A stretch of DNA of 64,000 nucleotides, from the NCBI RefSeq assembly GCF_030816475.1, contig NZ_JAUSXF010000001.1, positions 1,736,001 through 1,800,000 on the forward strand. Direction: 5' to 3'. The translations under genes and the position numbers were made by a program. The DNA comes from Arthrobacter pascens. Its GTDB lineage: Bacteria > Actinomycetota > Actinomycetes > Actinomycetales > Micrococcaceae. Shown piece by piece: positions 1 to 64,000 of this stretch (positions are counted from its first letter, which is position 1; every line of letters starts with the position of its first letter). The notes under the pieces were generated by a model that made no database searches, was not told where the DNA came from, and saw only the letters and a program-made list of their open reading frames with translations.

Positions 1-1
1 G

Positions 2-397
2 GCAGGCATTCTGGCGGGCACCAGGACCGACGACAGCGGCCCTGAAGTGCAGAAGAGCTTTTCCATGCTGTGCGATCTCGCCGACGCTGGCGATGCCCGT
101 GCGATAGCCATCATCGACAAGTCCGCGGTGCTGGTGACCCGTGCCGTGTCAGCGGTAACCAACACGCTGGACGTCGAACGCGTAGTTTTCGGAGGACCGT
201 TCTGGACCAGGATGTCCGAGCGCTACCTGGAGCAGGTGCCGGCGCTTCTCGAGGCCGACAGCGCGGCCCGCCTGATCCACACCATCGAGGTGGTTGGGAC
301 GGGAGTAGGCGAGGACGTGGGTGCCGTCGGGGCAGCCTGCCTGGTCCTCGAATATATGCTGGCCCCACGGGCTCAGCGACTTCTCCTGGAAAGCTGA
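2..397 (+). CDS. ROK-family protein, C-terminal part (gene cut by window edge)
   Basis: The open frame runs in from the window edge and ends at 397, giving about 131 residues of a ROK-family protein (sugar kinase or ROK-type repressor). The visible part fits the C-terminal half of the fold: a helical stretch around 'AIAIIDKSA', the strand-glycine motif VVFGGPF, and the final glycine/alanine-rich GAVGAACL. The kinase/repressor signature and any N-terminal helix-turn-helix are outside the window, so sugar kinase and transcriptional repressor cannot be told apart. A sugar ABC importer starts about 110 bases downstream on the same strand, a usual setting for ROK regulators or kinases. Confidence 0.8.
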   Translation, partial: AGILAGTRTDDSGPEVQKSFSMLCDLADAGDARAIAIIDKSAVLVTRAVSAVTNTLDVERVVFGGPFWTRMSERYLEQVPALLEADSAARLIHTIEVVGTGVGEDVGAVGAACLVLEYMLAPRAQRLLLES

Positions 398-504
398 ACC
401 GGATGCGCCTTGCCTGCGGCAACCGGCCCCTCTAGCATGTGGATATCGCCGCGGCTGGGGCCCGCAGACAACAGGGACTGCAGCCATTTACCGAATGGAG
501 CACC

Positions 505-1857
505 ATGCGTCGCCGGGCACTGACCATCACGTCCCTCATCGCCTCAGTAGCTTTTGCCTTGGCCGGCTGTTCCCCTGGCGCTCCGTCAGACGAGCCAAAG
601 ACCCTCAAGGTGGTCTACCAGAAGACGGATTCCTTCACTGCCCTGGACACCATGTTCAAGTCGGCCAAGCAGGAATTTGAAGCCGCCCACCAGGGTGTCA
701 CTGTTGACCTGCAGCCCGTCCAGGCCAACGATGACGACTACGGCACCAAGCTTGCCCTTGCTCTGCGTTCCCCGTCCACGTCACCGGATGTCTTCTACGA
801 GGACACCTTTAAGGTCCGCTCCGATGTCGACGCCGGCTACCTGCTGAATCTGGACAGCCACCTGAAGGAATGGAAGGACTGGGACACTTTCGACGACGGC
901 GCCAAGGCTGCCGGGCTGGGCGACGACGGCGGGACCTACGCAGTCCCGGTGGGCACCGATACCCGGGCCATCTGGTACAACAAGAAGGTCCTGGCTGCCG
1001 CAGGCGTCAGCCTCCCGTGGCAACCACACACATGGCAAGACATCCTGGACACCGCCAGGAAGATCAAGGCCAGCAACCCCTCCATAGTGCCGTTCAACCT
1101 CTATGCCGGCAAAGCCACCGGCGAAGGCACTGTGATGCAGAGCTTCTACGAGCTGCTCTACGGGACCGGCTCCGAGCTGTACGACGCCGATGCCAAGAAG
1201 TGGGTGGTTGGCTCTGCAGGCTTCAAGGATTCGCTGTCTTTCCTCAAAACACTGTATGAAGAGAAGCTGTCCGTCTCCCCGGCAGAGGCCCTCGACGCGA
1301 ACGTGTGGAAAAAAGTGTTCGGGGAATGGCTCCCGCAGGCGAAGATGGGAGCCACAGTGGAAGGCTCCTACTCGCCGTCGTTCTGGCAGAAGGGCGGAAG
1401 CTACGAATGGCCCGGCTACGTGGACGACATGGGCGTGGCAGCCTTCCCCACCCAGAAGGGACAGGCACCTGGCGGAGTGAGCATGTCCGGTGGCTGGACC
1501 CTGGCCGTCGGTGCCTCGACGAAGGCCCCGGACCTGGCGTTTGACTTCCTCACCACTGCCCTGAACCAGAAGAATTCGCTGGCATTCAACATCGCAAGCT
1601 CACAGATCGCCGTGCGGAAGGATGTCGCCGCTGATGCCGGATACCAGGCGGCCAACCCGTTCGTTAAGGACGTGTCCAAGCTGGTGTCCGTCACGCATTA
1701 CCGTCCGGCGACCAGCGATTACCCCCGGATCTCAGCGGCCGTCCAGGAGGCCACTGAAGCGGTGATAACGGGCACGCAATCCGTGGAACAGGCAGCCGCC
1801 GGTTATGACGCAGCCGTCAAGGGCCTCGTGGGTGACGACAAAACTGTCCGGAAGTAG
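505..1857 (+). CDS. Sugar ABC transporter substrate-binding lipoprotein
   Basis: Extracellular solute-binding protein (family 1 type) of 450 residues that captures a carbohydrate outside the membrane and delivers it to the two permeases encoded next. The N-terminus is a lipoprotein signal peptide: MRRRALTITS, a hydrophobic core, then the lipobox LAGC with lipidated Cys22. I chose ATG 505, preceded by AATGGAG, because this places the signal peptide at the N-terminus; a GTG at 439 in the same frame would add 22 residues in front of it. The gene is followed after 3 bases by the first permease. No ATPase gene is present, so a shared MsiK-type ATPase elsewhere is likely (inference). The substrate is not evident from sequence. 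Confidence 0.92.
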   Translation: MRRRALTITSLIASVAFALAGCSPGAPSDEPKTLKVVYQKTDSFTALDTMFKSAKQEFEAAHQGVTVDLQPVQANDDDYGTKLALALRSPSTSPDVFYEDTFKVRSDVDAGYLLNLDSHLKEWKDWDTFDDGAKAAGLGDDGGTYAVPVGTDTRAIWYNKKVLAAAGVSLPWQPHTWQDILDTARKIKASNPSIVPFNLYAGKATGEGTVMQSFYELLYGTGSELYDADAKKWVVGSAGFKDSLSFLKTLYEEKLSVSPAEALDANVWKKVFGEWLPQAKMGATVEGSYSPSFWQKGGSYEWPGYVDDMGVAAFPTQKGQAPGGVSMSGGWTLAVGASTKAPDLAFDFLTTALNQKNSLAFNIASSQIAVRKDVAADAGYQAANPFVKDVSKLVSVTHYRPATSDYPRISAAVQEATEAVITGTQSVEQAAAGYDAAVKGLVGDDKTVRK

Positions 1858-1860
1858 CTT

Positions 1861-2778
1861 GTGACGGTACTTCGCATCCGGGCCGCCGATCTCACCAGGC
1901 GCGGCCATCATGGAGTGCGGCCTTGGGTCCGGCTTCTGCCGGTTGCGCCCGCTGTCGTCCTGCTGCTCGTTTTCCTGGCCGGGCCGGTCTTGTGGGCATT
2001 CCAGGCATCCTTGACGAACGCCTCATTGACCGGGCGGAACGCCCGCAGCCCCGTTTGGGTGGGGCTGGAAAACTATGGCCGGCTTCTGAGTGACCCGGTG
2101 CTGCCGTTGTCGCTGGCGCTCACGGTCCTCTTTGTGGGCGGTTCAGCCGTCCTGGGCCAGAACCTGCTGGGGCTGGCGATTGCCCTGCTGATGACGCGGG
2201 CGCGGAGGTCAGTTTCAGCCGCTGTTGGAACCGCCGTCGTGGCCGCCTGGGTGCTTCCGGAAATTGTGGCGGCCTTCGCGGCGTATGCCTATTTCAGCCG
2301 CGACGGGACGCTCAATCAACTGTTGGGCGGCATTGGCCTGGGTCGGCCAGATTGGCTGTATTCGTTCCCGATGGTGGCCATCATGCTCGCCAACGTCTGG
2401 CGCGGCACCGCTTTTTCCATGCTCGTCTACCGCGCGGCGCTCAACGACGTACCTTCAGAGGTCACGGAAGCGGCGGTGATGGACGGGGCCGGCGGCTGGC
2501 AGCGGCTGGCCTTCATCACCCTGCCGATGATCCGCGGCAGCATCGCCACCAACCTCATGCTCATCACCCTGCAGACCCTGGCTGTCTTCACACTGATCTG
2601 GGTCATGACCGCCGGCGGTCCGTCCAATGCCAGTACCACCTTGCCGGTGCTGGCCTACCAGGAGGCCTTCAAGTTCGGTGACATCGGCTACGGCACGGCT
2701 GTGGCGTCCGTCCTGATCCTCATCGGAGTGGTGTTCGGTGCGGCGTACGTCCGGCTCCTCCGGGACCCCAGGCCATGA
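1861..2778 (+). CDS. Sugar ABC transporter permease (MalF type)
   Basis: Integral membrane permease of 305 residues, starting with GTG 1861 three bases after the binding-protein gene. About six hydrophobic segments are visible, the first around residues 25-45. The cytoplasmic EAA loop that contacts the ATPase reads EVTEAAVMDGAGGWQRLAFI in the second half. It forms the membrane channel with the next gene product. The binding protein, permease 1 and permease 2 are clearly one operon, and this gene's stop overlaps the next start. Confidence 0.92.
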   Translation: MTVLRIRAADLTRRGHHGVRPWVRLLPVAPAVVLLLVFLAGPVLWAFQASLTNASLTGRNARSPVWVGLENYGRLLSDPVLPLSLALTVLFVGGSAVLGQNLLGLAIALLMTRARRSVSAAVGTAVVAAWVLPEIVAAFAAYAYFSRDGTLNQLLGGIGLGRPDWLYSFPMVAIMLANVWRGTAFSMLVYRAALNDVPSEVTEAAVMDGAGGWQRLAFITLPMIRGSIATNLMLITLQTLAVFTLIWVMTAGGPSNASTTLPVLAYQEAFKFGDIGYGTAVASVLILIGVVFGAAYVRLLRDPRP

Positions 2779-3653
2779 CGACGGCCAGGACGTCCGTACC
2801 GGCCCGGCGGCAACCCGTCGGACCCCCGTCCCGTGCGCAGCAGCGTGCCCGGACATTCGCGGACTTGGCCCTGGTCCTGATCGGCGCCTGCTTTCTGCTT
2901 CCACTGCTGTGGCTGGTCCTTGCCTCCCTCGACGCCCGCGCAGGCCACCAGACGGCGCTTCCCCGGGAGGTGTCGCTGGATAACTTCGCCGCGGTCATGA
3001 CCCCCGGGCTGCTCTTCCGGCCGCTCTGGAACAGCATGGTGCTTTCCGCGGGGACAGCGGCGGTGAACCTGGTCGCCGCAGTGCTGGCTGCCTACCCGCT
3101 CTCCCGCTACCAGTCCAGGTTCAACCGGCCATTCCTGTACACCATCCTGTTCGCGACATGCCTGCCCATCACGGCCATCATGGTGCCTGTTTATGGCATG
3201 TTTGTGCAGCTGGAACTGCTGGATTCCGTGCCTGCCACCATCCTCTTTATGGCTACCACCACGCTGCCCATGGCCATCTGGATGATGAAGAACTTCATGG
3301 ACGCGGTTCCGGTGTCCCTGGAGGAGGCGGCCTGGGTGGACGGCGCCTCGGCGATGTCCGCCCTCCGGACCATTGTGTTGCCCCTGATGCGCCAGGGGCT
3401 GGGCGTGGTGTTCATCTTCGTGTTCATCCAGGCCTGGGGGAACTTTTTCGTTCCGTTTGTACTGCTCCTGTCCGAGGCCCGGCAGCCGGCGGCGGTGTCC
3501 ATCTTCAGCTTCTTCGGACAGCACGGGGCGGTGGCCTACGGCCAGCTGGCCGCCTTCTCCATCCTGTATTCAGTCCCGGTACTTGCCCTCTACGTCATCC
3601 TGGCGAAGGGAGCGAGCGGCTCCTTCGCGCTGTCCGGCGCCGTTAAGGGCTGA
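2775..3653 (+). CDS. Sugar ABC transporter permease (MalG type)
   Basis: Second permease, 292 residues, overlapping the upstream permease by ATGA, a typical translational coupling. A short charged N-terminus is followed by about six membrane segments. The EAA loop reads SLEEAAWVDGASAMSALRTI. This is the last gene of the importer operon. The family assignment is secure; the substrate (an oligosaccharide or amino sugar is possible given the ROK gene) is inference only. Confidence 0.92.
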   Translation: MTTARTSVPARRQPVGPPSRAQQRARTFADLALVLIGACFLLPLLWLVLASLDARAGHQTALPREVSLDNFAAVMTPGLLFRPLWNSMVLSAGTAAVNLVAAVLAAYPLSRYQSRFNRPFLYTILFATCLPITAIMVPVYGMFVQLELLDSVPATILFMATTTLPMAIWMMKNFMDAVPVSLEEAAWVDGASAMSALRTIVLPLMRQGLGVVFIFVFIQAWGNFFVPFVLLLSEARQPAAVSIFSFFGQHGAVAYGQLAAFSILYSVPVLALYVILAKGASGSFALSGAVKG

Positions 3654-3666
3654 CCGGGGCCAGCCG

Positions 3667-3870
3667 TCAGTCGATATCCTCGACGATCACGCCGTACGGG
3701 ATGCTCTCATCGATGTGGGCCTGGTGGCCGGTGGAGCCGATGTTGTAGGTGATGCGGACCCCGTGCAGCTGATCGGCGGCGGACTGCTGCAGAACGGGCC
3801 TGACTGCGTTGACTATCCTCTCGCTCTTGTCTGCGAGATATTCCTGATAAGTTGCTGGAAGCTGAGACAT
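3667..3870 (-). CDS. Small hypothetical protein, 67 aa
   Basis: Convergent to the importer operon, with its stop 14 bases from the permease stop. The frame stays open upstream to 4002, but the extension is rich in Arg/Gly/Pro and looks non-coding, so I placed the start at ATG 3870 (MSQLPATYQEYLADKS). The product is soluble with no signal peptide or membrane segment, and I do not recognise a family. A strong ribosome binding site is not seen, which lowers confidence in the start. Confidence 0.5.
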   Translation of the reverse strand: MSQLPATYQEYLADKSERIVNAVRPVLQQSAADQLHGVRITYNIGSTGHQAHIDESIPYGVIVEDID

Positions 3871-4016
3871 GCCATCAGGGTAGTCCTGCACGGCAACGAC
3901 AACCAGAGGGGGCGGCGAACAATATTCTGCGCCGCCACGAAATAGAGCGTAAAACTGCGTCTTAATTCGGCGGCCAACTTGAACGCCCTTCCCGCGGCTC
4001 ATAGAGTTCTATACAA

Positions 4017-4030
4017 GTTACCGAGGTAAC
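4017..4030. promoter_or_regulatory. 14-bp perfect palindrome upstream of metF
   Basis: GTTACCGAGGTAAC is a perfect inverted repeat (6-bp arms, 2-base centre) about 200 bases upstream of metF and immediately before the structured stretch 4032-4083. It could be an operator for a dimeric repressor or a small hairpin at the start of the leader RNA. No regulator gene is adjacent, so its use is unproven. Confidence 0.4.
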
Positions 4031-4031
4031 G

Positions 4032-4083
4032 TGTCAGCGATCCTCCTGTCGGAGGGTGTGGGTGCCCCCATGTGGGCCTGACA
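4032..4083 (+). ncRNA. Candidate structured RNA leader upstream of metF
   Basis: A three-way-junction fold can be drawn by hand. A closing stem pairs TGTCAG (4032-4037) with CTGACA (4078-4083). Inside are a perfect hairpin CCTCC-TGTC-GGAGG (4042-4055) and a hairpin GCCC...GGGC (4064-4067 with 4074-4077). It lies about 150 bases before metF, where actinobacteria often place methionine-pathway riboswitches. The stretch GGGTGCCCC recalls the SAM-IV class, but the full SAM-IV arrangement is not there and no cobalamin box is seen. I therefore leave the class open. Confidence 0.35.
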
Positions 4084-4179
4084 TTTGCTCACGGACAGCT
4101 TCATTCCAGGCGTAACAGTCGCGGCTGCGTCCCTGTGGAGTTTTTCCGTGTTCCCCAAACTCAATTCATTGCCGGTCCA

Positions 4180-4197
4180 GTGTCATGCTTTTGACAC
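4180..4197. promoter_or_regulatory. Inverted repeat GTGTCA-N6-TGACAC before metF
   Basis: GTGTCATGCTTTTGACAC has perfect 6-bp arms separated by 6 bases, ending 33 bases before the metF start, so it should lie in or next to the promoter. The layout of short arms with a 6-base spacer resembles that of the TetR-type methionine repressor McbR of corynebacteria, although the bases differ. A repressor of methionine genes acting here is an inference. Confidence 0.45.
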
Positions 4198-4230
4198 AAT
4201 TCCGCCAATGGCCCAAAGCCAAGGACGCAA

Positions 4231-5196
4231 ATGTCACCACCAAGCCTGATCGAAGCCCATCCCAACCTTTCCGACGCCGCCCCGGTGGCGCTTTCCTATG
4301 AACTCTTCCCGCCGCGTTCGCCGGCCGCCGCGGAGTCGCTCTGGAACACCATCCGGGAATTGGAAACGACCGAGCCTGACTATGTCTCCGTTACGTACGG
4401 TGCCAGCGGCTCGAACCGGGACACCGCCGTCGAACTCATCCACCGGCTCCTGCTGGAAACGACCCTTCGGCCGCTGGCCCACCTGACCTGCGTCGGCAAC
4501 ACACCGGAGGAACTCGCTGAGATCATCGGCGAACTGCTGGACACCGGCGTGCGGGGCATCCTGGCCCTCCGGGGAGACAAGCCCAAGGACGGAGCGGAGC
4601 CCGCCCCCGGATCGCTGCGGTACGCGCAGGACCTGATCGAGCTCATCCGGCGGGTAGAGCAGAGGCGTTCGGCGCTGCTGTGCGCCGGGAAGATTGCCGT
4701 TGGCGTCGCCGCCTATCCCACCCGTCACCCGGAGTCACCCAATGAGGCGCACGACGTCGAGGTGCTCCTGGCCAAGCAGCGCTCCGGCGCGGACTTCGCC
4801 ATCACCCAGGTTTTCTTCCATACCGAGCAGTACGCGGACCTCCTCACTCGTGCCCGCCGCGCCGGTGTCACCATCCCCATCGTTCCCGGCGTGATGCCGT
4901 TCACCAGCCTTCGCCGCGTCACCCGGCTGGGTGAGCTGTCGGGCGTCGAGCCGGATCCGAAACTTCTGGAGCGTCTGGCCGCCGCGGACAGCGACGTGGA
5001 ACGCCACCGGGTCGGCGTCCGAGCCACGGTTGACCTGGCGAACGCGGCGCTTGAGGCGGGTGCCCCCGGCATCCACCTCTACACCTTCAACGAACACCAA
5101 AGCGCACTGGAAGTGCTCGACAAGCTGGCCCTTCCGCGCCATTCACGCGCAGCCAGCCGCCGGAACGCCATCGCGCGGCGCCAGCTGGCCAGCTGA
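4231..5196 (+). CDS. metF: 5,10-methylenetetrahydrofolate reductase
   Basis: FAD enzyme of 321 residues that reduces 5,10-methylene-THF to 5-methyl-THF, the methyl donor for methionine synthesis. Family motifs are visible: SYELFPPRS near the start, the strand DYVSVTYGASGS, THLTCVGNT-like HLTCVGNT with the folate-binding region, GILALRGDKP, and the late FHTEQY and GIHLYTFNE stretches. Length is normal for the single-domain bacterial MetF. It lies 56 bases before metE on the same strand; MetE consumes its product, so the two work as one methionine unit. The leader holds two palindromes and a possible structured RNA that may control both genes. Confidence 0.97.
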   Translation: MSPPSLIEAHPNLSDAAPVALSYELFPPRSPAAAESLWNTIRELETTEPDYVSVTYGASGSNRDTAVELIHRLLLETTLRPLAHLTCVGNTPEELAEIIGELLDTGVRGILALRGDKPKDGAEPAPGSLRYAQDLIELIRRVEQRRSALLCAGKIAVGVAAYPTRHPESPNEAHDVEVLLAKQRSGADFAITQVFFHTEQYADLLTRARRAGVTIPIVPGVMPFTSLRRVTRLGELSGVEPDPKLLERLAAADSDVERHRVGVRATVDLANAALEAGAPGIHLYTFNEHQSALEVLDKLALPRHSRAASRRNAIARRQLAS

Positions 5197-5252
5197 CCTT
5201 CGATCTCTCGCAAGAACATTCAAGCTTCCACAAACACTTGAAGGAATCACCC

Positions 5253-7595
5253 ATGTCTGAACAGACCATTCCCGCCACCGCATTTCCCGCCGCATCGATC
5301 CTCGGCTACCCGCGCATCGGACGCCGCCGCGAACTGAAGAAGGCCATCGAAGCCTACTGGGCCGGCAAGATCGACGCCGCAGCACTTGACGCAGCTGCCA
5401 AGGAAATCCAGCTGGGCACGGCCAAGCGCCTGCAGAGCCTGGGCCTAACCGAGGCCGCGGCTGTCCCGGGCACCTTCTCCTACTACGACCAGGTGCTCGA
5501 CGCCGCTGCCCACCTGGGCGCCGTGCCCGCCCGCTTCGGCAACCTGCTCAACGCCGAAGGCCAGCTGGACATCGATGGCTACTTCACCCTGGCCCGGGGC
5601 AACAAGGAACAGCAGCCGCTGGAAATGACCAAGTGGTTCGACACCAACTACCACTACCTCGTCCCGGAAATCGGCCCGGAAACCAGCTTCGCGCTGACTT
5701 CCAGCCGCATCGTTGAGGAATTCGAGTACGCGCTGGCCAATGGTGTGGAAACCCGCCCGTACATCGTGGGTCCGGTCACCTTCCTGCTGCTGAGCAAGGC
5801 TTCCGACGACGCGGCCGCCGGCTTCAGCCCGCTGTCCCGCCTGGAGGACGTGCTTCCGGTCTACGCTGCACTGCTGGAGAAGCTCGCCGCAGCAGGCGCC
5901 ACCTGGGTCCAGCTGGACGAGCCCGCCCTGGTTGTTGACCAGGAAACCCCCGCAGCAGACATCCAGGCCGCAGTGGCCCGCAGCTACGAGGTCCTCTCCG
6001 CTGCTGCCAGCCGCCCGCAGCTGTTCGTCTCCACCCCGTACGGCGCGCTGAACGAACAGTTCAGCACCCTTGCCGCTTCCGGCATCGACGCCCTCCACAT
6101 TGACGCCTTCAAGGGTGCCGTTCCGGCCGCCGGGGAGCTCGCTGCCCTGGGGACCAAGACCCTTGTTGCCGGCGTCGTTGACGGCCACAACATCTGGCGC
6201 AACGACCTGCAGGCCTCGGCAGACAAGATCGCCGAACTGCAGAAGTCCGTCGCCAAGCTGGCCATCAGCACCTCCACCTCCACCCAGCACGTCCCGCACG
6301 ACGTCGAGGAAGAGGCCCAGCTGTCCGAGCAGCTCCGCAGCTGGCTGGCCTTCGCCGACCAGAAGGCTGTCGAGGTTGTCACGCTGGCCGGTGTCCTCAC
6401 GGATGCAGCGGCCGTCCAGCCTGCCATTGATGAGGCCACCCGCATCATCGCCTCCCGTGCCACCGCGGAAGGCGTGCAGCGCGCTGATGTCCGTGCACGC
6501 ACCGCTGCCCTGACTCCGGCCGACTTCAACCGCTCCGAGTACTCGGTCCGCGAAGCCGCCCAGGAAGAGGCGCTGCACCTGCCGCCGCTGCCCACCACCA
6601 CCATTGGTTCCTTCCCCCAGACCTCGGAGATCCGTTCCGCCCGTGCCCGCAACAACAAGGGCGATCTCACCAACGAGCAGTACGAGCAGCTCATGAAGGA
6701 CGAGATCAAGCGCGTGGTGGAGCTCCAGGAGGAGCTGGGCTACGACGTCCTGGTGCACGGCGAGCCCGAGCGCAACGACATGGTCCAGTACTTCGCCGAG
6801 AACCTCGAAGGCTTTGACGTCACCGTCCACGGCTGGGTCCAGTCCTACGGCTCCCGCTGCACGCGTCCGTCCATCCTCTGGGGTGACGTCACCCGTTCAG
6901 CTCCTATCACGGTCGCCTGGGCAGAATACGCACAGTCCCTGACCAACAAGCCGATGAAGGGCATGCTCACCGGTCCGGTCACCATCCTGGCCTGGTCCTT
7001 CGTCCGCGACGACCAGCCGCTGGGCGAGACCGCGAACCAGGTCGGCCTGGCGCTGCGCGACGAGATCGCCGACCTCGAAGCCGCCGGCATCAAGGTCATC
7101 CAGGTGGACGAGCCCGCCCTGCGCGAGCTTCTGCCGCTGCGCAAGGCAGACCAGGCTGCCTACCTGGACTGGTCCGTGAACTCGTTCCGCCTGTCCACCG
7201 CCGGGGCTGCCGACGCCACCCAGATCCACACCCACCTGTGCTACTCCGAGTTCGGCGCCATCATCGACGCCATCGACGGACTGGACGCGGATGTGACCTC
7301 CATCGAGGCTGCACGCTCACGCATGGAGGTTGTCCACGACCTCGAGTCCCACGGCTTCGGCCGCGGCGTGGGTCCGGGGGTCTACGACATTCACTCGCCG
7401 CGCGTTCCGGGCGAGCAGGAAGTCACGGAGCTGCTCAGCACCGCCGTCAAGCATGTCCCCTCGCGCCAGCTGTGGGTCAACCCGGACTGCGGCCTGAAGA
7501 CACGCGGCTACGCCGAGACCGAAGAGTCCCTGCGCAACCTGGTCAAGGCAACCAAGACGGTCCGCGCCGGACTGCTGCAAGCAGCCAAGCAGTAG
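5253..7595 (+). CDS. metE: Cobalamin-independent methionine synthase
   Basis: 5-methyltetrahydropteroyltriglutamate-homocysteine methyltransferase of 780 residues, transferring a methyl group from methyl-THF to homocysteine without B12. It has two (beta/alpha)8 barrels: an N-terminal folate-side barrel from YPRIGRRRELK and a C-terminal catalytic barrel from TTIGSFPQT. Zinc ligands are visible in IHTHLCYSEF (His, Cys) and in NPDCGLKTR (Cys) near the end. I chose ATG 5253 behind AAGGAA; a TTG at 5238 in frame is less likely. The gene is followed by a strong perfect hairpin. No cobalamin riboswitch was found upstream, although B12 often represses metE in other bacteria. Confidence 0.98.
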   Translation: MSEQTIPATAFPAASILGYPRIGRRRELKKAIEAYWAGKIDAAALDAAAKEIQLGTAKRLQSLGLTEAAAVPGTFSYYDQVLDAAAHLGAVPARFGNLLNAEGQLDIDGYFTLARGNKEQQPLEMTKWFDTNYHYLVPEIGPETSFALTSSRIVEEFEYALANGVETRPYIVGPVTFLLLSKASDDAAAGFSPLSRLEDVLPVYAALLEKLAAAGATWVQLDEPALVVDQETPAADIQAAVARSYEVLSAAASRPQLFVSTPYGALNEQFSTLAASGIDALHIDAFKGAVPAAGELAALGTKTLVAGVVDGHNIWRNDLQASADKIAELQKSVAKLAISTSTSTQHVPHDVEEEAQLSEQLRSWLAFADQKAVEVVTLAGVLTDAAAVQPAIDEATRIIASRATAEGVQRADVRARTAALTPADFNRSEYSVREAAQEEALHLPPLPTTTIGSFPQTSEIRSARARNNKGDLTNEQYEQLMKDEIKRVVELQEELGYDVLVHGEPERNDMVQYFAENLEGFDVTVHGWVQSYGSRCTRPSILWGDVTRSAPITVAWAEYAQSLTNKPMKGMLTGPVTILAWSFVRDDQPLGETANQVGLALRDEIADLEAAGIKVIQVDEPALRELLPLRKADQAAYLDWSVNSFRLSTAGAADATQIHTHLCYSEFGAIIDAIDGLDADVTSIEAARSRMEVVHDLESHGFGRGVGPGVYDIHSPRVPGEQEVTELLSTAVKHVPSRQLWVNPDCGLKTRGYAETEESLRNLVKATKTVRAGLLQAAKQ

Positions 7596-7623
7596 CCGCT
7601 AAGTTCCACTAACTGAACAGAGT

Positions 7624-7664
7624 ACGACGTCGGCTGGTCACCTGAAGTGACCAGCCGACGTCGT
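7624..7664 (+). terminator. Perfect 18-bp hairpin after metE
   Basis: ACGACGTCGGCTGGTCAC pairs perfectly with its complement at 7647-7664 around the loop CTGAA. It lies 28 bases after the metE stop and 20 bases before the stop of the convergent DUF2004 gene, so it can end transcription in both directions. The downstream T run is weak. Confidence 0.8.
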
Positions 7665-7683
7665 GCCTTAAGTATTGGTTTGC

Positions 7684-8190
7684 CTACGATTCCCAGAGGA
7701 TTTCGTCGTCCACCACTCCGTCTTCGTCCGCTGAGGCCACCAGCACTTCATCAGTGAAGTGCGAGCCAAGCGTGAAATCCAGGACAAAGTACCGCTCCGG
7801 CTGGCCGGGGAAGATGCCCACGTGGCCGAGCTTGAGGGCTTTGAGGAACACGTCGTTGGTGAGCTGGCTGCGGTCTTCCACTCCGAAGACCTGGTGCAGG
7901 TGTTCATCCTTTAGTGCATTGCAGTGGAACTGCAGGTATTCCTGCGGGCTTGTGCCCTCCTGCTCCAGCTCTTCGGCGATCATCTCGCGGACCTCGTCGA
8001 CGAGCTCGGGCAGGTAGCGCAGCCGATAATCCACCTTGTGCATGGCAGCTTCATCAAAATGGTCATGCGCATTGATGTTGAGGTCGAGTTCCAGCGTTTG
8101 GCCGCGGAGGTCATGCTTCGCGGCAATGTTGTGATCCCTGCCATGGTTGAGTTCGATCTCACCAAAGTGCTGGCTCGCTACCTTGTTCAT
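7684..8190 (-). CDS. DUF2004-like protein
   Basis: Soluble protein of 168 residues, rich in acidic residues, matching my memory of DUF2004 proteins from actinobacteria (start MNKVASQHFGEIELN, central KVDYRLRYLPELVDEVREMI, and the ending VLVASADEDGVVDDEILWES). The start at ATG 8190 is preferred over an upstream in-frame start at 8229 that overlaps the neighbouring LysR gene's stop region. The function of the family is unknown. It is convergent with metE and shares its terminator hairpin. Confidence 0.75.
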   Translation of the reverse strand: MNKVASQHFGEIELNHGRDHNIAAKHDLRGQTLELDLNINAHDHFDEAAMHKVDYRLRYLPELVDEVREMIAEELEQEGTSPQEYLQFHCNALKDEHLHQVFGVEDRSQLTNDVFLKALKLGHVGIFPGQPERYFVLDFTLGSHFTDEVLVASADEDGVVDDEILWES

Positions 8191-8235
8191 ACCTTCAACA
8201 TAGACCCCAACTGCGGCGCATTCCAGCATTCAGGA

Positions 8236-9153
8236 CTAATTGCCCTTGGACCCCAGACCGGCCAGGGTTTCGGCCAACAGGTCCACAAACAACTGCACCC
8301 GCGCGGTTTTCGTTTCGTTGATCAGGAGCGCGAAAACGTTCCGGGCGAGGCGGATCTCGGGGACATCCAGCACCACCACCCCGGCCGGGCGGTGCAGCAG
8401 GGCAAGTTCCGGCACCAGCGCGGCGCCAAGCCCGGCAGCCGCCATTTCCAGGCTGGCGTGGAAATCGTCACTGTAAGCGACGACGCGAGGATGCAGGTTG
8501 CAGCTGGCAAACAGACGCTCGATCACCAGGGCGTCGCTGGTCCCCGGGTGGTGCATGATCCACGGCATCTCGGACAGATGGTCCGCGGCAACCTTGGCAT
8601 CGGTGCGGAATCCCCAGCCCGCCGGAAGCACCACCCGGAAATTGTCATCGCCGATCCACTGCCGGTTGATCGTGTGCGGCCAGGCGAGGCCTGACTGTCC
8701 CACCTGGAAGACCAGGGCTACGTCCAGTTCCCCGCCGGTGCGCAGCCCCTGGATGGTCTGCCCCGGCTCTGCCACCGAAACGCGCAGATCGATGCCGAGA
8801 TCCTTCCAGGCCGGGTTTTTCAGGATCCGGGGGAGGACGTACGTGGCCAGGCTGGGAAAAATACCCAGCCGCAGTTCCTGGCTGCTGCCGTCGCGGGTCT
8901 TGTAAGCCGCAGCCATCAGTGCCTCGATGTCGGTGAGCACCTTGGCGGCGTGCCTGCTCATCACCACAGCCGCTTCTGTCGGCACGACGCTGCGGGCAGA
9001 GCGCTTGAACAGGACCACGCCTGTTTCCCGTTCCAGCGCGGACATCTGCTGGGATACCGCGGACGCTGTATACCCCAGGCGCGCTGCGGCGGCGGCGAAG
9101 GAGCCGAGCCGGGTGACCTCGAGGAGTGTCTTCAGATGTACGGGATTTACCAA
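8236..9153 (-). CDS. LysR-family transcriptional regulator
   Basis: Regulator of 305 residues. The N-terminal winged helix-turn-helix is clear (LKTLLEVTRLGSFAAAAARL followed by GYTASAVSQQMSALERETG, residues about 6-50). The substrate-binding domain follows, with the usual RLGIFPSLATYVLPRIL stretch. Overall it looks closest to the ArgP/LysG type in its DNA-binding domain, but no lysE-type exporter stands next to it, so the target is unknown. It is transcribed away from nrdHIEF, and the 466-base gap between them holds a tandem repeat and the candidate NrdR boxes. Confidence 0.88.
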   Translation of the reverse strand: MVNPVHLKTLLEVTRLGSFAAAAARLGYTASAVSQQMSALERETGVVLFKRSARSVVPTEAAVVMSRHAAKVLTDIEALMAAAYKTRDGSSQELRLGIFPSLATYVLPRILKNPAWKDLGIDLRVSVAEPGQTIQGLRTGGELDVALVFQVGQSGLAWPHTINRQWIGDDNFRVVLPAGWGFRTDAKVAADHLSEMPWIMHHPGTSDALVIERLFASCNLHPRVVAYSDDFHASLEMAAAGLGAALVPELALLHRPAGVVVLDVPEIRLARNVFALLINETKTARVQLFVDLLAETLAGLGSKGN

Positions 9154-9211
9154 CGCTGTCCTTTGGATCAGGGCTATGAAGGCCCTGCATGTGCATGGTC
9201 TGAAATGCCCG

Positions 9212-9247
9212 CTTCATTCTGGCACAGCGCTTCATCCTGGCACAGCG
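9212..9247. repeat. Tandem 18-bp direct repeat upstream of the LysR gene
   Basis: CTTCATTCTGGCACAGCG is followed directly by CTTCATCCTGGCACAGCG (17 of 18 identical), about 60 bases upstream of the LysR gene start. It could be a recent slippage duplication or a doubled binding site for the regulator. Confidence 0.6.
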
Positions 9248-9408
9248 ACCAGGGCCCCGGCACCAGGCGCGACACGCCGTCTCCACCACGACACGCTGGC
9301 CGTTAATTGTGGCTAAGTACTCCACAGGCTGTGGACTGTGCCCTGAAAATTGGCGGGATTTCGGACATTTTGGCACCCCCGGGCTGTGGATTAAAAGTGC
9401 ATTAAATG

Positions 9409-9465
9409 ACATACTTGTAATACATCATCTTGGGGTTCCGAAGAGGCGTCTGCACTACATGTAGT
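9409..9465 (+). promoter_or_regulatory. Candidate NrdR boxes upstream of nrdH
   Basis: Two palindromic AT-rich motifs lie about 155-210 bases upstream of nrdH: ACATACTTGTAATA (9409-9422) and ACTACATGTAGT (9454-9465, a perfect palindrome). Their centres are 44 bases apart, close to four helical turns. NrdR boxes in front of nrd operons are pairs of such palindromes on the same face of the helix; the sequence fits loosely. Repression of nrdHIEF by NrdR at high nucleotide levels would follow if correct. Confidence 0.5.
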
Positions 9466-9619
9466 ATCTAGATACAGCTTGAGCGGAACACCAGCGCAGG
9501 ACTTCAAACTGTAGACGGGCCGCGTGGGCGGCATGCAGGCAAGGCAGTATCGGACATGGACTCCAGTTCGGAACGGCCCCGCCTCAAAAGAACGAAGATC
9601 GATAAAGGGGACATGGACC

Positions 9620-9865
9620 ATGACCGTTACGGTTTACACAAAGCCGGCTTGCGTTCAGTGCAACGCAACGTACCGTGCGCTGGACAAAAAGGGCATCACC
9701 TACCAGAGCGTTGACATTTCACAGGATGCCGAAGCCCTGGACCGCTTGAAGGCGCTGGGCTACATGCAGGCACCTGTCGTGGTTACCGACCAGGACCACT
9801 GGTCAGGCTTCCGCCCGGACAAGATCGAGGAACTGGCACTGTCCGCCGTTTCCTCCGTGGCCTAG
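9620..9865 (+). CDS. nrdH: NrdH glutaredoxin-like redoxin
   Basis: Small redox protein of 81 residues that supplies electrons to the class Ib ribonucleotide reductase. The active-site CVQC lies at residues 11-14 (KPACVQC), and the substrate-contact region includes APVVVTD and WSGFRPDKI, typical of NrdH. The start is ATG 9620 with AAAGGGG nearby; the frame continues upstream but that extension looks non-coding. It is the first gene of nrdHIEF. Confidence 0.96.
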
Positions 9866-9911
9866 GGCCTGTTGTCTTCACGCCTTCCCGGCAACCTTTG
9901 AGGCAGCTGAG

Positions 9912-10454
9912 GTGACTCCCGTGGCAGCGCTTGCAGTGGCCGGAGCTTCCGCCACAGTGAACGGCGGCGCAGCGGTGCATGCCGGAGCGGCTCACGGCGT
10001 TGACGGGGAATCGGCCGCAGCCGAGCCCGTCACCACAGAATCTCAACTCATCTACTTTTCCTCCACATCCGAGAACACCAAGCGCTTCATTGCGAAGCTT
10101 GGCCGCGACTCGGCCCGGATTCCGCTCTATCCGAAGGACGCGCCCCTTCTTGCCACCAGGCCGTACGTGCTGGTCGTGCCGACTTACGGCGGCACCGGGG
10201 GAGAGGGATCGGTCCCCCGGCAGGTCATCCGCTTCCTCAACAACCCGCAGAACAGGAAACTGATCCGCGGCGTTATCGGTGCCGGCAACACAAATTTCGG
10301 GGACAACTACTGCATGGCCGTGGACATCATCGCCGCCAAGTGCCAGGTCCCGCCCCTCTATCGATTTGAACTCATGGGAACGCCGGAAGACGTTACCCGG
10401 GTCAACCAAGGATTGGATACGTTTTGGACACGACTGTCTCAGACACAGAAGTAA
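9912..10454 (+). CDS. nrdI: NrdI flavodoxin-like protein with N-terminal extension
   Basis: Flavodoxin-like protein that helps assemble the dimanganese-tyrosyl radical cofactor of NrdF. The NrdI core starts around residue 45 ([14 protein letters not shown]) and carries the FMN-binding SSTSENT, the VPTYGG loop and [15 protein letters not shown]. Compared with usual NrdI (about 130-150 residues) it has roughly 40 extra N-terminal residues, low in complexity (Ala/Gly/Val). The frame starts with GTG 9912 behind a GAGG stretch. The true start could be further in. The end overlaps the nrdE start by 31 bases. Confidence 0.93.
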
Positions 10455-12643
10455 CCAGGGCCGAAGGCCAGGGCACCCGCGCCGCTGCCGAAAAGCTGGG
10501 CGCCGCCGTCGAAAAGCCCGAGATGCCCGCCGCCTACAAGGGCCTGGGTTATCACGAGCTGAACGCGATGCTCAACCTGTACGGACCCAGCGGTGAGATC
10601 CAGTTTGAGGCTGACCGCGAGGCTGCCCACCAGTACTTCCTGCAGCACGTGAACAACAACACCGTGTTCTTCCATGACCTGGAGGAGAAGCTCGACTACC
10701 TGGTGAAGAACCAGTACTACGAGCGCGAGACCCTCGACCAGTACACGATGAACTTCATCCGTGAGCTCTACAACCGTGCCTACAAGAAGAAGTTCCGTTT
10801 CGAGACCTTCCTGGGCGCGTTCAAGTTCTACACGTCCTATACCTTGAAGACTTTCGACGGCAAGCGTTTCCTGGAGCGCTACGAGGACCGCGTCTGCATG
10901 GTGGCCCTGCACCTGGCCCGCGGTGACGAGCAGCTTGCCCTGCAGATGGTGGACGAGATCATCGAAGGCCGCTTCCAGCCGGCCACGCCCACGTTCCTCA
11001 ACGCTGGCAAGAAGCAGCGCGGCGAGCTGGTCTCCTGCTTCCTGCTCCGCATCGAAGACAACATGGAGTCGATCGGCCGTTCCATCAACTCCGCGCTGCA
11101 GCTGTCCAAGCGCGGCGGCGGCGTGGCTTTCGCGCTGACCAACATCCGCGAGGTGGGCGCTCCGATCAAGCAGATCGAGAACCAGTCTTCCGGCGTCATC
11201 CCCGTGATGAAGCTCCTCGAGGACAGCTTCTCCTACGCCAACCAGCTCGGTGCCCGCCAGGGTGCAGGTGCCGTGTACCTGCACGCGCACCACCCGGACA
11301 TCTACCGGTTCCTGGACACCAAGCGCGAGAACGCGGACGAGAAGATCAGGATCAAGACCCTCTCGCTGGGCGTTGTCATCCCGGACATCACGTTCGAGCT
11401 GGCCAAGAAGGACGAGGACATGTACCTGTTCTCGCCGTACGACGTCGAACGCGTCTACGGCATGCCGTTCTCCGACGTCTCGGTCACCGAGAAGTACTAC
11501 GAGATGGTGGACGATTCCCGGATCAAGAAAACCAAGATCAAGGCGCGTGAGTTCTTCCAGACCCTCGCCGAGATCCAGTTCGAATCCGGCTACCCGTACA
11601 TCATGTTCGAGGACACCGTAAACCGGGCCAACCCGATCGACGGCAAGATCATCATGTCCAACCTGTGCTCGGAGATCCTGCAGGTTTCCCAGCCCACCAG
11701 CTACAACGATGACCTGTCCTACGCGGAAACCGGCAAGGACATCTCCTGCAACCTGGGCTCGCTGAACATCGCCAAGACTATGGACAGCCCGGACTTCGGC
11801 CTGACCATCGAGACGGCCATCCGGTCGCTTTCAGCGGTGTCGGACATGTCCAACATCACCTCGGTGCCGTCCATTGCGAAGGGCAACGACCAGAGCCACG
11901 CCATCGGCCTGGGCCAGATGAACCTGCACGGCTACCTGGCCCGCGAGCGGGTGCACTACGGGTCCGAAGAGGGGCTGGACTTCACCAACATCTACTTCTA
12001 CTCGGTGGTGTATCACGCCATCCGCGCGTCGAATAAGCTGGCCATCCAGACCGGTCAGACGTTCGGCGGCTTTGAGAAGTCCAAGTACGCGTCGGGCGAG
12101 TTCTTCGACAAGTACACGGAGCAGGAGTGGGTGCCGCAGACCGAGAAGGTTGCGGAGCTGTTCAGGAACATCCACATTCCCACCCAGGATGACTGGCGCG
12201 AGCTGAAGGCTTCCGTCATGGAGCACGGAATCTACAACCAGAACCTGCAGGCCGTTCCGCCGACGGGCTCCATCAGCTACATCAACAACTCCACCTCCTC
12301 GATCCACCCGGTGGCGTCCAAGATCGAGATCCGCAAGGAAGGCAAGCTGGGCCGCGTGTACTACCCGGCGCCGTACCTCACGAACGACAACCTGGAGTAC
12401 TACCAGGACGCGTACGAGATCGGCTACGAGAAGGTCATCGACACCTACGCCGCCGCCACGCAGCATGTTGACCAGGGCCTGTCCCTGACGCTGTTCTTCA
12501 AGGACACCGCCACCACCCGCGACATCAACAAGGCCCAGATCTACGCGTGGCGCAAGGGCATCAAGACCATCTACTACATCCGTCTCCGCCAGCTCGCGCT
12601 GGAGGGAACTGAGGTGGACAACTGCGTCAGCTGTATGCTTTAA
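10424..12643 (+). CDS. nrdE: Class Ib ribonucleotide reductase, alpha subunit
   Basis: Catalytic subunit of 739 residues that reduces ribonucleoside diphosphates to deoxyribonucleotides. Seen: [15 protein letters not shown] near the start, [10 protein letters not shown], the [15 protein letters not shown] region with an active-site Cys, NLCSEI with the second Cys, the [10 protein letters not shown] stretch, [18 protein letters not shown], and the C-terminal redox pair CVSCML. No N-terminal ATP cone is present, as expected for class Ib. The proposed TTG start at 10424 lies inside nrdI; length agrees with mycobacterial NrdE (about 720-730). It is translationally linked to nrdI. Confidence 0.97.
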
Positions 12644-13708
<1,065 letters not shown>

Positions 13709-13710
13709 TT

Positions 13711-13715
13711 ACTAC
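13711..13715. repeat. Target-site duplication ACTAC, nrdF-side copy
   Basis: ACTAC directly abuts the first base of the transposon end (13716) and is repeated exactly after the last base of the far end (54093-54097). A 5-bp duplication is the hallmark of Tn7-type insertion. Confidence 0.93.
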
Positions 13716-13972
13716 TGTGAGATCGGAGGCTAGTTGGCGATTTGAACACTAGTTGGCGAAACGGGCCTGAAAAGTTGGCGAAAACTGGCCTAGTTGGCGG
13801 TTGAGACCAATTGCCGGGCCGGGGGCAAGCTGGTGATTCGCCGAAAAGTCAGCGGATTGACACACGACGGCTTAAGAAATCCATGTCGTGGGTGTGAGAT
13901 TCCGTCTATTTGACCTTGTTCCGTACATGACCGGATTCCGATCTACTTGGCCGTGTTCCGTTTTAGTTGACG
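13716..13972 (+). repeat. Transposon end next to nrdF with dense TnsB-site array
   Basis: After the terminal TGTGAG come CTAGTTGGCG at 13730-13739 and 13749-13758, the core AGTTGGCG at 13773-13780, and CTAGTTGGCG at 13790-13799. The spacing is 19-22 bases. Looser copies are CTACTTGGCCG (13943-13953) and TAGTTGACG (13964-13972). Two related 15-base stretches at 13910-13924 and 13947-13961 share TTG-CC-TGTTCCGT. Four closely packed sites recall the right end of Tn7, which is also the end nearest its target gene. The rest of 13800-14275 holds no recognisable gene. Confidence 0.88.
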
Positions 13973-14275
13973 CAGCCATCTCTTTCTTCTGGGTAACTTG
14001 ACATTCGGTCCATCGGACAATCGAGGACGAGCGTAGGTTTGCCGTAAACGTAACGTCATTCTGCTACGTCCGGCGCCCTTGTCATCCAAATCGCGGGGCA
14101 GCAATGGACGGAAGTGGCTGAGTGGTGCTTGCTTAGGTTTCGCATCCGTATGGCAGCTGCTGAGGATCGCGATGCCGACTCTGGCGGGGTCACGAGAGAA
14201 CTCTCCGGGTTTGGATCTAAATATCATGGCCCGAGGGTGGCCACGACGAGCAGCAGACTACTATTGGGGACACGC

Positions 14276-15313
14276 ATGGCGACTAAGTATGGTTACAGGC
14301 TCTTTACGGTGAAAGCGCATCCGGGGTTCGGTCAGACACCGAAGAAGTTCCCGGATGCAAAAATCGGCGAGAAGCTTCTCCAGAAATCCATCATCCAAGT
14401 ATGCAACTCGGTGAAGGGGCACACTGAAACTGAGCCGCTTCGGTACCGGGAACGGTCCACCGACACCCGGGCCCCTGCAGCTGCTGGGCGGGAAGACACC
14501 ACGCCATTCGTGCGGTTGACGCACTGGGCTCAGAGCGATCGCCGCTTCGACTTCCGGTTCATGCATGGGCGAAAGGGTAGCCACTCTACGGCGATGGCTG
14601 CCCAGTCCGATGAAGACACGGAGCTCGACGAGAAGGCTCCGTCCAACGAATACCGGGCCTTCCTCTACCTCCCGAAAGCAGGGGACTCCGCCATCTTCGT
14701 GGCAGAAGCCCGCAACCAGATTTGCCCAGGCGAAGACCTCTTGAGGCTCCTAGGTGTCACGTCCATGCGCATGGACGAAGCCAAGTCGGAATCCGAACGA
14801 ATCGGATGGTGGCGGTTTGTACCCAAACGGGTGAGCGATGAAGTCCAGCTCACGCAGTTTCTGAGAAACGGAAGTGCATCCTATCTTGAGCTGACCAAAT
14901 ACATGGTGGCACCGTCGGGTCGAAGGAAGCAGAAGTCCGTTCGGCTCCGGCAGGATGGGCTGCCATCCAATAAGGGGCAAGCGATGGCGAAGGCCCTGAT
15001 TGCCAAATGGTCACCGCTCACGGCGGAGGAAATCGGTGCGGAGGGAAAGCCTCCCAAGGGGGCGAGCGACGTTCTGCGAGTGGCCGCACTCATGGACGTA
15101 AAAGTCAGTAGGGACTATTACGATGATGCTGGAATAGGGTGGGAAGGCGCAGACGGCTCGACCCAGTTCTTCTCACCCACAAGTCTTGGTGATCCTTTCA
15201 CCTACCGTGTGGGCTCGCCGGGTGTCAGGCCGAATGACGTCCAACTCCGGCAGCATGCTGAGTCCACGCTCGACCACTTGATGGAGCCGCTCAGTATTGA
15301 GCTAGACCTATAG
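14276..15313 (+). CDS. Unrecognised cytosolic protein, first gene of a two-gene cargo unit
   Basis: Product of 345 residues with no signal peptide or membrane segment. I chose ATG 14276 (MATKYGYRLFTVKAHPGF); the open frame reaches back to 14114 but that part overlaps the transposon end region and looks non-coding. A hydrophobic strand-rich middle (EYRAFLYLPKAGDSAIFVAE) and a region rich in Lys/Arg follow. I do not recognise a family. The gene is followed after 20 bases by a membrane protein on the same strand, behind a good AAGGAAAGG site. A soluble sensor plus a membrane effector in a transposon full of defence genes suggests an anti-phage pair, similar in layout but not visibly in sequence to Kiwa. 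Confidence 0.7.
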   Translation: MATKYGYRLFTVKAHPGFGQTPKKFPDAKIGEKLLQKSIIQVCNSVKGHTETEPLRYRERSTDTRAPAAAGREDTTPFVRLTHWAQSDRRFDFRFMHGRKGSHSTAMAAQSDEDTELDEKAPSNEYRAFLYLPKAGDSAIFVAEARNQICPGEDLLRLLGVTSMRMDEAKSESERIGWWRFVPKRVSDEVQLTQFLRNGSASYLELTKYMVAPSGRRKQKSVRLRQDGLPSNKGQAMAKALIAKWSPLTAEEIGAEGKPPKGASDVLRVAALMDVKVSRDYYDDAGIGWEGADGSTQFFSPTSLGDPFTYRVGSPGVRPNDVQLRQHAESTLDHLMEPLSIELDL

Positions 15314-15333
15314 CAAGGAAAGGAAACGCGACC

Positions 15334-15891
15334 ATGGATCGACTGTTTCCACTTGCTCTACTCCGGGGACACTTCAAGTCCCTGGTTCTCAATGAAGTCT
15401 GGATCGTGCGGCTCCTCGTCCTCGGTGCCGTCCATGGCATCCCGCTACTGATTGGAGTATGGAGCTGGGCCAACGGCTTAGACAGTAAGGTGCTGGCGCC
15501 AACTCTCACCGCGATGTCCCTGCTGGCCGGCGGCGCCCTCTCTGCATTCAGCCATCTCTCCACACTGAGGCTCAAACTCACAGAGCGACAGGACATCACG
15601 AGAAAGTCCGAGAAGCCGGATCGGCGGATGTTCGATGAATCGGCCACTCATTTGTTGTCCTGCGCGGTGGGTGCTATGGCTTCTGCGGCAAGCCTCGTCG
15701 GCTCCATAGTGCTTGTTGGCCAAAATCCTCGCCTTGAGGGATTTGGCGCAGCTTGGATCGGGTGGATAGCCTCGCTCACGTTCACGTTGTTCTGGATCTC
15801 GGTCCCGAGAATTTACCTCTCGTACGTGAACATCAACGCTGTAGATTCGAGCATCAATGGGACCCATCATGGCGTAACTGTTGATGACTGA
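15334..15891 (+). CDS. Four-helix membrane protein, second gene of the two-gene unit
   Basis: Product of 185 residues with about four hydrophobic segments (roughly residues 25-45, 55-72, 105-128 and 136-156) and polar ends, so an inner-membrane protein. It begins with ATG 15334 behind AAGGAAAGG, 20 bases after the preceding gene, and is probably co-transcribed with it. The family is not recognised; small multi-helix membrane proteins in defence pairs often act as pore-forming effectors, which is only an analogy here. Confidence 0.7.
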   Translation: MDRLFPLALLRGHFKSLVLNEVWIVRLLVLGAVHGIPLLIGVWSWANGLDSKVLAPTLTAMSLLAGGALSAFSHLSTLRLKLTERQDITRKSEKPDRRMFDESATHLLSCAVGAMASAASLVGSIVLVGQNPRLEGFGAAWIGWIASLTFTLFWISVPRIYLSYVNINAVDSSINGTHHGVTVDD

Positions 15892-16382
15892 TGGAGCGCA
15901 CCCCTGGTATTTGCGCGGCCCGGATCCCAACTACTGCCGTTCTTCTTCTTGCAGCCATCGTGCACCTTTAGTACACACGAGATTCATCCGACCGGAACCA
16001 ACCTATCGGGTACGGAAGTCTGTGTCCGCCGGTCTGGCTGAGGGGAGCGATGGCCAGAAGATTATCGTCGGACTCCAGTGCGTTGTGGACTTGTCTGACC
16101 GAGCCTGCGGCGCGAACACCCGACGCATGAAGCACAAGCCGTGGCCGCCTCAATCTCGTGGCCCCTCCGGACGTCCTGCGTGGCTGTAAGCGGCGGAGCC
16201 AATGTCCGACGAACGGTTATCTCCGCCGTATCACCTGCAATGTTTGACAGCACAGGCGTCGGTCACCGGCCCGGCAACACATGGTCGTCATGGTGCTGTT
16301 CTTGGGTTTGTCTCCGTATCTGCCGTACTTCAACCTTGAGGTCGTCGTTATTCCGTACTTGGGAGTGTTGTCCGGAACGTCC
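15892..16382. other. Stretch without a supported gene
   Basis: About 490 bases between the membrane-protein gene and repeat copy A. Short open frames exist on both strands but none has a convincing start, composition or family resemblance. No clear terminator was seen. Confidence 0.5.
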
Positions 16383-16433
16383 GTAGATTAACAATTCCCG
16401 CTCTAGATTTTCGCGACCTTAACAATTGTTAAT
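16383..16433. repeat. Imperfect direct repeat, copy A (about 51 bp, AT-rich)
   Basis: Begins GTAGATTAACAATTCCCGCT and ends with the perfect palindrome TTAACAATTGTTAA. A closely similar copy lies at 17588-17638, on the other side of the DUF6994-like gene. Both are far more AT-rich than the surroundings. They may be regulator-binding sites, recombination sites, or traces of the event that brought in the gene between them. Confidence 0.7.
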
Positions 16434-16545
16434 TTCGGACCCCCGGCCGCGGCCGCAGGCTAGTTTTCCGCCTGCTCGGTTCCTCATGCGGAGCGCCGGG
16501 ATTCGTCGCCTGTTCCCGCATTGCCGGGCAGGGACAGGGCGGTGT

Positions 16546-17319
16546 TTATGGCCGCCGGACCTCAATGTCGCGGTGGTTCTCCTCGACCCAGTCGGCCATC
16601 CGGTTGCCCCGCAACGCTATGAACTTCAGCGAGGCTTCCTGAACCCTGATGTACTCGTCCTTCGTGACCGGGACGCCGGTGCGCGTGAAGACCGTGTCCT
16701 CATCCTCATCGAGGAAGAAAGCGATCTTCCCCTCCGGCGTCACGAGATCCTGGAAGTGGAAGAACTCCACGAACTTCTCGAACGTGCAGAAGAGTTCGAA
16801 GAAGTCCCCATAGTTAGTGGTGACGTCGTCGAGGGGGCTGCCTGGCTCTTTGGCGTAGTGGCGCCGGATGCATTCCAGGGTCAGGTCCATCCGGTCCGCA
16901 ATAGATTTTCGCATTCCCCTGGCGGTGTTGAGGGTGGGCAGGTGTATTCCCCTGACGGGCCAGATCATGGCGCTGCCGATCGTGTACGGCGGGTTGAGAT
17001 AGCGGCGCTTCTGCTCCTCGCTCAACTCGGCCTTAGCCTGGGCCAAGGCATTGGGCTTCCCCCACCGGGTGTAGGAGTTCGTGATGGCGTCACTGCCGAA
17101 CGTGATCGATTTGTCGGGCGTCTGCTCGAAGATCAGGTAGTTATTCCGACGCACCTTGGGAATTTCCGAGACGGTCAGTTTGAACAGCTGCTCCTCGCAT
17201 AGCTCCTTCGTCCAGAGCAGCTGATGGTCAGCCTTGAGCCGCGGACTATTGGAGTCCGCGTCCGTTCCCGGAGGCGTGGTGTCGAGAAGGTAGTCGAAGG
17301 TAATGTCGAAGACGCGCAT
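16546..17319 (-). CDS. DUF6994-like protein, left copy
   Basis: Soluble protein of 257 residues. It shares a clear pattern with the broken gene at 53197-53888: an N-terminal 'PGTDADSNSPRLKADHQLLW' segment with Asp/Ser/Pro and HxLLW, then SDAIT, ARGM...IADRMDLTLECIRR, a YGDFFELF region, and LVTPEGKI. These features match what I recall of DUF6994; the family name is from memory. The function is unknown. The gene reads towards the nrdF-side end of the transposon, while its relative reads towards the far end. It is bracketed by the two AT-rich repeats. Confidence 0.7.
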   Translation of the reverse strand: MRVFDITFDYLLDTTPPGTDADSNSPRLKADHQLLWTKELCEEQLFKLTVSEIPKVRRNNYLIFEQTPDKSITFGSDAITNSYTRWGKPNALAQAKAELSEEQKRRYLNPPYTIGSAMIWPVRGIHLPTLNTARGMRKSIADRMDLTLECIRRHYAKEPGSPLDDVTTNYGDFFELFCTFEKFVEFFHFQDLVTPEGKIAFFLDEDEDTVFTRTGVPVTKDEYIRVQEASLKFIALRGNRMADWVEENHRDIEVRRP

Positions 17320-17587
17320 GGAAGGAAGTCTATGTGCCCGCCTAGTGCGAACCGCGGAACCTGCAGCTGAAACAACCGCGGTCGAACAGGCACTTCCGGG
17401 CCGAGATTAACACTCACTACGTCTCCCGCGGATTGTCACGGATGTCCCTCCGCGGGGCCCTCGAATTGCTAATTTACAGGCACAAAATTGGCGGCTCCGA
17501 TTGCTAAAGTCCGCCTCAAAAGACCGTAAGCACAAGGGCTGATTGTTGATCTGCGGGCGCATTGGACACCTAGAGTCCAGTCCGGCC
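17320..17587. other. Intergenic stretch upstream of the DUF6994-like gene
   Basis: No gene is seen between the start of the DUF6994-like gene and repeat copy B. The stretch holds scattered AT-rich words such as GAGATTAACA and GATTGTTGAT that faintly echo the repeats, and probably carries the promoter of the minus-strand gene. Confidence 0.4.
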
Positions 17588-17638
17588 GCAGATTAACAAT
17601 TCCGCTTCTACATTTTTCGTAGCTTAACAATTGTTTAT
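17588..17638. repeat. Imperfect direct repeat, copy B (about 51 bp, AT-rich)
   Basis: Begins GCAGATTAACAATTCCGCTT and ends CTTAACAATTGTTTAT. It matches copy A (16383-16433) over nearly the whole length with one gap and scattered differences. The distance between copies is about 1.2 kb and includes the DUF6994-like gene. Confidence 0.7.
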
Positions 17639-17769
17639 CTAGAGTCGGCAAAGCGTGTCGCGGGGGTTGATCGCAGTGCTCTTGGAGCGCCATAGACAAG
17701 CCCACCAAAACGGTCCAAACTTGCAGCACTTGCGGAGCCACAGTCCAGAACAAGCGGAGGGGGCCTCCA

Positions 17770-18249
17770 ATGGCCATTACTGCCATCGTGAGTTATACGA
17801 ACATGTGGAAACAGACGCTTATCTTGACCAACACTGAACATCCCGATTGGCGATGCAACACTTGTTCGGCAGACACAGACCGGACGATCTGGCGCGATAA
17901 GGGCACACTCCCGAATGGCGATCCGGCCGGATGTTGCGACATGTGGATTCCTTGGTGTGACGAAGCTGGCGGTTTCCTCGACCACCACATGATCCTGAAG
18001 AGCGACGGCTCAGACGCCCCCTTGGCGGATATTTGGCAGGCGCGCCACGACGACGGCGTCTTCGTTCGCTGGTTAGACCACGCGGAGTACCCCAAAATCC
18101 GCTCACACATCGGGGCGTTGAAATTTGCGGATGCCAGCACCATATTTACGGATTGCCCGATGAATGGGTTGCCCGATGGATGGCGATGCATTGGGCCCAG
18201 TGGGTTGGCAGCGTGCCATGTGAATGAAGCCATGACACTGCGGTCTTGA
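17770..18249 (+). CDS. Hypothetical protein, 159 aa
   Basis: Starts with ATG 17770 behind a strong GGAGGGGG site. The product is soluble and rich in Cys, Trp and Asp (CNTCSADTDRTIW, PAGCCDMWIPWCDE, DCPMNG), suggesting metal binding, but no family is recognised. Its last 104 bases overlap the end of the convergent NACHT ATPase gene. Such a long antisense overlap makes one of the two 3' ends suspect, and this gene is the less certain of the two. Confidence 0.5.
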   Translation: MAITAIVSYTNMWKQTLILTNTEHPDWRCNTCSADTDRTIWRDKGTLPNGDPAGCCDMWIPWCDEAGGFLDHHMILKSDGSDAPLADIWQARHDDGVFVRWLDHAEYPKIRSHIGALKFADASTIFTDCPMNGLPDGWRCIGPSGLAACHVNEAMTLRS

Positions 18250-21200
18250 TCGCCCTTGAGGCCAATTGTTTTGATTCCGCATGCGCTGCGGCGAAGTCCA
18301 GGAATCGGAGCGCCCATGTGGTTGCCTGTTCATCATTTTGTGGCGAATACCATCCTCGGACCGGCATATCTCCTTTATCGGGATGTTTGCCTGCCAAAGT
18401 TAGTAACGCCGATAGAACTTCATTCATTTCGTCAAAGGAACGCTCACTTACGACTTTGCTCATCATGAATGTTAAGGGGAAGGTCCAATCGTAGGAGTCC
18501 GATATTGCGTCCCTGAGTGTTTGAATGATAAAGGAAGTGGGCATAAGTCCTACTTCATAAGGTAACCAGCCTATTCCGCCCATCCACCAATACCGGGGGT
18601 ATAGATCATTGTCGTTGAGCCTCACGACTTCCAGCAGCGTTATCCCTTGAACCTGGCCGGGATGTTGCATGCCCCATTGAACCGCGATGTGGTATTCCTC
18701 AATTTGCTCGACTGTGAGACCGGGGGCATCTTTTTCGCCTCCCAACAGCCGTGCGAGGGCTTCGTTGGCGCGCGTAGCGCTCCAGCCGGAGGGAAAGTCC
18801 GGTCGTCCGTTGATTTCCGGAGGTCTTGCCCAAGCCCCGATACGAGCCCAGGGCGAGAGAGCTCGAAAAGGTTCGAGCGCTGCTGGAGGACAGAATCTGG
18901 CGACCGCAGATGCGATCTCAGGAGGCGTCTGGGGGTTATGGAGCGAGGCGGAGATTACGTCCGCGGGGAGGTCGAGGAGATCCCATGGAACTTGAGCATG
19001 TGGATCAGCGAAGTACAGAAGTGCTTCGTGGGGCTGTTGGTGGAGTTCAAAGGTGGCCCGAACCAAGTCGCGAAAGCTTGGATGTTTTGCATATTGGGCT
19101 GCTGCCAGGAACTCGTGTTGCCGGGGGTAATCGTTTGCGCTTTTCTTGGCTGCTTCCAGGAGTGAGGTGATCGCCTCAGTGCTGGCATTCTGGAATACAT
19201 GGTTGAACCGATACGGCGTGTTCTTGAAAGGGTCGGCTATTAATAAATCAATGGCTTGTTTCTCGGCGGTGTTTTGATCCAATTTTGCCATCGCGCCTAA
19301 GTATGCTGCCTTGGCCAAGCCCATCTTGTCTAATTCCATGAGGATGGGCATCCACTTTTCGTCAAAAGCTTCCGCATCTATCCATGATTCTATGTTGTAG
19401 GACAGGTGCTCGAGGTCTTCGAATTGCATATTATTGATAGTCATTTCCAGGTGCTCGCGAAGAAGCGTTGGGTCCAGCATAAAAGCACTGTGAAAAAGTC
19501 CGTTATCGACCAGTCGTGCAATTACTTCATTGCGGCGGTGGGTAGTGTCGCAGTGCGTGAGCAGTGAAGCCGCTGCTCGGAGGAGTGTGTCATCCACGTC
19601 TCCTTCATCCACGAAGTCAAGGAGGTCGTCTATGACCCGCGGAAGAGTGCCTCGCTCGTTAATCCGCTCGGCGGCGTGTTCGAGGATCACGGTCCAGGTT
19701 GGGCGTAGGAGGGCGGACCTGATGTAGCGGCGAGCGGTGTCGGGATTCTTCTCGACAAGCTCGCCCAAGGCACGGCCGGTCAGGTGTTCCTGAATGGTGC
19801 GGTGGATCCACCGATACGGCTGGGCGAGATCATTCGAGGATGAGAGCTTGCTTTCGTGAGGCACGAGGAGTCCGTCGTGCTCTACGAAGCTGGCCATCTC
19901 GTCGGAGACGTTACTCTGTCGCCCCCAGTCTCCTATCGAGATGGTGAGGGCCAATGAAGGCTGCGGGAGGCCCCCCGCTGCTTGGTTGCTGGGGGTGGAG
20001 TCTGGACGGGTGCCCATGAACCAGGCGAGCTCTGTGGCGATCCGCTCTCTCTCCAATATCTTGGCGCTGCTGCGCCAGAGTTGTCTCGGTTTCCATTTCT
20101 GGGCAAGGAACAGCGCGATGTACTGGGTGTAGACACCGTATTTGGTGTTGCTTACCTGCTCGGTTTCGGCCACATAGCAAATGAAGCCTGCCAGGAGCGG
20201 GATGCTCGACAGATCGGCGAACTTGGCGGACCGGATTGCTTCCAGGGCACGGTTTTTCCCGGGCTGGCCTGCGCTGAACCAGTCGCCGACGAACGCTTCT
20301 GGATCTTCCATGGGTCCGAGCCCGAGCTCGATGTCGATGAACGGAGGCCTCACGTAGCCGGCGTACCGCGATGAAAGTGTGATGCTCCCTGCCGCTGATC
20401 GGGCGAGGATGTGCAGTACTCGTTCGACTGCCGCTCGACGTTCCGGAAGGGAGACCTCGTCCAGCCCGTCGAAAGCGAGCAGGAAGTCCGGATTGTCGGT
20501 GATCTGTGAGGCTAGAGCCGCTCTGGCCTCATGGGGGCAAAAGAAGTTCAGGCGCAGGTCTGAAGCGAGGATGACCGCCTCGGCTGCATCCTGGAGACTC
20601 GTCGGCGGACGCTCGGAGGCGATCCTGCCCAGATCGTCGAGCCGCATGAAGAGCGCCGGCTTCTGGTCATTGATCACGTGGTCCAGGACCAGGGCCTGCA
20701 GGACCGTTGTCTTTCCCTGTCCGGGATCGGCGAGGAGGATGCACCGGGGGTGCTCCGCAGCGAGCTTCAGTGCCGGGTGGAGATCTCCCAACGCCGGGGC
20801 GCCGTCGGAATAGAGCCCCTCGTTCCGCGCCTGGTCAAGCATGGACTTCTGGAGCACCTCGCCGGCCCGCAAGACACCGGCCAGCCGGAGCACGTCCAGA
20901 TGCGCTGGATAGTGGACAGGGAGCTCCCGCAACGTTTCTGCGGCATCGAGGAGGTATGTGTCAAGGAGACTGTTCCTCGACCTTTCGGCATCGCGTATCG
21001 CCCGTCGCAGCCCTTCAACGGTCGCAGGCCCGCTGCTCAGAACCGTGCCGAAACTGCACAGTGCATCAGTTTCCCGCTCTCCGGCGCGGAGCCCCCTGCA
21101 CAGCTGGAGAATCCAGTCCTCTCCGAAAGGCTTGTCCCCCTTCAGGGTGGCCGCGATGTCCTGCGCGATATTCTCCATAGCCTTCGTGAACTTCGCGTGC

Positions 21201-21466
21201 TTGCCGTCGACGATCCGCGTCAACGCAATTGCATCTGCGAGTGGGAGATCTTCTCGTCCGGCGATTACGATGACGGCGATGGCGCTTGCGCTCGGTACCC
21301 ATAGGTCGGCGAGGGAAACGTCCTGCGACTTTCTTCGGCCCCCCTTCCTCAGCTCCTCGATCGCCCCGCCGTGGCAGACAATCAATGACGCCATGAATTG
21401 CTCGGCCTCGTTCGGTCGGATCGCAGAACCCCTAACCGACTCGGTGCCATTCCTCCCCATGCCCAT
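18146..21466 (-). CDS. NACHT/STAND-type NTPase (operon gene 4)
   Basis: Large protein of 1106 residues. Residues about 20-230 form an unrecognised helical N-terminal domain, the place of the effector or signalling domain in STAND proteins. The ATPase follows with Walker A DPGQGKTT (247-254) and the NACHT-type Walker B LLAFDGLDEV (329-338), a sensor-like SSRY, and a WIHRTIQEHLTGRAL winged-helix stretch. The remaining 500 residues are helical, HEAT-like repeats suited to ligand sensing. I chose ATG 21466; the open frame runs on to 22231 but that part is the shadow of the kinase-like gene. It lies 67 bases after the kinase-like gene on the same strand. Role proposed: phage sensing or execution, as in Avs-type defence. 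Confidence 0.88.
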   Translation of the reverse strand: MGMGRNGTESVRGSAIRPNEAEQFMASLIVCHGGAIEELRKGGRRKSQDVSLADLWVPSASAIAVIVIAGREDLPLADAIALTRIVDGKHAKFTKAMENIAQDIAATLKGDKPFGEDWILQLCRGLRAGERETDALCSFGTVLSSGPATVEGLRRAIRDAERSRNSLLDTYLLDAAETLRELPVHYPAHLDVLRLAGVLRAGEVLQKSMLDQARNEGLYSDGAPALGDLHPALKLAAEHPRCILLADPGQGKTTVLQALVLDHVINDQKPALFMRLDDLGRIASERPPTSLQDAAEAVILASDLRLNFFCPHEARAALASQITDNPDFLLAFDGLDEVSLPERRAAVERVLHILARSAAGSITLSSRYAGYVRPPFIDIELGLGPMEDPEAFVGDWFSAGQPGKNRALEAIRSAKFADLSSIPLLAGFICYVAETEQVSNTKYGVYTQYIALFLAQKWKPRQLWRSSAKILERERIATELAWFMGTRPDSTPSNQAAGGLPQPSLALTISIGDWGRQSNVSDEMASFVEHDGLLVPHESKLSSSNDLAQPYRWIHRTIQEHLTGRALGELVEKNPDTARRYIRSALLRPTWTVILEHAAERINERGTLPRVIDDLLDFVDEGDVDDTLLRAAASLLTHCDTTHRRNEVIARLVDNGLFHSAFMLDPTLLREHLEMTINNMQFEDLEHLSYNIESWIDAEAFDEKWMPILMELDKMGLAKAAYLGAMAKLDQNTAEKQAIDLLIADPFKNTPYRFNHVFQNASTEAITSLLEAAKKSANDYPRQHEFLAAAQYAKHPSFRDLVRATFELHQQPHEALLYFADPHAQVPWDLLDLPADVISASLHNPQTPPEIASAVARFCPPAALEPFRALSPWARIGAWARPPEINGRPDFPSGWSATRANEALARLLGGEKDAPGLTVEQIEEYHIAVQWGMQHPGQVQGITLLEVVRLNDNDLYPRYWWMGGIGWLPYEVGLMPTSFIIQTLRDAISDSYDWTFPLTFMMSKVVSERSFDEMNEVLSALLTLAGKHPDKGDMPVRGWYSPQNDEQATTWALRFLDFAAAHAESKQLASRAIKTAVSWLHSHGTLPTHWAQCIAIHRATHSSGNP

Positions 21467-21533
21467 AGCCGAAGTATGCCAGCAGCAGGCCTGGAAACCG
21501 TTGAAAGACCCCTTGCACACCGCGGGCAGCAGA

Positions 21534-22397
21534 TTACGCCACTTGATGCAGGCGGGTGAGGATGGGCAGGTATTCGAGAGGTTCCGGGCGGCCGCCTGGT
21601 TTCCCGAGCCCGTCATTGAGCAGCTGTTGCAGCTGTGTGTGGGTTGCGAGCGGAATGAGGGCCTGCCGCCAGTCAGGAACTGTGCCTGCGGCAGGCTGGG
21701 CCATGGACGCTGAGAGGACACGCAGGATCCACAAAGCCAGTAGGTATCGGTCTGTGGCCAAGGTATTGATCCCAGGACTGTAGGGGTCTGACCACCGGGG
21801 CTGGTATCTGGGCTTGAGCGTTGGATCTCCTTCTCGGCGGATCCCGTCGCAGTCGAGCAGGAACACCGCCGGTATCCCGTCGGGGCTGAAAGCGAGGTTG
21901 CGCGAGTTGATGTCCCCGTACACGTACCTGTGACGGGCGAGGACATCCATCGCCTGTGCGAAGTCGCGCAGGACCGCGAGCCGTTCCCGAAGGGAGAAGT
22001 TTCCCGCGGCGCTTTCGGGGCGGGGCAGATGCTGTCCCTCGCGCAAGTGGTAGGCGCCCCCGTGCTCATAGTAGAAGCGAAGCTCGGCCCGCGGGATGAG
22101 CACTCCCACGGTGATGCCGGAAGCGTCATCGATGACCCGGTGGAGCGGCCAGCTAAAGAAGGTCCGCAGGATTTCCCGGTCCGACCCACGGACGGCCCAC
22201 TCGCGGAAGTCGATGAGAGACTGCAGGGCATCGGTGTCGTGCGGGGTCAGGGGCTGGGCCAGCAGCTTGCACAGGTAGGGGGTGTTCGAGCACGCCACGA
22301 CCGTGCCTTCCAGTCCCTGCGTCGCCGCGGCGGCGGGCAGGGACCGGAAGGCAAGGGCCGAGTAGCGAACCGTCGTCCCTGGACGCAGAGTCAGCAC
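21534..22397 (-). CDS. Protein-kinase-like protein (operon gene 3)
   Basis: Protein of 287 residues with a reduced protein-kinase fold: a candidate ATP lysine at Lys45 (LCKLL), the catalytic loop YGDINSRNLAF (Asp162, Asn167) and the metal-binding segment LLDCDG (Asp182/Asp184 in place of DFG). The C-lobe is short. It starts with GTG 22397, behind AGGAGG, inside the end of the phosphatase gene. With the VWA and PP2C genes upstream it makes the TerY-P triad (VWA, phosphatase, kinase) known from comparative genomics and reported as an anti-phage system. The target of phosphorylation is unknown; the next gene's NACHT protein is a candidate. Confidence 0.85.
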   Translation of the reverse strand: MLTLRPGTTVRYSALAFRSLPAAAATQGLEGTVVACSNTPYLCKLLAQPLTPHDTDALQSLIDFREWAVRGSDREILRTFFSWPLHRVIDDASGITVGVLIPRAELRFYYEHGGAYHLREGQHLPRPESAAGNFSLRERLAVLRDFAQAMDVLARHRYVYGDINSRNLAFSPDGIPAVFLLDCDGIRREGDPTLKPRYQPRWSDPYSPGINTLATDRYLLALWILRVLSASMAQPAAGTVPDWRQALIPLATHTQLQQLLNDGLGKPGGRPEPLEYLPILTRLHQVA

Positions 22398-23407
22398 TGG
22401 GGGTGTCCTCCTTCTTTGCTGCGCCGGGAGGGGCCCTCCGGCGTGACCTCGGCAGGGACTGCCGGCGTAGTGCCGACGCCCGGGCGCATGCGGCCGTCCT
22501 CCTCGGTGCCTGTCGGTTTGGCCGGTGCGGCTCTGAAGAGGCAGAAGGCTGTACGATCGTCGCGGGCACCGGCCCGATCGAAGCCTACGTCGGCGATGAA
22601 CTGCCAGATCGTCGGCATCGACTCCCAGGCGGTCGCCAGACCGTGCCCTACCGGGTTCGTGGAGACCAGGTGGCTGTCGATGCCGTCGGTTGCGAGCATG
22701 AGCATCTCTCCAGGCATCCACAAGTAGCTGCCCCCGGCGCGTGGTTTTCGGTACTGGGGAAGCGGCCGGACGGAATTGGCGTACAGCTCGTTCACGTCCT
22801 CGGAGGTCAGCCGCTCCCAGTCGGGATGCCCGTCTTTGACCCTTCCGGGGCGGTACACCGAGGCGCGGGTATCTCCCCATTCGGCGAGCTGCACCTGCCA
22901 AGGCCCATCGTCCTCCCCGATGTCGATGAGCAGCACACCGAGTGTTGTGGCGAAGAGCTCCACCGGCTGGGCTTGGCGGTCAGCCGCGAGCTGGAGGGCG
23001 GCCGAAACAGCTGCTGCGACCTCCGAGGCATTGCCGCCGGCTGCGGCGACCGTGACCGCCGTCCGTGCTGCCGTCTCGGAGCCCACGTGCGACAGAGGAG
23101 CGGATCCCAGACCGTCTGCCACCGCCACTGCGATCCGGCCGGGCTCGGTGGAGAAAGCATAACTGTCCTGGCGCGTGGCGGCCCCCGACTGGTGGGATAG
23201 GCCCTGGATGCTCGCAGCGCACATCGCGACCTGACCGCCAGCGAGGGTCCCCGTGTCGGCGACGATGGCATGCTGGCCCAGAGAACTGCGTGCGAGCGAC
23301 AGAGGCACCGTCGGGACGGCGGAGGGCTTCCCGAAGATGCGTGGAAGGATCCGAGCGCGGCCGGAGTGCTCCCCGGCCGCCACCGTGTTGCTACGGACCC
23401 CGCTCAC
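22391..23407 (-). CDS. PP2C-type serine/threonine phosphatase (operon gene 2)
   Basis: Protein of 338 residues. PP2C motifs are RQDSYAF, the metal-binding VAVADGLGSAPLSHVGSETAAR, LLIDIGEDDG and the later MLATDGIDSHL plus ARDDRTAFCL, holding the expected aspartates. The start at GTG 23407 overlaps the VWA stop (GTGA). The last 35 residues are polar and probably disordered. It should counter the kinase-like partner encoded next. Confidence 0.88.
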   Translation of the reverse strand: MSGVRSNTVAAGEHSGRARILPRIFGKPSAVPTVPLSLARSSLGQHAIVADTGTLAGGQVAMCAASIQGLSHQSGAATRQDSYAFSTEPGRIAVAVADGLGSAPLSHVGSETAARTAVTVAAAGGNASEVAAAVSAALQLAADRQAQPVELFATTLGVLLIDIGEDDGPWQVQLAEWGDTRASVYRPGRVKDGHPDWERLTSEDVNELYANSVRPLPQYRKPRAGGSYLWMPGEMLMLATDGIDSHLVSTNPVGHGLATAWESMPTIWQFIADVGFDRAGARDDRTAFCLFRAAPAKPTGTEEDGRMRPGVGTTPAVPAEVTPEGPSRRSKEGGHPQC

Positions 23408-24141
23408 ATCGGGTCCAGCGTCGTCATGCCCGGGATGGTCGCCGGGATCGGTGACGGGACCGCGGCGGGAGCACCGGTACCCGCCGTCGCCGCAGCCGAA
23501 GCGGAGAGCATGACGCTTCGCACCAGGGCCGGGAACAGGGCGCCGAAGACCGCGGCAGGGTCGGTGCCCTGATCTGCCAGCCACACGTGACCCCTGTCGC
23601 GCCGGGCGATCTTGCGCAGCGTTGCCTCGGTGGCCCCGGCGACTCCGAAGACGCAGATGTTCGGAGCGTACGTGCTGGTGCTGAGAGCGTCCAGCTCTGC
23701 CTCCCACCCGGTGTCGGTCGGCTCGCCGTCGGTGATCATATACACCGTCGGCCGGTACACCGTCGCTCCAGTGGCCTTCTGGGCTGTCACCATCGCCTCG
23801 AGCTCAAAGCGGCAAAGCCTGAAGGCGTTGCCGAACTCCGTGGAACTCTCGGTATGCAGCCTAGGAGGAGCAGCAGCGGTGCTGATGTGGGTGAAGGGCA
23901 GCACCATCTCTGCCGTGCCGGAGAATTTCGCAATTCCCACTAGCGCGCAGTCGGCCGCCTCGGGGTGAACCTTTAGCGTGGTTATCAGAGACTCGACGCC
24001 CATGTTCACCGCATCAATAGGAGGCACGTCCCCGGGACCCGATTCCATCGATCCGCTGACATCGAGCAGTAGGAGGATCGGCACAATCGCCGCAACCGCG
24101 GAATCCTGCGCCGCCCTAAACGCTGTCGTTTCCTGAGTCAT
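23404..24141 (-). CDS. VWA-domain protein, TerY-like (operon gene 1)
   Basis: Protein of 245 residues built on a von Willebrand A domain. The MIDAS motif DVSGSM begins at residue 27, and YMITDGEPTD is the later metal-site stretch. The last 40 residues are Ala/Pro rich. ATG 24141 (MTQETTAF) sits at ideal distance from AAAGGAAA; an ATG two codons earlier is also possible. It is the first of four overlapping or adjacent genes reading VWA, PP2C, kinase, NACHT. TerY proteins are thought to act as metal-dependent scaffolds in phosphorylation triads. Confidence 0.88.
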   Translation of the reverse strand: MTQETTAFRAAQDSAVAAIVPILLLLDVSGSMESGPGDVPPIDAVNMGVESLITTLKVHPEAADCALVGIAKFSGTAEMVLPFTHISTAAAPPRLHTESSTEFGNAFRLCRFELEAMVTAQKATGATVYRPTVYMITDGEPTDTGWEAELDALSTSTYAPNICVFGVAGATEATLRKIARRDRGHVWLADQGTDPAAVFGALFPALVRSVMLSASAAATAGTGAPAAVPSPIPATIPGMTTLDPM

Positions 24142-24326
24142 CACCATTTTCCTTTCACGAACCGGCTTTCTGATAACCGGTGACGACCCAACTCCAACAT
24201 TCGGAGGACGAGGGTGTCACAGGGCCTCAAACCCCCTCAGCCCCTCTCCCCCGAACAATCCCCACATGGAAGAGTCGCTTTCAACCCCGGCCGACAAGAG
24301 GCAGGTTTGAACGAAAGGAAAAACCG

Positions 24327-24605
24327 ATGGGCGAAGACAAAAAGCGCCTCCAGCACCGGAAGGCCGAACTCGAGGCCATCCGCCGCGAGTACCTCAGCGC
24401 TGCACAAGAGGCACACGCCAAAGCCGACCAAGCGGCCCGGGAACGCAACAATCCCAAAGACCCCACCAGGGCCTACGAGCACGCTGCTGCCTGCGACCGC
24501 CAAGCCGACGCGGCCCGCCGCGACGCCAAGCGCAGCACGGACGAGGCAGAAAAGACGCTCGTCGCCATCCGCGGACTCGAACGCCAGCTCTCCGAATACC
24601 GGTAG
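24327..24605 (+). CDS. Small coiled-coil protein, 92 aa
   Basis: Begins with ATG 24327 behind AAAGGAA. It is almost entirely charged helix (repeated Lys/Glu/Ala/Arg, for example RKAELEAIRREYLSAAQEAH), so a long alpha-helical coiled coil. It is divergent from the VWA-PP2C-kinase-NACHT operon and may share its promoter region. The frame stays open to 24180 but the start here is supported by the binding site. No family is recognised. Confidence 0.65.
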   Translation: MGEDKKRLQHRKAELEAIRREYLSAAQEAHAKADQAARERNNPKDPTRAYEHAAACDRQADAARRDAKRSTDEAEKTLVAIRGLERQLSEYR

Positions 24606-24850
24606 GAAGCGCGGGCAAAGGAATGATCCTCCGGTTCGTTCTCCGCGTTGCCACGTTGGGCATCACGGGAGGACTTGATTCCGTCCCGGCTGCCATGCGC
24701 GGGGGCTGCCTCTGCTGGGTGCGGGAGGCCGGGCGGAACTGGCCTTTGGCGAAATCACGGGCCGCCGCAGCCTTCGCATCAATTGTCGTTGACGCTGGCT
24801 CGTCGTACGTGGAGGGCCGGGTTCGAAACGGGCCGGGTCCCAAGGCGCAG

Positions 24851-24876
24851 TGTCTCATTTTCAAGGAAATGGGACA
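24851..24876. repeat. 26-bp palindromic repeat, copy 1
   Basis: TGTCTCATTTTC-AA-GGAAATGGGACA is a near-perfect inverted repeat, with two related copies at 25415 and 27620. The first and last six bases (TGTCYC...GGGACA) resemble insertion-sequence ends. The copies flank small genes of unknown function. Confidence 0.65.
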
Positions 24877-24928
24877 GTCGGAGCTGTGTATTCCGTTCGA
24901 GCAAAGAAGGGACGTGATTTAATGAACC

Positions 24929-25273
24929 ATGGCTGGGGAGAGTTCGACCACGAATACGCCGCAATTTCGACTGACAGCCCTTTTGATTGGTCTGGCGGGG
25001 GTGATTATTGGGCTCGTCTTGGCCCTTACGGACCACTCGGTGGTTACCCAAAACGCAACCGGGCCCAGGTTCTATTTTGAGTGCGGTGCGCCGCTGCGTC
25101 CTGACATTGTCCGTATGAACATGCGTGATGCGACAGGAATTGGAAATATCCGTGCTGACTGCACCAACGAGATGCTGCCTTGGGGTATTGTCGCCGGCAT
25201 CCTCCTGATCATCGGCGGGATCTGCCTGATCCGTTGGCTATACATGATGGTCGGACGTACACCCTCCCTTTGA
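24929..25273 (+). CDS. Small two-helix membrane protein
   Basis: Product of 114 residues with hydrophobic segments at about 16-34 and 84-104, joined by a loop of about 50 residues with two Cys (YFECGAP and ADCTNE) that could form a disulphide outside the membrane. It starts with ATG 24929; GAAGGGA is seen but rather far upstream. It lies between palindrome copies 1 and 2. The family is not recognised. Confidence 0.55.
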   Translation: MAGESSTTNTPQFRLTALLIGLAGVIIGLVLALTDHSVVTQNATGPRFYFECGAPLRPDIVRMNMRDATGIGNIRADCTNEMLPWGIVAGILLIIGGICLIRWLYMMVGRTPSL

Positions 25274-25414
25274 GGTAAGTGCTGCAGACGCTGTCGATCT
25301 AAACAGCGGGAAAGAGCGTCAAATCGCTGAGACAAGGAGAAGCAGCCAACCCCAGGCGAGGGCAGCGACGGCGATTTTCGACCGCGGAAAAATGACATCC
25401 AGAACGGCGGAGAC

Positions 25415-25440
25415 TGTCCCGGTTCCAAGGAAGTGGAACG
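25415..25440. repeat. 26-bp palindromic repeat, copy 2
   Basis: TGTCCCGGTTCC-AA-GGAAGTGGAACG. The left arm is identical to copy 3 (27620) and the right arm is partly degenerate. It lies about 30 bases past the stop of the minus-strand CoiA-like gene. Confidence 0.6.
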
Positions 25441-25468
25441 TCCTTCCATTTCCTTAGTACCCAGACGT

Positions 25469-26426
25469 TTAACCCCTGCCGAAGATGCGTGCGACGGCAT
25501 CGTTGATGCGCTGCTTCTCTTTGTCGTTGGTCTCGTAAAGGCCGGGTGAGTCCTGCTGCTGCGAGGGGGTTTCGGGCGGCCGACGCGAGGCGGCTTCGGG
25601 CCGCCTCGTCGCTCTCTCCCGATGCGCCCTGAGCTGTGCTAGCCGGGCCGGCTCGGGCTTCTCCCCGATGTACTCGGCCAGACCGCGTGGCGGCACTAAG
25701 GCGCCTGAGGCCGAGATGCTCCACTCCGGCAGCGGGGCGGACCCGTAGTGGGTGGGGGCGCGCATATGCTTCTCTGCGGTGGGGTGACGGTATCTATTGG
25801 GGTAGTTCGCGACGAGGATCCCTATCGACTCATGTTCCATATCGAGGACGACGCTCGTCAGGGGCAAATCGAGGACCAGATCGGGAACGTCCGGGGACCA
25901 CAGCCAAACGTCGCGGACTCCCCCTCTTTCATACCCGCCGTGGCGACGGTCCCAATCCTTGCCTTCCATCGGCTTGCGCTGGACCTCGAATGCGAGCTGC
26001 TCGCCGCTGGCGAGAGTCGCCTTCACATCGCTCCGCAGTCGGAGACCGGTCACCCAGAACTCTTCTTCGACGGACCACGGGAGGACGTGGTGCTGATCTC
26101 CGGCCCAGTCCGTGATGAGTTGCTTGCCGCGCAAGTGCTCAGCAGTCTCCCCGTGCCTTCCCAGCCCGTCGGGTGCCTCCCCCTGCTGGTGGCGAAAGTG
26201 CAGAAGCCTCTTCTCGGGCGCGACGAGGATGACCGGAACGTCGCGGCCATCCTGCTTGCAGTCGATGCACACGATCTCCTTGGAGCCCTGGTACCCGTAG
26301 CGGTCGTAGTACGAGCCCGCGGCTCATCGCGTCGGCGGCGACAACCTGTCCGTCCGCGTTGTTGTACGCGATCAGAGGGTCGGAGGGCTCCCAGTTGCGC
26401 GGGGAGAGGGGACGTACTTCGACCAT
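25469..26426 (-). pseudogene. CoiA-like protein gene with a frameshift
   Basis: Two overlapping frames join into one protein of about 318 residues. The first covers MVEVRPLSPRNW to about DAMSRG (start 26426). After a +1 shift near 26310-26325 the second continues with YYDRYGYQGSKEIVCIDCKQ and runs to 25469. CoiA-type features are the CxxC-containing start of the second frame, the HFRHQ stretch, then a nuclease-like core (SDVKATLASGEQLAFEVQRK with D, E and QRK), as in restriction-like nucleases of the CoiA family. The tail is Arg/Pro/Gln rich. CoiA proteins are linked to recombination during competence. The shift makes a full-length product unlikely unless it is a sequencing error. Confidence 0.65.
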
Positions 26427-26594
26427 GAAGACAGTATGAGCCGACGGGCCGACATTTAAGCTTCTACGTTGATCGGCTCACTGTCATCCACATGTCAGCG
26501 CTGGTCGAAAAGTGAGCCGTTCGACCGTCATTAACACCGCACAACATGGTGGAGAATCGCTTCCTCTTCTGCGCTCTGCTGCTATTGTGCTCGC

Positions 26595-27134
26595 ATGTCA
26601 CACTTCGACTCGGCCAGAGAGCGCCGGGACTTTTTTGACCGTCGTGAGGAAGAGGCAGTTGTTCGGGCACTATCGGCTCGCCCCACAAAGCTCGCGTTCG
26701 CAGCGATGCGGCATTCCATGCTCAACGAATTTGTGGAGCGAGCCCAGCGAATCGGTTATCCTCCTCAACCGTTGGGCGTTTTGAGGAAGACGTGGTTCGG
26801 GCGAACCACCTGGACTTCCACAGGTCTCCTCGGTTGGGTCGTTGACAGCATTCCCTACAACCATGCGGTGATCGTGCGCGATGCGCAAATGCCCAGACCC
26901 TCCTACAAGGCCGTCGTCCTTACAGATGGCATAGCGGTAATCGCCTTCTTGAGGTCGTCATTGGACAAGAAATATCAGGGGAAGCTCGAACTGCTTGAGC
27001 CACGAACGGAGGTCCCCTCAGACGTTTGGCCTGCGCTAAAGGGATACGATCAGCATCATGTGCGCCACGTCGGCCTTGATGAAAAATTGTTTCAGCTTCT
27101 GGAAAGTTACGAGCGCCAGGTATCTGGCGAATAG
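26595..27134 (+). CDS. Hypothetical protein, 179 aa
   Basis: Soluble protein beginning with ATG 26595 (MSHFDSARERRDFFDRREEE). The N-terminal third is charged helix; the rest looks alpha/beta (SIPYNHAVIVRDAQMPRPSY, KAVVLTDGIAVIAF). No family is recognised. It lies alone between the CoiA-like gene (divergent) and a small zinc-ribbon frame. Confidence 0.6.
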   Translation: MSHFDSARERRDFFDRREEEAVVRALSARPTKLAFAAMRHSMLNEFVERAQRIGYPPQPLGVLRKTWFGRTTWTSTGLLGWVVDSIPYNHAVIVRDAQMPRPSYKAVVLTDGIAVIAFLRSSLDKKYQGKLELLEPRTEVPSDVWPALKGYDQHHVRHVGLDEKLFQLLESYERQVSGE

Positions 27135-27270
27135 GAAGAACCTATGTGGGGCGCCCACGTGAGCGTGGCCCAATTGACATGAAAGGGTTCCAAACCGGAG
27201 TCCCACAATGTAATTTGATGCAAGGCGGCGAAAACAGCGGCCGGTGGGTCACGGCAAAAAGGAGTGGGAT

Positions 27271-27354
27271 ATGGCTGAGTCTGTCAAATGTTCAAAGTGC
27301 GATTCAAGTAAGGTTTCTGGCAAGCCGTGCCCCGGCTGTGGGGATGAAAGCTAA
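27271..27354 (+). CDS. 27-residue zinc-ribbon microprotein (candidate)
   Basis: A tiny frame with a good ribosome binding site (AAGGAG, 27260-27265 region) and ATG 27271. The product MAESVKCSKCDSSKVSG continues with KPCPGCGDES, so two CxxC pairs spaced for one zinc ion. It is followed by a plausible rho-independent terminator at 27385. Size and motif suit a real small protein, but conservation is unchecked. Confidence 0.45.
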   Translation: MAESVKCSKCDSSKVSGKPCPGCGDES

Positions 27355-27384
27355 GCAGTTCCTGTTGACATGAATTAGCCAGCA

Positions 27385-27418
27385 AGGGCGCACTCCGACA
27401 GGGGTGCACCCTCTTTTT
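27385..27418 (+). terminator. Rho-independent terminator
   Basis: AGGGCGCAC (27385-27393) pairs with GTGCACCCT (27404-27412) with one mismatch and is followed by CTTTTT. It lies 30 bases after the zinc-ribbon frame. Confidence 0.65.
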
Positions 27419-27619
27419 GCTCGTCAATGTCGTCAATGGCGAACGATCCCGGGGACTGTGTGCAGATGGCCGGCGTCTCAGGGTTTGGACACCCTCGGTG
27501 AAAACAGCAAAGAAAGCTCAAACGAAACCTGAGGCGAAGCTTCTTGAACCGTCCCGGGGATCATGCCGCCTGTTTGTTGGCGGCGTCGTCGGGTAACGGG
27601 TCGGTTCACTCACCCAAGG

Positions 27620-27645
27620 TGTCCCGGTTCCAAGGAACTGGGACA
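27620..27645. repeat. 26-bp palindromic repeat, copy 3
   Basis: TGTCCCGGTTCC-AA-GGAACTGGGACA, arms matching at 11 of 12 positions. This is the best-preserved of the three copies (24851, 25415, 27620). The bases 27419-27619 before it hold no supported gene. Confidence 0.65.
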
Positions 27646-27680
27646 TAATGTTCCGCTCGTTCAGTGTGTGTGGCAGACAT

Positions 27681-27857
27681 TCAGGGACCGGGTCGGCGAC
27701 GCATGATTAGTCGGGCGCCGTGGGTAAGGAGGACGAGAGTTCCGGCAAGAACCAGCATGGCTGTGAACGCGATGATCTGGCCGAGGAACATTGCCATGGC
27801 CACTCCAAGGGTGCCGACGTAGGTCAGGGTGAAGGTTATTGTGAGTGGCTCGATCAT
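27681..27857 (-). CDS. 58-residue membrane protein (candidate)
   Basis: Starts with ATG 27857 (MIEPLTITFTLTYVGTLG) and is nearly all hydrophobic, with two likely membrane helices (about 5-25 and 28-46) and a basic end (MRRRRPGP-like, RLIMRRRPGP). The ribosome binding site is weak. Such a clean helix-helix-basic pattern is unlikely by chance, but the function is unknown. Confidence 0.45.
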   Translation of the reverse strand: MIEPLTITFTLTYVGTLGVAMAMFLGQIIAFTAMLVLAGTLVLLTHGARLIMRRRPGP

Positions 27858-28072
27858 CGGTTCCGAGCCTGCCGACCCTTGGATCGTTCTGCCAGCATTC
27901 CTGATGTCCGTGCCATTAGAGGCCGAAGTCCCCTCGCACCAGGTTTATCTCCTATGACCAGGCCTATGCCACGTGAATTCATGAGCTCCCCCTCTACCGG
28001 TTTCGAGAGTGTGCGGGACCGAACGCCGACTACGCCGGGGCGGTGAGCGTCCTCGAATGGCCGGGCCTGTAC

Positions 28073-28429
28073 TCAGCAGGGGCTTTGTCTCTGCAGTCGC
28101 ATTGCGCGGCCGCGTTTGTCTCGGAGGTGTCCCAGGGTGAGTTCCAGTCCGTCTACTTCGCCCTTCCATCTTTCCTTCTCGGCTCGTTCCCGTCGTACGA
28201 TCAGATCCGCTTCGAGTTCGTCCAGCCGGAGGATCATCCGCGGTTCCACGTGCAGCGTGGGGCAGCGGACGCAGGCGTGTTCGTGTGCGCACGGGGTGCA
28301 GTAGGGCCTGCCGCAGGCACCGAGTTCGACCTTGCGTTTGTCGAAGTGTTCCTCTAATGCTTCCCATTCGTCGTTGGTGACCTGCGCATACTCGTGGTCG
28401 GGCAGGGCTCTGCGGTCCCTCGGGTCAGA
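28073..28429 (-). pseudogene. C-terminal remnant of a tyrosine recombinase
   Basis: About 118 codons without a start. The segment DEWEALEEHFDKRKVELGACG followed by the Cys/His cluster (CGRPYCTPCAHEHACVRCPT) and a charged helical tail is the characteristic end of a group of actinobacterial site-specific recombinases carried by transposons and plasmids. The catalytic tyrosine domain is missing: an in-frame stop lies just upstream and the next gene overlaps. It is a scar of an older mobile element inside the Tn7-like element. Confidence 0.6.
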
Positions 28430-28931
28430 GGGGACGCTGTGCGATTTCCTTCACCCACGAAGGGCTCTCGATCCCTTGCTTCTGGTCAGTCGAAAGCCGA
28501 AGGCGGGCGGCTCGAACGATGACCCGGTCCTCCTTGGGGCCAGTCCTGTCAGCGGCCATCGTTTCGGATGAGGAGACCATCGTCCTCGCTTCGCGGAGTG
28601 GTTCCTTCCAGGCTTCGGCGATAATCACGCTCTCCTCCGTGCCGGAAAGACTGCTTTCGTTGAGGAGTTTCAAAGCAGTGAGACCGACTTCACGTCGCTT
28701 CGGGTCATCGTCCAGGGTGGCTTCCAACGCCCATCTTGCTCGCGGCCACCAGTCTGACTGGCTTCCGGCCTTTGGCTTCAGACCCCACGGCCGGAGCCAG
28801 CCCATCGCAGCGAAGAGGACGGCTCCGAGGATGACGACGAACGGTCCAACGGCGGCAACGATCTGCCACCACGCGGCGTGCGACTCATGAAGGATGATGT
28901 CGATACGGCTCGGTGACGGTATCAGGTTCAC
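28425..28931 (-). CDS. Hypothetical protein with one membrane helix
   Basis: Product of 168 residues: a short N-terminus, a membrane segment at about 25-46 (AAVGPFVVILGAVLFAAMG), then a cytoplasmic part rich in helices with many Ala/Glu/Arg (WALEATLDDDPKRREVGL). The family is not recognised. It overlaps the end of the recombinase remnant by a few bases. Confidence 0.55.
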   Translation of the reverse strand: MNLIPSPSRIDIILHESHAAWWQIVAAVGPFVVILGAVLFAAMGWLRPWGLKPKAGSQSDWWPRARWALEATLDDDPKRREVGLTALKLLNESSLSGTEESVIIAEAWKEPLREARTMVSSSETMAADRTGPKEDRVIVRAARLRLSTDQKQGIESPSWVKEIAQRPL

Positions 28932-29151
28932 AAGACCAGCATAGGCGCCCAGTTCATGGCTCCGAAGGGTCTATGGAATCGGTCCGCACCACAGGCGAGG
29001 TCGTTTTGAGGGTAGGGATGTAGTCGTTAGGGACGTGAGTCTAGTAGCGGGCGGACGCTCCGACAGCACATAGCTCGAGCATGATTTGGTTCCGGATGGT
29101 TTCGTGATGTCGAGGACATGTGGACTCGATTGAACCGGAGGCCAATTCTCG

Positions 29152-29562
29152 CTAGTTCTGTACCACCCACTCGGCGCGGCTTAGAAAACCTAGGCCGGGA
29201 TCTCTACGCAGGGCTTTGATTCCGGCGGGAGACCCTACGATGAGCAGACCGACCGGGAGATTCCGACGGATAAGAAGTTGATGAGCGCCGATGAGAACTG
29301 GCACCGATGGGGACAACGGTTGGCGAACGTCCCGAAGAATCAGGAAGCCGTTCTCACGCAGCAGGGACGGGTCCGGGTCTACCTCACGGGCGACCAACTC
29401 ATAGACTGTCCATCCCGCTTCGCCCACTACTCGTTTGGCCGTCTCGATGACTTCTCTGCTAGCAGCAGGTCCGGAGCACGTAGCGACCGTCAGCAGGGAC
29501 GGAGTCCCTGGCCCATTGGCGAGGGAGTACGCCAACTCGGGCGCCCACTCGGCCGCGTCCAT
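29152..29562 (-). CDS. Hypothetical protein, 136 aa
   Basis: Starts at ATG 29562 (MDAAEWAPELAYSLANGPG); the open frame reaches further upstream but overlaps the neighbour's end. It appears as an alternating alpha/beta fold (SLLTVATCSGPAAS, WTVYELVAREV, VPVLIGAHQLLIRRN, VGLLIVGSPAG), a Rossmann-like pattern without a clear P-loop. Possibly a stand-alone domain of a larger ancestor. No family assigned. Confidence 0.5.
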   Translation of the reverse strand: MDAAEWAPELAYSLANGPGTPSLLTVATCSGPAASREVIETAKRVVGEAGWTVYELVAREVDPDPSLLRENGFLILRDVRQPLSPSVPVLIGAHQLLIRRNLPVGLLIVGSPAGIKALRRDPGLGFLSRAEWVVQN

Positions 29563-29602
29563 GCTTGCTACTTTAGGATAGAAAACGTGGGGAAGCAGGC
29601 CC

Positions 29603-30376
29603 CTAAGTGTTCCGAATTTCCAGCGGTTCAATCCGCAGCGGGACTTGGCCAGGCCACACGAGGATCCCATTCCCGTGACGCGAGTTCTCCATATTGAGCA
29701 CGTCTACTCTTGTGACTAAGCCATTCACATGGCTCAGCTCATATTTGCGCCTCTGATGCCAATGGCCACAGAAGACATGGGGAACAGCCAGCGAATCAAC
29801 GACCTCTTGCAGGAGATCCCGGGTTTTGTTCGCCTTCTCAGTCAGTTCCGGGCTGAGTCGGAAGTCTCCCGTCAGCGGGACTCCTGCCGGCGCATCATGC
29901 GTAATCAAGATGTCCAGGGGACCGCGGTCGATGAGCGCGTCCGCTTCCTCACGGGTGGGTTCTTCATTGGGCCACCAGTCCTTCCCGACGGTCCTGTGCT
30001 CGTAGTCGACACTGAACGCGCCGCCCAAGCCGCCGACAGCAAGGCCCTCAATCATGGTTCGGCCGCCTCGCGGGAGGACCCGGATATTGGACCGGATCGT
30101 TCCCAATCCGTCGTTGTCGACGGCGAGCTTCTCCAACGTGTCCCAGTTGTCGTGGTTGCCCCCGGAGACGACAAGCGTGATCCCAAGATCGATCAGGTAC
30201 TTGTTCAGCTTGGCTTCGTACCGTCCCCGCTTGGCCCCAGGCCAATCAAGTCCAAAGTCCCCGACGTGGACGGCCGTATGGACGCCTTCGCGGGCAGCTG
30301 ACCTTATGGCGGCCAGAGCCCAGCCAGCGGCCCCATGCCAATCACCAAATACTGCAAGGGGATTGAGAGCAGCCAT
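29603..30376 (-). CDS. Calcineurin-like metallophosphoesterase
   Basis: Protein of 257 residues with the metallophosphoesterase signature: FGDWHG (D-x-H, residues 11-14), HVGDFG (GD), SGGNHDNWD (GNHD), ILITHDAPAG and CGHWHQ (GHxH). All dimetal ligands appear present. ATG 30376 starts the conserved domain directly; 56 upstream in-frame codons were left out as unlikely. The substrate is unknown; stand-alone phosphoesterases in defence-rich elements may act on nucleotides or nucleic acid. Confidence 0.85.
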   Translation of the reverse strand: MAALNPLAVFGDWHGAAGWALAAIRSAAREGVHTAVHVGDFGLDWPGAKRGRYEAKLNKYLIDLGITLVVSGGNHDNWDTLEKLAVDNDGLGTIRSNIRVLPRGGRTMIEGLAVGGLGGAFSVDYEHRTVGKDWWPNEEPTREEADALIDRGPLDILITHDAPAGVPLTGDFRLSPELTEKANKTRDLLQEVVDSLAVPHVFCGHWHQRRKYELSHVNGLVTRVDVLNMENSRHGNGILVWPGQVPLRIEPLEIRNT

Positions 30377-30687
30377 TGTCCCAGCATACGTATATCTGCA
30401 GTGAGGTGTCGCCCGGCCCGGTATGGGTGCACGAGGTGGGACCATAACTCTACTTTGCCCGGCGGAGCAGCGCGACTCACCCAACCTCCTGGCTCGACGC
30501 TGCTTTCCTTCCCAGCACGCGTGGCAGAACTTGCCCGGGAGCACTGCACTCGGCCATCAGCGAGTCGGTTCTGGCACTCGCTCCGCAGGTTTTCCCCTCC
30601 CCGAACGGAAGCGTGCGCGTTAGGAGAACTGTCTATCGATCTCCCGGACTGCTCAGGAATATGGCCATCGGATTTGACTGAGCGCGG

Positions 30688-31155
30688 CTAGTCGGTGTGT
30701 GCGGCTTTAATCGATTTGAGTTCCGCCGCCACAAACTCTCTCAGGAGTTCGGAGATCTCCCGGTGACGCAAGATGGTATCGATTATTGGCTCGACTCCGA
30801 CTGGCTCGGGTATTGGCAGCGCACGATGATCCATAAGTGGGGGCACGATCGAGCCCAGAAGCCGATCGGCGTCCGCAACGTCCTCGAGTCGCATCAACGC
30901 TTCGCCTCGAAGGACCTTGGCCATTCGGTCATAGCTGACGCCGGCAAGCTCTGCGTAGCTGCGGATGTTCAGTCCCTTGTCTCGGAGCGTTGCCATGATC
31001 TTTACGGCAAGGGCATGTTGCAGGCGCGCAGTGGCGATCCGTTTTTCTTCCAAATCTGTGCTGCCTTCGAGCCACGAGATCCTGACAACTTTTCCGAAGT
31101 GGTGGCGGTCCGGCGGAGCGGCCATAAGACGGGGCTGGAACCGGGGGTCGCTCAT
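30688..31155 (-). CDS. HTH (XRE-like) transcriptional regulator, divergent from tnsA
   Basis: Protein of 155 residues with a helix-turn-helix in the middle: ALAVKIMATLRDKGLNIRSY followed by AELAGVSYDRMAKVLRGE, about residues 48-85, the XRE pattern. The N-terminal 30 residues and C-terminal 50 are helical and may mediate dimerisation. It is transcribed away from the tns operon, and the 328-base gap carries several copies of one motif (31163-31245). Control of the transposition genes by this protein is a natural inference. Confidence 0.75.
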   Translation of the reverse strand: MSDPRFQPRLMAAPPDRHHFGKVVRISWLEGSTDLEEKRIATARLQHALAVKIMATLRDKGLNIRSYAELAGVSYDRMAKVLRGEALMRLEDVADADRLLGSIVPPLMDHRALPIPEPVGVEPIIDTILRHREISELLREFVAAELKSIKAAHTD

Positions 31156-31162
31156 GGTCTGA

Positions 31163-31245
31163 TTTTAGTCCCCATTCCCGGGAACTCGCTCGCGTCATGA
31201 GAAGAATTCAGCCTTTTAGACCCTTGCTTTGGGACTAAAAGGCTG
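31163..31245. promoter_or_regulatory. Operator-like repeats between the HTH gene and tnsA
   Basis: TTTTAGTCCC (31163-31172) lies 8 bases before the HTH gene start. CAGCCTTTTAG (31209-31219) and CTAAAAGGCTG (31235-31245) form an 11-bp perfect inverted repeat 15 bases apart. The second arm overlaps GGGACTAAAA (31231-31240), the exact complement of the first motif. Three copies of TTTTAG-W-CCC in both orientations in a divergent promoter region suggest operators for the HTH protein. The rest of 31246-31483 shows no gene. Confidence 0.6.
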
Positions 31246-31483
31246 AGTAGATTGGGTAGGGAGGCTGACCGGGCTGACACGAACTGTGGGCTTCCAAAAC
31301 GTGCCGGGCTTTCATAGGAGCAGTGCCGTGCCGGGCTTCCGCATCGCGGCGAGGTCCGCGGGTGAAGAACGAGATCGCATGATTGTCGTGTATGTCGGAA
31401 TGCATGGCTCGCCCCTGCGGCCGATCTCAACGTCTTAGGCACACCTGGGGCCGCTGGCAGCGGCCAGCAGCAGGAGGGCACCA

Positions 31484-32293
31484 GTGGCCGCTAGCGATCT
31501 GAATTTGATGCTTAGCAAGAATCAGAGCGACCCCTTCCGGAACTTCAACAATAAGTACGGCCACGCAGTGCTGCTGTGGCGGGAAAGCAAAGTGAATGGC
31601 CGAGGAGTAATTCTGGACAAGCGGATGAGCGACATCGACCCGTCCACGTTTCCGTTGTGCAGGCGTGGGTACAACTACAAGCACCGCCGGAACTACGAGG
31701 GGATGTATCCGTTCATCTCAACGGGAGACTTCCTGTGGTACGAATCGATGGAGGAGTTGCGCTGCCTCGTATTGCTGGAACATACGGAAGAAATAGATTC
31801 CATCGCAACGCAGCCGTTCTGTCTGTCGTTTAAGGACAATACGAGGCATTACCCGGACGCATTTGCAGTGCACGCAGACGGAACCCGAACTGTGTATGAC
31901 GTCAAGTCCCTAGACAGCATTGACGACGCGGTCAGAAAGACGTTCGCCAAGACGACCGACGCTTGTAGCGTGCAAGGTTGGCGGCATGTCGTCCTGCATG
32001 GCATTGCGGGACTAGAGTGGAAAAACCTGGAGTGGTTGGCCTGCTTCAGGGCGGAAGACATGCACCCCGCGCCGGGGCATGAGGAAGTCTTACTCAACTA
32101 TCTGGTAACGCCCCGGACCCTGGCGCACTCTGCTACGCAGTTGGATGCCGAGCACCCGGCGTTTCACATGCCGGCGATCTACCACCTGATGTTCCGTCAG
32201 GGCATCTGTTATGACCACAGACGGCCGCTCACCCTCGACACCAAGCTTTGGGTTGGGGGCGACCGTGCAGCAACGTGCCATCGGACCCAATGA
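31484..32293 (+). CDS. tnsA: TnsA-like transposon endonuclease
   Basis: Protein of 269 residues that in Tn7 cuts the 5' ends of the element so that it moves by cut-and-paste. The restriction-endonuclease-like core is visible: WYESMEELRCLVLLEH with candidate Glu (87, 90 or 91), ATQPF, HYPDAFAV (Asp125) and VYDVKS (Lys141). The start is GTG 31484, with AGGAGGG 6-13 bases upstream. Its 3' end overlaps tnsB by 83 bases. It opens the transposition operon tnsA-tnsB-tnsC-tniQ. Confidence 0.9.
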   Translation: MAASDLNLMLSKNQSDPFRNFNNKYGHAVLLWRESKVNGRGVILDKRMSDIDPSTFPLCRRGYNYKHRRNYEGMYPFISTGDFLWYESMEELRCLVLLEHTEEIDSIATQPFCLSFKDNTRHYPDAFAVHADGTRTVYDVKSLDSIDDAVRKTFAKTTDACSVQGWRHVVLHGIAGLEWKNLEWLACFRAEDMHPAPGHEEVLLNYLVTPRTLAHSATQLDAEHPAFHMPAIYHLMFRQGICYDHRRPLTLDTKLWVGGDRAATCHRTQ

Positions 32294-34316
32294 CATCCTG
32301 ACTTTTGAGGACGGACGGTGGGAGGTCGTGTCCGTTGCCGACAATGTGTTCGCGCTCCGCAACATCGGGACCGGCGCGATGAAGAACATGTCGCTGTCGG
32401 AAATCAGCAAGCTGACGAAGGTCCCTCTTTTGTTCGATCGGTCCTTGGCTGAGACCGGCAAACTGGAGGCCGGCGGTCACAACGAACGGGAAAGACTGCG
32501 ACTGTTGGTACCCCGAGTCCAGGAGATTATCTACGGCAAGCCCGATGGGGCCGACCACTACCGTGCAGGCTACGTTCCGGAACTGACCAACCAGGGGCAA
32601 CGACTCGAGCTGATGGTAAGGCAGCTCAATGATGCCGGGATCGAGGTCGGAAAACGCACGCTCGAACGCTACGTTGCGGAGTACAAGAGCCATGGACCCG
32701 CGGGCATCCTGGACAAACGCACCATGAGAAAGCACCATCCTCTGGACAATATCCACCATGCTGTCCTTGCCTGCATCGACGACATGATCGACGACCAGAT
32801 GAACAAGTCCAGCATTTCCCTGAAGGCCCAGGCGACAAAGGTAATTCTCCTAGTTCAGGAGCTCCCAACCAGGGATTTCCCCATCCCGGGACGTGACCGC
32901 CTTGTCGCCGCCATCAAGGAGAAAACGAAAGGCCGCGAACTGAGCGGGGGAGCCAAGCGCCGCAGGACCGGCAGTAACGCACCGGACTGGATCTTCCAGG
33001 GCATGACAGCCATCATGCCCGGCAGCGAGGTCCAGATCGATTCGTCCAGGTACGACGTGCGCGCCCGCAAGCCGGACGGCACCATTGGCTCGTTCACATT
33101 GACCGTAATGATGGACAAGGCAACCCGGACTATTCTGGCCCTCAGTGTCCAGGCATCCGGCACGGGAGCGGACCACGCCTACCTCTTGGCACAGGCCATG
33201 ACACCCGCCGAAGCGCGTCCCGGCAGCGAGGAATTGTTCAACCCGTGGGTGCTGAAAGGCAAGGGCCTGCCGTGGGCGGCACTGCTGGACGACGACGCGG
33301 CGGCCAGATGGGAGACGCGCCGGCCAGTTATCCGGATCTTCCGGATCGTGACCGACAACGGGAGGGACTTCAGGAGCCGGGTCTTCGAATCCGCCTGCCG
33401 GCAACTTGGGATCATCATCACGCGCTCGGCCACCGCATCACCGACGGACAAAGGCATGGTCGAGCGGTTCTTCGAGACGCTGAAGGACCAGTTCATTTGC
33501 TATCTCCCAGGTTTCACCGGAGGCGACAGCGCGCATCGCGGAAAAAACGTGGATACGGAGGGTGTTCTCGACATTGAAAACCTCATCATTCTGCTCAACC
33601 GGTGGATCGTCCAGGTGTGGCAGAACCAGCCATTGGATGAGCTCTGCGATCCGCTGCACCCCTCCGCAAAGCCAGTGAGCCCCAACGTGATGTACGCCAG
33701 TATGTTCCCGTTCGTCGGACACGTACCGCTGGCCCTGGCGAAGGGCGATTACATTTCGCTCCTTCCGGTGGATCACCGAACTCTCCAGAAAGACGGTATC
33801 GAATTCAACTGCCGCCAATACGACTCCGAGGATCTCGCAGAGTTGCGGATGCAAACCTCCGGCGACAGCAAGTTGGGAAAAGACGGCGGCGAGTGGGAGA
33901 TCCATTTCCGGCCCTCTGACCCCCGGCAAATCTGGATGTATGTCCCCACACAGGACCGGTACATCACGTGCTACCTGAAGGAGTCCAGATTCGACGACCC
34001 TCACCTGTCCGGTTATTGGCGCATCGCCGAGGAGATGCTGAATGAGGGCTACGCCATCCCCGGCGCCCAAGCATCTGAAATCTCCGGCTCGTTCATCCAG
34101 CGGGAAGTCGACAGAATCCGACGCGAAGAGAAACACAAGGCAGCCGCAGACCTGGCCGAGCACCTCGCCGAAGTGCAGAACATGGGCGGACCTGCCACGC
34201 GCACCGACCTGACGCCCGAGGCGGGCGCGGACGAGGATAACTGGGACGATGTGGAGGGCTACCCGATGAACCCCTTCATCGTTGACCGGGATACGGATAG
34301 TGGCGACACCAAATGA
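32211..34316 (+). CDS. tnsB: TnsB-like DDE transposase
   Basis: Protein of 701 residues that binds the element ends and performs 3'-end cleavage and strand transfer. The N-terminal 240 residues contain helical DNA-binding domains (GKRTLERYVAEYKSHGPAGI is a helix-turn-helix region). The integrase core carries Asp277 (VQIDSSRYD), Asp382 (RIVTDNGRDF) and Glu418 (DKGMVERFFE), a complete DDE triad. A Mu-type beta domain follows (FNCRQYDSEDL), then a helical tail that should contact TnsC. It should recognise the CTAGTTGGCG sites at both ends. The start ATG 32211 lies inside tnsA. Confidence 0.95.
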   Translation: MTTDGRSPSTPSFGLGATVQQRAIGPNDILTFEDGRWEVVSVADNVFALRNIGTGAMKNMSLSEISKLTKVPLLFDRSLAETGKLEAGGHNERERLRLLVPRVQEIIYGKPDGADHYRAGYVPELTNQGQRLELMVRQLNDAGIEVGKRTLERYVAEYKSHGPAGILDKRTMRKHHPLDNIHHAVLACIDDMIDDQMNKSSISLKAQATKVILLVQELPTRDFPIPGRDRLVAAIKEKTKGRELSGGAKRRRTGSNAPDWIFQGMTAIMPGSEVQIDSSRYDVRARKPDGTIGSFTLTVMMDKATRTILALSVQASGTGADHAYLLAQAMTPAEARPGSEELFNPWVLKGKGLPWAALLDDDAAARWETRRPVIRIFRIVTDNGRDFRSRVFESACRQLGIIITRSATASPTDKGMVERFFETLKDQFICYLPGFTGGDSAHRGKNVDTEGVLDIENLIILLNRWIVQVWQNQPLDELCDPLHPSAKPVSPNVMYASMFPFVGHVPLALAKGDYISLLPVDHRTLQKDGIEFNCRQYDSEDLAELRMQTSGDSKLGKDGGEWEIHFRPSDPRQIWMYVPTQDRYITCYLKESRFDDPHLSGYWRIAEEMLNEGYAIPGAQASEISGSFIQREVDRIRREEKHKAAADLAEHLAEVQNMGGPATRTDLTPEAGADEDNWDDVEGYPMNPFIVDRDTDSGDTK

Positions 34317-35449
34317 CCACAGAGTTCGAATTTAGAGACCCCAACGGACCGGACATCACAAATTGGGCCGGCTACATACAATTCCTCCAAGGCCGCGGAG
34401 TTGGATTCGACCTCGTCCCGGTGGCCGAACTGTTGTCCATGACACCCTCCGCGAGGCAGAAATACGACTCCGCCCGTTTGGAATTCCTGTCCGACAACAT
34501 CGTTGTCGAAAACGAGACCGTCCAGAACATCACGAAAACCCTTGAGACAGTGATGCGACTCAATCACGGGAAACCGACGGGTGGATACGGGGTCTTCGCC
34601 TCGGCCGCCGCGGGGCGCGGGAAAACGACCGCCCTGCACTCAGTACTTCGGGAGGTGCTCACCGCCTATCTGGCCCACGACCCCACCTGCATCGTCGAGA
34701 ATCGCTGTTGTCCGGTGGCCTACATTTGCGTCCCCGACAGTGGCACACCAAAAAGTGTTTATATGGAGATTGCCGGGTATCTGGGCGTTGAATGCAAGCC
34801 CAGGGACAGTGATCCTGTCATGCGGAAGATCGTGCTGGCAGGAATCGCCAATTCCGGCATTCAGGTGTTCGTCATCGACGAGGTGCAGAATCTGGAGAAC
34901 GGCGGCCCATTCGCGAAGCGTGCAGCTGACGCCGTGCGGCGCCTGGTGGACGACACGAAGGCGAACTTCATCCTCGCAGGTATCAATGTGGAGAAGACCA
35001 GCATCATGAGCCGCACCAGAGGCCTCCAGGTCGCCAATCGCTTCATCCGCGCTGAAGTCGCGGACTATGGCAAACGCTCGGTGAACTGGAAGGGCCGCTG
35101 GAAAGGACTGGTCGGCGCCATGGCTGACGCCCTGCCGTTATACGGGGCTACACGAGACGAGATGGAGCCCATAGCTGGACAACTCTACGAAGCCTGCGGC
35201 GGCAGCGTCCAAGCTCTTAATTTGATGGCGACCCAGGCATCCCGGCAATTGATCGGGCTAGGGGACCACACCCAGGAAACGATCACCCTGGAGAAGCTGC
35301 AGGGAACCCTGGTGAACCTGGCAACCGAGCAACATATCCGGGCCAAACTGGAACGAACCCGGACGAGGGCTGCTGCTTCTGCCAGGGCGACCCGCCGGGC
35401 GAAGTCCTCACGTGCAGTGAAACCTGAGGCGGCGACCGATGCACGCTAG
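34313..35449 (+). CDS. tnsC: TnsC-like AAA+ ATPase
   Basis: Protein of 378 residues linking target choice to the transposase. Walker A is AAAGRGKTT (98-106), Walker B VFVIDEVQ (185-192), followed by the sensor-like FILAGI and an arginine-rich stretch. The last 30 residues are basic. It overlaps tnsB by ATGA and tniQ by 11 bases, so all are translated together. Confidence 0.93.
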   Translation: MTTEFEFRDPNGPDITNWAGYIQFLQGRGVGFDLVPVAELLSMTPSARQKYDSARLEFLSDNIVVENETVQNITKTLETVMRLNHGKPTGGYGVFASAAAGRGKTTALHSVLREVLTAYLAHDPTCIVENRCCPVAYICVPDSGTPKSVYMEIAGYLGVECKPRDSDPVMRKIVLAGIANSGIQVFVIDEVQNLENGGPFAKRAADAVRRLVDDTKANFILAGINVEKTSIMSRTRGLQVANRFIRAEVADYGKRSVNWKGRWKGLVGAMADALPLYGATRDEMEPIAGQLYEACGGSVQALNLMATQASRQLIGLGDHTQETITLEKLQGTLVNLATEQHIRAKLERTRTRAAASARATRRAKSSRAVKPEAATDAR

Positions 35450-37583
35450 TCGTCTCGGTACCCTCGCTCCCGGCCTGGCGCCCCGGTACATCCCCGGCGA
35501 GGCCCTGATCAGTTATGCTGCCAGGCTGGAATTGCGCATCGGCGTGGACCCCGGTTACGAGTGGTCACTGGCTCGCAGCAGGGAAATGGCCATTCGCCGG
35601 AAGGGCATGAATAACGACCGGGCGCAACGGAGGCTGGCTATCCTCTGCGAGCAAATGACAGGCATCCCGGAGGGAACCTTTGAACGCCGATACCGATGCC
35701 GTGACGTCATCGAAAACGCATGTTCGCTCTGCACGGGAGAACCAGGAATCGAATTGGATGCCGGAGGTGGGCGACTAGTGTGCCCCACCCACCGGTGCTG
35801 GACAGGCCCGTCAATCGCACGAGCAGGACTGAAGCCTTTTGAACTAGGGCAGCCCGGCGACGGCTTCATGCAACAGGTCGCGCCCGACGTCTTCGAGGCG
35901 GCGGACTTCCTGGACCGGGTGATGAACCAGGGAACTGCGCACCGACGCTTGGTTGATGAGGTTATCGGCCGCGTCGACCGTGCACGCACAATCGCCGCCC
36001 GCTCCAGCAGGCTTGGCCATGGCATTCGGTCCGTAATTCAATCGCCTTCCGAAGCCGCACTGGTCGCGGCCCTTGTCGGGACACTGACCACCCCCGACGT
36101 CCTCACCCGTATCTTTGACCCGCGTCTGACCTTCCGTGAGGCGCACGCCACCCTGGCGTCCGTTGTGGCGGAAAAATATCCAAGGGCGGAGAGTCCGGTT
36201 ATCGACCAGATGTGGCTGCTCATCCGCCCGACCTTTTCCTGGATCCGGACCACCAAACTCGGCCAAGCGGCGGTGGAGCGGTTTACCCCGCTCATTATCC
36301 CGCCGGACACAATCAACTTCAGCCAAGTGTCGTTTCCGCTTGAGCCCTTCAGCAGGTCCTTGGACTGCCTTAGTGACAAGGGGCGCGTCGGCGACGGAGG
36401 ATGGTCTGACAGGTATGTCGTTGCCCAGTCTGATCCGAGCGTCCCGGAGAAATTCATCTGCGTTGGCGGGCACATCCAGAGCACCTACAGGAGCCATGCC
36501 CGAAGGTTCAAGGACGAGGATTTCCACTGCGCCATCTGCTCCGGCTCACGAGCAGTAGCCGGACTGAATTCGCTCGGTGACCTCATGCCCCGCGTGGCAT
36601 CCGAATGGGACGGTGTGGCTAACGGCGACCTTTCTCCATACATGGTGACACCAGGATCAGACCGAAAGGTCGCGTGGATCTGTGCGAAGGGCCACCCCTA
36701 CGAGGCTTACATCACCAACCGGACTCTGCGGGGAACTGGCTGTCCGTTCTGCGCCGGCAAGGCGCTCCGGGCCGGATTGAATGACCTGGCGACCACCAAT
36801 CCTCAAGAGGTCCTCATGTGGGACCACGATGCGCCTGAAAACCCGAAGCCCACCGACGTTTCTGCGGGGAACAACAAGGTAAAGATCTATCTGGTCTGCC
36901 CCAACGGACATTCGTTCAGTTCTACGCCGGCGCGTTTGGTCAGAACCGGTGGCCGGTGCAAGGAGTGCGCAGGTACTGTTCTTGTTGCCGGTCTAAACGA
37001 CCTGGCTACACGACGGCCGGATGTGGCCGCTTGGTGGCACCCCACGAAGAACGGCGCAATTAAACCGGAAATGGTTAGAACCTCGAACGGAAACATGTTT
37101 TGGTGGCAATGTCCGGACGGCCACGAGTTCACCGCAACAATCAGGTACCGGACGAACTGCACTTGGCAGACCTGCCCGGCAGACACAGGACGGCTCCTCG
37201 TATCTGGATACAACGACCTGACAACCAAAGAACCGGACCTTGCCAAGGACTGGGACACGGCGCTCAATGGCCTGGGAGCATCGCAAACGGTCCGGGGCAA
37301 CATCAAGCGTTACTGGACGTGCGCCCACGGACACACACAGTCGTCCAAAGTGGCGAACCGCCGCCGGACCGGCGGCTGCACCGAATGCTCCCCAGAAGAG
37401 CGAGTCGCTCCTGCGCGAAAGTTTAAGCGCGGTCGTAACGGTTGGGACACGCGAAAGGCGGCCGCCAGCTCAGTTGTGCCCGCCGACTTAAAGCACGGGG
37501 TCGCGGTGCTGTCGGGTACTGACGGATTGGATCAGCACCCCAACACCCGGGCACAGAAGGCGGGTTTAGCTTCGCAAGAGTGA
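35439..37583 (+). CDS. tniQ: TniQ/TnsD-family target selector with tandem zinc ribbons
   Basis: Protein of 714 residues. The N-terminal TniQ domain shows PGEALISYAARL, a zinc-binding CSLC (95-98) and CPTHRC (115-120). The middle 200 residues are helical, probably DNA-binding. From about residue 374 to 650 come four repeats of a zinc-ribbon unit (GLNDLATTNP, W-x-x-x-NG, W-x-C-x-x-GH, C-x-x-C; metal pairs near 415/435, 487/507, 558/579 and 628/647), matching the family PF14311, preceded by a half unit (C341, C364/C367). TnsD/TniQ proteins read a fixed attachment site in DNA; here this should be the end of nrdF. The tandem ribbons could read extended DNA. It is the last gene of the transposition operon. 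Confidence 0.9.
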   Translation: MHASRLGTLAPGLAPRYIPGEALISYAARLELRIGVDPGYEWSLARSREMAIRRKGMNNDRAQRRLAILCEQMTGIPEGTFERRYRCRDVIENACSLCTGEPGIELDAGGGRLVCPTHRCWTGPSIARAGLKPFELGQPGDGFMQQVAPDVFEAADFLDRVMNQGTAHRRLVDEVIGRVDRARTIAARSSRLGHGIRSVIQSPSEAALVAALVGTLTTPDVLTRIFDPRLTFREAHATLASVVAEKYPRAESPVIDQMWLLIRPTFSWIRTTKLGQAAVERFTPLIIPPDTINFSQVSFPLEPFSRSLDCLSDKGRVGDGGWSDRYVVAQSDPSVPEKFICVGGHIQSTYRSHARRFKDEDFHCAICSGSRAVAGLNSLGDLMPRVASEWDGVANGDLSPYMVTPGSDRKVAWICAKGHPYEAYITNRTLRGTGCPFCAGKALRAGLNDLATTNPQEVLMWDHDAPENPKPTDVSAGNNKVKIYLVCPNGHSFSSTPARLVRTGGRCKECAGTVLVAGLNDLATRRPDVAAWWHPTKNGAIKPEMVRTSNGNMFWWQCPDGHEFTATIRYRTNCTWQTCPADTGRLLVSGYNDLTTKEPDLAKDWDTALNGLGASQTVRGNIKRYWTCAHGHTQSSKVANRRRTGGCTECSPEERVAPARKFKRGRNGWDTRKAAASSVVPADLKHGVAVLSGTDGLDQHPNTRAQKAGLASQE

Positions 37584-37754
37584 GGCAGTACGCCCTGACA
37601 GGACGAGGCCCAGGGCCAAGTCTTCTTGGTATGGGTTCCGTGGCAGCGGGAAACCTGTGCAGATCGGAGAGAACCACGCGGGTCCGGTTGGGCTATCGCC
37701 TGGGCCGGGGACGGCGCAGCGCTTCATGCCGGGCCGATGCCGGGCTGGACGTCG

Positions 37755-38501
37755 TCAAGGCTTGTTAGGGCGAGTGCGTGCCATGTGGTTCCATATGGCG
37801 TGGTCTACGACCCAGGGTGTCAATTGCAATGTTGTTGCCGTTTCCTGGAGTAAGTTCCGCGCTTCGGTCACGGTTACTTTTCGTCCAAGGACGTTCTGCA
37901 GCCACTTGAGGACGTGGCGGTCCGGCTTTACGTGATTGTCATCGCCTGCGGTCATCCAGATGTAACCCGTGCGGATGCCTTGGTTCCCGCTTCCCTTGAC
38001 GGCCTTAATCCGTTTCTCAACCTTGGCCAGTCGCTCGGTCTGGGAATCGGACAGCAGCGTCTTGACATCGCTTAGGGTCTGGATTCCTTCGCCAACTAGG
38101 GCTTCAGCGATTTGTCGAGTTGCCGCACTCTTCAGGATGCCGTTGGTTGTGGACGTTCGGGTGTTGCTGCGTAGGACTTTGTCGGCCAGGTACGCATCGG
38201 TGAAGTCGTGAATGGAGCAAAGAAAGTCGGTCAGCGTCTGCTCGTTTGGTCGGGGGCTCAGTTTCGTCTCCAACTCTGGCCCACGAAAAATGACCGGGGA
38301 CAGCTTAGCGAATTCGGCGTAGCGGAAAACCAACGGGGAGACCACGGCGTCGTAGTCGAGACCGATGGAAAATGTGGCATCGAGAACGCAGAGCGATAGA
38401 TGAGCCCAGCGTGCCTTGCGCGGCTCCGGTCCAAGTTCCTTCACGGCGATGATCACAGCGTGAACCTCGGCCGGATCCAACTGGGCAGTACTCACAGGCA
38501 C
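37755..38501 (-). CDS. HhH-GPD-like protein, convergent to tniQ
   Basis: Protein of 248 residues, mostly helical. The stretch GIRTGYIWMTAGDDNHVKPDRHVLKWLQNVLG recalls (shortened here) the helix-hairpin-helix and conserved Asp region of the DNA-glycosylase superfamily, with 'VKPDRHVLKWL' as its core. The catalytic lysine of glycosylases is not obvious, so it may be a binding protein rather than an enzyme. It lies between tniQ and the next cargo genes; whether it belongs to transposition or cargo is open. Confidence 0.6.
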   Translation of the reverse strand: MPVSTAQLDPAEVHAVIIAVKELGPEPRKARWAHLSLCVLDATFSIGLDYDAVVSPLVFRYAEFAKLSPVIFRGPELETKLSPRPNEQTLTDFLCSIHDFTDAYLADKVLRSNTRTSTTNGILKSAATRQIAEALVGEGIQTLSDVKTLLSDSQTERLAKVEKRIKAVKGSGNQGIRTGYIWMTAGDDNHVKPDRHVLKWLQNVLGRKVTVTEARNLLQETATTLQLTPWVVDHAIWNHMARTRPNKP

Positions 38502-38789
38502 TCCTTCGTCGATGCTTCCTACATCGTAAGGGCGTCATCGCGCTGGGGACGGCTATGGCGCGAGATGTTGTACGGGGGTGCACTTCGGATCTTGCAAGCC
38601 AGTTCGACGGACGTTCCCCGAATTGGGAAGGCATGCCGGCGCGTCCATACACCATTCACTAGGTGAAGAACCTTAAGGAGTGTTTTCAGGGTGAGGACGG
38701 CTTAAGCATTCCCAGCGAAACCAGTGTGTGGAGGCAGGCCTGCTGTAGCCTGATCCCTACCTGCGCAGTGAACTTGAAGGGACTTGCAG

Positions 38790-39461
38790 ATGGCCAGCGA
38801 TGACATCCAACATGTGACCGTACACTTTTCCGGCAGGACCTTTACGACGGTTGAATGGGTCAATGAGGTGCTTATAACCTGCGAGTACGCTTACAACCTC
38901 GCTGTGGTGGCCTTGATGATAAACGACCCCAACAATCCAAAGATCACGCCAAGCGACCTTCTCACGATTCTCGGGGACGGTGCGCCTGCATTTCAGGCGG
39001 AGGCGAACGCGGAGTTCAGGTCGGTCATATGGGAGGAAGATCGCTTACGGGTTCAGCAGTTGGTTTCCGGTGATTCATTCAACCTGGAGCTGAGCGGAAT
39101 TAGTAAGGCAATCAGGGAGCTCAGGATTCTTTTTGATCCAATCGAGCGCCTTCGACGTCGGCAATCTGTTCAGCATGAGAGAGAGATGCATAAGACTGAA
39201 GAGCACGCGGCTCGCCGTAAAAACCACGAGGCCGACTACTCATTTATGCGGGAAGTCTTCAGTGATCCAGAGTCTCCTTTCAATCAACGGACTGAGGGAC
39301 TTGACATGGAGCGGAAGATTGCACTCTTCAATAGCCTTTTTCGGACGACCGATGATATTTATGACCGCTTGGATAGAAGTAATCCTCGAATCATTGAAGG
39401 GACCATTGAGCCCGACGATAGTCCTGAAGGGTCCGACGGTGTGGGGACCCAGGGTAAATAG
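38790..39461 (+). CDS. Hypothetical protein, 223 aa
   Basis: Starts with ATG 38790 (MASDDIQHVTVHFSGR) behind GAAGGG; a TTG two codons earlier is less likely. It looks soluble: an N-terminal beta-rich part, then long charged helices (RLRRRQSVQHEREMHKTEEH). No family is recognised. The codon and base use is more AT-rich than the flanking transposition genes. Confidence 0.6.
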   Translation: MASDDIQHVTVHFSGRTFTTVEWVNEVLITCEYAYNLAVVALMINDPNNPKITPSDLLTILGDGAPAFQAEANAEFRSVIWEEDRLRVQQLVSGDSFNLELSGISKAIRELRILFDPIERLRRRQSVQHEREMHKTEEHAARRKNHEADYSFMREVFSDPESPFNQRTEGLDMERKIALFNSLFRTTDDIYDRLDRSNPRIIEGTIEPDDSPEGSDGVGTQGK

Positions 39462-39645
39462 ATGCTCACCGGACAAGCTGGATGCCAAGATCTTATGTTT
39501 CTATAGGCCGACACCAAAGGGCTACGTCTTCAGGGTGCGTCAGACTTAGTAGTGATGCTGCGCAAATAACTTCGTATGATTACCCAAGTGAGCCTATGCA
39601 TCGGCGAACTGACCACTTGGCCCCCGTTACCGAGGTCGATAACAG

Positions 39646-40190
39646 CTACAATCCCAAACCACAGGAAAGAAAGCGGAATAAACATCGACCCAACCGCCGC
39701 TTGATCGCGTGGCGTAATGTTACCTGCCTACCGAAGAGATCCGGCATTGCAGGCCCGTCGAAGTTCTCTCCGAACTGACGTTTCATAGCTGCTATCGCAT
39801 CAAATCTCCATGCTGCCTGATGCCCGTTTGCTAACGTCATTTTCAAGTCAGGCCCGTCATACCGATAGTCATTCGTGAGGTCCAGCGACGGCAAAAGGCC
39901 TAAATTGAACATACCTTCGAAGGCGAGGTGGACGCCGACGATTTGCACTGGAGCTAGGCCGGCGTTGCGGGCAACAACAGCTATTTGAAGACCATTGTTT
40001 CCGATCTTCCACCCCAGGGAGAGCGGGCGGTCACCCTAACGCGCGGCCCAGCATGCCTATACGTCGCTACAGCCACAGCCACAGCCAACGCGACAACGGA
40101 CACGACCAAGGCGACTAAGGCTATCGTCGGTGCCGCGTAGCTTACCCACTCCGGAGCGTTGTTCAGGGTCGCCGGGGACTGACAGAACAA
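39646..40190 (-). pseudogene. Frameshifted membrane-anchored hypothetical gene
   Basis: The first frame (from ATG 40190) gives an N-terminal membrane anchor (PTIALVALVVSVVALAVAVA) and stops after a short stretch at 39981. Shifting the frame near 40020 continues with KIGNNGLQIAVVARNAGLAP, then QIVGVHLAFEGMF, to a stop at 39646. Together they make one protein of about 180 residues: an N-terminal helix followed by an immunoglobulin-like beta domain with a basic end. The shift suggests decay. The region 40191-40585 upstream holds no convincing gene. Confidence 0.5.
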
Positions 40191-40585
40191 AGTCTTTCCA
40201 CGCCAACGGGTCGTCCAGGAATTGTTCCCGATCTTCGGCAGTGCTCTCCAGCCATTGACCCAACAAATTCAGCATGAAACATATTGCCCCGAACCGGGCG
40301 TCCATCGTGGCCGACGGGCAGAGGCTGCCATTGGCATCGAACCGGAGCCGCAGGTCATCGGTGCTGACGCGCCCACAGCGGCGTGCCGATAAGCCAGGGA
40401 CGCGCGCGCCCGCTACCGTGGCCGTATAACGGCACTTCGAATGTGGGCCGATTGCGCCTGCATGACGAGCCACGCGACTGGTCAGTTCGGGGGAGCGCGC
40501 TGGCAACATCGGGAAGTGTGAGGAAGAAGATGAATGCGTCGACCCCAATTCGAGGACAGAACCAGCTTCACGCTAAGGAGATTGG

Positions 40586-42079
40586 GTGAGTAGCGAAGCT
40601 CCACGGTGGTCGGGACGAGACGACGGTCTGTATACCGGGAGGTTCCCGCTTGCGGTCGAGGGTTACCCGATGCGTCGGGTCGAGGAATTGCTGCCAGGCG
40701 TCACTACAGTGACACCGCACGCACGTTATTACTCTTTGCACGCTTACGTGGCGACGGCGGTGTCCACGCACAAGGATCTGAACCCCGTGGATACCTTGCG
40801 GCGCTGCGAGGTCGTATTTGGGGCCATCTCGATTCAGCACGCTCGACGATTCCCCGACCAGCATCGTGGCATGTCACAGGCCCACGGCCATGACATCATT
40901 TCGGCTTCGATGCGGGACGGCGAATTAAATGTCTCAGCGCTTGCCGCGTCCGGCTCATATGCCCAAGCGTCGCGAGGATTTCTAGGACCCTACCTGGCTA
41001 GTGAGCGTCTGCTCGGACTGATTACTTCAGGGGGCGAGCTGATGGCTCCCGGGCCTAAGTCAGATGAACGAGGGCTGAAGCTCGCGTTCGAGGGCCTCCT
41101 CGACCTCGCCAAAATGGACTCCATCCCCTGCAGCATCCTGGAGGGGTACTCAAGCCTTTGCCTCTGCGGTCAGCACGCACTTGAACGCAGTTGGTTGAGG
41201 TCAATCATGTTCCCATCCCAGCTCCTGGAGGACGTCGCCACCCATAGCCGCCGGACACAGACAGCCCTCATGCTCTGCCGGCTCATAGAAATGTATGAGC
41301 CCGATAATTTGTCACTGGAACTGAGCCGAAAGCTCATCGCCGACTCGAGAACCTACGGCGACGATCAACTGCGGCATTTGGAGATTCTTCCTGCATGGCG
41401 GGGGGTTGTCCTGAGGCGCTGGTATACGTGGGCTTGGCGGGACCTCTGGCGCTGGCTTGTCAACGAGCAAATGACGGGAGCTGTGCCCATCGCTCAACTG
41501 CAACGTGCACTGTCGGAGCACTTACCGGACCAGAAGCTCTCAAGCTTTCGTAAAGAACTTCCCGAGGGCGTGGAAGCAGGCCGGCTGGTCGACGCCGAGT
41601 ACGCTCCGGCCATTGACTCGCTGAAAACTGGCCCGAAAAACTTGGCGTGGCTCATGATCGGAGCCGGTCGGGTCGGCCAGCTCTCCGATCACGTGGCACC
41701 ATATTTCGAAAGCACCGAACGCGAACGCCGAAACTACGAACTGACCCCCTCATGGTTGAGGGATTTCCTGAACCAGCGGAATGATCATTCGGTGCGTGAT
41801 GTCGCATTCGAGCTCACCGGGGTGCTCCTTGCCCGGTCCCAACGTGTCGCGATGAGCAAGTCATCCTTCACGAACGGGCGATGGCGGGTTCCGACCAGGC
41901 TGACAGTGCGGGACGGCTATGCCTTCCGGGAATCCAATGAAGGAGGGGGTCCGGTGTCCCTGCGGTGGGATCAACTTACCCAAGTAATGAGTGGTCTTGG
42001 CATGGTCAGGCGTGTCGCTGGTGACACAAGGGGCGCGGCCGAGCGCTGGACCCTTACACGGAACGGCCGCGACCAGTGA
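40586..42079 (+). CDS. Unrecognised 497-residue protein, partner of the phospholipase-D-type protein
   Basis: Starts with GTG 40586 behind TAAGGAG. It is a soluble, largely helical protein (VTTVTPHARYYSLHAYVATA near the start, then Trp-rich RRWYTWAWRDLWRWLVNEQM around residue 270). A CLCGQH stretch might bind metal. No family is recognised. Its stop overlaps the start of the next gene (GTGAGC; 4 bases), so both are one translational unit. With the nuclease-like neighbour it is a candidate two-gene defence module. Confidence 0.75.
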   Translation: MSSEAPRWSGRDDGLYTGRFPLAVEGYPMRRVEELLPGVTTVTPHARYYSLHAYVATAVSTHKDLNPVDTLRRCEVVFGAISIQHARRFPDQHRGMSQAHGHDIISASMRDGELNVSALAASGSYAQASRGFLGPYLASERLLGLITSGGELMAPGPKSDERGLKLAFEGLLDLAKMDSIPCSILEGYSSLCLCGQHALERSWLRSIMFPSQLLEDVATHSRRTQTALMLCRLIEMYEPDNLSLELSRKLIADSRTYGDDQLRHLEILPAWRGVVLRRWYTWAWRDLWRWLVNEQMTGAVPIAQLQRALSEHLPDQKLSSFRKELPEGVEAGRLVDAEYAPAIDSLKTGPKNLAWLMIGAGRVGQLSDHVAPYFESTERERRNYELTPSWLRDFLNQRNDHSVRDVAFELTGVLLARSQRVAMSKSSFTNGRWRVPTRLTVRDGYAFRESNEGGGPVSLRWDQLTQVMSGLGMVRRVAGDTRGAAERWTLTRNGRDQ

Positions 42080-44784
42080 GCGCGTTGGCAGACCCGCTGA
42101 ACGTACCGGCACTATTGCATGAAATGGAGGCGAGCGGTGACTGGGATGTCCAAGAAGCGCTTTTTCTGACGTTCAACGCGGACGTCGCGTTCCTGGAACG
42201 CGGCGTCCTGGGCCTTTGCCAGTCAATGGGTGCGCGGGTCACAGTCATTGCAGACGCCGGGATGTGGCGCCCCGATCCGCTCGCCATGAAAGGCGCAGGC
42301 ACCCAGTACCTCGTTGGCCTCGCGGCGCATAGTGGCGCTTTCCACCCGAAACTAACCCTCCTCGTGGGAGACGACCGGGTGTTAGCGCTGATTGGGTCAG
42401 GGAATCTGACGATGGGAGGGTGGCAGCACAACTCGGAATTATGGAATGTGCTTCGCGCCGAGGACGGGCAGGCACCGCAGGCCCTTTCCGACTTAGCTGA
42501 ATGGCTTGAACTACTGCCTGCCAGCGTACGTCTCGCGTCGGACCATGCTGCCGCACTGAACAGGGTCGCTGCCAAGCTGCGCGGCACGCTGGAACGTTTC
42601 ACTCCCATTGATGACGGAGCGCAGCTGGTCACCAACCTCGACCGATCTTTCCTGTCACAGCTGCCAGGTGGGCCGGTTGATGAGTTGACGTTGTACGCGC
42701 CGTTCATTGACGAACACGCGCGCGCGGTCAGGGCGCTGGTAGAACACTTCCCGACCCCAAAGCTCACCCTTGTTGTCCAACCTGGTTTGACCGTGGTCGA
42801 ACCCCAGGCCTTGGCTAGTGTCCTGAGGGGCCAGACAGGTCTGACCGTAGTCGCCGATACTTCACATCGGTATCGCCATGCGAAATTGGTGGAATGGCGT
42901 CGGGGACCATACCGCCAGGTGCTGACAGGCAGCGCGAATCTGTCCGCCGCAGCCATGCTCAACACGGTAAGCAGCGGGGGAAACGTGGAGCTTGGGATCC
43001 TCACAAACGTCGACGAACCGTTATGGCCCGAGCCCGGGCTTGACCCGAACCATCGTGTTCAGCTGGAGAGCATTACAGATATTCCGGCGCTACGAATAGG
43101 GACTATAGCTCCAGAGACAACCGGGCTCGCTGTGCCCCAGCTGCTTAGCGCGGTGCTCGCCGGCAATGAATTAAGAATCGAGCTAGCGTATCCGGTCCCG
43201 TTCGCCGTCGAGGTCGAATACACCAATAACCCGCTCAATGACTCCTGGAATCGTCTCGGCACGATAGTCGCCGGGCACAGCACTGCTTCATTTCCGGCAG
43301 ACCAGCTGGGAGACAGCGCGCTGCTGAGACTCGACTGGGCGGGTGGCGACGAAACGATCCTGGCTCGAGGCCCGGCTGTGCCTGCTTCCGTGCCGGAACG
43401 GCTCAGAACGCGACCGGCCGCGGGGCGCGCAGCCGGTGGCCCGCGGATCAAGTCGCGCGACGATCTTCTAGGAGTCGATCTCCGCTATCTAGACGCATTC
43501 GCAAGCCAGCTCACAAAAATCCACGAAGACGTCACCGCACTCAAGACCCCGTCCACCCGCAGCAGCGGCACCTCCACAGCATCGGGAGCAGAACGCAACG
43601 CCGAATTTGAAGAGGAACCAGCCGCATGGCTGTGGGAACTTGAGCAAACTGCGCAGCACCTTCACGGCCCCGTCTTTTCGGGCTTCGCCCTCGGCCTCCC
43701 AACACCGGTGCAGTCAACCGGGTGGGAGAACTTCGATTCGAGCGAAACCGGTGACCTCGACGCCGATGCCGCCATTTACGGTGATGACCAGATCGCACCG
43801 CCCACTGACAACCCCGAGCCCGTTGAGCCATTGATGCATGCAGCCGACCCGGACAGGATCAAGAAAGCCAGGCGCGACCGGGTCCGGGCGTTTGCCACGA
43901 TGCCCGGCCGACTCAGCACGGTCTCCTACCTCGGCCTCGCGCGCCTCGCGCTGTGTTTCTACTGCGCGGGGGACTGGAAAGAACACGACCCCGAACCCAT
44001 AAGGCTCGTCACCTCGTTCCTGAGCAAGGCTCTGGACCAGGCGCATACTTCCGGCATGGGCGACGAGGCGAAAGCACTGGCCGCCGTCGCTCTGACCTGC
44101 GTGCGACGCAGAGTCGATAACACGGCAACCTCGCCGGCCACCCACGAGGCTAAAAGGCTGCATGATAGGTGCAGAGACCTCGACCTGGGTGCTGTCCCGC
44201 TTCCACTTGTGACCGAATACACCCAATGCCTGTCCGCGCCCGGCGGCCGACCCCTGGAAACCGCTGATGTCTATGATGAGCTCCACACCTTCTCCGAACA
44301 CCCTCTGCTGGACGCCGCCATGCTGGCGGCGGAGGGCCATGGATACGACGCAGAAGTGCTGGGGCCGTATAGCCTGCAGATCTCGGTCAGGTCGAGGGAC
44401 CCGCTCCAGGGCGCATTGAAAATATTGGCCGCGTCTAAAGTCCCCCTCGGGGTGGTATCGCAGTCACAGACAACGGGAAAATCGGCCATCGCGTTGTGGT
44501 CCGATCCTGACTTGTACTGCATCGAAATCGACGACCGAGACCGCTGGGTCCATTACCGATCCACGCACGCGTTGAACGTGATTCTTGCAGCAATCCAGTC
44601 ATCTGACGGCAGACGGTTCAGAGTCGACCACGGCCCCTTTAACCAAGCCATCCCCGAAGCGAAGCTACTAGCCGAGCGCTTTGGCATCCAGATGCCCAGA
44701 AAGGCCGGAGTGCCTCCGGGAGTCTGCCCGGACTGTTTCATGATGCTCACGCCCGCGGGTATTTGTGCGACGTGTGAGGCGTAG
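42076..44784 (+). CDS. Phospholipase-D-type nuclease with C-terminal zinc ribbon
   Basis: Protein of 902 residues. Two HxK half-sites are visible: His90-Pro-Lys92 with GSGNLT (107-112), and His268-Ala-Lys270 with GSANLS (285-290). This is the paired catalytic motif of the phospholipase D superfamily, many members of which are nucleases. A linker with low complexity lies around 505-560. A helical 300-residue region follows. The protein ends with CPDC and CATC about 14 residues apart, a zinc ribbon. The gene begins inside the stop of its 497-residue partner. A DNA- or RNA-cutting effector guided by the partner is plausible, but the exact system is not one I recognise. Confidence 0.82.
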   Translation: MSALADPLNVPALLHEMEASGDWDVQEALFLTFNADVAFLERGVLGLCQSMGARVTVIADAGMWRPDPLAMKGAGTQYLVGLAAHSGAFHPKLTLLVGDDRVLALIGSGNLTMGGWQHNSELWNVLRAEDGQAPQALSDLAEWLELLPASVRLASDHAAALNRVAAKLRGTLERFTPIDDGAQLVTNLDRSFLSQLPGGPVDELTLYAPFIDEHARAVRALVEHFPTPKLTLVVQPGLTVVEPQALASVLRGQTGLTVVADTSHRYRHAKLVEWRRGPYRQVLTGSANLSAAAMLNTVSSGGNVELGILTNVDEPLWPEPGLDPNHRVQLESITDIPALRIGTIAPETTGLAVPQLLSAVLAGNELRIELAYPVPFAVEVEYTNNPLNDSWNRLGTIVAGHSTASFPADQLGDSALLRLDWAGGDETILARGPAVPASVPERLRTRPAAGRAAGGPRIKSRDDLLGVDLRYLDAFASQLTKIHEDVTALKTPSTRSSGTSTASGAERNAEFEEEPAAWLWELEQTAQHLHGPVFSGFALGLPTPVQSTGWENFDSSETGDLDADAAIYGDDQIAPPTDNPEPVEPLMHAADPDRIKKARRDRVRAFATMPGRLSTVSYLGLARLALCFYCAGDWKEHDPEPIRLVTSFLSKALDQAHTSGMGDEAKALAAVALTCVRRRVDNTATSPATHEAKRLHDRCRDLDLGAVPLPLVTEYTQCLSAPGGRPLETADVYDELHTFSEHPLLDAAMLAAEGHGYDAEVLGPYSLQISVRSRDPLQGALKILAASKVPLGVVSQSQTTGKSAIALWSDPDLYCIEIDDRDRWVHYRSTHALNVILAAIQSSDGRRFRVDHGPFNQAIPEAKLLAERFGIQMPRKAGVPPGVCPDCFMMLTPAGICATCEA

Positions 44785-44906
44785 TCACCCAGCGGCACCA
44801 GGCCCCAGGAGGGCCCCAGTCTGCGCCTTCAGAACGAGGTCCTAGAAACTGCCGCGGCCTCCTCACGGCTGCGTGTGCGCGCCGAAATCCTGCCTCGACG
44901 CCGACG

Positions 44907-45161
44907 GCGCTCAAGAAGTTCCTGGGCGCGCCGGACAAGCTGATCCGCAACCCGGTGTACCGGAACGCCCCGAAGATGCGCATGTTCGAGACCAACCGGG
45001 TCGAAGAGGTCGAAGCCACCGACGAATGGAAGGCCTGGGAGGACTGCTACCGCGGGCGCAGCGCCGCCAGGGGCCGGAGGACAGCCGAGACCGACAAGGC
45101 GGAGCCGAAGACCGAGCTTGGCCGCGGCCGCAACGGATACTACCCGGTCCTCCGGAGGTAG
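44907..45161 (+). pseudogene. Remnant of a small mobile-element-type gene
   Basis: About 84 codons without a clear start, reading ALKKFLGAPDKLIRNPVYRN and later TDEWKAWEDCYRGRSAARG up to a stop at 45161. The composition is like coding DNA. I do not know the family; the fragment lies between the phospholipase-D-type gene and the end of the Wadjet operon and may be a scar from the assembly of the cargo. Confidence 0.4.
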
Positions 45162-45184
45162 CGGGGCACATCTGCGGCCACGGC

Positions 45185-46342
45185 CTAACCGCCGGCGCCG
45201 GCCTGACTGATGGCCTGCAACCCCACCTGCAGTGGGATCCGTTCCTGCTCGATCCTGAAAGGCCCTGGCCAGCCAGGGTTGGTCAGCGTGGCGTAGAGAG
45301 CCTCCTCGGTCGCCGTCAGCATCGGCAGGTTTTTATGCTCCGGGGCGGTCAGTTCCCGCCCTTTCACGTCAGTGAAGGAGCCGAAGTGCCGGTAAGCCTC
45401 GTACGCCGCAGTGTCCATAAGCACGGATTCGGCCATCACCCCGGCCTTCCGGAACTGGTGGAGAATCTCGAAGCCGGCTGCGTCCATGTCGCCCCAGTAA
45501 AAGATGGCCGGGCATCCGGTCAGCCAGGGCAGCGTTCCGGCCGTTTCGGCAGCGCTGAACCCTGCACCCTCAACAGCTATCCCGCCGGGAACAGGGGGGA
45601 AGTGGATGGCGGTGTCCTTGTTTTCGGCGATGACCACCGTGGACGGGGTGTATGCAGGGGTCATCGTGTCGCCTCTGGACACGGAATCGTGTCGTCGTCC
45701 GCTGGTGGCCAGATAAGCCGGGTCGAGGTAGGCGAAATGCAACCGGGACGGGTGCTGCGGCAGTAAGCCCAGGTCGGCCTTGCCGGAGAGCTGCCTCAGT
45801 TCCGGGCCGTGGCTGTTCAGCCATTTAGCGTGCAGGCCCGGGATCGGCACTTGCCGGGGTGTCAGGCCATGGGCCTCATGCTCCCGAAACCAGGCGGCCG
45901 CCATGTTGAGGAGGCCGAAATCCTGGTCAGTGTATTTGTCGACCGAACGCACAACGGCGGAGAGATTTTCCAGACCGGGGTGCAGCTGCTCCAGGATTGC
46001 CGCCCGTGACTGTCCGCGACGATAGCGGTCCCGCCATTCCCGCCCGGCGACCAGCACGGCGGTGCCGATGTCGGGGACGATTACATGGGTCGGGATCTGC
46101 TGCGGGGTGCCCAGAACCCTGCGCGTCTCAACGGAGACCGTGAGTCCGTTTTCCTGTGCCCAGCCACGGATTTCTGCGGCCCGGCGCTGGAAGTCCGGAA
46201 ACCCGGCGCCCAGCTCCGTCCCGGAGACGCGGCCGAGAGGGACCGTGTGCGGCCAGGACGCCAGTTCCCTGGACGCGTCCAGATGCCACGTGGAGGCCAG
46301 CCGGCGCTGGATGTCCGCGGTGACCTGGGCCGGGCCCTTCAT
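45185..46342 (-). CDS. jetD: Wadjet nuclease subunit JetD
   Basis: Protein of 385 residues that cuts the DNA in the Wadjet plasmid-defence complex. The N-terminal part matches DUF3322 (TVPLGRVSGTELGAGFPDFQ) and the C-terminal part DUF2220, with the toprim-type acidic motifs VVIAENKDTA and FYWGDMDAAGF. It overlaps the end of jetC by ATGA. It is the last gene of jetABCD, in the usual order. Confidence 0.92.
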   Translation of the reverse strand: MKGPAQVTADIQRRLASTWHLDASRELASWPHTVPLGRVSGTELGAGFPDFQRRAAEIRGWAQENGLTVSVETRRVLGTPQQIPTHVIVPDIGTAVLVAGREWRDRYRRGQSRAAILEQLHPGLENLSAVVRSVDKYTDQDFGLLNMAAAWFREHEAHGLTPRQVPIPGLHAKWLNSHGPELRQLSGKADLGLLPQHPSRLHFAYLDPAYLATSGRRHDSVSRGDTMTPAYTPSTVVIAENKDTAIHFPPVPGGIAVEGAGFSAAETAGTLPWLTGCPAIFYWGDMDAAGFEILHQFRKAGVMAESVLMDTAAYEAYRHFGSFTDVKGRELTAPEHKNLPMLTATEEALYATLTNPGWPGPFRIEQERIPLQVGLQAISQAGAGG

Positions 46343-49300
46343 ACGCCGGGCCTCGGGACGGACCGGACTTCCTGGACGTATGAGTACCCGGTGACCGGGT
46401 TCTTGGTCATCGAAAGGGCGAGATCCGCGTACGGCTCCAGCGCGGTGACCTTATCGAGGGGCGCGCCGATGAGCAGCTGGAACCCCAGGCCCTTCCACGC
46501 CTCAACAGAGCGGCCGGCGAATTCGCTGTCCGATTTCACGAACCCTTCGTCCAGGAAGACCGGTGCGAACCGGGGCCGGGTGCGGCTTTCGTCGCCGAGC
46601 TGGAACCGCAGCGCAGCACCGACGATGAATGCGACCAGCTCCTGCGATTCGCCGCCGCTCTTGCCGCCCAGGGACGAGTACGTTGCCAGCTGCTGGCCTT
46701 GCGCGTCAATGCTTACCGCTGTGATCTCCACATGGCGGCGCACATCCAGGAAGGTGTCCCGCTCTCCGTGCCGGCCGCCGTCATCGCTTTTCCGGATCCG
46801 GTTCATAAATTGCCGCAGCCGCTGGAACTGGGCGTCCACCTGCGCCTCGGTGAGGTCCCTGGTGGCGCCGGATGAAAGCTCCCGCAGTTCCTTCCGGAAC
46901 GCGCCGACCCGGTCGCTGCTGAGGAGCCGGAGGTCAATTTTCAGCCGGTCCCGGCCCGCGCCGAACGCCAGCGTGGAAAGGATGGCGTTGACCGGGACGA
47001 GCCGGCTTTGGATCTCCTCCACAGACGTCTCGAACGCTCCGTTGAGCGGGACGAGGTCCTGGCCGGACCATTCCGCGAGCCGGCGGACCCATTCCCGGCG
47101 CCGGTCGTGAAGGCCCGTAGTGACGATGTCGTCGTAGATGGTCTGGAAGTCTTCCACCGATGCCATAGTGGTGCCCAGGTTGGGATCATCCCAACGGTCC
47201 AGGTAGCTTTCAAACAGGCCCGTCAGGGCCTCCGTGGCCCGTTTCGCCTCCCGCTGGCAGGAGTCCTGGTCGGCGTTCAGCTTGTCCATCATGCGTTTGA
47301 TGTTGCCGCCGAAGTCGGTCAGGCTCTCCGGGTTTCCAACCGCAGCGAAATGGGCCGTCAGGAATCCGTTGTGAACATCGCAAAGTTCGGCTGCGTCCGC
47401 CCTCAGCTGCTCAGAGACCAGGAGCAGTTCCTGCCGCCGAAGCGTCAGCCGCGCCTCTTCGTCGGCCAGCTGATCGACCCGCGACTTCGCGGTGTACCGG
47501 CGCCCGCGCGCCTCGTCCAGCTGCCCGTTCAGCTCCTCTTCCTTCTCCCGCAGTTGCGTGAGGATGTCGCTGGAGCCAAGGATGCGCTGTTCCTCCGCCT
47601 GGACCCTGGCAATGCCGTCCTCGACGGAGGCAACGTCAATGTCGGCCCATTCCCGGGCCAGGATGTATTCGTGGGAGCTGCGGAAGTCCCGGAGCCGGCG
47701 GGCCGCGGCATCGATGTCCTCAAGCCTGCCGGCGTAGTCGGTGAGTTCAGCCTCGCACGCCTCCAGTTCCTCCGTGATCGCGGCAATCCGGCCCTTGTTG
47801 GAGAACCCGAGGATGGGACGCCCGGCCCCGCCGTGCGCCCCGGACCGGCCGTCGCGCGTCTGCCCGCTGAGCGTGACCCGGTACCCGCCGCCGCCCAGGT
47901 CGGCGGACGATTCCACGCAGAGGGCATCGAGGCTGGCGTCCCGGACCCTGGTCTGGACCCAGTGGCTGAACGGGGAGTCTTTGAAGACGAGCTTCCCGGA
48001 CACCCTGCCCGGGACACCGTTGACGTGCCGGTAGGCGCGGCGGGGAACGCCTTCGAAGCGGATCCGCACGGTGTCGCGGATCGGGTCGATCGCTCGACTG
48101 AAACGTTCAAGCTCGGTTTCGTCGACCAGCATGATCCGCGACACCGGAGACAGTGTCACCTCGGCGGCGGTCCGCCACTTTTCCTCGCCGGCGGCAACGT
48201 CGATCAGCTCAGCGACGAAGGGCAGGTCGTCGGGATCAATACCGGCGGCCGCGGCAAACCGCAGGCGTGCCTCGTGCAGTTGTAGCGGGACGAGTCCTTT
48301 CCGGCTCTGCAGGGAAGCGCGCTCGGCCGTGAGTTTGCTGGCCCGGTCCATGACCGGGTAGCGCTCTTTGCCGATCTCTTCTTTCTCCTCGGCCAGAAGC
48401 CGCTCCCGGCGGTCGTACCCGGCCAGGAAGACCCGGGCCGCGGCGGTGGCGGCGTTGAAGTCCTCCTCCGTCTCCACGACGGTGTCAATTACAGCGGCAC
48501 GGTCATCGAAGGCACCGCGGAGCTCTGCTACCCGGGGCAGCCTCGCGCGGAACGTCTCCAGCTCCGTCCGGAGACGACCCAGTTCGTTGCCGCCGTTGTT
48601 CCGCTGTGCTTCCTGATTCTCTGCCAGTTGCACTGCGAATGCCGCCTCGTCCTCGGCGGCTGCCCGCAGGAGCCGCTGCTGGGCGTCGGTGTTCTCCGCG
48701 TTGGCGCTCAGGACGTTGTCGATAAGCCCGGTCTCGGTCCGGTTCTGCCAGACCGCCAGCGGGGACGAGGGGCCACCGATGATCTCCTCGACCAGCGCGG
48801 CGTCAGCGGTGGCCCGTGCCAGGGTTTCGCGGATCTTGGGCAGCGCAGCCAGGGCCTTGCTCTTCTCCGCCTCATTCTGCATGGACGCGTACGAGGCCTC
48901 CAGGTCAGCGAAGTGGGCGAGCGCCCGGTCGGCGGCGGCGTAGGTCCCCGGCTCTTCCAGGACCAGGGATTTGTAAAGCCCGTCCACGTCCGTCACCTGC
49001 TGGCCTGCCTGAATACGGGCCAGGAGCCGCAGGGCCTTCTTTCCGTCACCGTTGGCGCCGATCCCAAGCCGGGCGAAAAGCACGTCGGAGAAGGCGTTGT
49101 AGGTCGGATGGACGTGGGCTCCGGGGATGGCCGTCTCGAGCGCCCGCTTATCGAATTTCGCTGCGGACACCGGTTCGAGTTCGCGGAGGTCCAGGTCTTC
49201 GTCGAAGGTGACCATCTTGGAGATGACGTCGCTGAAGACGGAACCGCCGCGGGGCAGGTAATAGCAGCGCAGCGCTGTGAACTTCTTGCCGGTGTCGCTG

Positions 49301-49722
49301 ACGAACGTCATGCCCACCGCACCCCAGGTGTTGGAGTTTTCGCCCCGGAGCACCCGGTCGCGCATCTCACCGGTGCCGGATTCACGGTGAGCATCGGTCT
49401 TTCCGCGCAAGTAGGTGACCACGTTGCGCTGGTCGACGCCGCGGGCCCGGCCGGATGTCGCGTCGTTGGAGGCGCCGTTGAACGGCACATCGGAGGGCAT
49501 CATGAGGGCCAGGTAGGCATCCATCAGGGTGCTCTTTCCGGTTCCGGACGCGCCGGAGAGCAGGGTCGCTCCCGAAGCGAAAGCCACTTGGGTGTGCCCC
49601 TGGAAGCCGCCCCAGTTGATGACCTGCAGGTGCAGGGCCCGCCATTGAGCTGTATCGGCCGTCGCCGTCAGCTGCTCAACGGGCTCCTCAACGCCTTCCA
49701 TCTCGAACGTCATCTGCGTCAT
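46339..49722 (-). CDS. jetC: Wadjet SMC-like ATPase JetC
   Basis: Protein of 1127 residues, the motor of the condensin-like Wadjet complex. Walker A is SGASGTGKST (56-65) and the start of the head also has QVINWGGFQGH. Two long coiled-coil arms flank a central hinge-like zone with RVTLSGQTRDGRSGAHGGAG. The C-terminal head has the ABC signature SGGESQE and Walker B PVFLDEGFVKSDSEF. It overlaps jetB and jetD by 4 bases each. Such complexes extrude DNA loops and recognise small circular DNA. Confidence 0.95.
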   Translation of the reverse strand: MTQMTFEMEGVEEPVEQLTATADTAQWRALHLQVINWGGFQGHTQVAFASGATLLSGASGTGKSTLMDAYLALMMPSDVPFNGASNDATSGRARGVDQRNVVTYLRGKTDAHRESGTGEMRDRVLRGENSNTWGAVGMTFVSDTGKKFTALRCYYLPRGGSVFSDVISKMVTFDEDLDLRELEPVSAAKFDKRALETAIPGAHVHPTYNAFSDVLFARLGIGANGDGKKALRLLARIQAGQQVTDVDGLYKSLVLEEPGTYAAADRALAHFADLEASYASMQNEAEKSKALAALPKIRETLARATADAALVEEIIGGPSSPLAVWQNRTETGLIDNVLSANAENTDAQQRLLRAAAEDEAAFAVQLAENQEAQRNNGGNELGRLRTELETFRARLPRVAELRGAFDDRAAVIDTVVETEEDFNAATAAARVFLAGYDRRERLLAEEKEEIGKERYPVMDRASKLTAERASLQSRKGLVPLQLHEARLRFAAAAGIDPDDLPFVAELIDVAAGEEKWRTAAEVTLSPVSRIMLVDETELERFSRAIDPIRDTVRIRFEGVPRRAYRHVNGVPGRVSGKLVFKDSPFSHWVQTRVRDASLDALCVESSADLGGGGYRVTLSGQTRDGRSGAHGGAGRPILGFSNKGRIAAITEELEACEAELTDYAGRLEDIDAAARRLRDFRSSHEYILAREWADIDVASVEDGIARVQAEEQRILGSSDILTQLREKEEELNGQLDEARGRRYTAKSRVDQLADEEARLTLRRQELLLVSEQLRADAAELCDVHNGFLTAHFAAVGNPESLTDFGGNIKRMMDKLNADQDSCQREAKRATEALTGLFESYLDRWDDPNLGTTMASVEDFQTIYDDIVTTGLHDRRREWVRRLAEWSGQDLVPLNGAFETSVEEIQSRLVPVNAILSTLAFGAGRDRLKIDLRLLSSDRVGAFRKELRELSSGATRDLTEAQVDAQFQRLRQFMNRIRKSDDGGRHGERDTFLDVRRHVEITAVSIDAQGQQLATYSSLGGKSGGESQELVAFIVGAALRFQLGDESRTRPRFAPVFLDEGFVKSDSEFAGRSVEAWKGLGFQLLIGAPLDKVTALEPYADLALSMTKNPVTGYSYVQEVRSVPRPGV

Positions 49723-50393
49723 GCTTCTACCCCTTCGGTGGCGGGCGCCGTTGTCTGGCCGCCGGTCCCGGCCTGTTCGAGCCAGTCCAGGAGCTCCCTC
49801 AGCCGCGGTACAGGCATGAGCACTTCGATGACCGGAGAGATCCGCAGCCGCTCAGGGTCCGGGGTGGTCTGCAGAACCCGGCTCTTCAACAGGCTGTCGA
49901 TGGCGTTATCGGCCCGGCGGGCGTCGCCGGAATGGTCGGTGGCATTCGCCGGCCGGTAGGATTCCACGGCACCGCGCAGTTCGTCCCGGTCCACGAAAAC
50001 TTCGGTGGTGGTGCCGACATGTTCGCTGCGGAACCGGGTCCGCAGGAAGACCATCAGGATGGTCTCCTCCTTGGTGTACGTGGCGTTCCTGAGAAGTGTC
50101 GGGTATTTCCGGCCGTCCTCGGCGATGACCTGGCGTTTGAAAGCGACCTCGCGTTCGCGGTCCACGTGCAAGTGAAGGAACAACTCGTTGAGCCGGCGGA
50201 CAATGGACGACTCCGACTCCATCAGGGTCTTCCACTCGGCGGAATGGTCTGCACCGCTGATGTAGTGGTTTTTCAGGATCGCCGTCAGGGCCCTGCGCTC
50301 ATCAAAGTCCAGTTCCCCGGTGTCGCCAGGGAACACGGCCGTGCTGGTGCTGTCCGCCCAGAATCCGTCGCCGTCGTCAGGGTTGCTGCTCAT
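49719..50393 (-). CDS. jetB: Wadjet kite-like subunit JetB
   Basis: Protein of 224 residues of the DUF4194 type (MukE-like). Central features are winged-helix-like: FDERRALTAILKNHYISGAD, TILMVFLRTRFRS and the C-terminal SPVIEVLMPVPRLRELLDWL. It overlaps the end of jetA by 17 bases and the start of jetC by 4. It should bind JetA and the JetC heads. Confidence 0.9.
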   Translation of the reverse strand: MSSNPDDGDGFWADSTSTAVFPGDTGELDFDERRALTAILKNHYISGADHSAEWKTLMESESSIVRRLNELFLHLHVDREREVAFKRQVIAEDGRKYPTLLRNATYTKEETILMVFLRTRFRSEHVGTTTEVFVDRDELRGAVESYRPANATDHSGDARRADNAIDSLLKSRVLQTTPDPERLRISPVIEVLMPVPRLRELLDWLEQAGTGGQTTAPATEGVEA

Positions 50394-51894
50394 CGGAGCC
50401 TCTTTCGTTGTAGGCGGCTATGGCGGCAACGTTCTCTGCGGTCAGTTCCAGCAAGGGGACCAGGAACTCTCTTGTGGTGCCGTCGGGCCGGATGGTGAAG
50501 AAGGATTCGGTCTGGGTACGGGTCTCCGCGGACCCTGCCTGGGCGAAGATTTGGAGCAGGCCCAGGATCTCCACGGGCCGGCGCAGATGCTCGGGGAGGG
50601 TGTTGAACATCTCCCCGGCCGTGAGCGCCGTTCCGGCGGCGTAGCTTTCCACAACGGCGTTGCGCATCTCTTGCAGGAGCGGCCCGCCTTGTTTGCGGAT
50701 CTGCTCCAGGTCCAGCGGTGCGGGCGCACCCGCGGAAGTGTCTTCCAGCGCCGGCGGGGCAACGTCGGCGGCAGGGTCGTAGAAGTTGGCCTTTAGGTAG
50801 CTGATGTCGAGTTCGTCCGGGGTGAGGTCAACCGGAACGGCGGCACGCCGGGGCGCCGTCTCCATCCACGTCCCGAGGCTTCTGCCTACCCGGCGCAGGA
50901 GGTCGTCCAGCTCACGGTCCCTGAGCGCGTCATGGTTCACGATGTGCTCGCGCAGTGTCGTAGTCAGTTTCATCCGGCGGTCCAGGACGTCCCGGATGCC
51001 CTTTCTGATCAGCGCCACCGTGCCGAGGAATTCGCGTTGTTCAGCTGTAGCGAGCACCGCAGCGAACGGGTGCTCGACGATGGTCTGGAGGTCGGTGCGC
51101 AGCCCCAGCAGGAGCGCGTCATCTCGAAGCAGTTCGAAGGCGCCCTCGAAGGCTCTTCCCTCCGGTGTGGCACCCATCAGCTTGTCTGTCCGCAGCAGGT
51201 ACTCATCCAGGACTTCGCCGACGTTGCGGACCTCCGAGCGGAAATCGTTGATGATCTGGCGGTGCATTTCGCCGACGGATTCCTCAACCCGTTTGAAGTC
51301 GCTCGGCAGCTGGGAGATCAGGTCGGTCAAGTTGGCGTACCCATCCAGCATCCTGTCCTCGTCCATGACCGCCATTTCGGCACCTGAGGCAAGCTCGTCC
51401 CGCTGGGCGGTCAGGGCCGCGATCTGCTCATCCAGACGGTCGATGCGGGCCTGCCGGTCCGGGTTCGCTTCGGTAGCCCACGCCCGGACGGTGTCAAGGA
51501 TGGTCGCGATACGGGACTCACTGATCAGTGCCCGGTCCTTGGCCAGACTGTTGGTCAGCTTCAGTGCCTCGAGCGTGTGGGAGGTAAGGGAGTATTCTTC
51601 CTCGCCGTCCTCTCCGACGGAGCGGAACAGCCATTTGTGGTTCATCCATAGAACGCACTGGGCCCGGCCGGACGCGGCGGCGCCCAAATCCTCACCTACG
51701 GCCCGGAGCTCTCCCAGATAGGCGTCGACCTGGGAGTGGAGCCGGTCCGCTTTGACCCGTTCCCGGTCCCCGCCGAACAAGGCGTTGAATACGGCGAGGG
51801 CCAGTGGGGCATATTTGCGGTCAAGGAGACGCAACGTCGGCTTATCAAGGATTTCGCGAATGCGTGCAACTTCACCCTCGATGCCGCTCATCAT
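50377..51894 (-). CDS. jetA: Wadjet kleisin-like subunit JetA
   Basis: Protein of 505 residues of the DUF3375 type (MukF-like kleisin), the marker of type I Wadjet. The N-terminus IREILDKPTLRLLDRKYAP is typical, followed by a coiled-coil segment around residues 140-180 (RIDRLDEQIAALTAQRDELA) and a helical C-terminal part. I chose ATG 51894 (MMSGIEGE) behind GGGGGAAGG. The start overlaps the stop of a short DUF2397-like gene, so translation of the two is coupled. Confidence 0.92.
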   Translation of the reverse strand: MMSGIEGEVARIREILDKPTLRLLDRKYAPLALAVFNALFGGDRERVKADRLHSQVDAYLGELRAVGEDLGAAASGRAQCVLWMNHKWLFRSVGEDGEEEYSLTSHTLEALKLTNSLAKDRALISESRIATILDTVRAWATEANPDRQARIDRLDEQIAALTAQRDELASGAEMAVMDEDRMLDGYANLTDLISQLPSDFKRVEESVGEMHRQIINDFRSEVRNVGEVLDEYLLRTDKLMGATPEGRAFEGAFELLRDDALLLGLRTDLQTIVEHPFAAVLATAEQREFLGTVALIRKGIRDVLDRRMKLTTTLREHIVNHDALRDRELDDLLRRVGRSLGTWMETAPRRAAVPVDLTPDELDISYLKANFYDPAADVAPPALEDTSAGAPAPLDLEQIRKQGGPLLQEMRNAVVESYAAGTALTAGEMFNTLPEHLRRPVEILGLLQIFAQAGSAETRTQTESFFTIRPDGTTREFLVPLLELTAENVAAIAAYNERGSDEQQP

Positions 51895-52391
51895 GTTCCT
51901 TCCCCCGTTGATACCGATGCTAAGCCACTGCGCCGACACGATGGTCCAGGCGTAGGCACATCGGTCGCGCCCAGCAGCTCGCGGGCGACTTCGCGGGCAC
52001 CGTCGCTGGCGCTAATCACCTCGTCGACTTGGCGGGCGACGCGACCGCCGAGCTTGGACACCTGATACCGGGAGCGTGAGCGGACCCATTCGGCCACGGT
52101 GGCGGCGCGGGCGTCGCGAACAGGCCGCACCAGGTTGCCCCACTGTTCCAGCTGGCGGCAGCGGCTTTCGGGGTCGTCGACACTGATCTGGGCGCCGAAG
52201 CGTTCGAGCGCCGACTGCGCCTCTCCTGCCGACAGGTCGGCCAGGAGAGTGGAGGAAAAGAGGCGCATGATGGCGATGTACTCTTCGGCATTGTCAGCGG
52301 TCACGTACCGGTACAGATCCCGCCGCTCCGGCGCTGGATCCGCCTCCGCCTGCGTTGTCCCAGCGTCTATCAAGGTGTCCCCTCTGCTCAT
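51891..52391 (-). CDS. Truncated DUF2397-like protein coupled to jetA
   Basis: Protein of 166 residues starting at ATG 52391 (MSRGDTLIDAGTTQ). Residues about 25-130 match the beginning of DUF2397 proteins: RYVTADNAEEYIAIMRLFSS, LEQWGNLVR, TVAEWVRSRSRYQVSKLG and GRVARQVDEV. DUF2397 proteins are normally about 500 residues and are the JetA-like component of other Wadjet types. Here the protein ends early with an unrelated tail (VPTPGPSCRRSGLASVST). The stop TGA overlaps the jetA ATG. Either it is a deletion scar or an added short subunit of this operon. Confidence 0.65.
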   Translation of the reverse strand: MSRGDTLIDAGTTQAEADPAPERRDLYRYVTADNAEEYIAIMRLFSSTLLADLSAGEAQSALERFGAQISVDDPESRCRQLEQWGNLVRPVRDARAATVAEWVRSRSRYQVSKLGGRVARQVDEVISASDGAREVARELLGATDVPTPGPSCRRSGLASVSTGEGT

Positions 52392-52524
52392 TGCTGCCGC
52401 GGTCGGGTCGCTCGCCCTCGGTCGGTAGATATTCGTTGTCCGGCCTACAGTAGGGCAGCGGTGCGACACTTTGGATCAGTCGCGGCAAGGCGTCCTTGGA
52501 TGAAAGTATCACGATCTGGCAAAT

Positions 52525-52695
52525 ATGTCGCTGAATAGCCTTGACGAATGTCCATCCTATATCTATAATGCAACCTTCAACGCGGGGCTGCCCGTTGACT
52601 GGACAATGAATGACGCTGCTGTGCGGGAACAAGGCACGTGGTGGTATCCGACGAAGAATGGGGCCCTCATGCCGGACCACCTGACGCCGGCATAG
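52525..52695 (+). CDS. Small frame with a half zinc-ribbon motif of the TniQ repeat type
   Basis: A 56-codon frame from ATG 52525 to TAG 52695. The end reads GTWWYPTKNGALMPDHLTPA. This copies the WWHPTKNG-I-P segment of the TniQ zinc-ribbon repeats at 35439-37583. No CxxC remains after it. It is probably a relic of a similar zinc-ribbon gene (possibly an older tniQ) near the far transposon end. The surroundings 52392-53196 hold no other gene that I can support. Confidence 0.35.
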   Translation: MSLNSLDECPSYIYNATFNAGLPVDWTMNDAAVREQGTWWYPTKNGALMPDHLTPA

Positions 52696-53196
52696 GAGGC
52701 CAAAGTGCATTGTGAAGCATCCGCGCGGTGAGCGGGCGATACCCGATGAGCCGCGCACCCTCTGGCCGCCGGCAGCCAAGGAGATCACCTGCCTGCGTGT
52801 CGCGCCGCGATCATCGGTGCAGACGACTTCGGGAACCTATGTAGACGGGTCCAGGAACAGACAGCTTGAGCCGGGTAGGGGCCGGGGGCTTCGGGTGAGG
52901 CAACGATTAACGGTGAGACCACAGAGGGTTGGTTAAGGGCTGTGTCCGTGGGTACGATCCCGTAGCCAATGGCCCTCCCCGGCCTGATCGTTGATGGTCC
53001 TCTTCATTGAGGGCGACTGAATGCGGCGCGTAACATGCAATGCCGCAACGTGTGTGCGGCGAACGCCCTGGAGGGCGGGGGCGAGGTAAAGTCTCGTTTT
53101 GTGGCGGCCGGGGAGCTGGCCACGCTCAGTAGCCTCGATGCAGTGGAACCGTTGACGGCATGCCTGCTGAATCGGGCAAGCAGGGGGAGAAACACT

Positions 53197-53888
53197 ATGA
53201 CCGCAGGCGTTGACACGTCCTTTTACTACCACTCGGATACTCCGACGGGAAAGGACCCCGACAAGCACAGCCCGACCCTGCGCAGGCACCACCAACTGCT
53301 GTGGAGCAAGGATCTGCCCTACGGCGGAGGACGCTTCGATCTGGTACAAGAGCCCGGCAGATACCTCGTGCACTGGTCCGAGCTGGGTGTTTCTTTCTCG
53401 CCAGCGACGCCATAACGACCAGGCTGCTGGGAAAGGCAGCCAGCGTCATAGCGAAGATTCCGGCCGCTGAGCTGCCTGAGTATGGTGGCTACACCGCCGG
53501 AAGCACCCTTGTTTTCCCCGGCAACATCGTTGACGGGAAACAGACCATCAATGGTGCGCGCGGATTCCACCCCAGCATCGCCGACCGCATCGACGTGACC
53601 TTGGAATGCATCCGCCGCGACTATACAGGCGAGCTGCCGAACAAGCTCGGAGAGGTCCTGGACAGGTACTCAAACTTTTTTGCCCTGTTCAAGGACTTTG
53701 ACGGGTACGTTGAATTCTTCCTGCTGCAGGATCTCATCAATAAGGACGGCACCATCCGGTTCTTCCACCCGTTCGACAACTTCAGCACACCGGTGGTTCC
53801 AAAGACCCCCGACGAATACCTCAAGTATTTACAACGCAGCAGGGATTTCATCCGTGCACGCAACAAGAGGATCGACGCACAACCCTGA
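53197..53888 (+). pseudogene. DUF6994-like gene, right copy, with a frameshift
   Basis: ATG 53197 (MTAGVDTSFYYHSDTPTG), behind AGGGGGA, opens a frame that matches the left copy (SPTLRRHHQLLW). It ends early at 53415. The rest of the family pattern continues in the next frame from about 53388: CFFLASDAIT, ARGFHPSIADRIDVTLECIR, YSNFFALFKDFDGYVEFFLL, up to 53888. The shift lies near 53384-53390. Joined, the protein would be about 230 residues. It is the last gene before the far transposon end and reads towards it, mirroring the left copy at the other end. Confidence 0.75.
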
Positions 53889-53989
53889 CCTTCTGATCAG
53901 CAGGTTCGAAAGCTACAGTGAATACCCGCTGAAGACTGGGCAAGTTCGTGAAGCGAGGCGCGTTGGTACTCCGCAATGCTTATCGATTT

Positions 53990-54092
53990 CGCCAACTAGG
54001 TCAGTCAGCCGACTTGTGCAGTAGTCCACCAATCCTCGGAATCACGCTGGTCCGCATCTGGCGTCTCTCGCCAACTAGCCGGCAGCCTCACA
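53990..54092 (-). repeat. Far transposon end with spaced TnsB sites
   Basis: The outermost site CGCCAACTAG (54069-54078) precedes GGCAGCCTCACA, the complement of the TGTGAG terminus, which ends at 54092. Another perfect CGCCAACTAG lies at 53990-53999 and a looser AGCCGACTTG at 54007-54016. The sites are the reverse complement of those at the nrdF side. Three sites spread over 90 bases resemble the looser left end of Tn7, while the nrdF-side end is dense. Confidence 0.88.
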
Positions 54093-54097
54093 ACTAC
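54093..54097. repeat. Target-site duplication ACTAC, far copy
   Basis: ACTAC follows the last base of the transposon and matches 13711-13715 exactly. Removing the element and one copy restores a simple nrdF 3' flank. Confidence 0.93.
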
Positions 54098-54135
54098 GAT
54101 CAGGCAGCCTGACCGGTTACCCGTAGGTCAGTAAA

Positions 54136-54174
54136 ATGACTCCGGCCTCGCACCAAGTGCGGTGCCGGAGTCAT
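54136..54174 (+). terminator. Displaced terminator of nrdF
   Basis: ATGACTCCGGC (54136-54146) pairs perfectly with GCCGGAGTCAT (54164-54174). Inside, CGCAC (54149-54153) pairs with GTGCG (54157-54161) around CAA. It starts 39 bases after the second ACTAC, so without the transposon it would begin about 44 bases after the nrdF stop codon and end the nrd operon. The T run is weak (GTTATG). Confidence 0.75.
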
Positions 54175-54220
54175 GTTATGCAGGCCGTTCATCGTGGACG
54201 GCGAAAGTACCAAAACCTAA

Positions 54221-54400
54221 TACCACGCGAAGAAGCTGCACTTCGGTCACCACATCGACTACGCCTTCCTCCGCGGAGCCTCAGCGGCCCTCGAAATCGG
54301 CCGGCACGAGGAGTGGCTGGAGTTCAGCGACCACATGCCCCTGATACTGGACATGGAACCATCGCAAAGTGCTGCGGTCCTGCCGGCCCCCGAGTCCTAA
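54221..54400 (+). pseudogene. C-terminal fragment of an endonuclease/exonuclease/phosphatase protein
   Basis: About 59 codons with no start. HHIDYAFLRG and later FSDHMPLILDME are the typical final motifs of the endonuclease/exonuclease/phosphatase fold (IDY and the SDH-x-P catalytic His). An in-frame stop lies directly upstream. The rest of the gene is absent from the window, so this is a remnant between the nrdF terminator and the convergent SCO1664-like gene. Confidence 0.6.
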
Positions 54401-54461
54401 GCACTAATTATTCAGGTGGTCCACTAGACGTCGCCGGAGAAGCCACGCAGCCGTAACTCGC

Positions 54462-55229
54462 TCAGAACAGCGGCCAGGGCATCGCCGACATCTCACCGCT
54501 CGGAGCAGGGAACCGACCCTCCAAGCGCAACCGGGCGCAGCGAGCGGCGGCCGACGCAATTTCTTCGGCGCTGATCAGGTCCGCCAGGTTGCGGCCCAGC
54601 TCACCGTCCAGCCCTTCCTTGACACGGTCGATGCCCTCAAGTTCCTCGACGGTCAGAACGTCTCCCAGCCACCCCCACAGCACCGTGCGCAGCTTGTGGT
54701 CACAGTGAAAGGTGAGCCCATGATCCACGCCGTGCCGGTGCCCGTCCGTCATGGCAAGGATGTGAGCGCCTTTGCGGTCGGCGTTGTTCACGACGACGTC
54801 GAACACTGCCATGCGTCTGAGCGCCGGAGAGTCCTCGTGGATGAGGGCGACCATCCGTCCCTCCTCATCCTGACCCTCGAGGACGTGTTTCCAACCGCTT
54901 TCCGCGACGTCGTCCGTTGCGACGAGGTCAACCGCGTTCTGGTTGGGGTCTGTCTCCTGCCAGAGCTGCACCATTCCTGTGCCGAACGGACCATCCCGCA
55001 GCCAGGTGCGTGGCACCACATTCCAGCCAAGGACTTCCGAGACCAGGTAGGCGGCAACCTCACGGTGGGCAAGGAAGCCGTCGGGAAAATCCCACAGCGC
55101 TTTCTCCCCGGCTATCGGCTTGTAGACGACGGCCGTGTCGCCGATGCTGCCCAGGAAGGTGGCGTTCGACGCCGTCGTAATGCGCCCAGTGAGCGTCAGC
55201 TCGGCGGTCAGCAGGTCGGGCGCCGGCAT
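54462..55229 (-). CDS. SCO1664-family protein (PI3/4-kinase-like fold)
   Basis: Protein of 255 residues starting with ATG 55229 (MPAPDLLTAELTLTG). It resembles the actinobacterial SCO1664 family: AVVYKPIAGEKALWDFPDGF (with the phosphate-binding lysine), REVAAYLVSEVLGWNVVP, VVNNADRKGAHIL and DHGLTFH, the catalytic and metal-binding stretches of a HipA/PI-kinase-like fold. The start overlaps the stop of the DUF3090 gene (ATGA). The trio phosphomutase, DUF3090, SCO1664 is a conserved actinobacterial operon; its role is not established. Confidence 0.85.
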   Translation of the reverse strand: MPAPDLLTAELTLTGRITTASNATFLGSIGDTAVVYKPIAGEKALWDFPDGFLAHREVAAYLVSEVLGWNVVPRTWLRDGPFGTGMVQLWQETDPNQNAVDLVATDDVAESGWKHVLEGQDEEGRMVALIHEDSPALRRMAVFDVVVNNADRKGAHILAMTDGHRHGVDHGLTFHCDHKLRTVLWGWLGDVLTVEELEGIDRVKEGLDGELGRNLADLISAEEIASAAARCARLRLEGRFPAPSGEMSAMPWPLF

Positions 55230-55780
55230 CAGACCTCGGGAAGGGTGCAGACGTGTCCGTCTGGGTCCAACGGGTAACCGCAAAGCGGGCAAGCGGGACG
55301 CCCGGCGCCGACAACCTCACGGGTGCGCTTGGCGAAGGCACGGGCGGTACCAACCGGCATCCGCACCAGCAGCATTTCGGGCAATTCAGCGCCGTCCTCC
55401 CCAAGTGACCCGTCGTCTTCGGCATCAACATCGGCGATCGGGTAGGCCTCCATGACCACCTGCGCCGTCGTCGGGTCCCAACCTAAACTCATGGCGCCGG
55501 TCCGGAACTGCTCCTGAACTGCCTCGAGCTGGTCATTGTCAACCAATTCAATGGGGGTACTGGTGGGAACACTGTGAGGGTTTCCCTCCACCTTGAGAAG
55601 CTGGTCGAGAATCTCGTCGATTTTATCTGCGAGCAGAGCGGACTGCTGCTTCTCCATGGCGATACTTACGATCTGAGTCCCTGCGCGCACCTGCAGGTAG
55701 AACGTCCGTGCGCCCGGAAGGCCAATGGTGCCGACGACGACCCGATCAGGCCAGGCAAACTCATGAACACGTGTAGGCAT
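55229..55780 (-). CDS. DUF3090-family protein
   Basis: Protein of 183 residues. Typical stretches are HEFAWPDRVVVGTIGLPGAR, FYLQVRAG, SIAMEKQQSALLADKIDEIL and a C-terminal zinc ribbon with CPLCGYPLDPDGHVC. It lies between the phosphomutase-like gene (24 bases upstream) and the SCO1664-like gene (overlapping). The function is unknown, but strict co-occurrence suggests one pathway. Confidence 0.9.
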   Translation of the reverse strand: MPTRVHEFAWPDRVVVGTIGLPGARTFYLQVRAGTQIVSIAMEKQQSALLADKIDEILDQLLKVEGNPHSVPTSTPIELVDNDQLEAVQEQFRTGAMSLGWDPTTAQVVMEAYPIADVDAEDDGSLGEDGAELPEMLLVRMPVGTARAFAKRTREVVGAGRPACPLCGYPLDPDGHVCTLPEV

Positions 55781-55804
55781 AAGAGCATTTTAGGCACAGG
55801 CGCT

Positions 55805-56497
55805 TCACGGAGCCTGTTGCCCTGCACCGCCGCCCACGGGTGCATCTCCGGAGTGGATGCCGTTCGACAGCCAGGAGAGATCCCCGGCATCGGTGTTGGT
55901 CGCGTAGACGCTTGGCCGACTGGCGCTGTAGCGCACGATCGATACGGAGCCAGGGCTCACGTTAATGCGCTGGAACAGGTCTAGGTGCATACCGAGCGCG
56001 TCAGCGAGGATTGATTTGATGATGTCACCGTGACTCACCGCCACCCACACGGCTCCTTGTCCGTACTCGGCTTCGAAGGCTACATCGTGGCGTCGGATTG
56101 CGGCTACCGATCGAGCCTGCATGGCCGCCATGGATTCACCGCCGGGAAAAACGACCGCGGACGGCTGCGACTGCACAGCCGCCCACAGATCCTCTGTTGC
56201 GAGATCACTGAGCGTGCGGCCCTGCCACTGGCCGTAATCGCACTCGGTAAGATCGGGTTCCAATGGCGCGTACGGGGTCCCAGCCTGGCGATCGAGGATG
56301 AGCTGGGCGGTCTGCTGACAACGCTCGAGGGGGCTCGATACCACCCCAGCTAAGGGCACCACCGCGAGTCGGTCTCCGGTCAAAGCTGCCTGCTCGCGCC
56401 CGATTTGGTCCAAGCTGACGCCGGCCGCCCGACCCGCCAGCAGTCCAGCGGCATTGGCTGTGGTGCGGCCGTGCCGCACGAGGATAACTGTCGCCAT
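55805..56497 (-). CDS. Histidine phosphatase family protein (MSMEG_4193 type)
   Basis: Protein of 230 residues of the phosphoglycerate-mutase superfamily: the RHG motif is in VILVRHGRTTANAAG, SSPLERCQQTAQ holds the second phosphate pocket, and VAVSHGDIIKSILADALG carries the second catalytic His. The first gene of a three-gene operon with DUF3090 and SCO1664-like genes. The substrate is unknown. Confidence 0.9.
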   Translation of the reverse strand: MATVILVRHGRTTANAAGLLAGRAAGVSLDQIGREQAALTGDRLAVVPLAGVVSSPLERCQQTAQLILDRQAGTPYAPLEPDLTECDYGQWQGRTLSDLATEDLWAAVQSQPSAVVFPGGESMAAMQARSVAAIRRHDVAFEAEYGQGAVWVAVSHGDIIKSILADALGMHLDLFQRINVSPGSVSIVRYSASRPSVYATNTDAGDLSWLSNGIHSGDAPVGGGAGQQAP

Positions 56498-56755
56498 CCA
56501 TCCAGCCTAACCACCCGCTTGACGGCAGTGTTTACCCACACCTTTGGAAATTTGCCGGCCACGTCACCACTCTCGGTGTATCAAGGGCATCGGGTGATAC
56601 ACAACCAAGAAGACCAAGAAGGTATTACGGGCAAAGCATGGCCCGGGCACGTCAAAGGCGTCGAAGAGACATAGGGGTTCAGCCGGCCAACCTGGAGGGG
56701 GCTATCGACCTATTGGCGACCACCACGTTACCAATACTGAGGTTTGGCCGGCAGC

Positions 56756-58297
56756 TCATCTTGCACCGAGATACGCGTGCAGGCCGTCTTCTCCGGCTGC
56801 AGGCGGCATCTGAAGATAGTCCACAGTCCCGCGCAGGGCGCTCGGCACGGGTGGATGGGGCTCCTGGCCGTGCCGTTCTCCGGCTTGCGGCGTCCGTGAA
56901 AGCGGCCAGTGGGGCGGTTCCCAGTCCTGGTGCTCGCTTTTGTACTTCCGCCCACTCGGTGAGATCCAGCCGGGCGGCTCATTCTTTGTTGCCGGCGTCG
57001 GTCTCCAGCCGCTGGTGTGTTTGAGTCTGTGGTGCCGGGGACACGGTTGTCCCAGATTGCTGATCCCAGTGGTTCCGCCATGATGCCAGGCCAAGAGGTG
57101 GTCTGCTTCGTTATCCAGGGAGTGATTGCTGCATCCGGGGAACGGGCATTTGCCGTCGCGCATCCGTAGCCAGTTGCGCATGGCCTTTGTGATCCGGTAA
57201 CTGGCGCGGCCGATTTCCAAGGGCGCCCCGTCCCGTGGATCCACGAGCACCCGGCGGAACGAGTCCGCCCCATTGGACACCAGATCCCGTGCCATGGAGG
57301 CAGGAATGGGTCCGTACCCGTCCAGCATTGCCGGTTCCTCGGTCACCCCAAGCAGGGAGAAGACAGGAACGGTGACCAGAATCGCGGCCCGAGGCGTGGG
57401 GACATCGGCAAGACCCGGCACCCCAGCCCCCGCCCCGCCCCTGCCGACGCCGATGCCTGTGGCATTACCGCAGCGCGTACAGCCGGCTTCGCTTCGAAGG
57501 GCAGTCGTGGCGAACAGGTCTGCCCGTAGCTGCGTGAGCGTCCTGTCCTCATGGGGTCCTTACAGTCCCCGGGCGATGGCGGTGATGCGGTTCCAGATGG
57601 CAGCCGCCTGGTCTGCGGGCAAGTAGGCGGACACCCGCGCCATGCCGTCCTGCTCCGGGGCATATTCCAGGCACCGGTCCTCGGCGCTCTTAGCGTGGCG
57701 TTTTTCGATGCTTTCCGGGTGGTGGCGTTCCCGCCAGGTCCGGGCTTTCCGCCGGAACCTATAGGCCGGCATCTCGCCGGCCGGGCAACCGCGGGCGGGA
57801 TTGGGTGCGTCAGCATCGAGGAAGTGGGCTTCCAGCGCCGCCGCTGCGTCGCAGTCAAGGGTGGCGGTCTCGTCCACCATCACCTTGGCGTGCTGCCACG
57901 AAACCTTCCCCGCCTGCAGGGCTGCCAGGGTACGTGGCAGGGACGTTGCCAAGGCATAGGAGTGCGCCAGCAGTGCGCCTGCGGCCCGGTCGCCGATTGC
58001 CAGTACGCAACCCACCTCTGCAGCTATGGACATTTCCTGAGCTTGGACCGGCATGTCCAGAGGAGCGGCGGACCGTGCGGAGTCCGCGTAGTTAGCGGCC
58101 GCCTCCGCCTTCAACGCCGCCAGCCGAGCCTCCACCCTTGCAACCCCGGCAAGGATATCCAAGCAATCATCAGCGACGGAGGCCAGAGGATCCGTATCTG
58201 AGGGCACCCGGCAACCGGACGCTGCCACCTCCACGTTAAGCATGGCAATCGCGGCGCCCATCGCCTCAAAAGCCTTTGCCACCGCTTCGCTTGACAT
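56756..58297 (-). pseudogene. DUF222/HNH endonuclease gene with an internal stop codon
   Basis: The frame starts at ATG 58297 (MSSEAVAKAFEAMG), runs through the helical DUF222 domain and meets TAA at 57560-57562, then continues in the same frame to 56756 without other stops. The second part holds the HNH region CPFPGCSNHSLDNEADHLLA, then WHHGG and LCxxHH-like PCPRHHRLKH. Without the stop the protein would have about 513 residues. The position reads GL-stop-GPHEDRTLTQLRADL, where a Gln codon (CAA) would fit. Many actinobacteria carry several decaying copies of this mobile-like family. Confidence 0.8.
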
Positions 58298-58865
58298 GTA
58301 CTCATTTTGGAAGGGGGGTCTGACATTTTATGAGGGCATGCCGGGGGCCGTTTCGCTGATCGGCAAGGAACTCCGTCCCCGAGCCACGCCGTGAGCCTGC
58401 CAGCTCGACCTTCCCATGTCCAACCGGACGGCAGATCCGGCAAGTCCACTGTTTCCCCATGCAAAGTGCGTACATTCGCCCTCCATTTGGGCAGAACCTT
58501 ACGAAAATCGCCCAATCACCGAGGCGCCGTTATTGAACGCCACGGCGTGACTGTCTGCGTGGACCGCCAGCCAAAGCTGTGCTGCTGGGCCGTGCCAGCA
58601 ATCGTCGGTGGCAGAGAATTCATTGTTTCCGGATCCGGCCACGGCCAGCCGACCAACCCGTCCAACAGGGATCTGGCCGCCCAGATCACCCAGGCAGTCG
58701 GCCGCATTGCCCTCAGTATTTCCCAGTTACGTGTGCGCCGTTAGCGTAGGCCTGGACGTATATACGCCACCGAGGCAGGTATTGCTTCCCGTCTGCAGGG
58801 AATTGGGCACGCCCTTCATCCGTCGCCGAATCCCGGGGTCAGAGAAGTTAGCGCTGCATCCGCGG
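58298..58865. other. Region without a secure gene
   Basis: About 570 bases. One plus-strand frame at 58391-58744 (117 codons, ending VGRIALSISQLRVRR) has a moderately protein-like second half (VTVCVDRQPKLCCWAVPAIV, then GGREFIVSG), but no good start site or recognised family. Nothing else can be supported. Confidence 0.3.
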
Positions 58866-59245
58866 TTACCGATGTAAGTGCCCTCGCCAGTCTGCCGGTA
58901 CCTTGTCTGCCGGTGCGGGTGCCGGCTGTTCCAGTGGCCTGGATTGAGGACCCGGAAGCCGCGGGCCGCGGAAGAACTTCTTCGTGGTGTGCTCGTAGAA
59001 CCAATCCTCCCCAGGTTCAAAGGACCTCATAACGGGGGACCGACGGTGCGTGCATGGGCACTGGCATGCTGTGAGGGTGATGTATCGCAGCATCCGATGT
59101 GGCCGCACTGGGCGCAGCGGCGAAGATGTAGCCACCATCCTGGGCCATCACCGCTGAGGCATTCCAGACACCCTGTTCCACTGGGTGTGGCGGCCAGGCT
59201 GATTCCCCGAATAGGGCGATCATCCAAGAGGTCCTCCATTTCCAT
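58866..59245 (-). pseudogene. UBP-type zinc-finger protein gene with a frameshift
   Basis: Start at ATG 59245 (MEMEDLLDDRPIRGIS). The zinc-finger part reads CLECLSGDGPGWWLHLRRC, then CGHIGCCDTSPSQHASAHA, and leaves the frame at a run of five C near 59033. The next frame continues with SPVMRSFEPGEDWFYEHTTK and ends at 58866 (DWRGHLHR). The expected joining residues (GHPVMRSF) need one extra base, so one base has been lost. These small ubiquitin-hydrolase-type zinc fingers commonly stand next to thioredoxin-reductase-like genes in actinobacteria, as here. Confidence 0.75.
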
Positions 59246-59465
59246 TATTCTCAGGTCATCCCGCTTGGCCACCGTCGGGGAGCCATTCTGGCAGAATCTC
59301 CGCGCCTTTGGAATGACGGAATCGCGGCGCCGACCGGGGCCCGACGCAACTCCGACACCGTTGGCGCAGGACCTTTCCAGAGGCAACAAGCACCCCTTGT
59401 CCCCAATGTCCCGGCGCGAGTATCGTGAGCGTCACCGATCCCTTGATCCGGAAAAGACGGCGGCC

Positions 59466-61207
59466 ATGGATGACTCGGTTCCGGTCATGCTTATTGCGAC
59501 CACAGATCCGGCCTCTCGGCGCGTTCTGGAAGATGAGTTACGTCGACGGTACGGTGCCGACTACGAGGTGCTGGCCTGCGCCGGCCACGCCCACGGGCGG
59601 GCGGTGCTTGAGGGGCTCCGGCGCTGGAATCGCCAGGTCGCCCTCATACTCGGATGCTACGGTCCGGCTGACCGCGACGGACTCGATTTCCTGCGGCGTG
59701 CCTATGGCTTCCACCCGGCCGCAAAGCGTGCTGTCGTGGTGACGTGGGGTGACTTCGCCAGCGCCCCCACTGTATTCCGGGCGATCGCGCAGGGCTATGC
59801 CGAATTGGTGATCATACGTCCCGAACGATCGCGCGACGAAGAATTCCATGGGGCGATTACCGACGCCCTCGACGACTGGCAGCTGGCCCAAGGGGTCGGG
59901 TTCGAGGCGGTCCGGCTGATCGGGGAGGTAGGCGACGAAAGGACTCATATGTTGCGCGACTCCTTGAGTCGTAACCACATCCCGGTGGGCTTCCACCCTG
60001 CGGGGTCCGAAACCGCGCAACGGACGTTGGAGAGCCTGAACCTGCGCGACCCAGTGCTGCCGGTCATGGTGCTGGAGTTCACCGCACCACCAATTGTCCT
60101 CGAAAACCCCAGTGACCTGGAGATCGCCGAAGCGATGGGGGTGACCCGACCGCCTCCCGTGGACAAGATCTTCGATGTCGTGGTTGTAGGAGCCGGTCCA
60201 TCCGGTCTCGCGACCGCCGTATATGCCTCCTCCGAGGGCCTCTCCACCATGGTGGTGGAGGGCGAGGCTGTGGGAGGCCAGGCCGGCACCAGCTCGTTGA
60301 TCCGCAACTACCCTGGCTTCTCCCGCGGTGTAAGCGGCGCCCACCTTGCCTACCGCTCATTTCACCAGGCCTGGACTTTGGGCACGGACTTTCTGTTCCT
60401 GCGGAAGGTGGAGGGAGTCCGCGTGGACGGAGCCTGTTATGCGGTGTCGATTTCCGATGGAAGTGTCGTGCGGTGCCGCACAGTCGTGGTGGCGACCGGC
60501 GTGGACTATCGTCGCCTCGGCATACCTCAGCTGGAGGATCTGGTCGGCAGAGGCGTCTTCTACGGGGCCACAGTCTCCGAGGCGCCGTCGATGGCGGGAA
60601 AGCACGTCTGTGTCGTGGGTGGCGGCAACTCGGCCGGACAGGCGGTGCTGCACCTTGCCAAGTACGCGAAGAAGGTGACGCTGCTGGTGCGCGGGCCCAC
60701 GCTGTCGGTCAGTATGTCGGAATACCTCATCTCCCAACTTGAGGCCACCCGGAACGTTGCGATCCGCTTCAGGAGTGTGATTGTGGGGGCCCGCGATCAG
60801 GACGGATTCCTTGCCGCCGTCAAGGTCGCGTCCGGATCCGACGCAACCCCGGGCGAGGAGATCGAAGCGGGCGGCTTGTTCGTGCTGATCGGTTCGGTGC
60901 CGCGGACCTCCTGGCTGCCCGACACCGTAGAGCGTGACCCAGCCGGTTTTCTGCGCACGGGCGCCAGCCGGGATGTCAGTGACGCCGGGTCCATCAGGTC
61001 GGACAGGTCGCCATTAGGGCTGGAACCAGCATGCCCGGCATTTTCGCGATCGGCGACGTGCGGGCCGGTTCGATCAAAAGAGTGGCTACCGCAGTCGGCG
61101 ACGGCGCCACAGTTGTCTCGATGCTTCATAGCTACCTGGCCGAGAACCCTGCCCCTGGTGAGGCAGCCGCACCCGAGGACCTGCCCGGTGATGGCCGCTC
61201 CAACTGA
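59466..61207 (+). pseudogene. Thioredoxin-reductase-like flavoprotein with N-terminal regulatory domains, frameshifted
   Basis: From ATG 59466 (MDDSVPVMLIATTDPASRR; ATG 59406 is an alternative) the order is: a response-regulator-like domain (to about 140), a thioredoxin/glutaredoxin-like segment (VRLIGEVGDERTHMLRDSLS), then the FAD domain VVVVGAGPSGLATA and the NADPH domain VCVVGGGNSAGQAVL. The CxxC redox pair of true thioredoxin reductases is missing (FYGATVSEA at that place). Near 61026 one A seems lost (GAACCAGC for GAAACCAGC), after which the correct ending SMPGIFAIGDVRAGSIKRVA lies in the next frame to 61207. The intact protein would have about 580 residues. Confidence 0.8.
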
Positions 61208-62036
61208 AGTGACAACGTTGATTCCGCCAATGCGGCGGCTGCTCTACGTCGCAGCATTCCTCGTGTTTCTTGCAGGGCTCGTGCTGTTCGTGTTTCCGCT
61301 CCGGACTGCGGAATGGTTCGCGTGGACAGTCAATCCCCCCATGACCGCCGTCTTTCTCGGGGCGGCCTACTGGTCGGCCGCCGGGCTGGAGGTGACGGGC
61401 GCCCGCTCATCGAGTTGGAATTCAGCGAGGCTGGCTGTCTGGCCCGTGTTCGTCTTCACGACATTGACCTTCGGAGTCACCCTGTTTCATCTCGATCGTT
61501 TCCACCTGTCGCCAGACGCTGCCACCCTTGCCCAAGTAGCCACGTGGGCGTGGCTGGCAATCTACGCCATTGTGCCGGTGGCGATGCTCATCATAAGCCG
61601 GATTCAGATCCGGTCCCTGCGTCCTGCCCCAAAGTCCGTAACGGCGGGACGGCCAGTGCTGCCTGTTGCGCTCCGGCTGCTCCTGATCGGAATCGCCGCG
61701 GTACTGCTGTTATATGGCGTAGCGCTCCTGGCAGTGCCCGTTCCTGCCGCGACGTGGTGGCCGTGGCAACTGTCCGAGCTCACCGCGAGGGCGATCGGAG
61801 CGTGGCTGGTCGGTCTTGGGTTGGCGGCCGCGCAGGGCCAGTTGAGCCGCGACCTTCGCACCGTCCGCCCCGTGGCCCTAACCTCCGTTGCCTTCGTTAT
61901 TCTGCAGGCGCTTGCCCTGCTCCGGTATGGCAACGCCCTGACATGGCCGAGCGCACCGGCGATCGGCTTCGTAACCGTACTACTTGCCATTGGAGTGGCA
62001 GGCGGATGGGCACTCGTACTTTCCCAACGCCGGTAG
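61191..62036 (+). CDS. Integral membrane protein, about 8 helices
   Basis: Product of 281 residues from ATG 61191, overlapping the end of the flavoprotein gene by 17 bases. About seven or eight hydrophobic segments, the first at 17-38 (LLYVAAFLVFLAGLVLFVFP), and no known enzyme motif. Likely co-transcribed with the flavoprotein gene. The function is unknown. Confidence 0.75.
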   Translation: MAAPTEVTTLIPPMRRLLYVAAFLVFLAGLVLFVFPLRTAEWFAWTVNPPMTAVFLGAAYWSAAGLEVTGARSSSWNSARLAVWPVFVFTTLTFGVTLFHLDRFHLSPDAATLAQVATWAWLAIYAIVPVAMLIISRIQIRSLRPAPKSVTAGRPVLPVALRLLLIGIAAVLLLYGVALLAVPVPAATWWPWQLSELTARAIGAWLVGLGLAAAQGQLSRDLRTVRPVALTSVAFVILQALALLRYGNALTWPSAPAIGFVTVLLAIGVAGGWALVLSQRR

Positions 62037-62181
62037 TCCGGCCTGAATTTCGTGGGCGGCTTCATCACGGTGGGCGCACCTTCCCAACTTGCGATCAACT
62101 CTGGATCACAAGGGGCGCCGGGTCTAAATTGGTTCTTGGCTTATGCAGAGGGCCTACGCAGCGCCGATCCAGGAGGGCACC

Positions 62182-62454
62182 ATGAGCCCCACACCAAAAC
62201 AACCGATAACCGACGACAGCATCCAGGTCCGCCAGGTCAACCACTACCAGTTCAGCTGGGTGGCCGCGCAGGCGGGAAAGCCGGGAACGTGGACCCTTCA
62301 GCTGGTGCTTGACCAGGGGGCGTGGGAGGAGGTCCTTACCCTCGACGCGGAGGACGCAGAAGTTCTCCAAGGCCTTCTGAAACGCTCGGCCACGGTGTTT
62401 TACGACGTCCGGCGGCGGACCCTGATGTTCGGGACGACGGCTGCAGGGCAGTAA
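62182..62454 (+). CDS. Small conserved-looking protein, 90 aa
   Basis: ATG 62182 behind AGGAGGG. The product is soluble, beta-rich in the middle (VNHYQFSWVAAQAG, GTWTLQLVLDQGAWEEVL), followed by a helix and RRTLMFGTTAAG. No family is recognised. Its stop touches the stop of the convergent HNH gene. Confidence 0.7.
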   Translation: MSPTPKQPITDDSIQVRQVNHYQFSWVAAQAGKPGTWTLQLVLDQGAWEEVLTLDAEDAEVLQGLLKRSATVFYDVRRRTLMFGTTAAGQ

Positions 62455-63342
62455 TCAGTCTCTCCGCACGCTCACTCCTGGTGCCTTGAGGATGCGCCGG
62501 GCGTTCTCTTGAGCCTCCAACGCTTGCTCACTGACCATTTCCCCTGGAAGGTGGCCGGCGCCGGAGATGATGTTACGAAGCTCGGTGACAGTCCGTGGTG
62601 AACGTGCGCCCCGGTGCACCATGGCGTGGCAGTTGGCGCACAGCGGTACGAGGTCCGCGACCGGGTCCAGTTGGTACCCGCTCCCAAGGAGTGACGCCGG
62701 CACTGTGTGGTGGACGTGGATGAATCCATCTCCGATTTCGCCATAGGTGGCTTCGAAGGAGAATCCGCAGGCAGCGCAGGCCGTTCCGTGGAACGCCAGG
62801 CACACCTGGCGTGCGTCGGGGTTTCGCTCATAGCGGTTCACCTCGATGCTGCTGACCGCGTCCAGCGGGTAGCTTCCGGGAATCAGTTCGGTGGGATCGA
62901 TGACTGCCGGCCCCAAGTCCCGCCACAACCGGCGAAGGTCCGGCTCCGCTGACCGCGGGACGGACACGACTGAACGGCGGAAGGCGGCGTCCCACCGTAT
63001 ATCGGGGACTGACTCCACCAACGAGCCCGACCGTATCTGTTCCCCAAGGGGCATCAGCGCGTCGAAAGCAATGCCGGCGTAGCGTCCGGTAGCATCCGGA
63101 TCAGTTGTAAGTCCGGACTCGCAGTGTTCGGAGACTACAGCGCCGTGACCGATCAGGCCGCTGCCGGCGTCACTGCTGCCCTGCAGCAGGAGCCACACCT
63201 CTGTTCCCGGCTTGATGTTCCGGCTCCGGCCAACATCCCACCGGTCCAGGAACCGGCCGGATTCAAGAACCTGCTCGACGACGGAACGATAGTTCCAGCG
63301 GTTCCACCGGTCCGCGTTCCATCCCAGAATCACTGCTGCCAC
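62455..63342 (-). CDS. HNH endonuclease with an EVE-like N-terminal domain
   Basis: Protein of 295 residues. The N-terminal half looks like a PUA/EVE-type domain (ILGWNADRWNRWNY, VLESGRFLDRWDVGRSRNIK, GLIGHGAVVSE), which in related proteins reads modified bases. The C-terminal half has the HNH nuclease with CAACGFSF, HVHHTVPAS and LCANCHAMVHR. This combination fits modification-dependent restriction enzymes. Start at ATG 63342 behind GGAGGA. Confidence 0.82.
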   Translation of the reverse strand: MAAVILGWNADRWNRWNYRSVVEQVLESGRFLDRWDVGRSRNIKPGTEVWLLLQGSSDAGSGLIGHGAVVSEHCESGLTTDPDATGRYAGIAFDALMPLGEQIRSGSLVESVPDIRWDAAFRRSVVSVPRSAEPDLRRLWRDLGPAVIDPTELIPGSYPLDAVSSIEVNRYERNPDARQVCLAFHGTACAACGFSFEATYGEIGDGFIHVHHTVPASLLGSGYQLDPVADLVPLCANCHAMVHRGARSPRTVTELRNIISGAGHLPGEMVSEQALEAQENARRILKAPGVSVRRD

Positions 63343-63376
63343 TGTGTTCCTCCTGTGCTTCCGGCAGGCATCAAGC

Positions 63377-63901
63377 CTATGTCTCTTCGTGCCGGGAGTA
63401 GGCGGAGCCCGAGGTGGTCCGCTTCAGCAGGCCGAAGTCGACCAGATAGCGGCGCAGCAGCACCACGTCGTCGGTATAGCTCAGAAGCCGTTCATTGACC
63501 TGTCGTTCCGTGAGGATTTCGCCCGGCTCGATGGCCTCGCTGATGATCCAGGCCAGGAGTTCCCGCCGTTCCGCCATGTTTACCGGGTATCTCTCGATCC
63601 TGCCCAGGTGCATGTACCGGGCAGGTCCGGTCTTCGCCTGCCGCCGGGGTTGCTGAGCGAGAAGATCGCGGAAGATCGACTCGGACGCCTCCAGTTCATG
63701 TGCGGCGTTCCGCTCGACCAGGCCAGACTCCAACAGGGCGCCAATGGCCCGGTTTCGCCGTTGGTCATTCAGCTCCGCAAGCACATCGGGGGTAGTGGCA
63801 CCGAGCACTATCTGCGCATAGGCGGTCCGGGCGTCCCTGTTGGCCAGGGCCGCGATGACACGCCGCCAATGCGGTCCGCTAAACCTCATCCCTTCGGTCA
63901 C
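63377..63901 (-). CDS. DUF2087-family protein
   Basis: Protein of 174 residues. The first 75 residues are winged-helix-like (AQIVLGATTPDVLAELNDQR, GALLESGLVERN). The last 80 match DUF2087 (RIERYPVNMAERRELLAWII, ILTERQVNERLLSYTDDVVL, LRRYLVDFGLLKR). It is probably a transcriptional regulator. It starts with GTG 63901 overlapping the stop of the upstream gene. Confidence 0.85.
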   Translation of the reverse strand: MTEGMRFSGPHWRRVIAALANRDARTAYAQIVLGATTPDVLAELNDQRRNRAIGALLESGLVERNAAHELEASESIFRDLLAQQPRRQAKTGPARYMHLGRIERYPVNMAERRELLAWIISEAIEPGEILTERQVNERLLSYTDDVVLLRRYLVDFGLLKRTTSGSAYSRHEET

Positions 63902-64000
63902 TGGTTTTCCTCGCTTTGCGTCGGCGCAGCCTCCTTGATGGCCGTGCCTGACATGGTAGCCCTGACGAACGGTGCAGGAGGAGCCCGGCGGCAGGCCTAT
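63898..64000 (-). CDS. C-terminal end of an unidentified gene (cut by window edge)
   Basis: The last 33 residues before TGA 63898-63900 read APPAPFVRATMSGTAIKEAA and PTQSEENQ. The stop overlaps the DUF2087 start (GTGA), so the two are one operon. Too little is visible to name a family. Confidence 0.55.

Follow-up and report, generated by a model that had tools for sequence, protein, structure and literature searches.

Boundaries of the element

The locus raises the question of what occupies the DNA directly 3′ of nrdF, an essential gene for building DNA, in this Arthrobacter pascens chromosome, and what directs it there. In the window, which is the whole stretch of 64,000 nucleotides analysed, the 40,377-bp interval 13716-54092 was confirmed as a complete Tn7-like element. 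The attachment gene, the ends and the flanking duplication are as follows.

12734..13708, + strand: nrdF, the attachment gene; 195 of 198 genus genomes conserve its last ~200 bp
13711..13715, no strand: target-site duplication, left copy, ACTAC
13716..13800, + strand: left end, nrdF-proximal, with three copies of CTAGTTGGCG and one of AAGTTGGCG, likely TnsB sites
53989..54092, − strand: right end, with two copies of CTAGTTGGCG
54093..54097, no strand: target-site duplication, right copy, ACTAC

The boundaries at 13716 and 54092, given as base-exact in the preliminary description, were upheld by inverted TGTGAG-N6-GGCTAGTTGGCG termini with ACTAC on both flanks. The left end reads TGTGAG-ATCGGA-GGCTAGTTGGCG from 13716 and the right end TGTGAG-GCTGCC-GGCTAGTTGGCG on the minus strand from 54092, and the insertion point lies 7 bp 3′ of the nrdF stop codon. 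As in Tn7-like elements, the inverted ends thus contain several TnsB-type sites and are flanked by a 5-bp duplication, and five of the six copies of CTAGTTGGCG in the window fall within the two ends, the sixth being at 38090. This pairing of ends and duplication is not due to chance, since two ends flanked by identical 5-bp duplications were likewise found in seven further elements (G130, G009, G151, G108, PHSC20C1, G106 and Cryobacterium tagatosivorans). An empty site was also looked for, as proposed earlier. Right-flank DNA was located approximately 75 to 210 bp past the nrdF stop codon in three relatives (G016, G021 and G004), and this synteny backs both boundaries, but the exact ACTAC-GATCAGG junction was not found among the relatives examined, which are not close enough.

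Core transposition genes and the putative target selector

The earlier claim that tnsA, tnsB, tnsC and tniQ are enclosed by these ends was borne out, for the first three by family models and for TniQ by profile alignment and a CCCH motif.

31484..32293, + strand: TnsA, actinobacterial type (NCBIfam NF033179)
32211..34316, + strand: TnsB; Mu-transpos_C above and rve below cut-off
34313..35449, + strand: TnsC, with TniB and AAA_22 matches
35439..37583, + strand: TniQ-DUF4379 fusion, the proposed target selector, with a divergent TniQ domain and five DUF4379 repeats

TnsA scored 124.6 bits against NF033179 (cut-off 110), as expected of a Tn7-like TnsA. The Mu-transpos_C match marks TnsB as a DDE/Mu-type transposase, in which D277, D382 and E418 were invariant in an alignment with nine relatives and fit the DDE triad, presumably the catalytic residues. 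The gene for the TnsC/TniB ATPase adjoins tnsB, and the TniQ-DUF4379 gene follows directly 3′ of tnsC. In a TnsB tree of 58 rows, the 15 rows with TniQ-DUF4379 were split from the rest by a single branch (SH-aLRT 97).

Profile alignment was employed for the selector because the Pfam TniQ model gave no match to the window protein; among 11 close relatives it matched one (0.0059). The N-terminal part of the selector aligned with TniQ at 99.0% (E 6e-18, for that one pair), and 20 column-shuffled controls reached at most 0.5% (E 0.11). The TniQ comparison set held 23 proteins, and all ten of those scanned with Pfam TniQ matched it (E up to 0.017; six above cut-off). An N-terminal CCCH zinc motif of the TnsD type was found at residues 95-118 and is present in 18 of 23 TniQ-DUF4379 sequences. 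The fourth core gene is on these comparisons supported as encoding a putative TniQ/TnsD-family target protein, of the kind that belongs to a Tn7-like core. C-terminal to its divergent TniQ/TnsD domain it carries five tandem DUF4379 treble-clef repeats.

Cargo and stacked left ends

The remaining annotated features of the interior are listed below.

13893..13972, + strand: block inside the element that resembles a left end but belongs to another class (TGTGAGATTCCGTCTATTTGACC...)
18146..22231, − strand: candidate STAND-like NTPase of 1361 aa; weak sub-cut-off matches to AAA, nSTAND3, NACHT and HEAT, none above cut-off
22391..23707, − strand: PP2C-type phosphatase
23404..24147, − strand: VWA-domain protein
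25469..26272, − strand: CoiA-like nuclease domain protein
29603..30544, − strand: calcineurin-like phosphoesterase
42076..44784, + strand: PLD-like protein (PADLOC ZacB, 3.4e-13; Pfam PLDc_2 below cut-off)
45185..51939, − strand: Wadjet type I operon jetA, jetB, jetC, jetD (PADLOC JetA1, JetB1, JetC1, JetD1)
53301..53888, + strand: DUF6994 protein

All four jetABCD genes are present and adjacent, making the Wadjet type I operon complete, and the cargo also holds other candidate defence genes. Cas families were absent among the scanned ORFs, a subset of all ORFs, and Rfam gave no match.

Unlike left ends are stacked 3′ of nrdF, and one of them lies within the window element. Arrival of the interior in a single event is not required, because of this other-class block at 13893. 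The 40-kb interval could accordingly be composite, with an other-class element, older or younger, lying inside it, the 13893 block being the left end of that element and part of the cargo having arrived separately. An inner end lying +85 to +111 relative to nrdF in 12 of the 36 sequences inspected points the same way, but no convincing right end with a matching GTGGG was found in the window, where the sole match lies outside the element and starts CGTGAG, and a composite interval is considered rather unlikely. For the stacked rival ends as such, nested insertion is a simpler explanation than an immunity device.

Recurrent docking at the 3′ end of nrdF

This end of the gene is used repeatedly as a docking site. 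TGTGAG occurred no more than 25 bp from nrdF in 35 of 198 genus genomes. Where TniQ-DUF4379 adjoined a TnsB match, which was the case in ten genus genomes, the core was located at nrdF in nine; for five of these nine the assignment relies on position and the left end, with no right end paired to it. On the nrdF contig, five TnsB-positive loci that lack DUF4379 were more than 240 kb from nrdF. At nrdF, both ends and a matching duplication were identified for six elements, whose offsets were +5 to +8 or +28 to +48, and in all six the left end was nrdF-proximal.

Right ends were searched for as an exact 5 bp plus the terminal hexamer in 36 sequences, and convincing pairs were obtained in two (G000 and G151). 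Other matches (G006 at +17030, G028 at +8263 and G000 at +41356) look like chance and were rejected. The ends of G130 and G009 were paired across two contigs, and the G106 pair came from a separate analysis. For the nrdF left ends of G006, G026, G035, G064 and G137 the search found no partner right end. The orientation of TGTGAG within 300 bp of nrdF was 81 plus versus 3 minus in 120 genomes, 35 of which had been picked as positives, and 13 genomes plus versus 2 minus among the 85 not so picked.

Proposed target selection

Taken together, it is quite probable that this is a complete element of an actinobacterial Tn7-like lineage with the 3′ end of nrdF as its attachment site and TniQ-DUF4379 acting like TnsD. 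Most likely the selector would read the conserved 3′ coding end of nrdF as TnsD reads glmS. TniQ-DUF4379 would bind the conserved sequence encoding the NrdF C-terminus, chiefly via its DUF4379 array, and the TniQ half would load TnsC immediately downstream; TnsAB would then excise the element and insert it past the nrdF stop codon, and nrdF would stay intact.

Several observations count against this reading. The G108 element carries two TniQ-DUF4379 genes and is not at nrdF, many DUF4379 proteins of the genus do not adjoin TnsB, and Leifsonia, Frigoribacterium and PHSC20C1 (microbacterial-type) possess TniQ-DUF4379 with only a remote NrdF (24-26%). Element ends were searched for in Leifsonia and Frigoribacterium and not found. 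A common znuA-like site for this subgroup was discarded, the Leifsonia core and the znuA-like gene being on different contigs.

An alternative is that nrdF is chosen by the TniQ half alone or by a host factor, and that the DUF4379 array does otherwise, for instance by binding TnsC, RNA or another protein. The solved sequence relative of DUF4379 (6sga and others, E 1.8e-4) is a factor in mitoribosome assembly, which makes an RNA or protein role possible, and the DNA-binding determinants of Tn7 TnsD are spread across the whole protein (PMC2918618). Repeats at the same place in the array were 44-50% identical versus 33-36% between places, in a group that included the two G108 proteins, whose element is elsewhere than nrdF, as well as five database proteins taken irrespective of site. 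The same-place excess was 6.5 points (11 pairs) and 9.4 points (15 pairs) within nrdF elements and 3.5 to 4.5 points (6, 4 and 8 pairs) against elements at other sites. It reached only 1.4 to 9.9 points when the two nrdF lineages were compared with each other, although both use nrdF, and the repeat-position test therefore fails to tell site from descent. Against this alternative, the array is better conserved in more distant comparisons than anything else in the selector or the core (for G006: array 44%, TnsB 37%, TnsA 35%, TnsC 30%, TniQ half 27%), and elsewhere DUF4379 is accompanied by a nuclease-type name or domain (P0014 and P0060). This alternative is judged improbable. That nrdF is merely a permissive gap, a safe site 3′ of a highly expressed gene with no recognised target, would suit the several end classes present there but is very hard to reconcile with the single prevailing orientation of TGTGAG and the narrow offsets of the paired-end elements.

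A wider proposal is put forward tentatively. The DUF4379 array may be a modular DNA reader for Micrococcales Tn7-like homing, in which four to six ordered repeats would read the nrdF 3′ end and other repeats would address other sites (PHSC20C1), the module being used also in nuclease-type proteins. Contested by transposon families of differing offsets, nrdF would be a landing pad at which unlike left ends pile up if immunity is family-only.

Target selection is the most sought-after part of Tn7-like transposition for applications. With TniQ fused to a countable zinc-module array, the attachment gene known and natural insertions numbering in the dozens, it becomes directly testable whether such modules read DNA and whether they can be re-addressed. 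The locus also shows an entry point of variable defence islands such as Wadjet into the chromosomes of Arthrobacter and its relatives.

Comparison with known systems

The initial impression that a Tn7-like element is unusual in Micrococcaceae did not hold, since a published survey of Tn7-like elements already contains an Actinobacteria-dominated clade and a community of Micrococcales elements (PMC8649781), and an actinobacterial TnsA subfamily exists at NCBI. No member of that clade, clade 2, had been characterised by experiment, according to the survey. The TniQ-DUF4379 fusion, recurrent nrdF docking and stacked unlike left ends are absent from the preliminary description and were not found in the open-licence PMC literature searched.

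Clade 2 of Benler et al. 2021 resembles the window element in host group, Tn7 core genes and defence cargo including Wadjet JetD, and differs from it, as compared by description, in that the available part of PMC8649781 names neither an nrdF site nor DUF4379. The window TnsA is above the curated cut-off of NCBIfam NF033179 (TnsA_like_Actin), a family silent on target selection. Shared with Tn7 are separate TnsA, TnsB and TnsC with a TniQ/TnsD protein, the 5-bp duplication and insertion just 3′ of the stop codon of a conserved gene, although the site is nrdF here and not glmS. Tn7 TnsD, whose binding site is the end of the glmS coding sequence, has the CCCH zinc motif that is shared by the window selector (PMC2918618). 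TnsD-like proteins of Tn7 and CASTs have been described with C-terminal HTH domains in PMC10293859, whereas the window selector has its DUF4379 array. Tn6022 TnsF (Faure et al. 2023) is likewise described there as a selector with several zinc fingers working with TniQ, but as a protein on its own that carries an inactive tyrosine recombinase domain and targets comM, whereas in the window selector the zinc array is DUF4379 and is fused to TniQ.

Structure of the element and its core genes

A preliminary description had proposed exact ends and a 5-bp duplication for an element of about 40 kb, and both are confirmed here. The element is 40,377 bp long (13716-54092) and both termini carry TGTGAG-N6-GGCTAGTTGGCG in inverted orientation, reading inward as TGTGAG-ATCGGA-GGCTAGTTGGCG from the left, nrdF-proximal end at 13716 and as TGTGAG-GCTGCC-GGCTAGTTGGCG on the minus strand from the right end at 54092, with ACTAC on either flank. 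The window has six copies of CTAGTTGGCG, all but one of them inside these two ends. The element starts 7 bp past the nrdF stop codon. Synteny in three relatives (G016, G021 and G004) supports an empty site, as there the right-flank DNA follows the nrdF stop by about 75 to 210 bp, compared to more than 40 kb in the window. The core genes and the basis of their assignment are:

tnsA: TnsA, NCBIfam NF033179
tnsB: TnsB, Mu-transpos_C
tnsC: TnsC, TniB
35439-37583: fourth core gene, after tnsC; DUF4379 only in Pfam

The matches agree with the earlier naming of tnsA, tnsB and tnsC between the ends. The naming of tniQ was supported by profile alignment and not by Pfam, whose TniQ family had no match in the window genome. 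An alignment of the TniQ part (its first 300 residues) from 20 relatives matched a second alignment, of 23 proteins whose genes follow tnsC at other actinobacterial loci, with a probability of 99.0% (E 6e-18 for that single pair), against at best 0.5% (E 0.11) for 20 column-shuffled controls. All 10 of the 23 comparison proteins that were scanned matched Pfam TniQ, 6 of them over the cut-off. The fused TniQ-DUF4379 protein, hereafter the selector, has a CxxC-CxxH motif at residues 95-118, shared by 18 of 23 TniQ-DUF4379 sequences. The motif is absent from the N-terminally short sequences of G026, P0011 and P0013, has Q for the terminal H in P0009, and was missed in Frigoribacterium, where the TniQ part lies outside the 330 residues searched. 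The selector of the window has five DUF4379 repeats in its C-terminal half (four to six among the 23 sequences), the first being weak in most.

Transposon ends behind nrdF

The nrdF end was located in 195 of 198 genus genomes. TGTGAG occurred within 25 bp past the stop in 35/198, and the reversed pattern had no match there in any of the 198. At family level, within 30 bp, TGTGAG was found in 29 of 395 genomes (8 of 32 genera) and the reversed pattern in one of the 395. Up to 1 kb behind nrdF was then considered for 120 genus genomes, which by choice include all 35 positives, and the first 300 bp held TGTGAG 81 times on the plus strand (48 genomes) and three times on the minus strand (3 genomes). 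Among the 85 genomes not chosen as positives the numbers were 13 genomes and 2, respectively.

TnsB was detected at E <=1e-20 in 25/198 genus genomes and adjoins a TniQ-DUF4379 gene in ten, nine of which have this core at nrdF. Paired ends with a common duplication at nrdF were found in G000 (the window genome, ACTAC), G130 (Arthrobacter sp. AK04, GTTTC), G009 (A. liuii, CCCTT) and G106 (42.7 kb, CCTGC), the two ends being on different contigs in G130 and G009. G006, G026, G035, G064 and G137 were assigned by position: a left end stands at nrdF, and the core follows on the strand of nrdF at a distance of 8 to 50 kb. In G026 and G137 the TnsB reading frame is interrupted or incomplete. In the tenth genome, G108, the element lies elsewhere (C7:43080-83807, duplication GTTGC) and nrdF already carries end remnants. 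This element carries two TniQ-DUF4379 genes, the first preceding tnsA and the second following tnsC (locus L072, C7:55001-75000). TnsB genes without DUF4379 (G047, G109, G153, G192 and two more in G106) are all more than 240 kb from nrdF, counting loci on the nrdF contig with a listed nrdF place.

G035 harbours two elements in tandem: near nrdF, TnsB and DUF4379 survive as a decayed remnant (C1:999029-1001525), and an intact core follows some 50 kb farther on. DUF4379-array proteins neither beside TnsB nor near nrdF were seen in, for example, G010, G167, G128 and G099 (among loci L112-L139). Some arrays away from TnsB end in a VVRLREDDLP-like stretch, which we take to recall VSR-type nucleases; the database protein P0014 is a VSR-type nuclease by its source's naming.

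Offsets, lineages and stacked ends

The offsets of paired-end elements from the nrdF stop were +5 in G151, +7 in G000 and G130, +8 in G009, +28 in Cryobacterium tagatosivorans and +48 in G106. The 3.3-kb element of G151 (16384-19691 in locus L143, duplication TCTTT) is bounded by paired ends at nrdF; TnsB had no match within it, and it was probably mobilized by proteins of another element.

Named genomes scanned with a TnsB profile yielded 79 loci. TniQ-DUF4379 proteins are encoded at eight of them, three in Arthrobacter, two in Cryobacterium, and one each in Leifsonia, Frigoribacterium and marine actinobacterium PHSC20C1. The C. tagatosivorans element is 22.9 kb (duplication CGCAC), and in C. 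aureum an end with TGTGAG lies 27 bp past nrdF, close to the edge of a contig. Leifsonia, Frigoribacterium and PHSC20C1 possess only remote NrdF relatives (24-26%). The PHSC20C1 element (21,328 bp, TGTCAG ends, duplication CGAGA) lies upstream of a gene that we presume, from reading its sequence, to be ZnuA-like.

The TnsB tree proposed earlier was built as a quick tree with 58 rows, 27 from the genus and 31 from the 79 named loci. In this tree, which carries warnings of long branches, G026 and G137 among them, a branch with SH-aLRT 97 separated the 15 TniQ-DUF4379 rows from all others. The three rows without nrdF formed one subgroup (support 100). G106 and the two Cryobacterium grouped with G064, whose left end at +43 lacks a paired right end, and stood apart from G000, G130 and G009. 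It therefore seems that two lineages target nrdF with different reach.

Behind nrdF, left ends stand in succession and fall into six motif classes that were named on visual inspection. Of 36 sequences, 12 have an inner end at +85 to +111; right ends for the inner left ends were mostly not found in these 36. The window has such an inner block at 13893-13972, and unlike left ends are also stacked in G006, G009, G019, G150, G170 and others. Such stacks document insertions that recurred and have mostly decayed. In both G009 and the window, the outer duplications match, so that the inner end lies within an intact outer element. The stacks are most simply explained by nested insertion of elements that have other offsets.

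Cargo

The element carries a complete Wadjet type I operon. At 18146-24147 a candidate NTPase, a large protein whose STAND-like matches are weak, stands in a row with PP2C and VWA genes; PADLOC had no match for these genes, which may form a defence or signalling system not yet described. Further cargo among the scanned ORFs encodes PLD-like, CoiA-like and phosphoesterase proteins. No tRNA or Rfam matches were obtained in the window.

Target selection and comparison with known systems

TnsD binds glmS where its coding region ends (PMC2918618). By analogy, the DUF4379 array would read the 3′ coding end of nrdF and the TniQ half would recruit TnsC. The association of the selector with nrdF is observed; DNA reading by it is argued from this parallel. 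In distant relatives the array is the best-conserved part (G006 versus window: array 44%, TnsB 37%, TnsA 35%, TnsC 30%, TniQ half 27%). In the close relatives G130 and G009, identity to the window proteins P0001-P0004 was 62-70% for TnsABC, 53-56% for the array and 35-37% for the TniQ half, and this lower selector identity suggests exchange or faster evolution of the selector. Repeat-by-repeat comparison of the arrays did not separate site from descent.

'Tn7-like' together with 'nrdF' was not found in the main texts of openly available papers, three of which mention DUF4379, in the context of fungal gene transfer and of introns. In the main text of PMC10293859, which surveys Tn7 target selectors, 'treble clef', 'nrd' and 'actinobact' do not occur. 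The element had been regarded as unusual for Micrococcaceae, a view that is not supported, as Tn7-like elements of Actinobacteria, Wadjet cargo included, are already known (PMC8649781).
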